DNA of 64,000 bases. It comes from Eretmocerus hayati. Its lineage: Eukaryota; Arthropoda; Insecta; Hymenoptera; Aphelinidae. Position numbers and translations under genes: made by a program. The stretch covers positions 119,878,838 to 119,942,837 of the forward strand of contig CM056744.1 in NCBI GenBank assembly GCA_029851415.1, read 5' to 3'. Under the pieces are notes generated by a model that saw nothing but the letters and a program-made list of their open reading frames with translations, searched no databases and was not told where the DNA came from. How positions within the stretch are numbered: the first letter of the stretch is position 1; every line of letters begins with the position of its first letter. Below, in pieces: positions 1 through 64,000 of the stretch.

Positions 1-387
1 AGACTTTCATATATGTGTAAAGCCGTTCAAGAGCTCGACGTTCGGCCACTTAGGCCAAGTGCGTCGGGGACCAACCTCGGCAGATCGTCTGTCCCCTTGA
101 GAAGCCAGATGTGACGAGGAATGGCAATGGTGAAACGCACTGTAATCTAGCATAGAGTCAAAATTTTGAAGGTCAAACAACCTAGGCACAGCGTGGGCTG
201 ATCGTCTACAAACATCCGAGTCGCGGTCGCATCATGATTCCTAATGTAGCACGCATAATTACAATGAATGTACTCGAATGATTACTTACAAAACAGATAC
301 GTGATCGGAATTGCGGGCAGACGGGATGGATCCAGGCAAGTTACGGAACGATAGCCTGATTTTCGACTTATTGACAAACATGTGAGC
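1..387. other. Left edge, no gene seen
   Basis: Mixed-composition sequence with only short open frames on either strand, none with a recognisable motif. I see no repeat partner elsewhere in the window. It is left unassigned. Confidence 0.5.
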
Positions 388-810
388 AAGTTTCTCTCAA
401 ACCAAAAGCAAATGATTCAAACACAAAATTTCAATTATCACACACAAGACAGCTTATACTCACTCTCAAACTACATCTTGATGGATTTTCAGTATTGAGT
501 GGCAAAATATTAGTTACAGTTGTCAATATTAATGGTTCAAAATTTTTTGAGGGCGTTATTGTTATCAAGTACTTCAACCAAGGATTACATTTTGAAACTT
601 GTTTCAAATATTGGAATTCTTGACGTGCCTCACTCTTGACATGTAAACAAACATGCGAGCCAGTTTGTGGTATGTCTAACTAGTTACACCGCTGTCTCTC
701 AAACTAAAAGTAGGCAATTGAGACCCAGAATTTCAATCACCACATTCTAGACAGCTTATACCCACTTTCAAGTTGCATCTTGACGGATTTGTAGCCATGA
801 GTGGCAAAAT
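388..810. repeat. Old repeat, left half, interrupted by the DIRS element
   Basis: Two diverged direct copies lie about 298 bp apart (near 388-515 and 686-813); both end in the same GAGTGGCAAAATATT string. The part from about 585 to 745 is matched in inverted orientation by about 37666-37835 beyond the giant insertion. The copy at about 499-545 continues through the point where the DIRS element sits at 811, so it serves as an empty-site reference. It is probably a non-autonomous DNA transposon or foldback element; the family was not identified. Confidence 0.6.
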
Positions 811-996
811 ATTGATGATCAAACGAACTTACCTGAAAGTGAAGTTCGATCACAATTATGTTAGTTGTCTCGTCCGAAGAGATCAAATTGTAGTAACGTT
901 AGTTGCAGGCCCAAATCTCTCAGATTTACAGCAAATTTCAGAGTTAAGAAAATTAACGCTCTCCTGTTTTACCCTTTGTTTACCTTTTCATTGAGT
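811..996. repeat. DIRS inverted terminal repeat, left copy
   Basis: Positions about 868-996 match the reverse complement of about 5535-5661. The outer 57 bp (811-867) are specific to this end and are copied, inverted, in the internal complementary region at about 1047-1124. Confidence 0.8.
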
Positions 997-1046
997 TTAG
1001 AGCTTATATAATCGCACTGGGGTAGGGTTCTTCTTCTAGGGTGGGT

Positions 1047-1150
1047 GTTTGATCTCTTCGGACGAGACAACTAACATAATTGTGATCGAACTTCACTTTC
1101 AGGTAAGTTCGTTTGATCATCAATTATATAACGTTGTCTCGTCCTCGAGA
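1047..1150. repeat. DIRS internal complementary region
   Basis: The first part (to about 1124) is the reverse complement of the left terminus. The rest (about 1122-1150) is the reverse complement of the right terminus, including the ATATAACG stretch that the LTR element later interrupted. The two parts meet at a shared ATT. This arrangement is expected to template closure of the element ends during DIRS replication. Confidence 0.8.
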
Positions 1151-1271
1151 TCAAATTGTAGTTGTTCAGAGTAAAGTGCGATTACTTTTTCCGATTGATC
1201 AAATCGAAAATCTCAACACTGTTTTTCAATGTATATATTCATAACGATGAATATTCAACATTTATGAATAT

Positions 1272-2294
1272 TTAACAATTATTTGAACATAATACTGTAG
1301 AGGCAAAGCTTGGTTCAACAATTGGACGATTATAGAACTTCGCAAATACAGTCGAATTTTGAGTCCAACCAGCAGTCTTGCGAATTACATCGATGTTCAA
1401 TCCCTTTTTCTTGGCAGATGAGGTTGATGCATGCCTCGTGCTATGTGCAGTAAAAATAGATGTATCAATTCCACTCTCGGATAAAACAGTTTTGATCCAT
1501 CTGCTTATGGTTTGAGTTTCAGCAACATGATGAGGTCTTCTGTATGTCAGGAATAAAAACTCATTTTTACCACGAATGACTGCTGTTTTGTCCAGATAAG
1601 TTTTGAGTGTGGTGAGAGTACAGAGTGCAGGTTTTTCTTCGAATTTCAATATTTCTAATGACGGTTGAATAGGATTCCGCCCTGAAGTTTTGATCCGATC
1701 ATTGATGAAGATGATGGCTGAATTTGAGCTTACAAACTTGATATTTTCAACTCTAATTTTTGATAGCGTTTGAACCCTCTGTGCAGTGGTAAGAGCCAAT
1801 AATGTTGCCAATTTTTTGGTTAAAACGTCCAGACTCAAGTTTTCTATGGGGAATAATTTTTCCAAAAAGTTGAGGACGGGAGTTGTGTCCCAAGTCAACT
1901 CATACTTTGGCTTTTGCGGTTTCTCAACGGAAGCCCCTTTACAAAACCGTTTGATTTCAGGGTCGTTTCCTACATCTCTTGAAATGATCAAAGAGATTGC
2001 AGATCGATATGAGTTGAGTGTACCGTAGCTCTTGATGTTCTTGAAAACAGATGCCAAAAATTCCAAAATTTGGGGTGTCGTTGCTTCATACAGCGAATAT
2101 TTTTTCTCTACACAAAAATTCCACCACAACTGTAAAGGCTTGGAGTACTGCTTGATTGTTGACAATGCCAGGGAAGACATCATTGTCTTGATTGCATCTT
2201 CGTCAATTCCTTTCCTTAGGTATGCTTCCCTGATAAGATCCCGGCAACCAGGGTAAGTTTCTGCCATAACGGGTGCTTGTTTCTGAAAGGACAT
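1272..2294 (-). CDS. DIRS tyrosine recombinase
   Basis: A 340-residue frame with the catalytic pattern of the phage-integrase/tyrosine recombinase family: an Arg in TTAQRVQTL (about residue 170), the HxxR box in HSTRHAS (about 285), and a late Tyr in KFYNRP near the C-terminus. The N-terminal part looks like the SAM-like core-binding region (SLALSTIKQYSKPLQLW). In DIRS elements this enzyme replaces the DDE integrase and inserts a circular DNA form. The frame overlaps the 3' end of the RT frame by 79 bp, as is common in this group. No stop or frameshift was seen, so it could be functional. Confidence 0.88.
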   Translation of the reverse strand: MSFQKQAPVMAETYPGCRDLIREAYLRKGIDEDAIKTMMSSLALSTIKQYSKPLQLWWNFCVEKKYSLYEATTPQILEFLASVFKNIKSYGTLNSYRSAISLIISRDVGNDPEIKRFCKGASVEKPQKPKYELTWDTTPVLNFLEKLFPIENLSLDVLTKKLATLLALTTAQRVQTLSKIRVENIKFVSSNSAIIFINDRIKTSGRNPIQPSLEILKFEEKPALCTLTTLKTYLDKTAVIRGKNEFLFLTYRRPHHVAETQTISRWIKTVLSESGIDTSIFTAHSTRHASTSSAKKKGLNIDVIRKTAGWTQNSTVFAKFYNRPIVEPSFASTVLCSNNC

Positions 2295-4093
2295 GTGAGC
2301 AGATTGAGTTCTGGTTTGAACTTTATCATATTTGTGCTAAGAAGTTCTTGATATAGTGGAAACCATGCTTGAGACGGCCAAAATGGGACTACAACTATTC
2401 CTTCAGCTTTATCTGTGCGTATCTTCCGTAAAGTTCTCAAAATTAGTGAGAAAGGTGGAAAAGCATAGAAAAATATTCCAGCCCAGGAAATTGTGAAAGC
2501 ATCTATGTTGGAAGCGTATGGATCCGGAAACCACGAAACAAATTCGTCACATTTTGAGTTTATGTTTGAAGCAAATAAATCAACTTCGGGGAATCCAAAC
2601 TGATTCGTAATTTCGAAAAAGGCATAGTTCGCGAGTTCCCATTCTGTATCTTCTGGTAATAATCGTGATTCACGGTCCGCAAAGAAATTCTCTGAAGATT
2701 CAATGTATGATGCGAATATCCAAATGTTCCTTTCTTCGCACCATTGCCAAATTTCTCTGCTGAGTTTCGAGAGTTTTGGAAATTGAATGCTACCCATCTT
2801 ATTCACGTAACTGATGGCGGTTGTATTATCAATTCTCAGTAAGATTTCGCATGACCTGAACTTCTCAGCAAAACATTTTAGTCCGTAGAAGACGGCTTTG
2901 AGCTCGAGGAAATTGATATGGTTCTGTCTTTCATTGCTACTCCACCATCCATGAGTGCTTGTTCCTTTGCAATAAACACCCCAGCCAGTGAGGCATGCAT
3001 CGGAAAATATTTCCAGTGAATATACATTGGATCTTATTGGGTTTATAGCCACTGGGAGTTTCGACCGCCACCAATACAGATCATCAAAAATTTCACTTGT
3101 TAAATAGACTTTCTTTTCATAATTTCCATCGTTCTCCTGAAGAGCTAGAAATTTTACTCTCTCGAAAGCTTTGATGTACAAGTTGGCATACTGTATTGCC
3201 GGACATGCAGCTACTAGAACTCCAATTAGCTGTGCCCAATCTCGGATTTTGCATGACGACAAATCCAAAAATTTTTCGACCATTTTTAGGATTTTTTCTC
3301 GTTTCTCATTCGGCAGACTCAAACTCATATCTTCCGAATTTATCAGAAAACCTAGGTACTTGCAAACCTTAGAAGGTTTCAACTGACATTTTTCAAAGTT
3401 AATTATGAAACCTAATTTTTGTAATAAATTTATAGTTGTAGAGATATATATTGAACACTCGTTCTCAGAGGTAGCTAGAAGCAGGATATCGTCTAGGTAA
3501 ATTACACATTTGATTCCCCTCGATCTCAGGAATTCAATGACAGGTTTCAAAAGTTTTGTGAAGACGAATGGTGAAGTGCAGAGCCCAAACGGTAAACAGT
3601 TGAATTCATACATTGTCCCATTGAAAATGAATCTTAAGTATTTCCTGAATTTTGGGTGGATTGGGACTAAGAAGAAAGCGTCTTTCAAGTCCAAAGTGGC
3701 CATGAAATTTCCTGCTGATAAGAGATGAATGACAGTTTTTCTATCTTCCATCTTGAAATGATTGGGTAAAATGAAATCATTCAGGTTTTTGAGGTTTAAA
3801 ATGAATCTCTTATCTCCATTCGGCTTCTCGCGGAGGAAATATGGAGAAATGAATTGACCTCTTGTGTGAGAACAAACTGAAATAGCTCCTTTCAGGAGGA
3901 GTTCTGATATTGAACATTGGCAACATAATTCTTCCTCAGCTGATAATTTAGGTTCCTTTGGGATGTGATTTTGGATTACTTCACGATAAAAAGGAATTTT
4001 GTATCCTTTGACGTAACCCAGAATCGTTGGATTCGACGTGATCTCTGTCCAGGCCTGGTGGAAGAAACGAAGTCGTCCTGCCGTTTTACTCAC
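2216..4093 (-). CDS. DIRS reverse transcriptase-RNase H with C-terminal methyltransferase-like domain
   Basis: A 625-residue frame. The RT core has YLDD at about residues 199-202, preceded by the LPFGLCTSP box. An RNase H domain follows (FSDACLTGWGVYC, about 370). The C-terminal 100 residues (VDLFAS, then AFPPFSLI and VVPFWPSQAWF) resemble the Dam-like adenine methyltransferase region found after RNase H in DIRS elements. The frame opens on a GTG directly behind the Gag stop, so the real start may depend on readthrough, reinitiation or splicing. It overlaps the recombinase frame at its 3' end. No disabling change was seen. Confidence 0.87.
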   Translation of the reverse strand: MSKTAGRLRFFHQAWTEITSNPTILGYVKGYKIPFYREVIQNHIPKEPKLSAEEELCCQCSISELLLKGAISVCSHTRGQFISPYFLREKPNGDKRFILNLKNLNDFILPNHFKMEDRKTVIHLLSAGNFMATLDLKDAFFLVPIHPKFRKYLRFIFNGTMYEFNCLPFGLCTSPFVFTKLLKPVIEFLRSRGIKCVIYLDDILLLATSENECSIYISTTINLLQKLGFIINFEKCQLKPSKVCKYLGFLINSEDMSLSLPNEKREKILKMVEKFLDLSSCKIRDWAQLIGVLVAACPAIQYANLYIKAFERVKFLALQENDGNYEKKVYLTSEIFDDLYWWRSKLPVAINPIRSNVYSLEIFSDACLTGWGVYCKGTSTHGWWSSNERQNHINFLELKAVFYGLKCFAEKFRSCEILLRIDNTTAISYVNKMGSIQFPKLSKLSREIWQWCEERNIWIFASYIESSENFFADRESRLLPEDTEWELANYAFFEITNQFGFPEVDLFASNINSKCDEFVSWFPDPYASNIDAFTISWAGIFFYAFPPFSLILRTLRKIRTDKAEGIVVVPFWPSQAWFPLYQELLSTNMIKFKPELNLLTCPFRNKHPLWQKLTLVAGILSGKHT

Positions 4094-4095
4094 GT

Positions 4096-5545
4096 TTAGC
4101 GGCGATTGCGGTGAGACACTGGGTAACGAGTCGAACGAGATTTCTGGCTCCCTTCCGACCGACTCGATCTCTGGTTCTGCTGCTGCTTCGGAAGGGACTT
4201 CGAGTTTGAATTCTTGGAGTAATTGTTTCGAGAATTGTTGTTCTTATAAGATTCATTGCGAGATGGATTCTTACGATTCGATCCTGGCTTCGCAAATTCT
4301 TTTCCTGCCTTTTCCAAAGATGCTGCGTGCTTGTATCGCTCGGAAAAATCTTGGCCAAAGAGTAGCGTGTCAATTTTACTCGATTCAGCGACGCTTTTGG
4401 CAGTGAAGTTCAGGCCGAAAGTGAGCTGTGTTCTTCGAGATATTGACATCTGGTGATGAACATCGCTCAACAATCGACCTGCTTCTCCCAAGGTTCCAAT
4501 ATGCTTATCAAAATCAAAAGGCGTATTTCTATCATGCTCGTACAACGACGAGAGGACTGATGCAACAGCAGTGAGTCCCTTCCCAAGCTGACGTTGTACG
4601 GCTTCTTGATAGCTATCCTTCTTCAGAGCGATAGAGGATGCAGCTGATTTGACATCACCGTTTACGACAGGACCTTTCAGAATCGGAAGATTCGCAGGAG
4701 CTGGATAGTTCTTAGACAGTTTGTTTCGTTTCTCCTTATCCAAACCATCTTCAAGGATTTTCTCCCAACGTTTGGAAATCTCAACATTCACATTAGGACC
4801 TTCCGTATCATCGTCTTCGACCTCGCCAAGAAGTGCTGCAATCGACGGATTGACCTCGTTTGATTTCTCATTGTCCCTCGATTCATCGTCGATAATCTCT
4901 TTATCAACAGATTTGCCGTCAGTATCAGCAGCTGCAACCAAAGGAGCTCGAGGCGAATTGTTGTCTGTAAATAAAGGATACATAACCTTGTTATGAATGC
5001 CGATGATGAGTGTTGTTTACACTTCACGAAACCAGATGTGACGTACCTCGCCGGGGACGTTCACCATCTCTATTATGATTCATTGAAGGTTTTTGAGCTG
5101 CATATTTGCAAGCTTTTTCGCGCGACGTTCCTCGCCGGGAACGTTCATCGCTTTCATGACGACGACGGTCGATGTGAGATGATCGGCTTGAGGACGAACT
5201 GCTAATGCTCCTCTCACGATGTCTCCGGTATCCTCGATGTCGGCTACGAGAGCGAGAATTCGAACTATCCCGGTGTCGTCGAGATGATCGGGAACGTGTC
5301 CGTTTTTTATGATCACGATACCTGCGTAGCTCTCGAGCGAGGTTATAGAATTTATCCTCAAGATCAGTGTAGCTTCTGCTACTGCCACGCCTTCCTCTAG
5401 ATCGTGACCTTGATCGTGAGATAATTCTTGATCTGGATCTGGATCTGGATCTCGATCTTGATCTTGATTTGCTCGATGAAGACATTTTTGCGCGAAGGCG
5501 TAGAGACGCGGGCCACAGCAAAAAACGTAATGAAAAGGTAAACAA
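4096..5545 (-). CDS. DIRS Gag-like protein, SR-rich N-terminus, one intron
   Basis: Two frames appear to be joined by an 82-bp intron (5046 down to 4965: donor GTACGT, acceptor TTTATTTACAG). Exon 1 (5545-5047) leaves one base of a codon and exon 2 (4964-4096) supplies two, so the frame closes exactly to about 455 residues. The N-terminal half is a long Arg-Ser dipeptide run, like splicing factors or nucleic-acid-binding tails. The C-terminal half is a helical, Gag-like region ending in a Lys/Arg/Asn/Ser-rich tail. No zinc knuckle was seen. The start at 5545 is the most upstream ATG of the SR frame. Spliceosomal introns in DIRS elements are known. The Gag role is inferred from position. Confidence 0.68.
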
Positions 5546-5661
5546 AGGGTAAAACAGGAGAGCGTTAATTTTCTTAACTCTGAAATTTGCTGTAAATCTG
5601 AGAGATTTGGGCCTGCAACTAACGTTACTACAATTTGATCTCGAGGACGAGACAACGTTAT
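5535..5661. repeat. DIRS inverted terminal repeat, right copy, cut by the LTR insertion
   Basis: This is the reverse complement of about 868-996. It breaks off at 5661, where the giant LTR element begins, and its last 6 bases resume at 37517-37522. Confidence 0.82.
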
Positions 5662-6145
5662 TGTTACGTGTTAAGGGTCCTTCAATCCGTTCTCCGCTGA
5701 GCTCCTGGACGCAGCTAGAGGTTGTGTAAAGGTTCGGTCAATGATCCAGAAGACAAGTGGTAGAATGCAATCGGTGTTTATTCAATAAATAATACAATCC
5801 CGAGAGAGACTATAACTCGTGACTCTACTGATTCTATGATACGACGAGGCCAACACTGGCTGCGAATACTCGTCTTAAATGCGTCTACCGCGATGTGGTC
5901 CGGTCAACGATTCGTAATCGACTGAGACTCTAGAAGCCGCTGTTCAGGCCTTTGTTCCGTATTTATATTCTGCTGCAATCCATATCCCTTCTTGCTTTCT
6001 GCTGACGCCTCGTGAGTCGAGTGCGGGCGTACGTGAGTCAGCTCGAGGCCAATGTCCGCCTCTCGCTTGAGGTCACTCATGACGTACCTGAAGCCTGCAC
6101 ATTCTCTACCGGTCAATGAATCGTTACGGACCTAGTCCCGTAACA
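5662..6145 (-). repeat. 3' LTR
   Basis: 484 bp. Read on the minus strand it begins TGTTACGG and ends CGTAACA. A TATA-like box (ATATAAATA) lies at about 5958-5971 and a poly(A) signal AATAAA at 5777-5782, in the order expected for U3-R-U5. It looks identical to the right copy. Confidence 0.95.
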
Positions 6146-6160
6146 CGTCCGTTGGCCGTG
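6146..6160 (+). promoter_or_regulatory. 15-bp motif, copy 1, abutting the 3' LTR
   Basis: CGTCCGTTGGCCGTG starts on the first base after the LTR. Exact copies occur at 21259-21273 and 23971-23985 in the same orientation. In element sense this is where the polypurine tract is expected, yet the sequence is not purine-rich; a purine-leaning stretch (GGAGAGCAAAAA) lies just upstream of it. The role is unknown. Confidence 0.6.
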
Positions 6161-6629
6161 TTTTTGCTCTCCGGAGCAATCATTAAAACGTACAAAAAGA
6201 AAATGTGAAAATATTTCTGAGTATGTATCCTTTGATTTTAAACGTTATCTTACATATATTTAGACCCGAAAATGAAGTACGATTCATACATTAACATGAC
6301 AGGAAATGCTTATTATCTTCGTATTTGTAAAAATTCCATCTCTTTCCCAAGTCTCTCTCGATTTCTTTTTGACAAATCATAACATTAAGGTAAGTTCCTT
6401 CCAAGAAAAATCTTTTTTTTTTCTCCATGCGTACATATGGGTTGAATTTCGGGGGTCATCGTTTATTATCAACATGAATCTTATCCGCTGGTTGTATATC
6501 ATCCAAACAGTAAGAGCTTTCGTTTCTTCTATTACTATCAATAGTTATTTCATCAGTTGGTTACATATCATCCAAAGGGTGGGAGCTTCCGCTCCTTCCA
6601 TCATCAGCATCGTGTATTCCTTCGGTTGG
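6161..6629 (-). other. Env 3' untranslated region with short repeats
   Basis: No gene was seen. Three imperfect copies of a unit of about 65 bp built around TATCATCCAAA lie between about 6483 and 6670. The last copy supplies the end and stop codon of env. An A-rich stretch follows the LTR-adjacent motif. Confidence 0.55.
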
Positions 6630-8601
6630 TTATATATCATCCAAAGAGTGGGAACTTCCGCTCATTCCTTGGATTGGGAGCATTGGTTGACCCATCGGTC
6701 TTTTTACGATTGCGAATTGATCCAGGTTCGTGAGTCCCATGCTTCTTTCTCCTGGTTGAACTGTGTAAGTAACGGGTTGAATAGTAATGCATTCTGGTTG
6801 TCTCGACCATTCAACCGCTGGTTCGTCCGTCTCTCGTTTGCATGTCCTCTTATCTGAAACTGATCTACCAGTGATTAGACAAGGGAACCCCCCCTGGCAA
6901 AGGACCTTCCATGCTACGACTGCTACCACTGCGATGAGGCATACCGTGCCCCCCGTAAGCGTTAATGTATTTTGTAAAGCCTCGAACTTCTTAGACATAA
7001 CTCTGAGTTGACTCATTCCTCGTGCCTTGTTAATAATTTCTTTCAAGTTTTCTCCTTTCTCTAGGGATCTCACGGGCGATTTGCCGCGGAGTTGGATGTT
7101 TGGTACCATTTCTAATTCTACTGCCGGGTTGCCTACTTCATGCGCCTTGTTCCCGTGAAGTATCGACGATAGGTCTATTTGGGTTCCATTAAATAGGCTG
7201 GTCTCTGAAAATGTCGTAATTTGGCGTGACGCCACTAATCTTACATTCTCTGTCCTAGCCCAACAGCCTGGGAACAGCCGAAGCGTGCCCATGCCCTGTA
7301 ACGTCAACTTTCGATTCGTGCCTTGCTCGCAATTGATATACATCTTTTCGGACTCTTTCGTTGAATAAACCCACGTATTCTCGCTCTGGAGTTTCGCCCA
7401 GAATGTTTCCTGCAGTTTTGCTACTTTGAATTCGCAATTAGATAAATTACTGATTTTCCTCCCGGCGATGAGTTTGATTTCGCATGGTGAAAATTCGTCT
7501 ATGTTTCTGACTGGCTCTGTATCCTGACAAACGTAATTCTTCTTAAGGCGTTTGCATTTGCTCAAAGTTTCCGTTGCGATTGGTATATAGCTTTCCGTTT
7601 CCGTGTTCAACGCCGCGTACTCTGCGTCGGGCCATATGTATACGAATATCGAGCTATTACTCTGTTTGACCGGGATAGGGGTAGCCTTATAGAGATCGTA
7701 CTCAGTATGACTTAATAATGGGAATTGGATATAGTAAATAAGGTATGGGTACGAGAACCGGATTGATAAGCTCGCTATTCCTAAGATATCCAGGAAAGAT
7801 TCCGCTCCGTCTGTCTCGGGGAACTTGGCGTCTAACATGGTTTGCGCAATCGTTGACTTTGTTTTTTCGAATACCGCTGGTGGCATAAAGCGTGGGTGCG
7901 GCATACCTCTGTATGCAAACATTACCGCGTTAGTTATTAATTCTGTGTCTAGTTCGTATTGCGTGACGCATCCACTGTATGTCTCCAAGGCTATGAATAA
8001 GTCCCTGAAATCGTCTTCGCGCTTCTCCGCCTGGCTTAGCTTGGTTACCATTGCATCTAGCTTTCCCAGCTCGTTCTGGACGTCTCCGAACTGGTTGTAT
8101 ATGATTTCGGTTTGATTAGCTATCAGACTCGCGAGCTGACCTGTGTGGTTATTATTCTGCTGGATTAGGTCCTTAAGCTCAATTTCAGAGTCCTCGTCTA
8201 GGTTACCGAACAGAATTTTGTCGATTTTCCCGATGATTGGGAACCAAGATCGTTTTGCTCTGCTCTGCGTGGTGCTTGACGTTGTACCCTGTATCATTCC
8301 CGCCAATCTATTCACGCTTCTTTGCGTCTCTTGCGTCCTTGCTCCCAGTAATCGAATTTCTTCCTCGTAAGGGCATGCTAAGAGCTGCCACTTTTTGAAT
8401 AGTTCATCACATTTGTTTTTGAGCTCCGTAAACGTAGAATCAAGATTAGTCCCGTGTGAGAGGTACGGTTGTAAGTCGATTTTCTGCACAACTTTCCACG
8501 ATACTCTGGATGTGTATAACCGTTCCAGCTTTTCCGTGATTAGTCCCGGATTCTGATGTATCGGACGTGTCTCCATATCTCCATCCCTATAACCCGCAAT
8601 C
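6630..8601 (-). CDS. env: Env: fusion-protein-like envelope glycoprotein
   Basis: The 648-residue frame from ATG at 8576 resembles the F-type fusion proteins shared by errantiviruses and baculoviruses. A furin-type site RAKR sits at residues 106-109 and is followed at once by a fusion-peptide-like stretch containing FGNLDEDS. A Cys-rich ectodomain, one membrane span (about 535-558, TVCLIAVVAVVAW) and a cytoplasmic tail of about 90 residues follow. The frame is open upstream of the ATG to 8601, where ATTCTCATTGCAG forms a 3' splice site, so the mature N-terminus and signal peptide probably come from an upstream exon, as in spliced errantiviral env mRNAs. I could not place that exon. No internal stop was seen. 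Confidence 0.88.
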
Positions 8602-9055
8602 CTGCAATGAGAATTTGTTGAAGTTGCGTTACGGGTGTGTGACGTTATATCCCGGGGAGAGTGCTGTTCTGATCGCGAACTACCCGTTGTCGATAACCAC
8701 GAGATTCTTGCGTAGTCGACTGCTGGTCAAGTGTTGGACCCTGTACCGTATGTAATATACCGATAGTTCTAATGATACGTATTCAAGACTTACTATATTC
8801 GCGAGAGTTGAATGGGTGTTTTATTTCGTATGGTTTTTTCTTTGATTTCTGCTGGTATGCCAACTTTCCTCTTTGGACAGTGTCTTTGCGCTTATGTTCT
8901 TTATGCGAGAGTTTTTGCCGCGGGCCTGCAGTTGCATCTCGAATAGCCAAGAATCGGAGTCCACGGTCAGTTTGTCCGTGTGCAACAGAAAACAGAAATA
9001 TGTTCTCGTAAGTAGTCTCGTTTCTACTGACTTTCTCTACTGAGCGGACGAATAA

Positions 9056-9373
9056 ATGTCAATCCTTCGTTCTAGGCTGACTCATATTATCCTATACATT
9101 TTCTTATATTTGATTGGGCGTATGATTTGTAATCGGCTCCGCCTTCGGTACCATATCCGGCCTGTCGCAGTGGTACGTCCTATTAGGCGGGCCATTGAGC
9201 CCATGCCTGATTTTGATGCTATCGTGAGTACCAATCTTATGATGTGGTTTGCCAATTTCTGACATAGGTCAATTAATCATTTCTCTTTTTCCTGCTTCTA
9301 GTTGATGCAGCTTCAACCTTTTATTGCTAGCCGGCAGGTTCATTTCCAGCCTGATGGCTTCTACCTGCGCTAA
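9056..9373 (+). CDS. Small predicted membrane protein, one intron
   Basis: Exons 9056-9223 and 9302-9373 flank a 78-bp intron (GTGAGT ... CCTGCTTCTAG) and join in phase 0 to give 79 residues. An N-terminal hydrophobic segment (HIILYIFLYLIGRMI) is followed by an Arg-rich region and a short tail, suggesting a single-pass membrane or anchored protein. It is transcribed against the element, between env and the next cargo gene. A poly(A) signal AATAAA lies at 9666-9671. The intron length matches neighbouring plus-strand genes, which supports the model. No family was recognised, and a longer transcript with an upstream exon (donor GTAAGT near 9009) is possible. Confidence 0.5.
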
Positions 9374-9965
9374 TCTTTTTGTTAGTTCCTGAATAGCCGA
9401 CGATGACTTTCCCCGCCGTTATCTCATGGTTCCTATGTTAGTATATTTGTTCCCCGATCTCGACTGTCATGGTTTCTACTTAATGGAAGCCTTACTTGTT
9501 ACGGATTCTCGTATAGCGAATTATGATTGGGTATACCCCTACACCTCCTGTTTTTATTCCCCCTTTTTTTTGTTTTCCTAATTCTGACCTTAACTTTAGT
9601 GCATATGTAATATTAGGTGGTTCGACAAAATCTAGTTACAGAGTGATACATTCGTTTATCTATCTAATAAAATATAGCCGTAGTTTGCAAGAAACGTTTC
9701 GTATACTTGAGAGTGTCTAATTATTCGAGCGCTGTGTGCGTTGTCTCGGTCATCCGATCCTTTCTATCATGAGATACCCCGGAAATTTCCTTGGCTGTGT
9801 AAACTCGATGGTGGAGCTGGCGCGTAGATAATTTTCTTGCAGTCTTGCAAAAAAATAAGAGACCTTTATGTCCGGGACTTATCGTCCCCGCTCTAGTCTG
9901 CTCTTGGCAGTTGTAAAACTAACTCGCTCAGTTTTGAGAGGAATTTACTCCAAAACAATATTAAG

Positions 9966-11347
9966 ATGGCTGATATTTCGAACGTTTGCGTGTCCGACAT
10001 CAAACTTGAGCACGGTGTCGAAGATTTTGGATCTGTTAATCCTGAGTTTGATCTGGTGTTCTACGGACACGTCGGGATTGCCCTTGACTCGGCATCTGGT
10101 GTTATCACTGATTTCCCACTTGAGTTCCATCGCGTGCACCCTGGACGCGAACTCATCGACTGTGAGGGTCAACCTGCCCCGATTGTGTATAATATTGATC
10201 CGCGGAGTGATCAGCTCGTGGTGTCCGTGTCTCTCCGCCACGGCAGTCCTCCGACTGATGAGGGTTTGCCTGTGGTGCGTTGTGCCAATCGTGATGAATT
10301 GAGGGCTGTCTCTCCGGTGAGCAGCTCGCTTTTTGAACGCGTCAGGCCTTATTCAGGTGGCCGACATGGGGAATTCATCAAGCTATGCAAGGACTCCTGT
10401 GAAGATGCTGAAGACTTCGTTGATGTGTGCAGTGACGTTACTCCAAGTGGATCCTTGATTGGTTTCCCCGACATCGTTGGATCCGATGTACGTGACAAGG
10501 GTGCTGTTACTAAGGACGATTTATCGGCATCGGCGAGTAGTCAGTTAACCGTGGGTAATGGCTCTTTATGTTCATCTCTCGAGTCCGGTGGCGCGGATCT
10601 TGTTCGTCGGACTCGAGATCTACCTGTTCTAATCGAAATCCGGCGCGACAGTGTGAAGAAATACGCCCGACTGAAGACCGGAGCCTTGAAGAGGCAGAAA
10701 TTGGACCCTAAGTGTTTGCCTAAAAAAACTCGCAGGTCAAGGAGGCGACGGCGTGGGGTCCGCCGATCGCGCGTCGCAAAAGAACCAAGACTTCGTCGCG
10801 ACTCCGTCAAACTGGACATCCCTGAACCTTTGAAGGAAGAGAGCGGTGATTATAGTGGCAGTGAGACCGTCCTGATGGAGGATCTCTCGGATATTGACGA
10901 TGTGTTCCTCGATCCGGCCCTGGGACCCTTGGCCGATCGATTTTATTGTGAATGTCCTCCATCACCTGTCAACATCAGGGATATTCGCGCGCCTCTCTCG
11001 GGTTCTGTCGTTGTGAATCCCATGGCAAATACCTCAATTACTCGACGTGCTGTCAAGGGAGCGCCGGGATTCTTGCGGACTCGCGAGAACCCGCGGCGTC
11101 GCTGTAAGAATAATTTTCGACGAGCCTTCGGCGGTCTGGTGACCGATGCTTCCGATCGGGAGTACTGCCCTGCATGCTGTCTAGCTGCGCGGGATCGTCA
11201 AGCTTTACCTTCTTCTTCGATGTGCTATGCATGCCTGTAAGTATCGGATCCTCTGTGCTTTGTTCTTGGGATTTTACAGAATCAGTTTCATTCATCACCT
11301 TCCCTTTTTTTCCCAGCTCGGATCCCCAAAGTTGGCTCGATTGTTGA
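9966..11347 (+). CDS. Unknown cargo protein with basic and acidic regions and a C-terminal Cys motif
   Basis: ATG at 9966 (context AAGATGG). Exon 1 runs to 11236 and ends two bases into a codon. An 80-bp intron (GTAAGT ... TTTTTTTCCCAG, 11237-11316) leads to a short exon that closes at TGA 11345-11347, giving about 433 residues. The N-terminal 110 residues look folded and beta-rich. A very basic Arg-rich block (about residues 258-285), likely a nuclear signal, is followed by an acidic block (EDLSDIDDVFLDP). The C-terminus has CPAC and CYAC pairs 15 residues apart, a possible zinc site, plus a last Cys from exon 2. I do not recognise the family. A nuclear regulatory role is a guess from composition. 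It lies antisense to the element. Confidence 0.68.
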
Positions 11348-12129
11348 ATGGTACCGGACAAGGTGTCCAGAGGAGCCCTTGCCTTTAAGCGCTGCTGAGC
11401 ATCATTGATTGTGCCAGGCTTCTTGCCATGACTGAGCTGGATTGTCTCTTGCTAGTCTAAGTTTTCAAATATACGTGCTCATATTTTTCTGAATTGACAA
11501 TTTTGGCGTTTTTCTTCGATTGAGTTTCCCCCCCTCATACTATCCAATTTCCTGTTAATTTCCTTTTGGTAACTGCCGCGTAGTTATTTATTCTATGGGT
11601 GGAATCCAATGGAAGCCAATCGAGAAGTTGGCGTGTCTTCGGAAATTTTATTTATTTATTTTTTTTTTTTTTTTTTGATATCTCATTTTTCTGTGAAGAT
11701 GTATATGAGTGTGGTTGTGTCTGACTATCTATATTTTGATCTTGAATTTTTGTGTTTTTCGTTTCGATGGACTAATTAATTAATTGACCGCGAATGCTCA
11801 AACCTTTGGGAAGAACTCTATAGTGAGATGGGAGAAAAACGGAACACGTACATAAGAGGGCGTATCTTAATTGACGACGCATCTACGAATCAGCTATTTA
11901 TCGTATAGAATAATCCTGCTTTAATTCTATTGACATCCGACGGCAGCCATCCGACCTTTATTTTGGTTACCATAACATGCGTCAAAGAGCTCCTGAATAG
12001 CCAATGGGCTTCAGCCCCTATTGTTGCCTGTAACTCACTTGATCCAAAGGTAAGGAGAGGAAATGGAAATACAATAGTTATTACTGTGTCTATTACAATG
12101 TCTACTACCGTGCTATCTACCTTGCCATG
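11348..12129. other. Cargo spacer, no gene seen
   Basis: AT-rich spacer with a long T tract at about 11651-11676. No convincing frame, splice pair or repeat was seen before the 78-bp array. Confidence 0.5.
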
Positions 12130-12775
12130 GCTTGCGCTGCAGTGCGCATGACCTGTTTCTATGTACCCTGCTTTTATGTCCATTACCGTGCTACGTATAT
12201 ATATATATATATGTATTCCCGAGTTGCGCCGCAGTGCGCATGACCTGTTTCTATGTACCCTGCTTTTATGTCCATTACCGTGCTACGTATATATATATAT
12301 GCATTCCCGAGTTGCGCCGCAGTGCGCATGACCTATTTTTATGTACCCTGCTTTTATGTCTATTACCGTGCTATATACACTGCCACGGCTTGCGCTGTAG
12401 TGCGCATGACCTATTTTTATGTACCCTGCTTTTATGTCTATTACCGTGCTATATACACTGCCACGGCTTGCGCTGCAGTGCGCATGACCTATTTTTATGT
12501 ACCCTGCTTTTATGTCTATTACCGTGCTATATACACTGCCACGGCTTGCGCTGCAGTGCGCATGACCTATTTTTATGTACCCTGCTTTTATGTCTATTAC
12601 CGTGCTATATACACTGCCACGGCTTGCGCTGCAGTGCGCATGACCTATTTTTATGTACCCTGCTTTTATGTCTATTACCGTGCTACGTATATATATATAT
12701 GCATTCCCGAGTTGCGCCGCAGTGCGCATGACCTATTTTTATGTACCCTGCTTTTATGTCCATTACAGTGCTATA
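12130..12775. repeat. 78-bp tandem array, about 8 units
   Basis: The unit runs from GCTGCAGTGCGCATGACC to the next ACTGCCACGGCTT. Central copies are almost identical. The first two and the last carry a (TA)n insert after CGTGCTACG in place of the ATACACTGCCACGGC part. Because 78 is divisible by three, several frames stay open for up to 199 codons with a 26-residue period. I regard these as a by-product of the array rather than a gene. Confidence 0.9.
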
Positions 12776-13010
12776 TAGTAGTGTGCATGGGTCTTCGCCA
12801 TAACCTGCATTTTTACGTCCAATTCTCAGTTTAGCCTGTGAAAGTTTTACACGAAGGACGCTGAGTAAAATTCTTGTGTGCCCGATTGCTGCTGAAAGAT
12901 AGTTGAAGTGCTGTATCCCAAGGTACGTCCCCTGTTTCATTTGTGGTGTATGTATTGGTGCTAGGATAAGGTTCTGGATGTGAAGGTACCAGATAGGATG
13001 CTACATGTTT

Positions 13011-14200
13011 ATTATAAGCTCTCAGGACCCTTGGATATGGTCATATATACTAGATGGGTCCTAGATCTATCGTTGTAGATGATAATATAGCTGATTCAGT
13101 CCTTATTAGTGTCAGGATTCGAGTTTTAGTTGAGGTTCCATCAAAATTTCATGCTTCGTCTGACTTGTGAATTTATAAAACTCCTTGGCTATCAGGATTT
13201 TATCTGAGCTCTCAGGACCCTTGAAAATGATTGGATATACTGAATGGGACATGAATCCATCATTCTAGATGTTAATATAGTTGGTTTGGCCATTATTAAT
13301 GTCAGGATTCAAGTTTTAGTTGACACTTATTCGAAACCCCATGTTTCGGTTGACTTGTGAATTCATGTAACTTCTTGGCTATCAGAATTTTATCTGAGCT
13401 CTCAGGACCCTTGAAAATGATTGGATATGCTAGATGGGACATTAATCTATCATTCTAGATGATAATATAGTTGGTTTTGCCATTATTAATGTCAGGATTC
13501 AAGTTTTAGTTGACACTCATTCGAAACCCCATGTTTCGGTGAATGTATGAATTTACATAACTTCTTGGCTATCAAAATTTTATCTGGGCTCTCAGGACTA
13601 TTGAAAATGGTTGGGTATGCTAAATGGGGCCTGAATCTATTATTCTAAATGATAATATAGTTGGTTTGGCCGTTACTAATGTCAGGATCCAAGTTTTAGT
13701 TGAGGCTCAATCGAAATCCCATGTTTCGGTGAATGTATGAATTTACATAACTTCTTGGCTATCAAAATTTTATCTGGGCTCTCAGGACTATTGAAAATGG
13801 TTGGGTATGCTAAATGGGGCCTGAATCTATTATTCTAAATGATAATATAGTTGGTTTGGCCGTTACTAATGTCAGGATCCAAGTTTTAGTTGAGGCTCAA
13901 TCGAAATCCCATGTTTCGGTGAATGTATGAATTTACATAACTTCTTGGCTATCAAAATTTTATCTGGGCTCTCAGGACTATTGAAAATGGTTGGGTATGC
14001 TAAATGGGGCCTGAATCTATTATTCTAAATGATAGTATAGTTGGTTTGGCCGTTACTAATGTCAGGATCCAAGTTTTAGTTGAGGCTCAATCGAAATCCC
14101 ATGTTTCGGTGAATGTATGAGTTTACATAACTTCTTGGCTATCAAAATTTCATCTGGGCTCTCAGGACTCTTGAAAATGATTGGATAATCTAAATGAAGT
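13011..14200. repeat. 190-bp tandem array, six units plus a partial
   Basis: The string (A/G)GCTCTCAGGAC recurs near 13018, 13208, 13398, 13588, 13778, 13968 and 14158, a period of 190 bp. The units starting at 13581, 13771 and 13961 are nearly identical, while the outer units are more diverged. A degenerate copy is visible at about 14648-14700. No coding potential. Confidence 0.9.
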
Positions 14201-15568
14201 GTTCCTTCACTGTTCTGAAACGATTAGAACACTTGATCCCTGAAAAGTGAGTCGGGGTATGGAGTTGAAAGTCAAAATCTGAAAAATTTCATGTTTCGAT
14301 GGAAAAAACTGGTTTTGGCTATATCTTCCTCCCTTTTGCTCCTATCTCGTTGAAATTTTGTACTGTGGTATATCTCTCAACCTGGTTTAAGGGAGAATTG
14401 TCCCTGTGGGGTGTAGTACCGTATACGTTTGGTTGTGGTGATGAAACCTAAAATTTCTCTGGTTTGGCTGGGAACGAGTGCTGCTGGGTGTGGTATTCGC
14501 ATATTTTGATGTAGTTCCTTGGTACTGTGGGGCTGTGAGGTTCGAGTGTCCTCCGAATCTTTGATAAATGTTACTTCATTATTATAAGCCTACAGTTGGG
14601 ATGATTTGGGTTACTTGTGGCCCCAGAGTGCCAGTTCTGGGTAGTGAAAATTTTATTTAGGCTCTCTAGGCGTTCAGAAATGGTTGAAATAATCAGACAT
14701 GATATTCATCTTTCGCTCTGGGCACCTAACCCCCGTGATTGTAGCTCTTTGTAACCCCCGTGATTCGTAGCTTCAGGTGTGGCCATGAAGTCTGATTTTT
14801 TTTTGTATTAATTTTGTATTTGGGCAGTCTTGCCCGTATATGGTTTAAATAACTAAATAAATAAATAAACGATTCTTGGCGCTGAGCTGGGGGGGGGGGT
14901 GGGTTGGGTCTACTAGGCAAAGTTTTGGAATATCAATGTATCGATATTTTCTCATTCCAGGTGTACTGCTACTTGTGTTTGGACTCAAGTGAATCTTGTT
15001 TATCTGGTCGTGCCATTTTCTTACAGTGAGTTACGAAATGTTTTATCTTACATTTTCTTTGTTGTAAATATGAATGTTCAGATGACTAAATCAGGTTCCT
15101 TCCAAGAATACGTATGGTGAGTTTTATCATGTGTCTAATCTGGTTTCCTGTGTCGAGAGTCGATCCCCTCTTGCTGCTAGGTCCTTTTAGGTCTGGAGTC
15201 GGCTGACAGAACAGTTTGAGTCTAACTATTGTCTCCGGGAAATGCAAGGATTCAGCTCGTGGGAGCTGTTGCTCCGTGATGGGTAAAAATCTTTTCTTCA
15301 TATGATCCGAAGAGTTTGTGCATGCGACTCTTCGCGTCGTTTACTTTTCGAATGGCGCATCAATGATGGGCTTTGGTTGCTGCTTGTATAACATATAATT
15401 GTTCCGTTTCTTTTGTGCTGTGCTAACCATGCTTCAATTCGATTGATATTCTGTTGATGCTCATGCAATGATCCTGATGTTTCTTTCTTCTTATCTACAG
15501 GTTGTGCCGCTACTTCAGTCTGCCGTGCGCCGTTCCCTTCTCTGCTCTGGTGAGTCTGATTTCCACTG
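14201..15568. other. Spacer and putative 5' region of the JmjC-like gene
   Basis: No gene was recognised. A strong plus-strand 3' splice site (TTTCTTCTTATCTACAG) ends at 15500, so a non-coding exon may start at 15501. Open minus-strand frames at 15086-15612 show no recognisable domain. Confidence 0.4.
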
Positions 15569-15577
15569 TATAAATAG
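15569..15577 (+). promoter_or_regulatory. TATA box candidate for the JmjC-like gene
   Basis: TATAAATAG lies 42 bp before the ATG at 15611, which would place transcription start only about 10-15 bp before the coding start. Alternatively the region is 5' UTR reached by splicing to 15501. Confidence 0.4.
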
Positions 15578-15610
15578 TTTCCCTTCCCTAGGTATTTGAA
15601 AATTCGCGTC

Positions 15611-18596
15611 ATGTCGTCGAGGCGGTTTGTATCGGCAGTTCTGCCCGTGATTCTGGATAGCTGGATTCTCGATTCCGAGCCCGTAAGTTACTACTCCAAT
15701 TTTTCAAGGCTCTGCAATTGTTCTAACGTTTGTTTGCTGGTTTCCCGCTGCATTCCCTGATGATTATGTTCCCGTTGATTTGGTGATGGCGTATGGATGT
15801 TATTATTCCTCCACGTTCATGATATGCGTTCCTCTCATAATTAATTATTTGTTTATATTTTTGTTTTCATGGTGGTGGCGATGATTCACTCGTTTTTATT
15901 CGACCTCCTTATTGGTTGAGGCTAACCGTCCTCTTTTTCTTCTTTTGAATGCTGTGGTAGCTGGATTTCTAACATTGCCATCCTCTGTCGCGCACCTTAC
16001 TGAAATTTATCATTTACTCCACAGGTTTCCACACGCTTGTCGTCTCCTGTACAAAAAATCTTCGTAAAAAAAATCATGGAACTTACGGGACGCGTTTTTG
16101 ACTCGGTTCATTGCAGCACGAAGGCAAAGAGCCTCGACCAGGTTCGAAAAATAGTTCACGGGACTACGCCCGTGATGCGAGAGTATCCGAATCATAAGGT
16201 AGGTTTGCTTTATTATTTTCGGTCAGTGCTCCTGTAGAGTGATTAAAGATTTTTCATTGATTTCTCTTTCCTTCCAGTTCGGTGGATGCCATCCAATCTT
16301 GAGCACGGCCGAGGCTGCACGTCACGCGGAGAGATACCTGCTTTCTCCGACCGCGGAGGTTTCATGGGTTGGGCTAGAGCGAGTCTACGCTCTGCCTCAC
16401 GAAGACCGGCCACTGAGCGAGGCTTTGGACGACTTCGTGTACCTGCGGGTCGAGCATGACCGAGACCTTGAGGGAAGGGACCCGAAGCCCTTGTATAAGA
16501 GGTCTGTTAGTCGGAAGCCGAGGGTTTCTTTCGAGCTCTCCGAGGTGGAAGAGCGATTAAATCGTGAGCTGGCTCGTACCGCCGACCAGCATCTGCTGTT
16601 TCCTTGTGCGTTCAACGCGGACCCTGGTCTCGGTGCGAAAACACCCCTCGACAGTTTCCCCCTCAATGTCAATCCTGCGGTCAACAAGGCCCTTGGTGAT
16701 CGGCCCGGCATCACGCGTCCTCTTTACAACATTGCCGCTGCTGGGTCGTTTACAACTCTCGGCACTGAGGATGGGAATTGTGACAGCGCTGCCCTGTCGC
16801 TGTTTGGGGGCGCAATGGCCTGTCTTGTCATCCGGCCTGAACACGAGGAAGATGTCCATAACATGGCCCTGGACATCCTCTCTCGTTGTCGGCCTGAACT
16901 AGTCAGTGAGTGGAAAGCGGGTTGCAATAAACCCCTACACCACAGAAGAATCGTCTTCGCCCCTAAACAGTTGCGTAAGCGGGGGATCCCCTTCGAGATC
17001 ACCATCGTCTTCCCCGGGGACTTAATTCGTTTCGGAGTACGCTCTCCTTACATGATTTATTATTTAGATTCGGTAATTACCGTATCGACGGATATAGGGG
17101 GGCCTCTCTGGAATGATGTGGCCGGGGCTTTTAGCACTTGTGCCTGTGGCCATGCGGGCGTGAGTGCAGTCGCTGGCAACATGTCCCGTTTAAAGCTTCG
17201 GGAGTGCGAGGAGCCTGGTTGCCATGTTATTTTCCGACGGGCGGAGACCGGGAGGGCTCATGCGCTTGGGCATACGGGGGTTGAGCGGCTCGCTTGTGGC
17301 ATTTGTCAAAAGACTTATGCTAGTAAGCGAACACTCCGTGGCCATCAGAAGACGCATTCTCCCTATCCACGAGGCAAGGAGTGTCCACGATGTTCGGAAC
17401 GTTTCACCCCTTCCTACCTTCCGGTCCATCTTCGTATTTGTAAGTCTTCTTACGAATGCGATTGTGGTGAGACCTTCTGGCGCGGGACAGAGCTTGCAAA
17501 CCATCGCAGGCGATGTCCCGTTGTCCTGGCATCGAACTGCAACCCCCGGGCCGTCCAGATTCGGGGTTGTTCCGATACGCCTCCAACCTCGCTGAAGCTG
17601 GAGCGTTCTGATGCGGTCATCTCGACAGGGTCCGCGGCTATCGCCGACTCCTCGCGTGGGATGCAAGGACCCTTGGCTCTCTTGCGTTCCATTGAGGTGT
17701 CCGATTGTAGTTCGCTATTCACGGGACGCCCGATGTCGCCGTCGCGGCTCAACGATACGCAGGCCTTCATTCCATCTATTGCTGAGCCATCGCTCCCGGG
17801 CCCTGTGGTCCCATCTTGCTCATCCTCGCGGTCCCTTTCTGTCGGGCCTGTGGTGAAGTCCATCGAGGAGGTCCATCTTGATTTGGGGCTGTTCCCCCGA
17901 GCTCCCAGTCCGCCGCCCTCTGTCTCGAATCCGCGGGTCACCTTACGTGATCTAGTGGAACAGGTGGGCAGGGGTGACGTGATTGAGGGCACTCCTCTCG
18001 TTTCTGAGGACTTCTTCGTCGAGGTCCTTGGTGCTACCACCTTCGAGGATTCCGATGTACCGGAGCTGTTTGACGGCGTTTGTCAGCTCTGCTATGGTAT
18101 CTCCAAACATGAGTCACGGTGTGGGAGTCATTATCAATGCCCGTTTTGCTCATACTCGAACTTTAAAACGACCTCCGAGTATGAGCGGCATATTCGCAAG
18201 CCCATATGCCCTCCACCCTTGGAAATTGGAGTTACCGAATCTGAACCACCTATACCTCTTCCTCCTGAGGATTCGCTCGAATCTCACGGCTCCGTGGTAC
18301 CCACTCCGGAGGAGTCCGTCCCTGTTTGGGAGAATGCAAGTGCTGTGCTGCGGAATGACCTTGATTACGTGATGTATGATCACGGTATCGTCCTCGGGCC
18401 TGCACCGTACTCAACGGTTGATGCCGACGATCACATTTCAGAATTGCCTCGGTCAGAGGCTGAGCAGGCTCCAAACGTGCCGACGGGCGCTCCCGTGGCC
18501 CCTGTCCGCGTAAGAATAGATCGGCGGCACTTTGACCGAGTAGTTCGCCAAGCCGAACATAAGTCACTGAATAGTCGGTCCCCCGATCTGACGTAG
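15611..18596 (+). CDS. KDM4-like JmjC domain protein (catalytically empty) with C2H2-type zinc fingers
   Basis: Exons 15611-15682, 16025-16198 and 16278-18596 join in phase 0 (introns 342 and 79 bp, GT-AG) to give about 854 residues. Residues about 209-374 follow the KDM4 JmjC plan: FTTLGTED stands where KDM4 has the HTED iron site, RPEH where it has PPEH, then KRGIPFE. The zinc site is kept: C298-x5-H304 and C370-x-C372, 66 residues apart as in KDM4A (C234/H240/C306/C308). Both iron histidines are lost (Gly244; Tyr340 at the second position) and only Glu246 remains, so demethylase activity is not expected. At least four C2H2/C2HC fingers follow (about 392-497), with a further Cys/His cluster near 680-730. 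A DNA- or chromatin-binding role is inferred. It is antisense to the element; AATAAA lies at 19062. Confidence 0.8.
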
Positions 18597-19442
18597 TTCC
18601 AGATCGTGGTGACGTTAGGTTGAGGGCCCTGTACTGGCTTGAACTCTCTGGTTTCTGAACGTGCCAAATGCGTGCTAACTCTAGGTTCATTGATTCCTCA
18701 GGCATGCCCCTGTGTACCTGTGCCGCGATCAACTATCTGCCCTTCCGGACCGTTACTTCCCTTCATAGGATTTTATTAAATTTTATTAATGGACGACCCG
18801 TATTTTCTTTGTATTAGTTTGTCCAAGCGATTTCCGTCTATTTTGTAAAAAGCTTATTTGTTTCAATGGCCATTTCCTTATGCACGGTCAGTGATGTTCC
18901 TCTATTTTTTGTCTATTGCTATTTTACCTGTACTTGTATTCTACGTTCCTACAAATGTATGTATGTGGGTGGGAATTTTTTCGCCAAAATCTGTTGTACT
19001 TATTGAATATATGATGTGCCATTTATTGATCTAGGCTAAGTTTCCTTTTATATATTGATGAAATAAACTGATCTCCCGTGATCTACTTCTATTACTATAC
19101 CCTGCCCTTCAATTTGATGCCCACGCTTAAGGCGTTCATAGTTAGACCGAGATGCGAGTCTATTACCGTGAGGTCATATATAAATATATATCGAGCTCAT
19201 TTGGAGGAGCGTCAAAATTTAACTGTCGTCTGATCGTGAATACGAAAGCTGCTGCAGTAATTTTGATTTATTGAAGAATACTCATCTCATACGTTCATTG
19301 AATAACTTTTACTAGCTTCTTAAGAATCAGAAATTGCCTAGAAAGTGTTTGGATTCTAAATTAAATATATTTGTATAACTGTGGAGTTGCGGGAGGTGGA
19401 AGGAGCAAGAAAGACTAAGGAAAAAAAAATATTTTCCTCTCT
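18597..19442. other. 3' UTR of the JmjC-like gene and convergent spacer
   Basis: No gene. AATAAA on the plus strand at 19062-19067 ends the JmjC-like transcript. On the minus strand AATAAA at about 19443-19448 could end the convergent PPP1R15-like transcript. Confidence 0.55.
19062..19067 (+). terminator. Poly(A) signal of the JmjC-like gene
   Basis: AATAAA, 466 bp past the stop codon, and the first clear signal downstream. Confidence 0.55.
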
Positions 19443-19693
19443 TTTTATTTTTGACTTGATTCATACATTTTCAAACTTTTCTATTGAACAAATGTCATTA
19501 CCTTACAATTTTTCTCCGATCGAAATATATGTATATACATATACATTCAATATTTTTTGCTTTTGCATAATTTCAGAATAACTTGTTCCGAAAGATATCC
19601 AAAACGGCTGGGGAGCTGTGTTCTTGCTGCACTTTCTTAGAAGAGTTTAGGGATCTTTCTCGACCTCAGGGCGCGTTAGAATTTTGTCGACGC

Positions 19694-20978
19694 TCAGTCC
19701 CAGCGCTCGTCGAGTACTGGTCCCAGGTATCCATTGTGAATCGGAACCCATCTTGGATGGGGTTCTGGCTGCACCTGTGGCTGTTGAGGCTGAATCCTCG
19801 CTTCCGGTCGCGCTTCACTCGTTTTCTCCGGAATTTCGCACAATATTGCGCCGGCAATACAAATTGCAATTACGTCGGGCAATATATTTATATCTAACCT
19901 TAATCCACCAATCTCGAATCTCAATCGCATTGTTTCAGTGCGTCTCACCGGTCGTGGTCGCATTATGTATGGCCGTGCACACGTAGGCCAAGCGTTTTCT
20001 TCGTCCTCCAAGTCTTCGCCGAAGAGACTTCTTAAATCCCAGCTGTTCCTATATCTTGTCACATGAAGGCCCTCGATGACCCTTCGGTTCCATGCCCTTG
20101 TTTGAAGTCTTGACAGTCGAGTCCGGGTATTCTCTTCTCCATACAGTAGTTGACTCAAGTTCCACACGTCACTACCATTCATCGAGTGTTTCCCTTCGGA
20201 GAAAATTGAGCACCACTTTCGATTTTCCTGGCGCACACACCTCCATTCCTCGCACTTCGAGGGACTATACAAAGCTTTGCCCATGTGTGCCATTGCGAAA
20301 ATTGCTTTGCCAAAAAATTGAGGAGCAAGGTTATAGCTCGGCGGTTGCGAATATACTGGTGCATAATAATGCAGAAACTGCTCATAGTAACGCAGGTTTC
20401 CGTGTCCAGGATTGCTGAATGCGCTTTTTCTTATCTCGCACTCCGTCTTCTATGGCAGTATCACATGCCGCTTGTACACTTTATGCTCTGGATTCTAATT
20501 TTAACTGATGCTGAAATGTTGCTTGTATTTTCCTGTTATCTCGTACTCACTAGATCTCCTGATTTCCTTGTATCAGTTGTTGGATTTTTTCGCGATGATC
20601 TTTTTGGAAAACTTTTCCGATTGTTTCGCCTACGTGATTGATCCGTTTCCAGAATCTTTCACGGTCTCGCGCAGCTTCCTCCCATGGACTTTGGCGCGCT
20701 ATCTGGTAAGCGAAGGCCCAATGAAGCAAGTGATGTACTGTCACTTCCGGGTGAAATCTCACACGCTTTTTACCTTCGCCACCGCCACCAGTATTCTTGA
20801 TTCGTGGCCCGATGAATACGTTCATGTTAATCTCGTTCTCATGTTGAACGCACTGCGGTTTTTCTAGTGATTGGGTTGAGTCCATTATCGCGTCTGGGCC
20901 AGGTCGTGAGTATACAAGGTATGTTATAGGTAACGCTCGTCGTATACCGGTCCCGTTCTGGTTTCCCTCGTAGTTCAT
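19694..20978 (-). CDS. PPP1R15/GADD34-like PP1-binding protein, one intron
   Basis: Exon 1 is 20978-20551 and exon 2 is 20414-19694. A 136-bp intron (GTGAGT ... GCGCATTCAG) splits a Tyr codon and the frame closes exactly, giving about 382 residues. Residues 70-130 match the PPP1R15 core: an RVxF motif (KKRVRF, 70-75), then VTVHHLLHW, AR.SPWEEAARDRERF and KRI. In GADD34/CReP and viral ICP34.5/DP71L-type proteins this region recruits PP1 and actin to dephosphorylate eIF2alpha. Exon 2 adds a Tyr/Pro-rich stretch, a hydrophobic segment (ILPDVIAICIAGAILCEI) and a Pro/Gln tail. It is the only cargo gene in element sense. If exon 1 is not spliced, the protein stops at 142 residues with the core intact. 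A recent host capture is possible. Confidence 0.78.
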
Positions 20979-21190
20979 TCCTGATCCTTACTGCTTGCCG
21001 CTTTTTGCGTCTGAATTTCTTCTCTTTGATCGGGCTCTTCGTCGTATTGAATTGCCATTTGACGTCCACACCCGTATCCGATTGCACTGCGCAGTTGATC
21101 ATCGGTTGCCATCCGCCTAATTCTGCTTGGTTTCCAGATTTCTTCGGAATTTGCTACCGATGTGAAATTACTGAAGCACTTTCCGGACAA
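20975..21190 (-). CDS. Upstream small ORF overlapping the PPP1R15-like start
   Basis: A 71-codon frame from ATG at 21190 whose TGA overlaps the ATG of the PPP1R15-like gene (ATGA). It has no recognised domain. It could be an upstream ORF with termination-reinitiation, or a 5' exon if the GTAAGG just before its end is used as a donor. It begins 69 bp from the 15-bp motif that lies between it and the divergent RING gene. Confidence 0.4.
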   Translation of the reverse strand: MSGKCFSNFTSVANSEEIWKPSRIRRMATDDQLRSAIGYGCGRQMAIQYDEEPDQREEIQTQKAASSKDQE

Positions 21191-21258
21191 TCACACGTTT
21201 GAACGCGTCAGCGTAACCTTAGAACATCCATCACAGTTATGTATATCGTTACTTTTGG

Positions 21259-21273
21259 CGTCCGTTGGCCGTG
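21259..21273 (+). promoter_or_regulatory. 15-bp motif, copy 2, between divergent genes
   Basis: Exact copy of the LTR-adjacent motif. It lies between the PPP1R15-like gene (minus) and the first RING gene (plus), about 500 bp before the latter's 5' intron. An A-rich tract follows it. It could be part of a promoter. Confidence 0.55.
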
Positions 21274-21850
21274 TAAAAAAAAACTCTTTTTGAAATTTTC
21301 CTCGCACATTTTCAGTTCGGTCTGTCTCTCGAAAAAAAATAAAGTGTTGTTGCTTATAATCATTGGGTTTCGATCCTTCTGTAAAAATTTATTTTGTCGT
21401 AGAAGACAATATTAATTCGACCATAGATTAAATAGAGGCGAGGTGATATTCTGTACCCCTTTTTCTCGTGATGCATAATTCATGGTGGGGATAAACGGCT
21501 CGCGCGCGCGCCACGTGATGAACGGTCGCGAGGGCGTGAATCCTCCCTACCATTTCCCCGATTCATCACCGTCTCGACTTCTCGGAGGGGCTTTGTCAAT
21601 GCGAATGTCACTACTGCCCTCTCTAGGCTGAATTACCCCTCATCTTTGGCTCTGACTAATGCGGGGGTGGCAGAAAATTTAAGCTACACTTATTGAAACT
21701 ACGTTAAGGCGTCTGCAATCACAGTCGAACTTTGCGTTGAAAAGGACGTGACATCGTAAGGATATAATTGTTGGGTAAGTTTTTGACCTCATCCATTGCT
21801 GTTGTGAATTTCTAGGACCTGTGATGTGAATATTGTTGTGATTTCCAGTG

Positions 21851-23705
21851 ATGGATCTTGAACATTTTGCGACAACCGCGATGCCTTTGACTGGCATGCG
21901 TCGACCGCTTTCTTCAAGGTTTGCACCTGCTGGCTGGTTGCGCGGTAGCCGCATTGGGGTTTTCTTCTTTGCTCCCCATGTGATGTATCCGGCTCCACCT
22001 GGTCCTGAGTGGGTCTGGTGTCCTAGAGCCCCGTGGGATTCTTCTTTGGCTTTTCTTGGACACGATCCGTCCAGTATTGTTGTATGCCCGCCAGGACCTC
22101 AACCAGCAGTGGCGACTGATTCGATGCCTCTTGATGGCTCGTCCCGTCGTCCTCTTCGTGTAAGTACTCTTGTTTTGTAACTGCTTCTAATATTTTCTAG
22201 CCAATCTTAGTTTTTGAATGACTTGTCACATCTCATGTCTTTCTGCTGTTGCCTGAGTTCGTTGATAAATGAGGTCAATGTGTTAGTTGGAGAGGGATGA
22301 GTGGATTAGTGTGGAAAAATTGGGTTCTTTTGAATTGCTAATTTCTCTCTTTTCTTTGTATTTTCCTTTGTTTTTGTTTTTGTTTGTTTTTTTTTTGTTT
22401 TTTTTTTTCTTTTGTTTCTCTTCTTTTTTCTCATTCGGTATATTGGTGTTTTCAAAGTTCGACTGGTCATGAAGACCTCCGAACGTGTGAGCCCTATCTG
22501 TCTAACGCTTACCCTCGCTTTGAAAAAACCCGTGTGGTTGGACCACCCTCATCGCGACACTCAAAGCGTGTGCATTTTGCATCAATCTTCGGATCCCGGA
22601 TACCTCGCGTCTATTTCTTCCTAGGGATCGATCGTGGCACTCTCTGCCTCGTGCCTTACTTATTTACCGTGGTCTTTCCCGAGATTCCACCGAAACTTCC
22701 GCGTGCGAGTATGTAAATGAATGGACTGGGATATATATTTATGCTGTGATTATGATGTTACAGAGACGCCAGCGCCGACGCCGTGCTGTCCGACTGGAGC
22801 CTCCAGGTATTGCGGCTGATGCTGCCCCTTCTGACGTTTCGGGTATTCGACCTGAGGCTGACCCTAATGGTCCAGGAGATGGCTCGTCCGCTCCTGAATC
22901 GCCTCCTAGCCTCGAGGTTCCTAGTTGGTCCGTCTCGTCCCGTGCCATGTTCGATCTGCGCAACTCCAACTCGTTCGCCGGGTCTCCTCGACGTCCGACC
23001 ATCGACTCCGATGTTTTGAATAATGTATTACAAGATTTGTTAGACCGCAACATTCTTGAACGCGCTCGACCTACCATAGGGTCTGGCTCTCCTTCCATTG
23101 ATGGTACTGTTGAGAGGCAACAACTTGGTGCAGAGTTAGCTGACGCTGTGCGGCCTGCCCCTGAACGTCGCGAAGCCCTGAGACCCGAAATTGAGCCACG
23201 TGGGGTCGTTCAGGCTAGGGTTGAGCGCCCTGAGCCAAGAATTAGTCGTCGCTCTAACCCTTTGGATTCTTTTGCGGCTTATGCTCTTCCACTCGATAGG
23301 TGCCAGTGGGGCATTCCGCCTGGCGAAACTCATATCACTTTACCGCGAAATTTCGTGGTGAGTTGTATAGAGGCAATTCGTAATATGTTCGCTTGTCCTA
23401 TCTGTGATGATCTGATGTATCCGCATTTTCTCCAATGTGATAATGGGCATGCTGTTTGTGAGCGATGCTTGTGCCGCGTCACGCATTGTCCAGAATGTCG
23501 AGGCCGCCGTCCTTATTGGCGAAATATCGTTGCTGAAAGAGCTCTTGAGTCGCTTTATTTTCCTTGTCGCTATTTCACGCAGGGTTGCCGCGAATTTCCC
23601 AAAGCCTCTGCTTGGTTGGCTCATGCAACTAATTGCACCTTCCAAGTGCCGCAGATACCCATTGAAGAAGAATTAAATATCGAGCGCTTACTTGAGGTTG
23701 ATTGA
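21851..23705 (+). CDS. SIAH-like RING protein 1
   Basis: A 74-bp 5' UTR intron (21775-21848) ends two bases before the ATG. Coding exons 21851-22159 and 22764-23705 join in phase 0 to about 416 residues. After a long Pro/Arg-rich N-terminal region comes a RING finger from about residue 313: CPIC, QCDNGHAVCERC, CPEC. It is followed by SLYFPCRYFTQGC and a Cys/His finger ending HATNC, the order seen in SIAH/SINA ubiquitin ligases. The SIAH substrate-binding beta-sandwich is missing; the protein ends 20 residues later. It is therefore a likely E3 ligase with its own targeting region. AATAAA lies at 23753. A polypyrimidine tract and possible skipped exon (22458-22708) sit in the 604-bp intron. Confidence 0.82.
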
Positions 23706-23752
23706 TTATTGATTCTGTATAATTGATAAATATGTCCGCAGGTGAATATAAA

Positions 23753-23758
23753 ATAAAA
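23753..23758 (+). terminator. Poly(A) signal of RING gene 1
   Basis: AATAAA, 48 bp after the stop codon. Confidence 0.6.
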
Positions 23759-23970
23759 TGCTACCCATCTACCCCACGATTTTCTTTTGTTCATTGATTT
23801 CCTTCCTTCCCGACCAATTTCTGTTAATTTAGATAGCCAATGAGTGGTTATTTAAAAAACCCTCATGCGCCCCATACTTGGATTATTGCCATTAGATGGG
23901 TGAATATTATTTGTTCTTTGGTCTTGGTTCTTTCTTTCTTTTGCTTTCTCATGCCCTAATCGGGTGCTGT

Positions 23971-23985
23971 CGTCCGTTGGCCGTG
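23971..23985 (+). promoter_or_regulatory. 15-bp motif, copy 3, upstream of RING gene 2
   Basis: Exact copy of the motif at 6146 and 21259. It lies between the poly(A) signal of RING gene 1 and the 5' region of RING gene 2, the same relative place as copy 2 for RING gene 1. The AAATTT-rich sequence behind it resembles that behind copy 2. Confidence 0.58.
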
Positions 23986-24153
23986 CAAGAAATTTGAAAT
24001 TTTTCGTTTGATATATGTGTTTCCCTCTCTTGTTCACGTATCGAGTGGCAGACTCATCATTTTTCTATTTATCATTCCGATTTTCCTGGTCTCGCATACA
24101 TCGACCGGTAAGCCAAAGAAAAATTCATTAACCGCTAGCTTATTACAAGCTCA

Positions 24154-24492
24154 ATGAGCACCACTGTCGATGCGCCATACGCCGCTCGTGCCTTCTCTTC
24201 CACATTCTGTTACCAATGTGCGTCTGCAATTTTTGCTCACGTCCCGCTGATGGATCTTCCGTTTCCAATTTCTCCACGAATCCCGCTCGTTCGGGGGTCT
24301 CTCTTTGCTCATACGGCGCATTCCTGTAATTCAGCTATCCATGCTATTTTCCTGAATGTCACCTTGCTTACGTGCTTGACTTCTGCTTTCCTACCGATAC
24401 GATTCTTTCGAGGAGGGGGTGCTGCTTCTCTATTGGTTGACCAACCGCCCTTCTCTAGGTTGCGGCCACCTTGCCTGATCACCACTTATTGA
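24154..24492 (+). CDS. Possible upstream ORF in the 5' region of RING gene 2
   Basis: 112 codons from ATG, hydrophobic in its middle, closing just before a splice donor (GGGAG|GTAAGA, 24497). No domain was recognised. It may be an upstream ORF or chance. Confidence 0.22.
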   Translation: MSTTVDAPYAARAFSSTFCYQCASAIFAHVPLMDLPFPISPRIPLVRGSLFAHTAHSCNSAIHAIFLNVTLLTCLTSAFLPIRFFRGGGAASLLVDQPPFSRLRPPCLITTY

Positions 24493-24677
24493 GGGGAGGT
24501 AAGACAGTATATGAGTTTGACGAGCATGAGTTTTACTCACTTGTACTCTTCTGAGTTGAAGTATAACGTTCTCCAGAGCTTCCGGGTATCCGTCACGGTG
24601 AGTACCACGCATGTGATCTGTCGTTCGATCTGTAGTGTGAGACTTTTATTCTCATAAGAAAATTTCACTCGCAGATC

Positions 24678-26637
24678 ATGAGTCGTCAACTTCGTGCTCC
24701 ATCTCGTGATATGCAAGCTGGTCCCTCGCGGCGGCGCCCTCACACGGGTGCTCATTTGGTGATACCCACCCACGAGGTTCCTCCTCCATCTCGACCGGGG
24801 CGCGGGTATCCCGCAGCTACCCGTGCGCAGCAGCAGGTTCGACCTGGCTCGATCGTGGTTTACAATTCTAATCGCCGTCGCTACCAGCCTGAAACAATGC
24901 CACGTGTTCTCCAGGCGGATCCCTCTCAAGGCCGTTCTCCCAGCTCTCGACAGCGTTCACGGCGGGTAAGAGTATATCCTTTGGTTCTTCTTTCCCTCCC
25001 TCTTTTCTTTCTCTCTTGCGATGTCTGATACTGCCTGCGTGTTTGCAGCGTTGGCGCTGCTCGAGGGCCACGCCAAGGGCTCTTTCATCTCATGAGGCAA
25101 TTGATCGTGTCAACTCGTGGAGTGGTAATCAGAGTTCCCATGCTTCTCCTGAAGGAGATTTGGAACATTTCTTCGCTTCTGAAGTCGAAGTTTTTCTCTC
25201 TTCTTTCGATCCGCTCATTCCCGATCCGCTCTGCTGTGCTCGTTATTGTAAAACAAATTTTCCGTCCTTGTTGGATGGGGCATCACTTTCCGATTCAGAT
25301 GTCTCATCCTCTGCGTCACCTCATGTTCCAATGCCTCTTATGAGTCCTAATACCACGACTTGTTGTTCCGATCGTATCGATGAACGTTCACCTTCTTGCA
25401 TTTATGCGGAAGACTTTGAAGTTAATATGGATCTTCTCCTTGAAAACTGATGGTGGGTTATTTCTGTTCCCTTTACTCTTTGCGTATAGTTTGTAACTAA
25501 TTTTTGTATCGTCCACAGGCTCGTCGAGTGTATGCAGGTGCATTCCCGTGGTACGATCCTCTGTTCTCGAGTCATGCACAGCTCGCAGAGTGCCCTCCGT
25601 TCCAAGAGCCATCCTCACGTTCGGAGAGGGATATGCGAAGGACCATAGTGTCACTTACTGACCTACACCGACTACGTGATATCCTTGTGACCATCATGCA
25701 ATTGAGGGTCACCGACGTCACGGCCACCTTCGAGTTGGAGCACCATCGTACTCATTCTGACCATGCTCCAAGACAGAGTCCAGGCCGTCTTATATGTCCT
25801 GCTCTCTCTGGTTTGGATCTGTTTGTGGCCGTCATTGATAGCCTATGGCTTGCCGAAGAAACCGCTGTTGACAGTGCTCTTGATTGGATGGAGGGTGAGC
25901 TTCCCGGCTTGCGGGATAGGCAACGGAATTTTTCTCAACAATTCCATGCTGATCGACAATTCCTGAGGAGACGAGCGGAGCGGGCTGATGCAAACCTCCG
26001 CAATATGGCGTCGGGTTCCCAACCGAGAAGGTTGCTGTCATCCGTACGGCGTTCAATACGCGCTTTATTTGGAGAGGATAGTTCGTCGATTTCTTCGGAC
26101 GATTCCAATGCCGAGCCGCCTGCCGAGGAACATACTCGTACTAATACTGCCTCGAGGAATGCCGATGAACTTGCGTCTCAAGAACGGCATGGATTATTAC
26201 CTGCGGTAAGGCGCCTGGATTCGCACCGTGATGATGCTTTTACACGTGGAGTCATTCGAGACAGGGAGATGACTGCTCGTGACGGAATTAATGAGATCTT
26301 TACTTGCCCTATGTGCCGTGATCCGATTCTTCCCTTGTATACTCAGTGCCCTCGCGGCCATGCGGTATGCGACCGATGTCGTCGCTCTTATACCGACCGT
26401 CGGTGTCTGGTTTGTCGCATAGATCATATCCCTCAAATCAACTCTGTTCTTTCGTCTTTGAGTGATAAGCTCTCTTTTCCGTGTCGCTACAACTATTTGG
26501 GGTGCCCTTGGAACCCCTTGGGTACTGAGTGGCGCGAGCATGTGCAAGGATGTGCTTACTGTCCCGGGCTGTCGGATCGTACCCGTGAGCAAATCAGTGC
26601 TCTTATAGCTCGTCCTTCACGTTCGTCGGCCGAGTGA
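24678..26637 (+). CDS. SIAH-like RING protein 2
   Basis: It has the same plan as RING gene 1: a 77-bp 5' UTR intron (24598-24674) ends three bases before the ATG, then a short Arg/Pro-rich exon (24678-24965), then the main exon (25519-26637), joined in phase 0 to about 468 residues. The RING begins at about residue 358: CPMC, QCPRGHAVCDRC, CLVC. It is followed by KLSFPCRYNYLGC and a Cys/His finger. As in RING 1 the SIAH substrate-binding sandwich is absent. The two genes look like an old tandem duplication with diverged N-terminal regions. Likely an E3 ubiquitin ligase. AATAAA lies at 26726. The main exon has no early ATG, which supports splicing. Confidence 0.8.
25049..25450 (+). other. Optional middle exon of RING gene 2
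   Basis: A good 3' splice site (GCGTGTTTGCAG, ending 25048) opens an in-phase frame from exon 1 of RING gene 2. It runs 133 codons to a TGA at 25448-25450. Including it would give a protein of about 229 residues without the RING; skipping it gives the full RING protein. The segment is Ser- and Asp-rich, with no domain recognised. Confidence 0.45.
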
Positions 26638-27313
26638 TTACGATGAGCTGCCCACTCATGCCTACGCGATCTATTTCATCTTTGTATGAAAATCTCATGA
26701 GGTAAGCTGTATGGTGATGATGTTTAATAAACTCCTCATAAAATATGTTGTCTTTCTCATTTCTTGATCCTCCCTCTCCCTTCCAAAATAACCAAACGTT
26801 TTATTGTTTTTCACACTGATAAATGACCATTGACTAATCGAAATTCTTCTCTATGGTGTCTTATTCGTGAGTCATCGAGGTTTGAAAATAGGCCCTACTT
26901 TATTGACAATGAAAATGTTGTAAACTATATCACCCTCAACTACTAAAGTGAATGCATTGATTTTCCCTTTCCCTTTTGATCATAATTCGATACTGCGTCA
27001 ATACTTATCTTAATGCCTATTCCCGATAATTTTTACCTTTGAATTCGAATTCATTCGAGTCTAATCTATACAACTAGTACTGAATATCTAAATCATGTAT
27101 TACGTATACTCTTCAGAGATGCAATCACATCTATACGCAGTCTAGCCCTCTTGAAAACTCACAAAATAGCATGAATATAATAATTCACATCTAAAACTTG
27201 AATACTGGCATGAAGCCATCATATGGGTATGATCAAATAGGAGGGTGTGTTCCTAAACATGGCTATCCTTATTTGATTATGGGAACTTTCGCGAAATGAT
27301 TTTTGTCCGGAAC
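26638..27313. other. Spacer between RING gene 2 and the 3' end of pol
   Basis: AT-rich. It holds the RING gene 2 poly(A) signal at 26726-26731 and nothing else I can support. Confidence 0.5.
26726..26731 (+). terminator. Poly(A) signal of RING gene 2
   Basis: AATAAA, 89 bp past the stop, with a GT-rich stretch (ATGTTGTC) about 20 bp downstream. Confidence 0.6.
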
Positions 27314-30300
27314 TCAAAATTCGTCATCGTTGTTACTGTGGTGGTTTTTAAGCTTATTTATATGAACCACTCGCGTTTGGTCGCCCTTCTTAATCTTCGC
27401 ATTGTTTTTCTTGTAATCGATTTCCAGAATCTCGCATGGGCCTACATAATGCTTGTCTCCCTTTCCCTGTCTTGGTTCTTTCAACAAGTACACCGTTTCT
27501 CCCTCCCTGAAGCTTTTTGGGTTGATTTTTTGATCGTGGTAGAACTTGGATTTGAACTTAGACTGGACGAGATTCATGGCTGCTAAGGTCCTGAGCTGAA
27601 TTTTTGCTTCCGCGACCTCCGCAAGGTATTGGTCATAAGTCATAAGCTGATCGCGAGGCGGGAATCTCGACGGTGTTCTAGCTCTTTTACCAAACACGAT
27701 TTCGTGTGGGGAATATCCAAGTCCTTCGTGTTCAGTTGTGTTGTACGCATGTTGTGCAAGGGGCAGAAGTTCATCCCAGTTGGTATTCTCATTCAGATAC
27801 ATGGCTAAGTATTCATTTAGAGTGTGATGCATCCGTTCAATCGCTCCATTCGATTGTGGTCGATATGTCGAGGTGCAAAACTTATTGATTCTAAACATTC
27901 TTGCAAATTCCTCGAATACTCGGCCCATGAAGTGAGACCCTTGATCGGTGAGTATTGTAACCGGTGTGCCAAAGTAGCAAATAAATTGTTCTACAAAGAC
28001 CTTCGCGACTACTCTGGTTGTTGCTTCGGTTGTTGGTGTTAGTATGCAATATTTGCTGAAGCAGTCTTGGATTGTCAAAATGTAAACGTTTCCGTGTTTT
28101 GTGGGTGTTTTTGGTCCTACAAAATCCATCGATATCTTTTCGAATGGCGATGCCGGGGTATCAGTAATGATCATTGGCAACCGTGTTTTTACCCTCACGA
28201 GTTTGTCTGTTTGGCACGTTGCACAGCCTCTCACGAATGCTCGAACATCAGCTTGCATGTTCCGCCAGTAGAATTCACTTGCTATCCTGTCATATGTTTT
28301 CGTAATTCCTTTGTGGCCTCCTATCGCGGACTCGTGATATTCTTTTATGATACGAAAGCGCTCTTCCCCGGGTGGCACAGGTAAATTGTTCTTGAACAGC
28401 ACGATTGATATTTGACATTTTTTGAAAATACGATTACATTGCTCTACAAAATACCCCCATGTATTTTTATTTAGCATTTCTAAATCTCTTATTATCCCAA
28501 GCGTCTTGATACCCTTGTGTACGAGCAATTCTTTGAGTACTTTGAGAGTCGACGTGATGTCTGGTTTCAATGCTGACGCATGGGTTGTCTGTTTCACCAC
28601 TAATCCGAACACCTCTTTGTCTCTATATCCAGAGACGATTACTTCTCCTATTGCTCGAGTTGTGCTGAGCAATTCGTCTTGGTCCAGATATTTCCTTTCT
28701 ATCAAAGCGCTGAGTACTTCTGATTCCACCTGAACATCTGCTGGAACTGCGTAAACGAGATTGTCAAAATGTGCAAACGGATGGTCATTCACGATTTTGA
28801 CGCCCGTGAATATTGCTACATCTTCTTCTTTCTCCACCCATGACGGCATTTCCCGTGGACTGCGAGCCTCCGCAACCAAGTATCTGGCCATTACATCGTT
28901 CCTGAGGCTCCCTCTGTTGCTGACACCCGGCTCTTCAGTGAATTCGGTAACATCGATTGGTGATGCCTGATCGTCTTGATGTGATAGCTCTTCGGCTTGT
29001 GTTATTCTTGGTGTCTCATTTACTTGTTCTTGCGACCCTTCATCATGTACTGACAGTTCATCTACTTCCATGTTACCCTCAAAAAGGTCCCTTATAGTGA
29101 GTCCATTTGCTGCCTCTTGTTCGTCCCGTAGCCCCTGATTCACTAATGGCGTGTAGTGTTTTATCCTTAGACGAAGGTGAATGAAATCGTCCACGCTATT
29201 TGCTCTGAAGTATGCATAACGTATCCTATCTGAGCAGAGTACGTGGACGCACACATTTATGTTAAATTCTCGAGAAAATATATATAGTGTGTCCGCATCC
29301 CCGTACGCTGTTTGAGATGTGAGTATCTTTATGGCTGCTTCTGGATCCCCGCAATGAGGTAAATGTTGGCTATCGAGTAATTTTTGGCGCAGCATTGGAG
29401 CGTTAATATCCCATCCGAATATCTTTATCAATGAATAGAATAGGCAACTTCCCGGCGGGGTTGTTTGGATGTCCGGATCGTGAACCAATGTATGGTGAGG
29501 TTGGGCACACTCGTTATGCTCCTCGTAATTTTGGAATCTCACTATTGATGAATTGGATGTTTGTTCGTTTAGAATCGTGAAATTGCCGGCGTAGTCCCAA
29601 GACATATCTAGGAGTGCTGGTTCGCGGTCATTCGTCGGGTTGAGTACGGGGACTTCTTGCGACGCGGGTGTGCTCGAGGCTGAGTTGGTGTTTGCATCAG
29701 TATTCTGGTTCCCCTGGAGTGGTTCATTATTCGCCAGACCTCTGGTATCGGCTACTTCGGAGTCCGGGAGTGTGATTGATCCCGTAAGTTGTTGCTTGTT
29801 TTGCTCCGAATCGGTTGCATCTTGCATCGATAGCCCGTTCTCCTGATGACATGACGCTAAGATGTCTGATTCATTGATATTCTCCTTGCCAAGCCCTCCG
29901 AAATCGGTTGATGGCTCCATGCCGTTCTCGATATCCCCGTTGGTAGGTAGATTCGGCCTTACTTGTACGCCTCGTTCTTCATTTCGACGATAGATGGCAG
30001 TTTCCCCGATCGTAAATGGTGTGCGCAAAATTTCGCTTGAGTTACCTACCGTTGGTATTTCTAATCTAGTAAGCTCTACTCTTGGTTGGTATTCGGGTCG
30101 ATTGTACCTGCTTTGCATGTGGTTTGATGGTTCGCCCGTTTGTGGTCTTTGTTCAATTGATTCTTGCTCTTCATTCCATACGAGCACCTGTACCCCTATC
30201 CGCCCCCCGGACGAAAATCGTTCGACATTCCACTTCAATTCAGGTTTGTCCTTCTTTGATTCTATTTGCATAGAATCTCTCCCGTGCGTCTGCGTTCTCT

Positions 30301-33300
30301 CGATACTGATATTCAACTCTGAATCTTGTTTGGGTGCCCCTACGTACTGCGTCGAATCGGTCTCCATCAAGCAATTATCAAGGTCCACCTCCTTGCTCTT
30401 TGAACTTACGAGTGTTCCAGGTTGTAACTCTTCAGACTCTTTTCCGAGGCTTTCACTTATCTCTCCTGATTCATTCACTGTATTACCAAACATTTTCCGG
30501 TTTCTGTGAGAGAGTGGCGGGTTGATTTCTCTTTGAGGTCTCTGAATTATTAGATCTTTCCTTGGCGTACTCGTGATCTGAATTTCCGCCCGGATATGCT
30601 GTTCATCCCTCACGCGTGGTAGCTTGCTTGCCCTGTTGTTTGCCTGACTAAGGATGGGTTCTGCTCCTGGATGATCTCCGGTCTCCTCCAGCATCTGACA
30701 TGTGGCAAATTTCCTCCCTGTTCGCCCCCTGTCCTCTTGTGTCCGTAATTTACGTTGCGCCATCTTGATCCCGCTCCAATCCTCGTCATTATCATCACTG
30801 GAGAAGAGGTCGCTCGAGTCACTCTCTTCCGAGACCGCTTCATCTAAGGTTGATTGTTTTTCTCTTGGCTCTTGATTACCCTCATCCTGTTTGCTGTGCT
30901 TGCTTTCGTCTAAATTGATGCGTTTTTTCTCCGGAGATTTTTCAACCTGCCCTAACTCTCCCCAATCAATTTCCCTCGTTCCTTGGTCACTTCCATCCTC
31001 TCGTTCCCTCTTTTGGCTTCTAGTTGTTACCACGAATACTTGAGCGCTCGAGATTCCTGCTCCCTCGGATTCCTGTCTTTCTGCTAGCTCATATAATTCA
31101 GCTCTTGGCCTTTCTGGGTTTTCTTCGCCTTCTTTAAGGACCGGGTTCCTAGATAATGCATCAGCATTCGGGTTTTTGCTACCTGGACGGTATATCACGT
31201 CGAATTCGCATCCCCTTAGTGATGCCTTCAGCCGGTTGAACCTTAAATCGGGTTTCTTGGTGTTGTGGAAATGTTTCAATGGTTCGTGATCCGTGACTAC
31301 CGTAAACTTTCTACCGTAAAGGAAATGCCTGAATTGTTCTGTGGCGAAGACTACCGCTAGAAGCTCACGATCATATGTACTGTAACGTAATTCTGGGCCC
31401 TTTAAGCATCTCGATGCATAGGCGCAGGGTCGATCTTGATTTAACTTTCCCTGGCTCAAAATTGCTCCAATCGCGTAGTCCGAGGCATCTGTCGTTACGA
31501 GGAACTCCTCGTCTAGTTTAGGAGCCTGAAGTATTGGTTCTTGGCATAGTGCATTTCTCAATTTCTCGAAAGCTTCTTGTTGTTCTGTGCCCCAGTCGAA
31601 TTTTGTCCGATCTCTCAGAAGTTGATTCAGTGGGTATGCTATTTCCGCGAAGTTTTTGACGAAACGTCTGTAATATGATGCTAGGCCTAAAAATTGTTTG
31701 ACTTTCTTCGGAGTTGTGGGTGCGGGATATTTTCGAACTGCCTCTATCTTCTTCGGATCCATCCGGATTCGTCCGTTTCCTGCGATGTGACCCAAGAAAC
31801 TCGCCTCCTCCTGTAGGAACTGGCATTTCGCAGGTTCGATTGTAAGATTCGCTTCGTCGAGTCTCTCCATAAGTAGCCTGAATCTTTCCCCGTGTTCTTG
31901 TAAATCTTTTGCGAAGACGATCATGTCGTCTAGATACACCCTTACTCCTTCTAGATTCGCTAGCACCCTATCCATCAAAGCCTGGAAAGTACATGGTGCG
32001 TTACATAGTCCCATACCCATTCTTTTATATTGGAATAATCCAATAGGGGCTTGAAAGGCTGTCAGGTGTTCTGAGCCCTCATCCATGGGGATTTGATAGA
32101 ATCCTGACTTGAGGTCGATTGCAGTGATGTACCTTGCATTCGCGACACTTTCGATTATATCTGTGGTGATCGGTAACGGATAGTTGTTTCCTACCGTGAT
32201 GCTGTTGAGTTGACGAAAGTCTGTCACCATTCTCCATTTCACTTTCCCATTCGCGTCCGGTTTTTTCTTCACTATCCACATTGGGCTTGAATATGGTGAC
32301 TCTGATTCTGTGATTATGCCTGCCTCGAGTAATTCATTAACTTGCCGTTGCATCTCCTCTCTGATTTCGGGGGGGTGTCGATACCTTTTAGCTTTTATAG
32401 GCTTATCTGTTGTTGTGACTATTTTGTGTGTTACTAGATGCGTTGCCTTGAGTTTTTCTCCCGGGAGTCCAAATATACCCGGTCTCTCTTTAATAAGATC
32501 TCTGATGTGTTGGATTTCCTCCTGATTCAGTCTCTCCAACGTCTTTGGGTCTATTCTCTCAAACACTCTTGTAGCTCTATCTTCTTTCTCTCCCACTTGC
32601 GCCCTCAGTATTGATATATTTTCCTCAACTTCCCCTAATTCTACTGCTTCATTCGATTCTAGTTCTCCCTTTGCTTGGGTATACTCCACCTCTTCGTATG
32701 CTTCCAAAGTAACTTCTGGTAATTCTATTTCCACTTCTTCATCATTTGTATTCGTGCATATCGCATATGCTCTTCCATTAATATTCTTCGCGACGAAATC
32801 CCCCAATATTATACCCGGTCCCATGTCTTGTATCCCCACGTAACCAACTGCTTCATTATTCTTCACACGAATATATATGACTTGTGCACTATTAGGAGGA
32901 ATCCGGAATCGATCCTCGATCACGAAAGGGATTTTCTCATTGGCGAAGTGCAAACATTTCTCCTTAGCATCAATAATTCCCCCATGCTCCTCAAATTCTC
33001 TCCACCCAAGGAGCCCGTCCGTGTTAATTGCAAAGTCATTTGAAACTATATGTATATCGCATTTAAACCCGTTCAGCTTCGCTGTAACTTTCCCTAAAGT
33101 AAGGCATTCCCCTGCTGTAACCCCACTGATGGCAATAACGTATTCCCTATCAATATGTGTACCTTCTTTGATACATCTAGCCTTCAAGAGTGTGACATCC
33201 GCCCCCGTGTCAGCGTAAAAGTGACAAGTCTCTTTACTGAAATCCTCGCATCTCAATTCGACTATTGGGTGTCTCCTCTGATTAGCATCCAGCAAACGTA

Positions 33301-33325
33301 TGGAAACGTGTCGTTTTGGTATCAT
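27314..33325 (-). CDS. pol: Pol: protease, RT, RNase H, OTU-like domain, integrase
   Basis: 2003 codons counted from an ATG 8 bases after the Gag stop. Domains in order: retropepsin (DTGAD, 39-43; GLLGW, 104-108), RT (YLDD, 464-467), RNase H (TTDASDYAIGA, about 611), a low-complexity acidic/Gln-rich linker (about 735-1270), an OTU-like cysteine protease domain (about 1275-1396), then an integrase with an HHCC finger (H..H..CATC), a D,D,E core and a C-terminal tail. RT and integrase are of Ty3/gypsy-errantivirus type. Most gypsy Pol proteins are about 1000-1300 residues; the excess is the linker plus OTU. Expression is probably by -1 frameshift from gag, because the frame is open upstream to the slip site. 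Catalytic residues I could check are present. Confidence 0.93.
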   Translation of the reverse strand: MIPKRHVSIRLLDANQRRHPIVELRCEDFSKETCHFYADTGADVTLLKARCIKEGTHIDREYVIAISGVTAGECLTLGKVTAKLNGFKCDIHIVSNDFAINTDGLLGWREFEEHGGIIDAKEKCLHFANEKIPFVIEDRFRIPPNSAQVIYIRVKNNEAVGYVGIQDMGPGIILGDFVAKNINGRAYAICTNTNDEEVEIELPEVTLEAYEEVEYTQAKGELESNEAVELGEVEENISILRAQVGEKEDRATRVFERIDPKTLERLNQEEIQHIRDLIKERPGIFGLPGEKLKATHLVTHKIVTTTDKPIKAKRYRHPPEIREEMQRQVNELLEAGIITESESPYSSPMWIVKKKPDANGKVKWRMVTDFRQLNSITVGNNYPLPITTDIIESVANARYITAIDLKSGFYQIPMDEGSEHLTAFQAPIGLFQYKRMGMGLCNAPCTFQALMDRVLANLEGVRVYLDDMIVFAKDLQEHGERFRLLMERLDEANLTIEPAKCQFLQEEASFLGHIAGNGRIRMDPKKIEAVRKYPAPTTPKKVKQFLGLASYYRRFVKNFAEIAYPLNQLLRDRTKFDWGTEQQEAFEKLRNALCQEPILQAPKLDEEFLVTTDASDYAIGAILSQGKLNQDRPCAYASRCLKGPELRYSTYDRELLAVVFATEQFRHFLYGRKFTVVTDHEPLKHFHNTKKPDLRFNRLKASLRGCEFDVIYRPGSKNPNADALSRNPVLKEGEENPERPRAELYELAERQESEGAGISSAQVFVVTTRSQKREREDGSDQGTREIDWGELGQVEKSPEKKRINLDESKHSKQDEGNQEPREKQSTLDEAVSEESDSSDLFSSDDNDEDWSGIKMAQRKLRTQEDRGRTGRKFATCQMLEETGDHPGAEPILSQANNRASKLPRVRDEQHIRAEIQITSTPRKDLIIQRPQREINPPLSHRNRKMFGNTVNESGEISESLGKESEELQPGTLVSSKSKEVDLDNCLMETDSTQYVGAPKQDSELNISIERTQTHGRDSMQIESKKDKPELKWNVERFSSGGRIGVQVLVWNEEQESIEQRPQTGEPSNHMQSRYNRPEYQPRVELTRLEIPTVGNSSEILRTPFTIGETAIYRRNEERGVQVRPNLPTNGDIENGMEPSTDFGGLGKENINESDILASCHQENGLSMQDATDSEQNKQQLTGSITLPDSEVADTRGLANNEPLQGNQNTDANTNSASSTPASQEVPVLNPTNDREPALLDMSWDYAGNFTILNEQTSNSSIVRFQNYEEHNECAQPHHTLVHDPDIQTTPPGSCLFYSLIKIFGWDINAPMLRQKLLDSQHLPHCGDPEAAIKILTSQTAYGDADTLYIFSREFNINVCVHVLCSDRIRYAYFRANSVDDFIHLRLRIKHYTPLVNQGLRDEQEAANGLTIRDLFEGNMEVDELSVHDEGSQEQVNETPRITQAEELSHQDDQASPIDVTEFTEEPGVSNRGSLRNDVMARYLVAEARSPREMPSWVEKEEDVAIFTGVKIVNDHPFAHFDNLVYAVPADVQVESEVLSALIERKYLDQDELLSTTRAIGEVIVSGYRDKEVFGLVVKQTTHASALKPDITSTLKVLKELLVHKGIKTLGIIRDLEMLNKNTWGYFVEQCNRIFKKCQISIVLFKNNLPVPPGEERFRIIKEYHESAIGGHKGITKTYDRIASEFYWRNMQADVRAFVRGCATCQTDKLVRVKTRLPMIITDTPASPFEKISMDFVGPKTPTKHGNVYILTIQDCFSKYCILTPTTEATTRVVAKVFVEQFICYFGTPVTILTDQGSHFMGRVFEEFARMFRINKFCTSTYRPQSNGAIERMHHTLNEYLAMYLNENTNWDELLPLAQHAYNTTEHEGLGYSPHEIVFGKRARTPSRFPPRDQLMTYDQYLAEVAEAKIQLRTLAAMNLVQSKFKSKFYHDQKINPKSFREGETVYLLKEPRQGKGDKHYVGPCEILEIDYKKNNAKIKKGDQTRVVHINKLKNHHSNNDDEF
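29138..29503 (-). other. OTU-like protease domain inside Pol
   Basis: Pol residues about 1275-1396. SCLFYSLIKIFGW aligns with the OTU catalytic-Cys helix (usual form DGNCLFRA), giving Cys1294. A central alpha/beta stretch with a GDADTLYIFSREFNINVCV-type strand follows, and RIKHYTPLV provides the His of the usual HY(x)xL box (His1390). The Asp before the Cys loop is replaced (PPGSC). OTU proteases cleave ubiquitin or ISG15-like chains; several viruses use them against host defence. It sits between the linker and the integrase finger, so it might be released by the retroviral protease. Function is inferred. Confidence 0.75.
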
Positions 33326-33333
33326 GTGTTTCT

Positions 33334-36300
33334 TTAGTTCGTCCTGCTCGACGTCGCGGGTTGGCGCCGAGCATCTTGCGAGTTTAAAGACCCGGTAGAG
33401 TTATTGGTTGGCCCTTGGTAGTTGGGTTGTTCGTTTCCTCTTGAATTTTGACTGAAGTTGTTAGTTCTTGGGTCACGTCGTTCGTTTCGTGCAAAGTATT
33501 CGCCTCGATCATTGTGAAATGGGCTCCTATAATTCCGATTTTGATTCGTGTAATTCGGTCGATTATTACGAATATCATCATACCTGCGTTCGAAATTCCT
33601 ATTATTGTAGCTCTGATTGTAATTACGAGGTTCATGTCCACCGCGAAAACCGGTGTTTCGGTCATTGTTATTGTTATAGTTGTCATACCGTGTCGGTCTT
33701 TGTCCGTTGTGTCTAAAACTATTGCCGTTCCCATAGTTACCGCGGCCTCGTATGCCGTTGTCGTTATAATAATCTTGACTGCGGTTATTATAGTTCCTCA
33801 TCGGTGGTCTACCCCCGTTATCGCCGCGATATGTAGCATTATACTGTGAATCATCCATTCCAGGATTCCGGTGTCTATCACGCGATGGGCTATTGCGACC
33901 GGTCGGTGTCCTTGATCTGCTGTCATTTCTAATTTCGCTTCTCGCGGTTTCCCGAGGACGTTCAATCCGATCCTTTCTAACCAGTCCCGAATCGACCGCT
34001 TCGCCTAGTGCTTGGCACTCACTCCTTTCATGGCCCATGATGCTGCAATAGTTGCAAAATTTAGATTCCTGCTTCTTCTTCGGGCACTCTCTTTCAAAAT
34101 GACCACGCGCATGACAATATCGACACTCGTCCGAAGCCACTGCTAAACGGATATTTGCCGATTCTGTCGTCCCCAGCGCGCCTGGATGTATTTCTCTTAT
34201 CTTCTTATCCATGAGTGCTTCGAATACTGGCAATAGTGTCCCTATATCACCCACTGGTCTTTCCATGAACAAGTTCCGTGCGCTAGTTTTATTTTCAAAA
34301 TTGACGGCTTCGGAAATGGCGTCGCGCAAGGTTTGGGGATTCGTTGACCTAACTTGGTGTTGAAGAGCTCCCTCGAGTCCAAACAGGAATTGCTGTAAAG
34401 CCTCAGTATCCGCGTTGTATTTGTATGTTTTCCGTTCGAAATCCTTCAACTTTTGATCCGAATCGTATACGTTGAGCAGGCGGTTGTGTAATGTTTGGAC
34501 ACGTAATCCGTAATCACCGGCGCCCTCTCCTGGTCTTTGTTTGACTAATTTCAACTCGGCTAACACTCGATCGGCACCTCCGACTCCGCTGTATTGCGTG
34601 GTCATATCGATAAGCAAGCGTTCTACTGAATTATATTGCGTGAGCCTTGCGGTATAACCTTCGGCTGCGCGGCCTTTGAGTTTACTCGCTAGTGCCGATA
34701 TAATCCATGGTTCGGAATCCGGCCCGTATTCCTCCACGATGTAACGTACCGATTTACAAAATAACGCCAACATATCGGGATTACCATCGTACGGCATGAT
34801 CTGATTAAGTGCTTGGTGCAAGGAGAGACGGAACTTCGATCCTTGGCGGCGTTCAAAGTTTTGATTCTCAGATGAATTTTTCACTTGCGAACGACGTACC
34901 GTCGCGTGATTTGGATCCTGGTGGTTTTCGTGCGCGGTGGTTCCCCGGTCATCGGTATTGGGTGCAAACATCTCGGGGTATTCGTCGTCGGAAGAATCGG
35001 ACTGGTCTACATATGCTTTCTCATGAATTCTCCCTTGTCGATTGTCCTTTCGGGGTCGAGCTTGGTATTGCTGATTGTTTGAAGCAGTCGGTTGGTGGTT
35101 ATTGCTGGGATTCTGTGGCATTTGCGGTTCCTGACTTGGGTTTGCGCGTGATTGTCCGTTTTCGGGGTTAAATTTGAAGTTCTGTTGGACATACATATTC
35201 TGGACGCGGAGTCGCTCAGTCTGATTGTCAGTGGTGAATCTCATGTCCTGTTCGCTTCGGTCTTGTGATTTCTGGGATATAGCATGTGAATTTAATTGTT
35301 GGTTCACGCGGGGGTTCATTCTTTCGGGGCGTGATACGGTGTCACCACTATGTTGTTTATGGCTGAAATTTGTATTGTATCGAACGCGAGACTCTGCGTC
35401 CATACTCGGAAGTCGGCGGCTAGAGTCATTATTCGGTAGCTCGTTGTTGCAATATCGCGGTTGGTGGATGGAACCTTGGTCAAATTGAACGCGAGACTCT
35501 GCGTCCTTACTCGAAAGTCGGTGGCTAGAGTCATTTTTACGACCTACGCGTGACTGAGCGTCCATACTCGAAAGTCGGGGGCTGCAGTCGTTAACGTTCC
35601 GGAGTCCAGCGTCCATACTCGAAAGTCGGGGGCATGGACTTCGGTCGTTCTCATTACGATATTGTGAATCTAAGCTATGGAAGCGACGTCCAGATGTTTC
35701 CTTGAGTTGACTGCGAGATCGCGCAACCTCAATTCCCGATCGATGATTTGACAAATCTTCTGAACCCCACACGTCGTCATTGGCTGTAGCGTAATTCATT
35801 TGTTTCGTTGGATATTCGGACCAAGTGTCTGCGTTATTGAGGGTCTGTGAATAGGTTTTCGTCGGTGGTGTCCGAGGGGAATTGGATTCGTCTATGCGTG
35901 AGGATTCTGCGTTCATTTGCGAGGTTTTGAATTGTTCGTAGCCCTGCGTGAAGTCGTCAAATACGAGACCAGTTGTTTTAGGCCGTGTTCCCGTAGCTAT
36001 TTGCTGTGACTCGAGATGTGACTTGATCGTTTCCAAAAGAGCCACTTCTGTTTCCGAAAAATAATCGGGGTTCAACGACAGTACTCGTGTTATATCACGT
36101 ATCGCTATCTCCGCGTGTATAGTTCCCGCGTGTTCTAAACCAAGATCAGCCATTATTAACGCGAAGTAGGCGGCGCGCGCCCTTAAGTCCCCTTTGCCCA
36201 TCTCATCATAGTACCTTTCTTTAAGGTCTCGAGCCTCTAAAACGACTATTTCATGCGGGTCAGGGATGCCTCCCGTGGCTTCTGCTGGTCCGTTCGAATC

Positions 36301-36573
36301 GGGATTGTCAGGGGTATTAGTGGGCATAACTTGCAGCGATTCCGCAGTCATTTTGCTGATGTCCTGTCCTTTCGCCATTCTACTAGTTCCCGATAAGAGA
36401 TGGTTCAATTGCACAGTGGCCAATTTCTGACGCGCTAGACCGAGGATGCACAGTCGCGAGTATGGGGATAGTCGGTCGATCAGTTCTAGGTGGTCAATGA
36501 TGTCTTCTATTGGCTCGCAAGCGAGCGTTGCTCGACGTAGATTCGGTATACTAGGATAATTGCGACCTTTCAA
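33334..36573 (-). CDS. gag: Gag, unusually long, with two zinc knuckles
   Basis: 1079 residues. The N-terminal 100 residues are helical. Residues about 200-560 are low-complexity and contain a degenerate repeat around SSMDAxSRV (4-6 copies, about 300-420) with Asn/Ser/Arg-rich sequence. A capsid-like helical core follows (about 575-790). Two CCHC knuckles lie at about 813-852 (CRYCHARGHFEREC and CNYCSIMGHERSEC). The tail is Asn/Arg/Gly/Tyr-rich, with an RGG- and prion-like composition. Typical gypsy/errantivirus Gag is about 400-500 residues, so most of the extra length is disordered. It packages the RNA genome; the long disordered arms may help with a genome several times normal size, but that is speculation. 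The start may instead be the Met near residue 66. Confidence 0.9.
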   Translation of the reverse strand: MKGRNYPSIPNLRRATLACEPIEDIIDHLELIDRLSPYSRLCILGLARQKLATVQLNHLLSGTSRMAKGQDISKMTAESLQVMPTNTPDNPDSNGPAEATGGIPDPHEIVVLEARDLKERYYDEMGKGDLRARAAYFALIMADLGLEHAGTIHAEIAIRDITRVLSLNPDYFSETEVALLETIKSHLESQQIATGTRPKTTGLVFDDFTQGYEQFKTSQMNAESSRIDESNSPRTPPTKTYSQTLNNADTWSEYPTKQMNYATANDDVWGSEDLSNHRSGIEVARSRSQLKETSGRRFHSLDSQYRNENDRSPCPRLSSMDAGLRNVNDCSPRLSSMDAQSRVGRKNDSSHRLSSKDAESRVQFDQGSIHQPRYCNNELPNNDSSRRLPSMDAESRVRYNTNFSHKQHSGDTVSRPERMNPRVNQQLNSHAISQKSQDRSEQDMRFTTDNQTERLRVQNMYVQQNFKFNPENGQSRANPSQEPQMPQNPSNNHQPTASNNQQYQARPRKDNRQGRIHEKAYVDQSDSSDDEYPEMFAPNTDDRGTTAHENHQDPNHATVRRSQVKNSSENQNFERRQGSKFRLSLHQALNQIMPYDGNPDMLALFCKSVRYIVEEYGPDSEPWIISALASKLKGRAAEGYTARLTQYNSVERLLIDMTTQYSGVGGADRVLAELKLVKQRPGEGAGDYGLRVQTLHNRLLNVYDSDQKLKDFERKTYKYNADTEALQQFLFGLEGALQHQVRSTNPQTLRDAISEAVNFENKTSARNLFMERPVGDIGTLLPVFEALMDKKIREIHPGALGTTESANIRLAVASDECRYCHARGHFERECPKKKQESKFCNYCSIMGHERSECQALGEAVDSGLVRKDRIERPRETARSEIRNDSRSRTPTGRNSPSRDRHRNPGMDDSQYNATYRGDNGGRPPMRNYNNRSQDYYNDNGIRGRGNYGNGNSFRHNGQRPTRYDNYNNNNDRNTGFRGGHEPRNYNQSYNNRNFERRYDDIRNNRPNYTNQNRNYRSPFHNDRGEYFARNERRDPRTNNFSQNSRGNEQPNYQGPTNNSTGSLNSQDARRQPATSSRTN
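33345..33388 (-). promoter_or_regulatory. Gag-Pol -1 ribosomal frameshift signal
   Basis: On the minus strand a canonical slippery heptamer T TTA AAC (33388-33382) lies in the Gag frame. After an 8-nt spacer comes a hairpin with a perfect 6-bp stem (TGCTCG 33373-33368 with CGAGCA 33350-33345) and GC-rich loop pairs. A -1 slip enters the pol frame, which has no stop between the heptamer and the pol ATG. The Gag stop lies 46 nt past the heptamer. This is the standard arrangement for retroviral -1 frameshifting. Confidence 0.82.
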
Positions 36574-37004
36574 ATCTCACTATATCCGGAATGTCATAAG
36601 GTGTGAACTGGGGTATAAGATTTGCATACGGGAATGAGTCAAACAGATGCAATCAGCATGCAATAACCACGCGTCCTGCTATTAGGATGAAATTTATCGT
36701 ATAACTATGGCGTTCTAGAGCATATGGTGGCTATAGTATAGGAATTACTAACCGTATATATGGTAAGATCGAACGAATCAGTTATTTTCTATAGTCCTTT
36801 GCCTCGCGACTCTCCCCACGAGGGATATATATGTAAGGGCAGAATCGAATTGACTTACCCTGAGGCTACTAAGATGATGGTGAAGCAGATCTGCATTGAC
36901 ATCCTTCCTTCTTCCTTACTGTTATTGATGATTTTGTTGGTGGTGGTTCAGTGGAAAAACGCGACGCGGATGACGCGTTTAAATTCTTCGTAACCTTTAC
37001 AACG
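36574..37004 (-). other. 5' leader between primer site and gag
   Basis: 431 bp without a convincing frame. It is expected to hold packaging signals and the donor for spliced env mRNA; I could not fix either by eye. Confidence 0.5.
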
Positions 37005-37024
37005 GATTCCCGGCCGATGCACCA
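37005..37024 (-). promoter_or_regulatory. Primer binding site, complementary to tRNA-Gly
   Basis: The plus strand here reads as the 3' end of a tRNA including CCA (GATTCCCGGCCGATGCACCA). It agrees with the acceptor/T-arm end of insect tRNA-Gly(GCC) over 20 nt as I know that sequence. It lies 4 nt inside the 5' LTR, the correct place for minus-strand priming. Confidence 0.8.
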
Positions 37025-37028
37025 GATT

Positions 37029-37512
37029 TGTTACGTGTTAAGGGTCCTTCAATCCGTTCTCCGCTGAGCTCCTGGACGCAGCTAGAGGTTGTGTAAAGGT
37101 TCGGTCAATGATCCAGAAGACAAGTGGTAGAATGCAATCGGTGTTTATTCAATAAATAATACAATCCCGAGAGAGACTATAACTCGTGACTCTACTGATT
37201 CTATGATACGACGAGGCCAACACTGGCTGCGAATACTCGTCTTAAATGCGTCTACCGCGATGTGGTCCGGTCAACGATTCGTAATCGACTGAGACTCTAG
37301 AAGCCGCTGTTCAGGCCTTTGTTCCGTATTTATATTCTGCTGCAATCCATATCCCTTCTTGCTTTCTGCTGACGCCTCGTGAGTCGAGTGCGGGCGTACG
37401 TGAGTCAGCTCGAGGCCAATGTCCGCCTCTCGCTTGAGGTCACTCATGACGTACCTGAAGCCTGCACATTCTCTACCGGTCAATGAATCGTTACGGACCT
37501 AGTCCCGTAACA
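37029..37512 (-). repeat. 5' LTR
   Basis: 484 bp, apparently identical to 5662-6145. TATA-like box at about 37325-37338 and AATAAA at 37144-37149 on the minus strand. It is flanked on the right by the TTAT duplication (37513-37516). Confidence 0.95.
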
Positions 37513-37522
37513 TTATATAATT

Positions 37523-37900
37523 ACTTACCATTGTCAATATTAATGGTTCAAACCATTTTGATCCATCTACTGTGACAATGGTAACTAGTAGTTTGCCACC
37601 TTTGACTGAGCATCCATTAAACTGTCAAAGAGAAATTGTAAGTATGAGATGTTTTGCATGTGGTAATTGAAATGTTGGGTCTCAATTGCTTACTTTTAGT
37701 TTGAGAGACGGCGGTGTAACTAGTTAGACATACCACAAACTGGCTCGCATGTTTGTTTACATGTCAAGAGTGAGGCACGTCAAGAGTTCCAATGTTTGAA
37801 ACAAGTTTGGAAATGTAATCCTTGGTTGAGGTCCTTAATAACAATATTTTATCAAAACATTTTGAGTCATCTACTGTGACAATGGTAACTAATAGTTGAC
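37523..37900. repeat. Old repeat, right half, flanking the DIRS element
   Basis: The first bases (ACTTACCATTGTCAATATT) continue the sequence broken at 810. The part at about 37600-37835 is the inverted match of about 585-811. Two direct copies of a GTGACAATGGTAACTA segment lie near 37570 and 37876. Confidence 0.6.
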
Positions 37901-38907
37901 CACTTTTGGTTGACAACCTTTTCACAAGCGGGGGCTTACAGATTTCGAATTCAGAGGTTACGTGAACTCATCTATCAATAACAGAAGAACTGATATTTTC
38001 ATAACGAATGCTTGTGCAAGTTTGAGATTCAAGATTTCATTAATGAATCTACTCATCACTTTCTGATTCTCATAAGCAAATACTATGGTTGGAGACTCTG
38101 AGATCAAAGCTTCCGTTAGTAAATTGATCCTTCACTTTTGGATGTTTATGTGCGAATGCTTACGGAATCTCAAATCTAAACTTTCATCTATGAATTTACT
38201 TTTCACTCAAAGAACAAAAAAACTTATATTCACATCTCAAATGACAAGCGAATGTCTGAATGAAAAACTGTACATTATTGTAATCACCAGTTCTGAGGAA
38301 CGCAGGACTCCATCCTATGTACATAACGAATGTCACATGAATAAATTTTAGTTACCGATTCTTGCAATTATCAGATTAAGAACAATATATGCCCTTTGAG
38401 CGGAACTTTCACATTTGTGTTCATTGAAGTTATCTTGTATATACACTCAATACGGATTATTTTTATTAAAATGGCATCACCCGCCAATCGCGGCCAGAGG
38501 GTTTCACCTTCCTGCGCACGTGGTCGCCACGCACATCATTTTTTTCCATATGTCTCTTCTCATCTTCACACTTCCCATCAAGATCCTCCAAGTTAACCTC
38601 GCAACCATACGAGGCTTGGAGGTGCATGGTTCGAGTTAAAGTAATTCAACTCGATCTATGACATGAGTCAGCGAAATTAGTTGACACAATGCTACTGGCT
38701 ACTGGCAAAAGCTGATCAATTGTAATTCAATCATTTCAAATATTTGTTATCATCTAACTTAGATTTGTCCGCTCTCCGTTAAGCCTAAATTGCAAGAGAA
38801 TCGGAGGAAGATGGGAATAAAAATGTGCGTATATTATAGGTTAGGAGGTTCCCGTGGTCGAATTATTCCCACTTTTCTCCGATTTCATTATGATTTGGGC
38901 TAACAAG
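37901..38907. other. Intergenic, no gene seen
   Basis: AT-rich sequence with short frames only. The frame at 38085-38351 has no recognisable motif. Confidence 0.45.
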
Positions 38908-39051
38908 GAGAGTCCAAGGGGTTCGGGAGCTGGATCTGGCTGAAACTCTGGGAACATCTCCTTTTGGCACCAAAATATGATACCCAAAGCCGCAGCGTCT
39001 AACGCTCAAGCGTTTCCGAGCTACAGGCTACAAACAATGCATTACAGTATA

Positions 39052-39085
<34 letters not shown>

Positions 39086-39253
39086 ATTTTCCGGCATATA
39101 TAGATATACTGTAATGCATGGGTTGTGGCCTGTAGCTCGGAAACGCTTGAGCGTTAGACGCTGCGGCTTTGGGTATCATTTTTTGGTGCCAAAGGGAGAT
39201 GATTCCCAGAGTTTCAGCCAGATCCAGCTCCCGAATCCCTTGGACTCCCCTGG
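38908..39253. repeat. Foldback element (346 bp) with (TA)n centre
   Basis: Arms of about 150 bp (38908-39062 and 39095-39253) are near-perfect reverse complements, from GTCCAAGGGG at one end to CCCTTGGAC at the other. The loop holds a (TA)n run. MITE-like hairpin; no clear target duplication was seen. Confidence 0.8.
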
Positions 39254-39584
39254 TAAGCGACGGATTGAGGAATACAAGCTGGACAATAACAAGTATTCGA
39301 CAACTCGTCTCACACTTTGAATCGTCAAACTTTTTATTAACGGTGTATTTCCAAGGTCCACAGTCGCGGTGCACGGTGACCGCATCGCCTTAAGGCCAGT
39401 CCGGAGTCCGTTGCTATATTGAAAGTAGCCCTGAATCCGCTCGGAGGATGAGTCGAATTTTACCCGACCAAATGACTTGGAATTTCACATACATCTATAG
39501 AATGCATGTCTCAATGCTGCTCCAAAGCCAAATACGTCAATTTCACTCGAAAAAGTATCCAGGCGAGGTGTATATGTTACCGTG

Positions 39585-39895
39585 AAAGCCCGAAATCCCT
39601 GATTGCCGGGCATTCACTAGCGAATCCTAAGATTCACTGGTCGAGGCCAGTGAATGCTGACATTCACGAGTGAAAGCCCGGAATTCGTAGCTGATATCGT
39701 TGCTGAGGCCATATTTCGGGTTTTCACTAGTGATTGTCAGCATTCACTGGCCATCGACCAGTGATTGTCAGCATTCATTGGTCTCGACCAGTGATTGTCA
39801 GCACTCACTTGGCATCGACTAGTGAATGTCAGCATTCACTGACCCGGCGTAGTGAATGTCAGCTTTCACTGAGCCGGACCAATGAATGCCGGGGA
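39585..39895. repeat. Short tandem repeat, about 30-bp unit
   Basis: Five to six diverged copies of AGTGAATGTCAGCATTCACT separated by short GACC/GGCC spacers, clearest at 39729-39888. Each unit is partly self-complementary. Upstream copies are inverted relative to each other. Confidence 0.7.
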
Positions 39896-40040
39896 TTGGA
39901 AGAATTGGGAAATGGAACTCGAATAAAATGTCTGACATATTTCCTTATTATCTCAAGTTTTCGAGGCAGGTTGGGATATGAAAAAATCAAGGTATACTGT
40001 TCAATACTCGTTTAACCTGAACGTATGAACCCCGACTCTG

Positions 40041-40131
40041 TGGCAACTCCGAAAAGAGTGAGTTTCACTCTTTTGGAGTGAGAATTTTACGCGGGCCCAA
40101 GTGAATCTCATCATTTCCGAGTTGCCACAAA
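40041..40131. repeat. Small palindromic MITE-like element
   Basis: TGTGGCAACTC at the left end is the reverse complement of GAGTTGCCACA at the right end, with a second inner hairpin (AAAAGAGTGA / TCACTCTTTT). Confidence 0.55.
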
Positions 40132-40642
40132 AAGAAGGTTCACTCAGGAAGATTCCTCTTTATTCATCACCCATCGAATGAGGTCAGGAGTTCCTGATTT
40201 CTAACCTTCATCTACTAAGGTAGCCGTGGCGCGCAAAATTGAAAAGACAATTGTGTAAACATGAGCAGTGTGTTATGAATAATCATAAGAGAAACGTTTA
40301 TGTCACTCAACTTTCGTCATTGACAACTATTTTCTATGAGATATTTCTGAGATCGACAAGTATTTGACATGACATTTTATGAAAGTGGATATAGGCAGCG
40401 CTCCCGTACGGGAACCCGTGTCAAATAGACGGGAATCGGGTAATATACGTGCGTTCCCGTAAGCTGCCCGTGCCGATTTTATCATCTCCGCAAGCTCAAC
40501 GGGCGGTGCACGGGGAGCACCCGTGGCGACCCGTGTAGCTGCAAGCTCACCACCCGTGCGGCTGCCCGTAAATGTAGTTCCCTCGTAGTTTTCCCGTTTC
40601 TACCCGTGCGACTTCGATATTGGGGATGGCAATAGGGGTGGC

Positions 40643-43600
40643 ACCCGTGTCTACCCGTTTGCCCGTTCAGTACCCGTGTGGCTCGAATTTCGCGAGGGAG
40701 GTGAGGGAGATCGCCCGTGTCTACCCGTATGCCCGTTCAGTACCCGTGAGGCTCGAATTTTGCGAGGTAAGTGCGGGTGTAAAGACCCGTGTCTACCCGT
40801 CTGCCCGTTCAGTACCCGTGTGGCTCGAATTTTGCGAGGGAGGTGAGAGAGATCGCCCGTGTCTACCCGTATGCCCGTTCAGTACCCGTCTGGCTCGAAT
40901 TATGCGAGGTAAGTGCGGGTGTAAAGACCCGTGTCTACCCGTCTGCCCGTCCAGTACCCGTGAGGCTCGAATTTTGCGAGGGAGGTGAGGGAGATCGCCC
41001 GTGTCCACCCGTTTGCCCGTTCAGTACCCGTCTGGCTCGAATTATGCGAGGTAAGTGCGGGTGTAAAGACCCGTGTCTACCCGTGTGCCCGTCCAGTACC
41101 CGTGAGGCTCGAATTTTGCGAGGGAGGTGAGGGAGATCGCCCGTGTCTACCCGTTTGCCCGTCCAGTACCCGTGAGGCTCGAATTTTGCGAGAGAGGTGA
41201 GGGAGATCGCCCGTGTCCACCCGTTTGCCCGTTCAGTACCCGTGAGGCTCGAATTTTGCGAGGGAGGTGAGGGAGATCGCCCGTGTCTACCCGTTTGCCC
41301 GTTCAGTACCCGTGTGGCTCGAATTTTGCGAGGGAGGTGAGGGAGATCGCCCGTGTCCACCCGTTTGCCCGTTCAGTACCCGTGAGGCTCGAATTTTGCG
41401 AGGTAAGTGCGGGTGTAAAGACCCGTGTCTACCCGTCTGCCCGTTCAGTACCCGTCTGGCTCGAATTATGCGAGGTAAGTGCGGGTGTAAAGACCCGTGT
41501 CTACCCGTGTGCCCGTCCAGTACCCGTGAGGCTCGAATTTTGCGAGGGAGGTGAGGGAGATCGCCCGTGTCTACCCGTATGCCCGTTCAGTACCCGTGAG
41601 GCTCGAATTTTGCGAGGTAAGTGCGGGTGTAAAGACCCGTGTCTACCCGTCTGCCCGTTCAGTACCCGTGTGGCTCGAATTTTGCGAGGGAGGTGAGAGA
41701 GATCGCCCGTGTCTACCCGTATGCCCGTTCAGTACCCGTCTGGCTCGAATTATGCGAGGTAAGTGCGGGTGTAAAGACCCGTGTCTACCCGTCTGCCCGT
41801 CCAGTACCCGTGAGGCTCGAATTTTGCGAGGGAGGTGAGGGAGATCGCCCGTGTCCACCCGTTTGCCCGTTCAGTACCCGTCTGGCTCGAATTATGCGAG
41901 GTAAGTGCGGGTGTAAAGACCCGTGTCTACCCGTGTGCCCGTCCAGTACCCGTGAGACTCGAATTTTGCGAGGGAGGTGAGGGAGATCGCCCGCGTCTAC
42001 CCGTTTGCCCGTTCAGTACCCGTGTGGCTCGAATTTTGCGAGGGAGGTGAGGGAGATCGCCCGTGTCTACCCGTTTGCCCGTTCAGTACCCGTGTGGCTC
42101 GAATTTTGCGAGGGAGGTGAGGGAGATCGCCCGTGTCCACCCGTTTGCCCGTTCAGTACCCGTGAGGCTCGAATTTTGCGAGGTAAGTGCGGGTGTAAAG
42201 ACCCGTGTCTACCCGTCTGCCCGTTCAGTACCCGTCTGGCTCGAATTATGCGAGGTAAGTGCGGGTGTAAAGACCCGTGTCTACCCGTGTGCCCGTCCAG
42301 TACCCGTGAGGCTCGAATTTTGCGAGGGAGGTGAGGGAGATCGCCCGTGTCTACCCGTCTGCCCGTTCAGTACCCGTGTGGCTCGAATTTCGCGAGGTAA
42401 GTGCGGGTGTAAAGACCCGTGTCTACCCGTCTGCCCGTCCAGTACCCGTGAGGCTCGAATTTTGCGAGGTAAGTGCGGGTGTAAAGACCCGTGTCTACCC
42501 GTCTGCCCGTTCAGTACCCGTCTGGCTCGAATTATGCGAGGTAAGTGCGGGTGTAAAGACCCGTGTCTACCCGTGTGCCCGTCCAGTACCCGTGAGGCTC
42601 GAATTTTGCGAGGGAGGTGAGGGAGATCGCCCGTGTCTACCCGTCTGCCCGTTCAGTACCCGTGTGGCTCGAATTTCGCGAGGTAAGTGCGGGTGTAAAG
42701 ACCCGTGTCTACCCGTCTGCCCGTTCAGTACCCGTCTGGCTCGAATTATGCGAGGTAAGTGCGGGTGTAAAGACCCGTGTCTACCCGTGTGCCCGTCCAG
42801 TACCCGTGAGGCTCGAATTTTGCGAGGGAGGTGAGGGAGATCGCCCGTGTCTACCCGTCTGCCCGTTCAGTACCCGTGTGGCTCGAATTTCGCGAGGGAG
42901 GTGAGAGAGATCGCCCGTGTCTACCCGTATGCCCGTTCAGTACCCGTCTGGCTCGAATTATGCGAGGTAAGTGCGGGTGTAAAGACCCGTGTCTACCCGT
43001 GTGCCCGTCCAGTACCCGTGAGGCTCGAATTTTGCGAGGGAGGTGAGGGAGATCGCCCGTGTCTACCCGTTTGCCCGTCCAGTACCCGTGAGGCTCGAAT
43101 TTTGCGAGAGAGGTGAGGGAGATCGCCCGTGTCTACCCGTATGCCCGTTCAGTACCCGTGAGGCTCGAATTTTGCGAGGGAGGTGAGGGAGATCGCCCGT
43201 GTCTACCCGTTTGCCCGTTCAGTACCCGTGTGGCTCGAATTTTGCGAGGGAGGTGAGGGAGATCGCCCGTGTCCACCCGTTTGCCCGTTCAGTACCCGTG
43301 AGGCTCGAATTTTGCGAGGTAAGTGCGGGTGTAAAGACCCGTGTCTACCCGTCTGCCCGTTCAGTACCCGTCTGGCTCGAATTATGCGAGGTAAGTGCGG
43401 GTGTAAAGACCCGTGTCTACCCGTGTGCCCGTCCAGTACCCGTGAGGCTCGAATTTTGCGAGGGAGGTGAGGGAGATCGCCCGTGTCTACCCGTATGCCC
43501 GTTCAGTACCCGTGAGGCTCGAATTTTGCGAGGTAAGTGCGGGTGTAAAGACCCGTGTCTACCCGTCTGCCCGTTCAGTACCCGTGTGGCTCGAATTTTG

Positions 43601-45111
43601 CGAGGGAGGTGAGAGAGATCGCCCGTGTCTACCCGTATGCCCGTTCAGTACCCGTCTGGCTCGAATTATGCGAGGTAAGTGCGGGTGTAAAGACCCGTGT
43701 CTACCCGTCTGCCCGTCCAGTACCCGTGAGGCTCGAATTTTGCGAGGGAGGTGAGGGAGATCGCCCGTGTCCACCCGTTTGCCCGTTCAGTACCCGTCTG
43801 GCTCGAATTATGCGAGGTAAGTGCGGGTGTAAAGACCCGTGTCTACCCGTGTGCCCGTCCAGTACCCGTGAGACTCGAATTTTGCGAGGGAGGTGAGGGA
43901 GATCGCCCGCGTCTACCCGTTTGCCCGTTCAGTACCCGTGTGGCTCGAATTTTGCGAGGGAGGTGAGGGAGATCGCCCGTGTCTACCCGTTTGCCCGTTC
44001 AGTACCCGTGTGGCTCGAATTTTGCGAGGGAGGTGAGGGAGATCGCCCGTGTCCACCCGTTTGCCCGTTCAGTACCCGTGAGGCTCGAATTTTGCGAGGT
44101 AAGTGCGGGTGTAAAGACCCGTGTCTACCCGTCTGCCCGTTCAGTACCCGTCTGGCTCGAATTATGCGAGGTAAGTGCGGGTGTAAAGACCCGTGTCTAC
44201 CCGTGTGCCCGTCCAGTACCCGTGAGGCTCGAATTTTGCGAGGGAGGTGAGGGAGATCGCCCGTGTCTACCCGTCTGCCCGTTCAGTACCCGTGTGGCTC
44301 GAATTTCGCGAGGTAAGTGCGGGTGTAAAGACCCGTGTCTACCCGTCTGCCCGTTCAGTACCCGTCTGGCTCGAATTATGCGAGGTAAGTGCGGGTGTAA
44401 AGACCCGTGTCTACCCGTGTGCCCGTCCAGTACCCGTGAGGCTCGAATTTTGCGAGGGAGGTGAGGGAGATCGCCCGTGTCTACCCGTTTGCCCGTCCAG
44501 TACCCGTGTGGCTCGAAATTTGCGAGGGATGTGAGGGAGATCGCCCGTGTCTACCCGTCTGCCCGTTCAGTACCCGTGTGGCTCGAATTTCGCGAGGGAG
44601 GTGAGAGAGATCGCCCGTGTCTACCCGTATGCCCGTTCAGTACCCGTCTGGCTCGAATTATGCGAGGTAAGTGCGGGTGTAAAGACCCGTGTCTACCCGT
44701 GTGCCCGTCCAGTACCCGTGAGGCTCGAATTTTGCGAGGGATGTGAGGGAGATCGCCCGTGTCTACCCGTATGCCCGTTCAGTACCCGTGAGGCTCGAAT
44801 TTTGCGAGGGAGGTGAGGGAGATCGCCCGTGTCTACCCGTATGCCCGTTCAGTACTCGTGTGGCTCGAATTATGCGAGGTAAGTGCGGGTGTAAAGCCCC
44901 GTGTCTACCCGTCTGCCCGTTCAGTACCCGTGAGGCTCGAATTTTGCGAGGGAGGTGAGGGAGATCGCCCGTGTCTACCCGTATGCCCGTTCAGTACCCG
45001 TGAGGCTCGAATTTTGCGAGGTAAGTGCGGGTGTAAAGACCCGTGTCTACCCGTCTGCCCGTTCAGTACCCGTGTGGCTCGAATTTTGCGAGGGAGGTGA
45101 GGGAGATCGCC
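40643..45111. repeat. CCCGT-rich minisatellite, about 63 units of 70 and 72 bp
   Basis: Each unit starts CCCGTGTCTACCCGT and contains the word CCCGT four times. Two unit types alternate irregularly: a 70-bp type with GAGGGAGGTGAGGGAGATCG and a 72-bp type with GAGGTAAGTGCGGGTGTAAAGA. Higher-order copies are visible: about 41070-42440 recurs at +1916 bp (14 x 70 plus 13 x 72, i.e. 27 units), and about 40793-41008 recurs at +850 bp (12 units). Degenerate CCCGT sequence flanks both sides (about 40400-40640 and 45112-45290). Many short frames are open through it but change with unit type; it is not coding. Confidence 0.93.
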
Positions 45112-45290
45112 CGTGTTCACCCGTCTACCCGTTCACTACCCGTAAAACTTATGAGGAGCCAAATCGAAGAGAGAACATCACCCGCGTGTACCCGTGTACC
45201 CGTTCACCACCCGTAAAACTGGACTGAAGCCAAATCGGAGACAACAGATCGCCCGTGTCTAGCCGTCTGCTCGTCCACTATCCTCGCGTC

Positions 45291-48200
45291 TTGAATTTAG
45301 CAACACTAAGGGTGGAATGCCGTAGGAGTCTCCTCGCCCACTACTCGTGCATCCCGACCAAAGCCGAATCAAAGACGATAACGGATTATTCTTTACAAAA
45401 ATGTTGGATCATATGGAATAATTGAAGAGAACCTCACTGTGCTGAAAAGAACCCTTCCCCTTCAGAAAAATCACGATCACATTCCGGTTCATCTTACTTT
45501 GTCTCCCAAATTGAAATTCATGGTCCTCCCCGAAACCATCCCATGGATATCTCTCTTTGTTCTCAGAGGACATAACTCTATAACTTGCGCCATAAACAAT
45601 TGTTTTTTTGATCAGGATGGACTTGTTGAGTCTAATCACGGCCTGGTCGAGGCAAAACATTGTTTATTGGCCCTTTTGACTTTGTCTTGCGAATCGGATT
45701 CCATGATTCCATCTGAATTCATCCCATAGATAGCGCCTTCCGTTTATGGGAAGTTCCCGAATTTCATTCCATCAATACATTGTCACTTAGAGTATAGCAC
45801 GAATTTTGAGCAAAATTACGCTCAGCCGAGTCAAAAAATTATGGCTCGGCTCCTTCCACGTTTCCTCATGTATGTTCTCCAAGAAAGATGAAAAGCTACT
45901 CATGGAATAACTCCTAATGGAATCCCACAATTTGATTCATGAAGCAAAGTCACAGGAGCCAAATTGAAATTCCTCGCCTCGATTACCCTGTTGTCCCACT
46001 CGAAACTTTCGTCAGAATGGAATTAAGAATTTTCTCATATACTGCAAAATATGGATTTATGTTTTTTCGGAACAAAAGAACTTATCCATAGGATTTTTGG
46101 AACGGAGTTCCTTTACGCTCGTCTGAGGAGTAAAATCGCGCGCGATCAGCTGACCGACACCGCCCCGTGGAACGAGATTCGATGCAACCCGCCATACGAT
46201 GCAACGAAAAAGCGACACTTTTGCGATATAGGTATACTGCTTACGCTAAGCAACCGCGCGTACTCATTCTCATCAGCATATCGCATCATGAGATGTCGAA
46301 TGCCGAAATTCGTCTGCTATATGGTCTACCGTCTGAATGCATGCAGCACTATTCGATTGTTGTTGATAGTATTGCTAGATATACAATGGATGAAGGTGTT
46401 ATCTATGGTGTTTCTCTGCGCAGAATTCAAAGCTTGAATAAATGAGATATTGCTTCCATATGAACTTAAATTAAGTAGTGAGGATTCAGATTCAAATTTA
46501 GAAGCTTTTTATGTCCCCCACCATAACCTTCTAAAGAGTTCGTTCAAGGCGAGGGACTCGTCATTTTATTTACATAATAGTGCATAATACTTGAAAAAAT
46601 GATGCAAACTATCTCAATCACTCAGGGGCTTATTGGTGAGCATCTTCATCGGTATCTTTACACGATGAGCATTCAAAAGCTTGAACCTCGGGTTGAAGTC
46701 GATCAAAGTTTTAGACTTTATTGACATTTTCACACATCTTATTGAGTAGAATTTTGGAACTCCGTTCCTATTGCGTTTCTTAAACGCACACGAATTTTCT
46801 TCCTTCCGGCACGAAAGTACGTCCTTCCGTGCCTCCTCTCGGGCGCGAAAGAGCGACTTTTGCTGCCGGCGCAGCTTTCTAGTCGGCTGTCGATTTTTGC
46901 TGCCTCTAGGGCTACCGTTGCTCTCCACGTGCGTGCGATGCAAAGGAAATGCATGGAAAACATACATCAGAGACATAACCTATAGAGGTTATTTTTACAA
47001 GTGTTTATTGATGATGATAATATAATTGGACGGACAGTATCCCTCTGATGCAGAAATATCGCTGCCGAGAAAGAATCTTTCATGGGGTGATTGCGGAGCA
47101 GAATTTCTCATGCTCCACGACACGAATGATATAAATACGCAGTAACGAGAGTTATGGGCTATGACAAGCCAAGAAATGCAAATACAACTCACTTGTAACA
47201 AGACACATGGTGATCATGATAATAGCATTTAGTATCCATTCAAATCATTCACAATACATTTCACTTCGTTATTTTTCTGCTTGCGTCCGCCCGGACCAGC
47301 AAAAGTCTGGCGGACGAGCATATCACATCGCAAGTCGTAGTGAATAAAAGCTGTAAGGTCGTCTGCTTCACTGCCACCCCTTCAAAATTTCGTTCGAGTA
47401 TTTGGAAAAGTGAGGTCAAATGCTGACTTTTGTATTAATTGATTAAAGTTTCGACGTACTTTCGGGCCGCGAGTAAGAAAAATAGTATACAGCACACGGC
47501 AGAGAAGTGAGATGCCCGTGACCGGGTGATATCAATGCCTCGGCTTCGCCTCGGCATTATCATCACACAGTCACGGAAATCCAACTTCATAAAAAAACAA
47601 TTTTGAAGGTCTTAAAAAGAGCTACAACATCCCGCGAGAATTTTTACACTATCGGAATTTCCCGATAAATGATCGATGATTGATTGAGATGAGAATTTTT
47701 CCAATCTTGAGTGTCAATTAAAGGCATGAAATTTCGATCAAAAAAAAATTAAAAACACATAATTTGATATTAATTTTCTCATTTTTTAAGTGCTTCTTGG
47801 AAAATTGGCGTAAACCCAAACGCGTCGGGGAAATCGCTGTTTTAATGAGGGTATCCGTGTTCCATTTTTTTCGCAGGCTACTGTACTTTTGAAGAAGTCA
47901 GCTTATGAATAGATTAAAAGCTGTTAAAGGTCCTCGCGAAATGCAAAACATTGTTTATGCGTGCCCCAAGTAGAAGAAATCGGTATTGAAGTCTTAGTAT
48001 CGTCTGTCTAGCCAACTGTGCGTGATAACCACTCTTTCATGGGTTGTTCCAAAGTTACCCCCCGTGTTCCAAAGTTACCCCAGTTGACGGTATCTCGAGT
48101 TCTTCGCTACATTCCAATTTGCGGTTTGTGACATCCGGATGGGCATCAAAAAACCTATTGTCAATGCTTTTGCAAAGTTGTTTTTGTTGACTTGGGAGCT

Positions 48201-50925
48201 TCTCTGAATCAAAATGGTGTTTCACACTAAACCGTCAATTTCCGAGAGAGAAATTTTTTTTTTCAAACTCCCATAAACCACGTACAACTGCTTGGTCCTC
48301 CAGAAAAAAAATTTTTTAACCTTGCACTGGGGTGATCAAAGTGACTCTTCAGCAATTAACTAAGATACAAATCTTCTATTGATTGAATAAGGTTATTTCG
48401 TGCGCATGCCCTTTAATTCACCCTTACGATACTGTTTTCAATGGAAAGCTTACATAATTTCCTACGAAACTACTACCCGCAAAATTTAAATTCATGGACT
48501 ACAACTGGAACTACATTACAAATCCGCACATCGAATAGAAAGCGCTCGCAAATTCCACCCAATAGCGCCTGCTGAAATGACACAATTACGAATTTTTCTT
48601 GGGGCTCGTTTTTGAGAACGAGATAGACCTCAGAAAAATTTGCACTACATGAAATCAAAGTAAACTTGTTTAAAATTTCAAAATATTTGATACAAAATTA
48701 TCTTCGAGGCTCTCTACAAGTATTCGAGTGATTTTACCTACTCGAAGCTCGAGATAGCTACATTCATCTTTAGGCAAAAAATACGATTATTCATTTCCAT
48801 AGTCGTGTGTGCACGACAACTTCATACCCGAATTCAATACATGAAACTCTGAAAGGTCGGAATCACGCGTCATTGGGTCCACAACCACAAATTATGGGCC
48901 CAAAGCAGTAATAAAAGATCAACGTGGGTCCAATATATCGAAAGTACCAGCAAGTTTCATTGGCGAGTGTATGGTGCGCGTGCTGGCGCCACAAAAATGT
49001 GGTCTAGTTTCATGCTATTCCAATTGAGAATAGTGCATTTTCATACTAAATTCTAAGGTTCAGGGTCTCCATATTTGCCATTTCAATATCTCGAGTGCCA
49101 ATGCATCAATTCTCACGATGACAAAGGGATTTGAAATGAAACTTGATTTCAAAAAACGTTGATTTGGGTGGTACAACGAATTCTCTCGCTTCAAAGGTCA
49201 TTCTAGTCCAAATCTGATTTCAAAAACTAAAAGCAAGAATATTTTCCGTCGAACTCGTGCTTATCATGTTATCTTAGAAGCTATCTGATGCCCAATATTA
49301 ATATCGATAGGAATCGGGAGTTTCCAACAATTCTCATTTTTGTCGATATGCTGGCCCCAGGTTTGTATCCCACAATTCTTGCGACGTTTGCGCATTGTGA
49401 CACAATTACATTTTACTCTTCAGAGTATCATGTATCGATTCTGGGTGTGAATTTTTGATGACGGAGTCATCTTTCGCCGCGGTGAGTGAATCCATGCTTG
49501 AGGATCCATGTGGACACGCGCTTAGGACGAGTTTCTGTTTGGTACGTTATGAGCAGGCGCCGCTACGGCGCTGCGCTATACCTATATATCGACTGCATGC
49601 ATGCTCGTACCCGCACTGCTGTCGTTGTGTACGACGAAGCATTTGTTTGTGATGGTGCTCGATCGTGTGCTACCTAATATTCTATATATATATATATATA
49701 TAAAATTAAGTCGTGCATATAATAAATGTTATACTCCTATTTGGCCTTATATGTTGCCTTCTGTGTTGCTCATATGCATTGCCGTAAGTCGCAAGCAAAG
49801 TTTACCACTCCCATCATGCAATGTTCGTGAAAATGTTCGAATGCCCGAAATTTTGAGTCAAATCGCAACAATTCGTCGAGCAATCCGTTCATCAGCATTT
49901 TTCATGATATTCGCAATGCCCGTGCATTGCACATTTTTGAGAACTATATACAGCAACGCGCGATTATTCTCCTGAAACTCGGAAAATGGTCGTACTGATC
50001 GAACCTTTTTTTGCTCCTTATACTCACATCCTCACTTGGGGAGGGGGGGGGGGGTAAATACGGATTTTCAGGTGAATTCATTTCCGAGATTCTTGTAGTT
50101 TTCGAGGAAAAGGTTTGTCTTTGATATGATCGTAAGTTCACATTAGTGAACGATCAATAAGCGTATAATAAAACAGGTGAAATAAGCGCAATTCTCAGAT
50201 CTCTGATAGAACCACGATCGAGAAATTTTCTTTGCCACAATATCCAAATGTAAGATGAAATTTTGTCTCATATCCCAGCTTCAATAACCTGTCGGACTAC
50301 GTTTGTCCACAATTTCAATACGTCGCACGGATTTCCCAATTGTTGAGTGAGAATCTTGAGTTGGAAAGAGTAGTTTTCCAAATAAAACCATGGAAATATT
50401 GTGTCCACTCCTGATCATATAGATGAGGCTGCAAGGCTCTGCACTACAGTCGAATATATTTCTGGTGAACTAGTCTAGCTATGATAAGTACAGTTCCCGC
50501 TGGAAAACTCAATCTAAGGAGTTGTGAGCTCACGATGACTCCGCCATCTTTCGCGCGTTCTCTGTCGACGCACTAATTTTTTAAAATAAACACCGTGCGC
50601 TGCGACTCTCGGACCTCTCTCCCTCTCTAATGCAACCAGTAAGAAAGAGATAGGCGAGAATTCGGAGCGCTCCGAACAGCAGAATCGAATTAACCTTCAA
50701 GGTTTATTGGCGCGAGTGCCCAGCCGCCGCTATGGCAATCCGATTCGGGGCGCGTATGTAATTGGGTAGCTCGGGAATGGTTGATCGAATCTTGATCGGA
50801 CTTTCTGCACACTATTCAGCAAGGAGTCCTCCATACGATATAACCTTCATCAATAGCTTGATGTGGACATTTCCGGCGATATCGCTCAAGATATGTTCAA
50901 AAATGGGGCATGGGCCGATTCGTAT
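45291..50925. other. Intergenic region, no gene seen
   Basis: 5.6 kb with only short frames on both strands and no recognisable protein motif. It contains a TA microsatellite at about 49683-49702, a G-run at 50040-50054 and small hairpins at about 47288-47328 and 47535-47560. Likely decayed repeats. Confidence 0.45.
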
Positions 50926-51711
50926 ATGGTGAAAGTGAGCGAAAAAAGTCCGGCAAAGTGCCTTAGAATTACTCGATCATGATGAAATTTTTTCTATGAT
51001 ATCTTTACAGTGTCCATGATATGAAGAGCAAAAAAGAATTTCATAATTGTTATTAATTTTCCAGTAATAAATAAAATTTGAAATTCCAAGCTAGAAAAAT
51101 CTGATTTGGACGAAAAAATTGGAAAAATTCACAGATTTCGGGAAAAATTTCATTATCAGCTTTTGGTGAGAATTAGGATTGCTACTGGAAGATAAAGATA
51201 GGACGATCAATGAATAAGCATTCGTAAACCGCATCGTAAACGCCACAATAGCCTATGTACTACACAACTATGTATACTATATACGTGTATATAGTCGATA
51301 CATGCAGATGATATACCTCGCGTCGGGAGGGTCCAGGTACACGGGCCCCGCGGTTTATGTCAAAGGGACCACAGGCTATTGTGGCAGGCTATTGTGGCGT
51401 TTACGATGCGGTTTACGAATGCTTATTCATTGATCGTCTTATCTTCATCTTCCTGTAGCGATCCTAATTCCCACCAAAAGTTGATAATGAAATTTTTCCC
51501 AAAATCTGTGAATTTTTTCGTCCAAATCAGATTTTCCTAGCTCAAAATTTCATATTTTATTTATTACTTGAAAATTAATAACAATTATGAAATTCTTCGA
51601 TGCTTTTTATATTATGGACACTATAAAGATGTTATAAAAAAAATTTCATCATGATCGAGTAATTCTAAGGCACTTTGCCGATCTTTTTCGCTTACTTTCA
51701 CCATATAGTCT
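50926..51711. repeat. Foldback element with arms of about 335 bp
   Basis: Arms 50926-51258 and 51375-51711 are reverse complements with few mismatches (outer ends near GGTGAAAGTGAGCGAAAAA and its complement). The 117-bp loop is itself partly palindromic (ATATACGTGTATAT). Confidence 0.82.
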
Positions 51712-53158
51712 ATCAGCCAGCTATACGTTCTGTAGCAAAGTAAAGATAACCGAAAAATTCTTTTTGCATTCGATTCCTTAGTTTACGCTGATAATACCCT
51801 CATAAGTTTGCGCCCCGAAATAGTCGATACATTTTTGTTATTAACAAATTAATGCAAAAAATGTGGTAAAACGATGATAACTCGAGACCTATCGTAGATA
51901 CAGGAAAAATTTTCAGATGAAAACTGTGCCATAGAGTAGAAGCTACGAGATAATATACTCCATTGTATCGCAAGTGCTATAGTTTGAGCAATAATCATAT
52001 TTGTTTATAACAAATAGACACAACTCGGTGTGTTATCTAATATTCGAGGATATTCTTACGGAATCGTGAGAACATATCATTTTAAAGGGAATAACATCCT
52101 CTTCAAGATGCTTTTGGTTGCCTAGGCCTAAATTGACAACTGTTAAATTGGCAGCGAATTCAGTAGCGCTGCGTCGGCTGCCCCATCTAAGCCAATGTTG
52201 AACGCGCGGAACGGCTTTTGCGCATTTCCCGCCCCAGGCTTGGGTTTTTCGGAAAATTTGTGATAGCTTTTCGTTAGGAAATTTTGCGCTCTACAACTTT
52301 GGTCTCCACAAATTTTTCCTGAAAATGCATATTTTCCGAGTTTTTTACAAAAAACTATAATTTTGCTCTAAAAATTGTTGATAACAAAAAAACGCCGGGG
52401 TTTTCGGACTGGAGACCTCGCGCATTCGATTCAGCGCCTCAAAACCCACGAAACTTCACCTTGAAACCTTCTGGGGCCTGATTCCGAGCTCGGTGATTAC
52501 TGTGGCGGCGGTGCGATTCACCTCACTCGCCATGCATAAGGAACATGGAATCAGGTGGTCCACAATGCATAAGGAACGTGGACGTACGAGAATCCGTAAC
52601 AAGTCACACCGCCGCGACGGCTATCACCGAGCTCGGAATCAGGCCCCTGGAACACGAATTTTCGACTCAGACCCCACCCCAGCGCCCGCACTACTAATGG
52701 TAAGCAGAGGTACTGCAACATTTAACCATGTATAATTGAAAAACTAACGATTCTACGTAAAAATATCAAGAATCTTTATTTCCTTCAAATGTATGTGTCC
52801 TCACGATTCCGTAAGAATATCCTCGAATATTAGATAACACACCGAGTTGTGTCTATTTGTTATAAACAAATATGATTATTGCTCAAACTATAGCACTTGC
52901 GATACAATGGAGTACATTATCTCGTAGCATCTACTCTATGGCACAGTTTTCATCTGAAAATTTTTCCTGTATCTACGATAGGTCTCGAGTTATCATCGTT
53001 TTACCACATTTTTTGCATTAATTTGTTAATAACAAAAATGTATCCACTATTTCGGGGCGCAAACTTATGAGGGTATTATCAGCGTAAACTAAGGAATCGA
53101 ATGCAAAAAGAATTTTTCGGTTATCTTGACTTTGCTACAGAACGTATAGCTGGCTGAT
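51712..53158. repeat. Non-autonomous element with terminal inverted repeats of about 360 bp
   Basis: Ends TCAGCCAGCTATACG and CGTATAGCTGGCTGA begin arms running to about 52090 and from about 52790. The middle carries a second hairpin (about 52472-52650, GGGCCTGATTCCGAGCTCGG and complement). No transposase frame. Its left end directly abuts the preceding foldback element. Confidence 0.75.
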
Positions 53159-53171
53159 TAAGTATTACAAC

Positions 53172-53769
53172 TCACCAAACAATGAATGTTACCTCAACGT
53201 TTCTGGAACGTTGCAATTGCAACCTTGGAACGTTCCATAAATAGTTGGAAAACCCGTTGGTGGAACGTTTGAGCAACGTAAAATGTCTACGAGATGTCTG
53301 TTATCTAACGTTTCCAGCACGTTTCTGGGACGTTTCAACGTTTTTCAAACGTTGCACAAACGTTTCCGACATAATTCTTATGCAACCAAGACTTCGAAAA
53401 TTTTTTGTTAAATAAATGAATAAATTGTTTCCAAAATTCTATGTCTCGCAAGCTATCAGCTCCATCCCCGTTCAATCCCATCGATTGCGCTCAATCAGAA
53501 ATATACCCACTTAGTACAAGAAAGGCGGTGAGATTGTGCTTAAATGCAACAAGCGCCAATTAACAACAATTTATAAAAAAAAAGTTCATTTATTTATTTC
53601 TATTCGCAACGTCCAGGAACGTGCTGGGAACGTTGAGACAAGAGACATCTCGTAGACATTTTACGTTGCTCAAACGTTCCACCAACGGGGTTTCCGACTA
53701 TTTGCGGAACGTTCCAAGATCACAATTGCAACGTCCAAGATACGTTGAGGAAACATTCATTGTTTGGTA
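53172..53769. repeat. Foldback element built on AACGTT-rich repeats
   Basis: Ends ACCAAACAATGAATGTT and AACATTCATTGTTTGGT. Subterminal arms repeat AACGTT words (GGAACGTT, CAACGTTT) on both sides. No coding frame. Confidence 0.75.
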
Positions 53770-56263
53770 GGAAATATTATTTTTGCGAGCGGTGTTTAGG
53801 GCAAAATTTCAGTTCCATACATGTCAGTTCGTGCATTCGAAAGTCGTTCCCTGGGATACTCAATAACATGACAAAGAGAAAGACATCAAATTATCTGCTT
53901 GAGTGAATGTTTTTGTATGCACATAGAGAAATACGCCAAACAGATCACCTCACAACTTTTCCACATATAACTTCACAAATTCCCATACTTTACAAATTCC
54001 TATTCTCAAGCTTGATTTCATCCATGATTTCAAATGGAAAAATGCTCTGACACTTTTATGACTTATCCAATTTCTTCAATGAATTATATCAATAAAAGAA
54101 CCAAATACGCTGCTAAATGAGATTAGCAGAATGCTTTCTCTTAGCGAAATAGTTTAAGAGGTTCACTGAAACTAATGAGAAATTTGCAAAACTGATCAAA
54201 TTCCAAAATGATGATTGGATTCCCTACAGAATAGTTTTATTTTTTAAATCTAATTTAATTGCATTTCATATCACACTCACGATCCAATGATTGGATCCAA
54301 CCAATCGATGTAGAATGAGGAAAAAGTATCTCTCTAGTCCATTAAAAGGTGGATAGATTAGTTGTAGAGGGCGATATGAGGATAAAATGAATTTTAGCTG
54401 TAATTTTCTTCTAATATTTTGGGTTATTATTACGAGATTCACTTTTAGGGGAATTAAGATGACCTAAACTGGGGTTTTTCATGGAAGATATGTAGTATGG
54501 TTGAGGGGAAATTTTAATATTGTTGGTGTAAGGATTATAAAAATGGAGTATTTTGAAAAAATCTGGATTTTTCAGGAATCAATCGGATTTTGAATGTATT
54601 AAGACGGATTTTGAGAAAATTCGGTATCAACCAATCGATTTAGAACGATGAAAAATGATCAACTTAGTTGAGTAAAATTTGAATAAAGTAGTTTAGGGGG
54701 GAGATATGAGGAAAGTATGAACATTGAAAAAAATATTTTTGTATATTTTCAATTATTTTTTGAGGAAGATAGTTATGGGGTTATGGGCTACCTAAAGTGA
54801 GGTTTTTTTAGCAAAGCGTGTAATTTCGTTAAACCACAATTTCGATAGAATAGGTCTAAACATGCTCAAATTGCTGTTTTTGTTGGAAATTTTGGTTTTT
54901 TAATAAAAATTTACGTTGATGGAGTTTAAATAGAAATTCGGTATTAACCAAAAGATAGATTGAGCCAAAAAAATCATAGCCTAGATAATCAAAATTGGGG
55001 TAAGGTGAAGTTAGAAAGAGATATTTTAGTATGAAAGTACACAATTTCAGCGATTTTACCTCAAAAAACGTTTAAATCAGATTCGATTTGGAGAGGAGAC
55101 CAGACAAATCACTGGTCTCATCTCTGAGTGATTCTCTACAACTTGTAGAAAAGCAAAAATCGATAAAGTGTAGTGTGGAAGAGAAAGCGTGGCGCAAAAA
55201 AAAAAACAACATACATACACACACACACACATACACAGACAAAGGGCCGGAGAGATGAGTCACTGGGGGGGTTTTTGAGGATTATAAGGGGAAAAGTGTT
55301 ACTTACAATCGTTAGATACTGGCGAGAGGAATAAGATGGTTAAAGCACTTTTGTGATAAGATGAATTATGTTGAAGAAAATATTGAGTTGAATGGAAAAA
55401 TTGATCAAAAATTTGCTGTGTCCAAAACAAAGCTTTCTCTTAAGAGAAAGCAATAAGCACTTTCAATTTGTGCTGACGTAGCTAGTACGGTTACGATTTT
55501 TCTAGCCATTCGGCCTCGAGATACGTGATTGGTGGTCCTTCCACCACATGAGGATGTCCGTTGTTTCTCCAATAGATGTAACTGCTCTCAAATACTCATT
55601 CATTCCTTTCATCCAACTTGGTGTACCAAACGTATCAGTTTCCACCCATAGATATTTGGGATTCAACAAATTTCTGGATATCTGACATTTAACTTGAGTT
55701 ATGGACTTAGAAATTATCGACCATCTCTTGTTGGCTACTCAACGTGTTTGAACTCAAGTGGAAATGATATCTTATACATTCAGAGCAACTCTCGCCGAGT
55801 GTCTCGCTCGATGTCGAGGCGAGACCAGACAATAACGAAAAGATAATCAGATTTTCTGACTTTTTCGAGGGCGAGACAATAAGCCACAATTCCTCGTCTC
55901 ATCTCGTCAAGCGGCATGCCTAGTCATTCAGATCCATATGATCAACATTCTAAAAGAAGATAGACTCAGAGAAACTATTATGATACATGACATGAGTGAC
56001 CAAAACTCATTTGGTTTAAATTGGGAGTTTACGCTGGATGTCAGCATGTTCTACATGGCTTCATGAGGAAGCAATATGATCCCGCGATGCGGTCTCGAAC
56101 AAATATGGCGGCATCATACTTTAGGAATATGATCCCACGACCTTTGCCCGCGGTGCGTTCTCGAATCAATATGGCGGCATCCATACCTTTGCAATATGAG
56201 ACCGCAACCTTTTCCCGCGATACATTTAGTCGAGTCAGTAAGCTCCTGATTTTCGTTCACTAA

Positions 56264-57208
56264 CCGGCTAAACTCTTTCGAACCCTCCAGTTTTGGGCTC
56301 AAATGATAGGTGGCACATCCAATAATCAATTTTAACGGTAATATTGTTCAAAAATTGGGGCAAGGCATAAATAAACAATAGAAACATGTATTTTTCCGTA
56401 TTTTTTTCGGTTTTTCCAATATAAGTCGAAGAATATTGGTTTCTCGCGGAAACTTGTTCAGAAGTAATTTGTAGATCTCTGAACGATCTACAAAATTGGT
56501 TCACTTACTTTTTCCCGTCAAATGCATCCTTTTGGAGTTATTCTTGATCAGAGTTATAATCGAATTTGTTTAAATAAATTCGCTAAAATTGTTTATAACG
56601 GGTTCAAATCAATTGAGTAATTGAGTCAATTTTGAAAAGAAAAGGTCTCTCGGGCATTTTTCCTAAATTTGATCGTTTTCGAGTAATGAGAAAAAGCAGA
56701 CTTCGCAACTTCCAAGTCAAAGTGCTGTCATGAAAGCACCGTATTCAGGGTTAGAAGTTACGAAATCTGCTTTTTCTCATCACTCGAAAACGATCAAACT
56801 TAGGAAAAAATACCAAGAGACCTTTTCTTTTCAAAATCGACTCAATTACCTAGCAAAAATAATTTGTACCCGTTATAAACAATTTTGGCAAATTTATTTA
56901 AACAAATTCGACTCTAACTTGAATCAAGATTAACTCCAAAAATACGCATGTTACGGGAAGAAGTGTACGAACGAATCTTGTACACCGTTTAGAGATCTAG
57001 AAATTACTTCTGAACAAGTTTTTTCGAAAAACCAATATTTCCCGACTTATAATGGAAAAACCGAGAAAATGACGGTAAATTGTATGTTTTTATTGTTTAT
57101 TTATGCCTACCCCCAATTTTCGAACAATAATTCTTATCAATATTGATCATTGGGTGTGCTACCTATCATTAGAGCCCAAATTTGGAGGGTTTGGAAGAGT
57201 TCAGCCGG
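56264..57208. repeat. Foldback element nested in the inverted duplication
   Basis: Arms 56264-56735 and 56745-57208 are diverged reverse complements (CCGGCTAAACTCTTTCGAAC against its complement). No frame of note. The loop is only about 10 bp. Confidence 0.78.
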
Positions 57209-57597
57209 TTACTCCTGAAAGGGAGCGTATTTTCGGGGCTTACTCCTTCGACGAAATAAAACGTCAAAAATCTAATATGTTAGTTCCCTGTAATACTTTC
57301 CTTATGTCTTATACATGTGACAATCGCATATACCGTTCTACCCTCGTTCCAAAAGGTTTCTGCATACGTCTATTACATAATATCAAAAGGCGCGGTAACG
57401 ATTTGCTGGCGAGTATAAAAAAAAAGAACTCGCAGCGCTGCCGTGCCTTATATACACCAAGTTAGGGTTTTTTAACCTCTCGCTTTTCCTGAATCTTAGA
57501 TAAGTATGGATTTTAGACGATACTAGCGGGGGTAATGCTCAAAATCCTACAACTTGGTCATAACCCTATCTAAATACTAACTTTTCGTGCCGAGTTA

Positions 57598-58007
57598 GCC
57601 TCTCATTGTGTTTTAAATTCTCGAAATACATCTATTAGATGAGGAGGAACCCGAAAATGAGACCAGGCAATCGTGCTTTTTTCTCAAGCTACCCCAAATT
57701 GAAAACATAATGAAGGAAATTGGTCGCGTAGAACCAGAAATATTGCGAAAACATCCTAGGCGCTCGATTTTGAAGTTCACCGTTCCTCACGCGCCACGAG
57801 CCAACCACAACTAATCTTTGGTGCGGTTCAAAATCGAGCGCCGAGGATTTTTTCGCAATATTTCTGGTTCTACGTGATCAATTTCCTTCATTCTTTTTTT
57901 GATCTGGGGTAGCTTGAGAAAAAAACGCGATTGGCTGGTTTCATTTTCGGGTTCCTCCTCATCTAATCGATGCATTTCGAGTTTTTAATACACAATGAGA
58001 GGCGTGG
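57598..58007. repeat. Foldback element, second, nested in the inverted duplication
   Basis: GCCTCTCATTGTG at the left end matches CACAATGAGAGGC at the right. Arms of about 180 bp include AGAACCAGAAATATTGCGAA and its complement. Confidence 0.78.
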
Positions 58008-59666
58008 CAAAAATTATAAACAATTAGCTCTCAAAAATCGCCTATACAAGATATGATAATGATTCAAACGGGATACTGAAGAGTACACTTCTAGCTATCA
58101 CCCTGATTTTTCCCAAAACACTATCTTTGTTTATAAGATAAGAATTACGGTACAATTGGTATTTGTGAAAGAACTCCCCATTCGTCTGTCCAAATCAGCA
58201 CCACACTACTTTTGCTTTCTCTAAAGAGAAAGCTTTGTTTTCGACACAGCAAATTTTTGATCAATTTTTCCATTCAACCCAATATTTTCTTCAACATAAT
58301 TCATCTTATCAAAAAAGTGCTTTAACCATCTTATTCCTCTCGCCAAAATCTAACGATTGTAAGTAACACTTTTCCCCTTAGAATCCTCAAAAACCCCCCA
58401 GTGACTCATCTCTCCGGCCCTTTGTCTGTGTCTGTGTGTGTGTGTATGTGTGTTGTTTTTTTTGCGCCACGCTTTCTCTTCTACACTCCACTCTATCGAT
58501 TTTTGCTTTTCTACAAGTTGTAGAGAATGTCTCAGAGATGAGACCAGTGATTTGCCTGGTCTCCTCTCCAAATCGAATTTAATTTAAACGTTTTTTGAGG
58601 TAAAATCGCTGAAATTGTGTACTTTCATACTAAAATATCTCTTTCTAACTTCACCTTACCCCAATTTTGATCACCTAGGCTACGGTTTTTTTGGCTCAAT
58701 CTATCTTTTGGTTAATACCGAAATTCCATTCAAACTCCATCAACGTGAATTTTTATAAAAAAACCAAAATTTCCAACAAAAACAGCAATTTGAGCATGTT
58801 TAGACCTATTCTATCGAAATTCTGTTTTAACCAAATTACTCGTTTTGCTAAAAAAACCTCACTCTAGGTAGCCCAAATCCCCATAACTATTTTCCTCAAA
58901 AAAATAACTCAAAATATACAAAAATATTTTTTTCAATATTCATACTTTCCTCATATCTCTCCTCTAAACTACTTTATTCAAATTTTACTCAACTAAGTTG
59001 ATACTTTTTCATCGTGCTAAATCGATTGGTTGATACCGAATTTCCTCAAAATCTGTTTTAATACATTCAAACCCCATTTATTCCCGAAAAATCCAAATTT
59101 TTTCAAAATACTCCATTTTTATAATCCTTACACCAACTATATTAAAATTTCCCCTCAACCGAACTACATATCTTCCATGAAAAACCCTACTTTAGGTCAT
59201 CTTAATTCCCCTAAAAATGAATCTCGTAGTGACAACCCAGAATATTAGAAGAAAATTGCACCTAAAATTCATTTTATCCTCATATCTCCCTCTACAACTA
59301 ATCTATCCACCTTTTAATGTAGTAGAGAGATACTTTTCCCTTATTCTACATCGATTGGTTGGATCCTCATTTGATTCAACTTACCTTCCAATCTGATTAA
59401 AATCTAATTTTACTTCCAAAAATCAAAATTTTCTCCAATAAATTCATTTCAACATCTATGAACCAACTCTACGAGGACTCCGCCTTAACCAAACCAATTT
59501 TTTCCTCGAAAAACTTTAAACTACATCATCTCAATAACCCTAAGATTCTTTCTCAATAAAATAAATCAAAATATACAATTATAATTTTACCTAAAATTAA
59601 TTTTTTACTCTCGATTGAGGCCCGTTTTCCTCAAACACATTATGAATCTCAACAAAAACTAAATCC

Positions 59667-59930
59667 ATGCAAAATTGCTTATTGTATGTAGCTTTCAGCA
59701 GAACCAAAAAAGTGGAAGATCTCTATTTGATTGGGGAAGTGAAGAAAATGAAAACGAGGCAATATATTGAGTCGATCAATTCGAAGATGGAACGATTGAG
59801 AAAGGAAAAAGCATTCATGTTGTGTTTCGAAGACAATATGCCTGAGAGCCATTTAAAGATAATGTGTCAGAACATTAGGTCATTGAAAAAAAATTTCTAT
59901 GATCTGATCAATGATCTGATCAATAATTAA
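59667..59930 (+). pseudogene. Helicase-endonuclease remnant, Helentron type
   Basis: An 87-codon fragment. LLYVAFSRTKKVEDLYLIGE matches the last motif of Pif1-family helicases (usual form YVALSRxxxxxxLYL). After about 35 residues, SHLKIMCQNIRSLKKNF resembles the start of an AP-type endonuclease domain. A Pif1 helicase followed by an endonuclease is the C-terminal order of Helentrons. Both domains are truncated and no Rep or helicase core is nearby, so this is a dead fragment. It occupies the segment unique to the right arm of the inverted duplication. Confidence 0.6.
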
Positions 59931-60672
59931 ATAAAATGATATTGATCATTGGATTGTGAGTGTGATATGAAATGCAATTAAATTAGTTTAAAAATAAAAC
60001 TATTTTGTAGGAATGCCAATCATCATTTTGGAATTTGATCAGTTTTGCAAATTTCTCATTAGTTTCAGTGAACCTCTTAGAATATTTCGCTAAGAGAAAG
60101 CATTCTGCTAATCTCATTTAGCAGCGTATTTCTTACGTATTTTGACCTGCCGAAAACTAACTCGGTATTTTTAGGGAGCTTTGATGCGTGAAATTCTAGT
60201 GAAGAGAAACTGATGACCGATGTGTCAAAGCTCATGTATGGTGCTGTTTGGGACCGACAAATGGGGAGGTCGTTCACACATACCGATTTTAACGTAATTG
60301 GTTGTTTTCTGGAAATGTCCCGTTTTTCCGCTACAATCGGTGTCTTGCATTTTTCAGAGAGCCTCCACTCCACGTGACGGTCAAGTGGACCACGAATCCG
60401 GTCTCTACGTGCAAAATACATCACAAATGATGGTTTGTAGGATGATTCAAATCCCGAGTGCTTCCCTCGTCTCATTCGATCAGTTTGTCAAGTTTGTAAA
60501 AAACATTTAGTTGGGAAAATCTTCACGGCTCTTGCTCCAGCAGGAAACCTCATTTTGACAATCGCAGAAGAATTCTTTCTCTGTCTACGTGCAAAATGTC
60601 AAAAACTGTGGCCCCAAGCGTTCTGCATTTGAAAAATTGCATTCTCCGGACCACCATATTAAAAATTCCTAA

Positions 60673-60824
60673 GGCCCGAATTTACAGTCGTAATCCGAAG
60701 TCTGGATAAGCTAATCCGAGGCGCCACAGTCGCCAAACCTCATAGAATCGCGAACTCGCCACACCGATCGTGGCGCCTCGGATTAGCTTATCCGGACTCC
60801 GGATTACGACCATAATTTCGGGCC
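60673..60824. repeat. PIF/Harbinger-like MITE (152 bp)
   Basis: Starts GGCCCGAATTTACAGTCG and ends in the near-perfect complement. TAA flanks both sides (60670-60672 and 60825-60827), the 3-bp target duplication expected for PIF/Harbinger. Confidence 0.68.
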
Positions 60825-60920
60825 TAAAACACCACGAATCACGTTGTTGTCATCCAATGTAGCTGCAGAGAGATTGACAGGGTTTTCCGCGTCACTTGAC
60901 AACCTCCAAGAATATAGATT

Positions 60921-62996
60921 AGGGCTGCCGCGATAATCGATATTTTATCGATGTCGTCTCGCGATATAGATATTTTCGACAACGACATCGATACGATATG
61001 ACTCAATTATCGTGATCTCGAAATCGACATTAACTTGACGATAAATGTTATCGTTCGACAATTTATCGCGAGATATTGCGATATTGTCGTTATCGATGGT
61101 CATTTTTCCGTCTGTGAGTGGAGATATTCCAAGTCCCCAAGGAATAAATAAGATGCGTTTTGATATCATTAATTCATGGACTAGATAAATCATATTGAAC
61201 AAAAGCGTTGAAAGATCACGAAGTGGAGAATTGATATGCAAAGCACTTTAATCCTTCAATTCACGCATTCACTCTTCGCCCTTACTGAAGATAAAATATT
61301 GCCGTCCGAACAATGCGATTGTATTATTACATGTGCCAATCATATTAGGCTCTCTAATCATCTGATACATTCAACTCACAGCCAACGTGGAAAGGATCGA
61401 ACCTTATGGAAGTCAGCTTTATTTTGTGCCCCTATGAGATCATTTTGGTTTGGATTATCCACTGAATATGATGCATAGTATCTCATTCTGTATATCTGAT
61501 CAAATTTTTTGACAGCATCATCTTTGAGTAATGTGATGTCCCAATGTTCTAATACGTACTTCTACGTTCAACTTAGTTCACCCTGACTAATAAGGGGAGG
61601 ACCAGGCCTTTGGATCACCAATCCTTTCCAAATTTTTTTTTACAGTTTTGTGCCACCTAGAATATGATGAATCCAGAGTAACTCCGTCAAATGAGCCTTC
61701 TGTTCAAAGCTACAAGCAAAAACGTTAGCATTGGCAGTATATCTATATCGATATTTGGGGGTCGAAAGTGTGCCAACCCCAATTCGCATTTCCGAAAGTT
61801 CTAAGATGTATTTTTCGACTTTTCGAAACATATGGAGAATGAATAAACTCGCGCACGTATGTAAATTTTGAAGCAACACACGGACCTGACATTTTGCCAC
61901 TAAAATTGATCTCACGGCCAAGCGGTTTGAGCTATAGTTTTGAGGTTTTGGAATTTCGATTTGACCATCAAATACTTTGAAAGAAACTGACTAAGACCTC
62001 TGTCGTATCGCGATTAAGGGTCGCACTAATACCACACGGACCTGACATAAAAATTTAGCAAAACTGGATTTTTTCCGAAAACTACTCCGCCAAGTGTGGA
62101 TATCTATTTTTTTTTCGAAATTCTGAGGCATGAAAAAGTTGCGACTGACAATTTACTTGAAGAATAAGTTGGTGCAGAGAAGTCTAGGATGAGGCAGATT
62201 CACTTTTATCGAGGAAAACTGAGGGAGTAAAATTTTAGGTAAAATTGCGCCACAAAATGTACGTGCTCAGCGCAGACACAAAAAGTGGTCTTTGGGTTCT
62301 CATAGCAATGGAATTTGGTGCTTAATACCATCAAATTCGATAAGTTTGCCCGCCCAAAACCCGAGCGAGCCTCTCAGTGGTGCTATACACTCACAGAGGT
62401 CGAAAAAATGGAAATCCGCAGCTCACGGATCTGACATTTTGATCCCTTTTTCGATGATAACTTCTTCTGACGACCCTGGATCACCAAACTAACGATTGCG
62501 CCAAAAAGAGCACCAAAAAGACGTCGAAAAAGACCTGTACGAATTATTTCCCAAGCATTTTGAGAGTTCGTACAAGCAGGCACACACTATTTCAAACTTT
62601 CCGCGGAACTACCCATACACGTCACTTTTTAACACGAGCCTATATGGGTAATGCTAATCACAGTGGCTGTATCTTTGGACAAGAGGCCCATTTGACGAAG
62701 TTACTCTGGATTTTTCATATTCTAGGTAGTACCAAACTGTAAAAAAATGTTGGAAAGGATTGGTGATCCAAAGGCCTGATCCTTCCCTTGTAAGTGTCGC
62801 ACTTGCCTGAAAAAATAGAAAAATTGAAGACGATATCGATAATGTCGACGACATTATCGTTCGACATCGACACGACAACGACAATAGATCCACGACATTT
62901 CACGACATCGATAGCGATAGCGATATCATGCTGGAATCACGACATCGACATCGATAATTGTGAAATGTCGTGTCGTCTCGTATCGCGGCAGCCCTA
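60921..62996. mobile_element. hAT-like non-autonomous DNA transposon
   Basis: Termini TAGGGCTGCCGCGAT and ATCGCGGCAGCCCTA are inverted repeats. Subterminal regions are dense in ATCGAT/CGATA words, as in hAT relatives. No transposase frame was found. The flanks share TATAGAT but with a 3-bp shift, so the 8-bp target duplication is not proven. Confidence 0.5.
61588..62795. repeat. Inverted-repeat element nested in the hAT-like element
   Basis: About 150-bp arms (61588-61740 and 62645-62795): AAGGGGAGGACCAGGCCTTT against AAAGGCCTGATCCTTCCCTT. Frames between them show no known domain. Confidence 0.6.
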
Positions 62997-63383
62997 TATT
63001 ATAGATAATCTGTGATTCCAAAAAGAGCTTTGGTTAGTGATACGGTGCAAAGATTGTATATCTGTTTCTAATCTATTGAAACAATTCCAGCATGTAGTCT
63101 ATTTGAAGTTGATCGAGAGATTTGTCGATCAGAGATGATTTCAAATCATAAAGTACCGTGCAAAATTCCTGAACGGTAGTATGAAATCCTCTCTTGCAAA
63201 AACGTCGATTACTCGAGCCCAGATTGATGTAGAGAAATTTTGGAAGAAGGATCTTAAAGATAAGAAAGAATGCTAAATTGTTGTGGCTTTTGATTTCTCT
63301 CTCAGCCCTTCTTGGTACCTCAATAGCTGATGTAATTTCAAGGATTTCGAAAATAAATGTTTTTACTATTTGGGCTGTAACTT

Positions 63384-63700
63384 GGACGAGGATAAAGATA
63401 GAACAATTTTGCAAAAAGCATCTTAAAGAACGGAAAAAATGCCATTCGCAACAATTTTTTGATTATTTTTACGTCGTGCGAATCAGAGTGTGAGAGCTCT
63501 CAAAGTAGCCATATTCTCGGATTTCCAATGAAATACGGGCGAAAACAGCAGAAAATGGCACAATACCACGGTTTTGGCTACTTTGAGGGCTCTCACACTC
63601 TTATTCGCATGACGTAAAGAATAATAAAGAAATCGTTGCAAATGGCATTTTTCGGCTCTTCATGATGCATTTTGCAAAATTGGTCTATCTTTATACGTCC
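63384..63700. repeat. Foldback element
   Basis: Arms 63384-63513 and 63577-63700 pair with few mismatches (GTGTGAGAGCTCTCAAAGTA against TACTTTGAGGGCTCTCACAC). Confidence 0.75.
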
Positions 63701-63797
63701 ATACGTAGAATCAGGGTGTTTCTAGGCGTCCTCGCTATGCGAGGACACCTGGAAACAAGCTGTTTCTGTGTACAGACGTATAAAACTGCATACGCGT

Positions 63798-63901
63798 TTC
63801 GTGCGGAAACATTTTTTCTTCGGGAAAACGAAGCTGGACGTTGTTTACGCCCACGTCCAGCCCGGTTTCCCGAAGGGAAAAATGTTTCCAGCACTCGATG
63901 C
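63798..63901. repeat. Short palindrome
   Basis: GGAAACATTTTTTCTTCGGG pairs with CCCGAAGGGAAAAATGTTTCC around a central GGACGT..ACGTCC hairpin. Confidence 0.65.
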
Positions 63902-64000
63902 GTAATGTACTATTATCCGCGTTCAAATTAGAGCCCATATAGTAAAAACGATTTTTTTCCAAAATCCTTGAAATAAGATCAGCTATTTGAGGAACCAACA

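What the first reader, a model, noticed from the sequence alone, without database searches (positions are those of the whole stretch)
5662..37512. A 31.85-kb retrovirus-like LTR element carrying its own gene cargo
Matching 484-bp LTRs, a 4-bp duplication, a primer site, gag, pol and env bound about 18 kb of extra sequence with at least six genes. Errantiviruses are normally 7-9 kb. The largest LTR elements I know of (for example planarian Burro) reach this size, but I know of none with an antisense, intron-containing accessory block of this kind. Apparent LTR identity and open frames suggest a recently active element.
Basis: partly seen in the sequence, partly recalled or inferred. Interest (0 to 1): 0.96.

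Follow-up and report, generated by a model that had tools for sequence, protein, structure and literature searches.

The report
Giant wasp retrovirus with two-strand genes
The genome of the parasitoid wasp Eretmocerus hayati holds a 32,000-letter retrovirus-like element, found full length at five separate sites, that carries a set of extra genes on its opposite strand which selection has preserved, two of them related to ubiquitin ligases and likely to help the element by changing how the host tags its proteins.

Summary
Confirmed. Window 5662-37512 is one of five collinear full-length copies (31.7-33.0 kb) in the E. hayati assembly. Each has an LTR pair without a mismatch and its own 4-bp target duplication, so the whole unit, cargo included, was inserted at independent sites. 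gag has CCHC knuckles; pol has RT-RNaseH-integrase plus a ~950-aa insert with a tentative OTU-like stretch; env is Baculo_F type. The antisense block between pol and env encodes two SIAH-type RING proteins, a C2H2 protein with a 79-bp intron (annotated in another copy) and a 424-aa protein; all four show purifying selection (dN/dS 0.20-0.31). Among 12 LTR pairs, the 7 with pol have both RING genes and the 5 without have neither. The layout is wider: 35 of 40 scored pol loci have RING genes on the opposite strand 3' of pol, and five sister-family LTR pairs span 34-38.5 kb. Nearest in kind are plant antisense-ORF elements and planarian Burro; searches showed no metazoan env element with such a block. 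Cargo function is inferred; expression and phylogeny were not tested.

The parts
5658..5661 (.). target-site duplication TTAT, left copy
5662..6145 (-). 3' LTR (484 bp)
6630..8601 (-). env, main exon, Baculo_F fusion-protein type, furin-like RAKR; predicted to begin at the acceptor 8602/8601
   Evidence: Pfam PF12259 E 9.6e-40 for 6630-8576
9966..11240 (+). antisense gene, 424 aa, no Pfam match
   Evidence: dN/dS 0.25 against the homologue in copy H
12132..12773 (.). tandem array, 78-bp unit
13018..14196 (.). tandem array, 190-bp unit
16076..18596 (+). antisense gene with C2H2 fingers and a weak JmjC match; exon 16076-16198, intron 16199-16277, exon 16278-18596
   Evidence: gene model P0001, annotated on contig C1, mapped onto the window; dN/dS 0.20 against copy G
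19694..20293 (-). sense ORF, 199 aa, no Pfam match; its last 56 aa are 87.5% identical in copy G
20550..20987 (-). sense open frame; 73 aa are 38% identical to an ORF of the sister family
22746..23705 (+). antisense SIAH-type RING gene 1 (first ATG 22752)
   Evidence: Pfam Sina_RING 2e-9; SIAH1 1.8e-17; dN/dS 0.29-0.31
25504..26637 (+). antisense SIAH-type RING gene 2, perhaps with upstream exons
   Evidence: Pfam Sina_RING 2.5e-7; dN/dS 0.26; 25016-25450 pN/pS 0.38, 24678-24965 pN/pS 0.85
27314..33325 (-). pol: RT, RNase H, then about 950 extra residues, then integrase
29057..29599 (-). OTU-like stretch within pol (tentative)
   Evidence: no Pfam match in the window's own piece; fold search inconclusive
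33334..36573 (-). gag, two CCHC knuckles, no Pfam match
36859..36902 (-). predicted env signal-peptide exon, donor GG|GTAAGT; in frame with the acceptor at 8602/8601 (28.26-kb intron)
   Evidence: not shown experimentally
37007..37024 (-). primer-binding site TGGTGCATCGGCCGGGAA
37029..37512 (-). 5' LTR (484 bp)
37513..37516 (.). target-site duplication TTAT, right copy

Best explanation
This is a 31.85-kb endogenous retrovirus-like LTR element that sits, opposite-strand gene block included, at five independent insertion sites, and the block's SIAH-type RING proteins, possibly with an OTU-like stretch in Pol, would likely redirect host ubiquitin tagging in the element's favour. Shown: one unit with LTRs and its own target duplication at each of five sites; gag, pol and env; four antisense genes under purifying selection; the RING pair in each of the 7 pol-bearing copies among 12 LTR pairs; the same layout in sister elements. 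Predicted from sequence: a sense RNA of about 31 kb is packaged and reverse transcribed; env is made from a message that skips a 28.3-kb intron; the antisense genes are read from their own or a 3'-LTR promoter, and their introns survive replication because the packaged RNA is the other strand. Inferred and untested: the RING proteins tag a host restriction or silencing factor (or Gag) for breakdown, much as retroviral accessory proteins exploit host ligases (recalled).
For: Five collinear copies A-E; different perfect 4-bp duplications and 0 of 484 LTR mismatches in each. Antisense genes: dN/dS 0.20 (737 codons), 0.31 and 0.26 (318 and 377 codons), 0.25 (409 codons, Fisher p 4e-26); wrong frames 0.79-1.9 for the first three. 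RING pair in 7 of 7 pol-bearing LTR pairs and 0 of 5 others. RING genes opposite and 3' of pol at 35 of 40 pol loci; 54 same-strand RING pairs and no opposite-strand neighbours within 8 kb among 150 RING matches. Sense-strand A excess in 60 of 60 overlapping 1-kb windows inside (mean 0.22, range 0.095-0.385) against a mean of 0.035 (range -0.099 to 0.182) in 61 outside. Intron 16199-16277, within matched stretches of copies B, C and E.
Against: No expression, packaging or enzymatic evidence. Non-coding control stretches on the + strand gave dN/dS-like values down to 0.36 and 0.52 in single frames, so the RING-gene values, which rest on one comparand (copy G), are clear but not far below the lowest control. 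The stretch 24678-24965 shows no selection. The RING proteins match no SIAH substrate-binding domain, so their target cannot be guessed. The OTU-like call is weak: no Pfam OTU hit in the window's own piece, Pfam 0.053 and PDB OTU1 0.2 for a relative's piece, folds inconclusive. The JmjC match is below cut-off and not seen in the shorter homologue P0003. Copies F, H, J, K and L have no RING gene match, so derivatives do not need the pair in cis. Genome lists were capped: pol 40 of 232 candidates, RING 150 of 235.
Confidence: 0.6

Rival explanations
1. The conserved antisense genes serve the element in the nucleus as regulators of its transcription or silencing, comparable to HTLV HBZ or Grande gene23, and the RING domains act as interaction modules rather than as ubiquitin ligases.
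For: C2H2 fingers in one cargo protein and basic stretches in others; plant antisense ORF products can localise to the nucleus (PMC7264820, passages); no substrate-binding domain was found with the RING.
Against: Two RING genes are kept side by side across families, which fits paired E3 function better; nothing tested directly.
Confidence: 0.25
2. The block is passenger DNA: host genes or other mobile elements trapped between the LTRs and carried without benefit.
For: The block holds long stretches without conserved frames and tandem arrays, and pol-less copies do without most of it.
Against: Purifying selection on all four antisense genes; the same layout beside pol genes only 65-72% alike; strand bias like the rest of the element.
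Confidence: 0.05
3. The copies spread as DNA (segmental duplication or LTR-LTR recombination) and not by reverse transcription, and so need no 31-kb RNA.
For: The size is far above usual retroviral genomes (recalled).
Against: Each of five sites has its own 4-bp duplication exactly at the LTR tips and an LTR pair without mismatches; the printed flanks (16 bases a side) differ between sites (by eye).
Confidence: 0.03
4. The antisense genes mainly make double-stranded RNA or piRNA precursors that limit the element.
For: Antisense transcripts of LTR elements have been proposed to do this (PMC7264820, passages).
Against: Protein-level constraint is not needed for that.
Confidence: 0.07

Closest known systems
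Burro giant Gypsy-like elements of planarians (PMC6431247, passages read)
   Same: LTR element over 30 kb in total with gag, RT-RH-IN, an env-like region and ubiquitin- or apoptosis-related accessory domains.
   Different: Internal region up to 25 kb against 30.9 kb here; many accessory domains lie in a sense polyprotein and env sits in frame between gag and pol; the word antisense does not occur in that paper's main text.
Grande, RIRE2 and Retand elements of plants (PMC7264820 and PMC11963269, passages read)
   Same: Conserved ORFs antisense to gag-pol between pol and the 3' LTR, tandem arrays there, non-autonomous derivatives.
   Different: Retand internal regions are 7.4-12.9 kb; its sense ORFs there show no env features; products carry TRP28 or SMC-like domains, no RING proteins in the passages read.
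Errantiviruses / insect endogenous retroviruses (gypsy, ZAM)
   Same: Gypsy-type pol, Baculo_F-type env, spliced env predicted.
   Different: Normally 7-9 kb (stated in the finding; recalled) without an antisense block; the primer tRNA differs from those I recall.
SIAH/sina E3 ligases
   Same: RING match above the Pfam cut-off and a weak SIAH zinc-finger match.
   Different: The domain sits at the C-terminus after a long N-terminus without Pfam match; no substrate-binding domain found; the cargo frame is continuous where the host's own SIAH frame is broken.

Membership tests
Ty3/Gypsy LTR elements (Metaviridae) | LTR pair, TG..CA ends, short target duplication | tested here: met
Ty3/Gypsy LTR elements (Metaviridae) | gag with CCHC knuckles and pol with order RT-RNaseH-integrase | tested here: met
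Ty3/Gypsy LTR elements (Metaviridae) | reverse transcriptase groups with that family in a tree | not tested
Errantivirus | env of baculovirus F type | tested here: met
   PF12259 E 9.6e-40
Errantivirus | env from a spliced message | not testable with these tools
   in-frame donor and acceptor predicted
Errantivirus | genome of about 7-9 kb with gag, pol, env only | tested here: not met
   31.85 kb with an 18.7-kb block between pol and env
Burro | env in frame between gag and pol in one sense polyprotein | tested here: not met
   env is a separate ORF 3' of pol
Plant antisense-ORF elements (Grande/Retand) | conserved antisense ORFs between pol and 3' LTR | tested here: met
Plant antisense-ORF elements (Grande/Retand) | TRP28 domain | tested here: not met
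   not among Pfam matches at E <= 1 for the four antisense proteins
SIAH E3 ligases | Sina RING | tested here: met
   above cut-off for both proteins
SIAH E3 ligases | SIAH-type zinc finger | tested here: inconclusive
   E 0.0011 and 0.0093, below cut-off
SIAH E3 ligases | substrate-binding domain (PF03145) | tested here: not met
   not found at E <= 1
SIAH E3 ligases | ubiquitin ligase activity | not testable with these tools
   needs an assay
OTU cysteine proteases | OTU profile match and catalytic Cys/His | tested here: inconclusive
   Cys and His columns shared with P0008; Pfam OTU E 0.053 for P0008's piece only, none for the window's; folds uninformative
JmjC proteins | JmjC profile match | tested here: inconclusive
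   E 0.0016, below cut-off; model too poor to use

The most novel reading that the evidence does not exclude
E. hayati hosts a whole clade of giant, env-bearing, two-strand-coding retroviruses, 32 to 38.5 kb long, perhaps the largest genomes known to be copied by a retroviral reverse transcriptase, which carry a private ubiquitin toolkit (a paired antisense RING ligase module and a deubiquitinase-like domain built into Pol) to disarm host defence.
Probability: 0.45. Interest if true: 0.95.

Novelty: new variant of a known kind. Interest (0 to 1): 0.88.

Why it matters
It shows that an animal LTR element with env can keep about 31 kb between its LTRs through separate insertions, with genes on both strands and an antisense intron; that is above the 25-kb internal region reported for Burro (PMC6431247, passages). 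If confirmed at the RNA level it would make two open questions testable: what limits retroelement genome length, and whether animal endogenous retroviruses keep accessory genes against host defence as exogenous retroviruses do. The host, a biocontrol parasitoid with a recent Gypsy burst (PMC13116730, abstract and passages), offers several young copies.

Tried and rejected
Assembly join: rejected, because four other sites carry the same unit. Passenger cargo: rejected on codon evidence. Viral-contig scans with RING gene 1, the C2H2 protein and pol found no relatives. Protein searches: with the C2H2 protein, 5 matches, all E. hayati, among the 7997 candidates scored; with RING gene 1, two weak matches of unnamed source among 4598; with the pol insert, one relative of unnamed source, P0008, among 6850. 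The fold of the C2H2 protein's N-terminal part failed (pLDDT 32). The fold of the OTU-like piece was poor (pLDDT 49), and the rows shown for it (50 of 211 and 50 of 79) hold no OTU protease, which excludes nothing. Rfam and tRNA scans of the window: nothing. One codon comparison (env A vs H) was out of frame and is not used. Paper searches: the listings showed no report of this element; they cover an open-access library only, and I opened five papers, each in part.
Full report
Observation. The window is C4:119878838-119942837 of a 692-Mb assembly. Its contig lengths equal those recorded for E. hayati proteins, 204,958,428, 192,470,813 and 122,604,546, so the host is the aphelinid wasp Eretmocerus hayati. 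The element spans 5662-37512. LTRs of 484 bp match at every base, and TTAT is duplicated outside them. It reads on the minus strand: LTR, primer site, gag (two CCHC knuckles), pol (RVT_1, RNase H, H2C2, rve), an 18.7-kb block, env (Baculo_F, E 9.6e-40), LTR. The internal region is 30,883 bp.

Independent copies. An LTR search scored 40 of 123 candidates. From these I took 12 same-strand LTR pairs, 12.7-33.0 kb long, leaving aside one pair 70.9 kb long, an inverted pair and the unpaired LTRs. Copies A (window), B C3:122812635, C C1:140943108, D C2:180091348 and E C1:199349489 are collinear with the window along their length; D lacks about 190 bp near 16.27-16.46 kb, which includes the end of the intron and the start of the next exon of the C2H2 gene, and E has longer tandem arrays. 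Their duplications are TTAT, ATAC, CAGA, CTGA and GCAG, and their LTR pairs have 0 of 484 mismatches. Of the 12 pairs, 11 have a perfect 4-bp duplication; the twelfth (L) has TGAG if its last LTR bases are read as TA. Of nine LTRs without a partner in that list that I examined, four are solo LTRs with a perfect duplication; of the other five, three are followed by the primer site, and two have no matching duplication. This is the pattern of separate integrations of the whole unit.

Cargo and copy type. By searches with the two RING genes and the pol RT piece, A-E, G and I have all three; F, H, J, K and L have none. So 7 of 7 pol-bearing copies have both RING genes. The two RING searches scored all their candidates; the pol search scored 40 of 232, so for J and L, which I did not read inside, the absence of pol rests on a capped list. 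F, H and K were read and show no pol match. The C2H2 gene is in A-E and, at 76%, in G, not in I. F, H and K keep env sequence (interrupted in K); gag is nearly whole in H, broken in K and a fragment in F. H keeps an open, 46%-identical homologue of the 424-aa gene; F has two copies of it in inverted order, one of which differs from H's at 2 of 1239 bases; K shows none. G's first 3.4 kb was not read.

Selection. Between A and G (gag 93%, RT end of pol 95% in DNA), Nei-Gojobori dN/dS is 0.16 for gag, 0.06 and 0.04 for the two ends of pol, 0.26 for the pol insert, 0.31 and 0.26 for RING genes 1 and 2. Wrong frames give 0.79-1.6 for gag, insert and RING genes. Six control stretches on the + strand, three frames each, give 0.36-1.3 apart from one short outlier at 2.96; some overlap possible exons or the sense ORF, so they are not clean. 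The C2H2 gene gives 0.196 over 737 codons against G, and 0.35, 0.26 and 0.28 against three more diverged loci. The 424-aa gene gives 0.25 over 409 codons, though dS is near saturation. I read this as cargo kept for its function, not baggage. The stretch 24678-24965 upstream of RING gene 2 shows no such signal.

Wider clade. One search lists 18 matches to RING gene 1: seven in copies A-E, I and G, one of 74% at C4:28.32 Mb, and 10 of 68-70%. All of those 10 lie about 6-11 kb from a pol match on the opposite strand. A Pfam Sina_RING scan scored 150 of 235 candidates. Set against the 40 loci into which the 63 pol matches collapse, 35 of 40 have a listed RING on the opposite strand 3' of pol within 20 kb, none has one on the same strand, and 54 RING pairs run on one strand with no opposite-strand neighbours within 8 kb. 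With 150 matches in 692 Mb, chance would put one in such a 20-kb stretch about 0.4% of the time (simple arithmetic). A sister-family copy at C4:56.06 Mb has both RING genes, the integrase end of pol on the other strand, the same primer site and TGTTACG...CGTAACA LTR ends. Its LTR search scored 40 of 95 candidates. Eight LTR pairs that I examined span 19.4-73.5 kb, five of them 34.2-38.5 kb. Six of the eight have a perfect 4-bp duplication, one has it after a one-base shift and one is ambiguous; among the five it is three, one and one. Their interiors were read only in small part, so nested inserts are not excluded, least of all for the 52.4- and 73.5-kb pairs.

Age of the association. The sense strand is A-rich in 60 of 60 overlapping 1-kb windows of the interior, cargo genes included (mean skew 0.22), against a mean of 0.035 in 61 windows outside, though single outside windows reach 0.18. 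With the cross-family conservation (RING gene 1 54% over 136 aa, RING gene 2 41% over 347 aa) this points to long residence. The likely host SIAH gene at C4:6.126 Mb (best Pfam score) is split into two reading frames within the stretch where the cargo genes are continuous, which would fit capture from a spliced message; that is inference. Between A and H the LTR (about 99%) and the LTR-to-env stretch (96%) are far more alike than the 424-aa gene (67%), and between A and G the C2H2 gene is the odd one out (76%). I infer recombination among lineages.

Mechanism. A leader ORF (MSMQICFTIILVASG) ends at a consensus donor and joins in frame to an acceptor just before env; this predicts an env message lacking 28,257 nt. 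The intron 16199-16277 of the C2H2 gene, taken from a gene model annotated on another copy's contig, is antisense to the presumed packaged RNA, so it would survive replication; it lies within matched stretches of B, C and E. The host genome paper says its annotation used 28 transcriptomes (PMC13116730, passage); I did not see those data, nor check that this gene model comes from it. For function I commit to ubiquitin redirection by the RING pair, possibly balanced by an OTU-like stretch in Pol; this step is untested. The OTU-like stretch rests on a Cys/His pattern shared with P0008 and weak profile scores.

Comparison. Burro exceeds 30 kb with an internal region up to 25 kb (PMC6431247, passages); here the internal region is 30.9 kb, and the sister family would be larger. 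Plant elements have conserved antisense ORFs of unknown function (PMC7264820, PMC11963269, passages). OTU domains occur in Ginger transposases (PMC2836005, passages). The host paper reports a recent Gypsy burst; in the abstract and passages I read it does not mention this element. I file it as a Gypsy-type LTR element by domain order, with an insect-retrovirus type env, and as a new variant of the giant and antisense-coding kinds.

On rereading the calls I corrected the primer-site coordinates, the RING-to-pol distances (6-11 kb), the state of copies F and K, and the list of capped searches, and I added the low control values.

Noticed in passing
window 879-5642: A DIRS-like retroelement (reverse transcriptase, tyrosine recombinase, weak Dam-type methyltransferase matches) with 120-nt inverted ends lies directly beside the LTR element.
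   Followed up: partly
window 557-761 and 37642-37846: A 205-nt inverted repeat, 92% complementary, brackets both the DIRS-like and the LTR element, perhaps the ends of an older transposon into which both inserted.
   Followed up: no
window 40644-45143: Satellite of 70/142-bp units, about 63 copies, G+C-rich.
   Followed up: no
window 50943-60145: Nested long inverted repeats (arms up to 453 nt, 83-96% complementary), palindrome-like.
   Followed up: no
L054, L055 (C3:89035671-89053121): Pol-less derivatives of the same LTR family (copies F, H, K) keep env sequence and, in H, nearly whole gag; J has almost the same length as H, so such forms may be mobilised in trans.
   Followed up: partly
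G000 C4:28.29-28.45 Mb: A cluster of diverged copies of the C2H2 and RING cargo genes.
   Followed up: no
P0005 (QAD02_007061) and P0004 (QAD02_007050): Public gene models fuse cargo pieces with pol-insert or apparently unrelated pieces, so annotation of these loci can mislead.
   Followed up: no
G000, whole assembly: 150 scored Sina_RING matches (of 235 candidates) in one wasp genome, 108 of them in same-strand pairs; element-borne copies could inflate a gene-family expansion analysis.
   Followed up: partly
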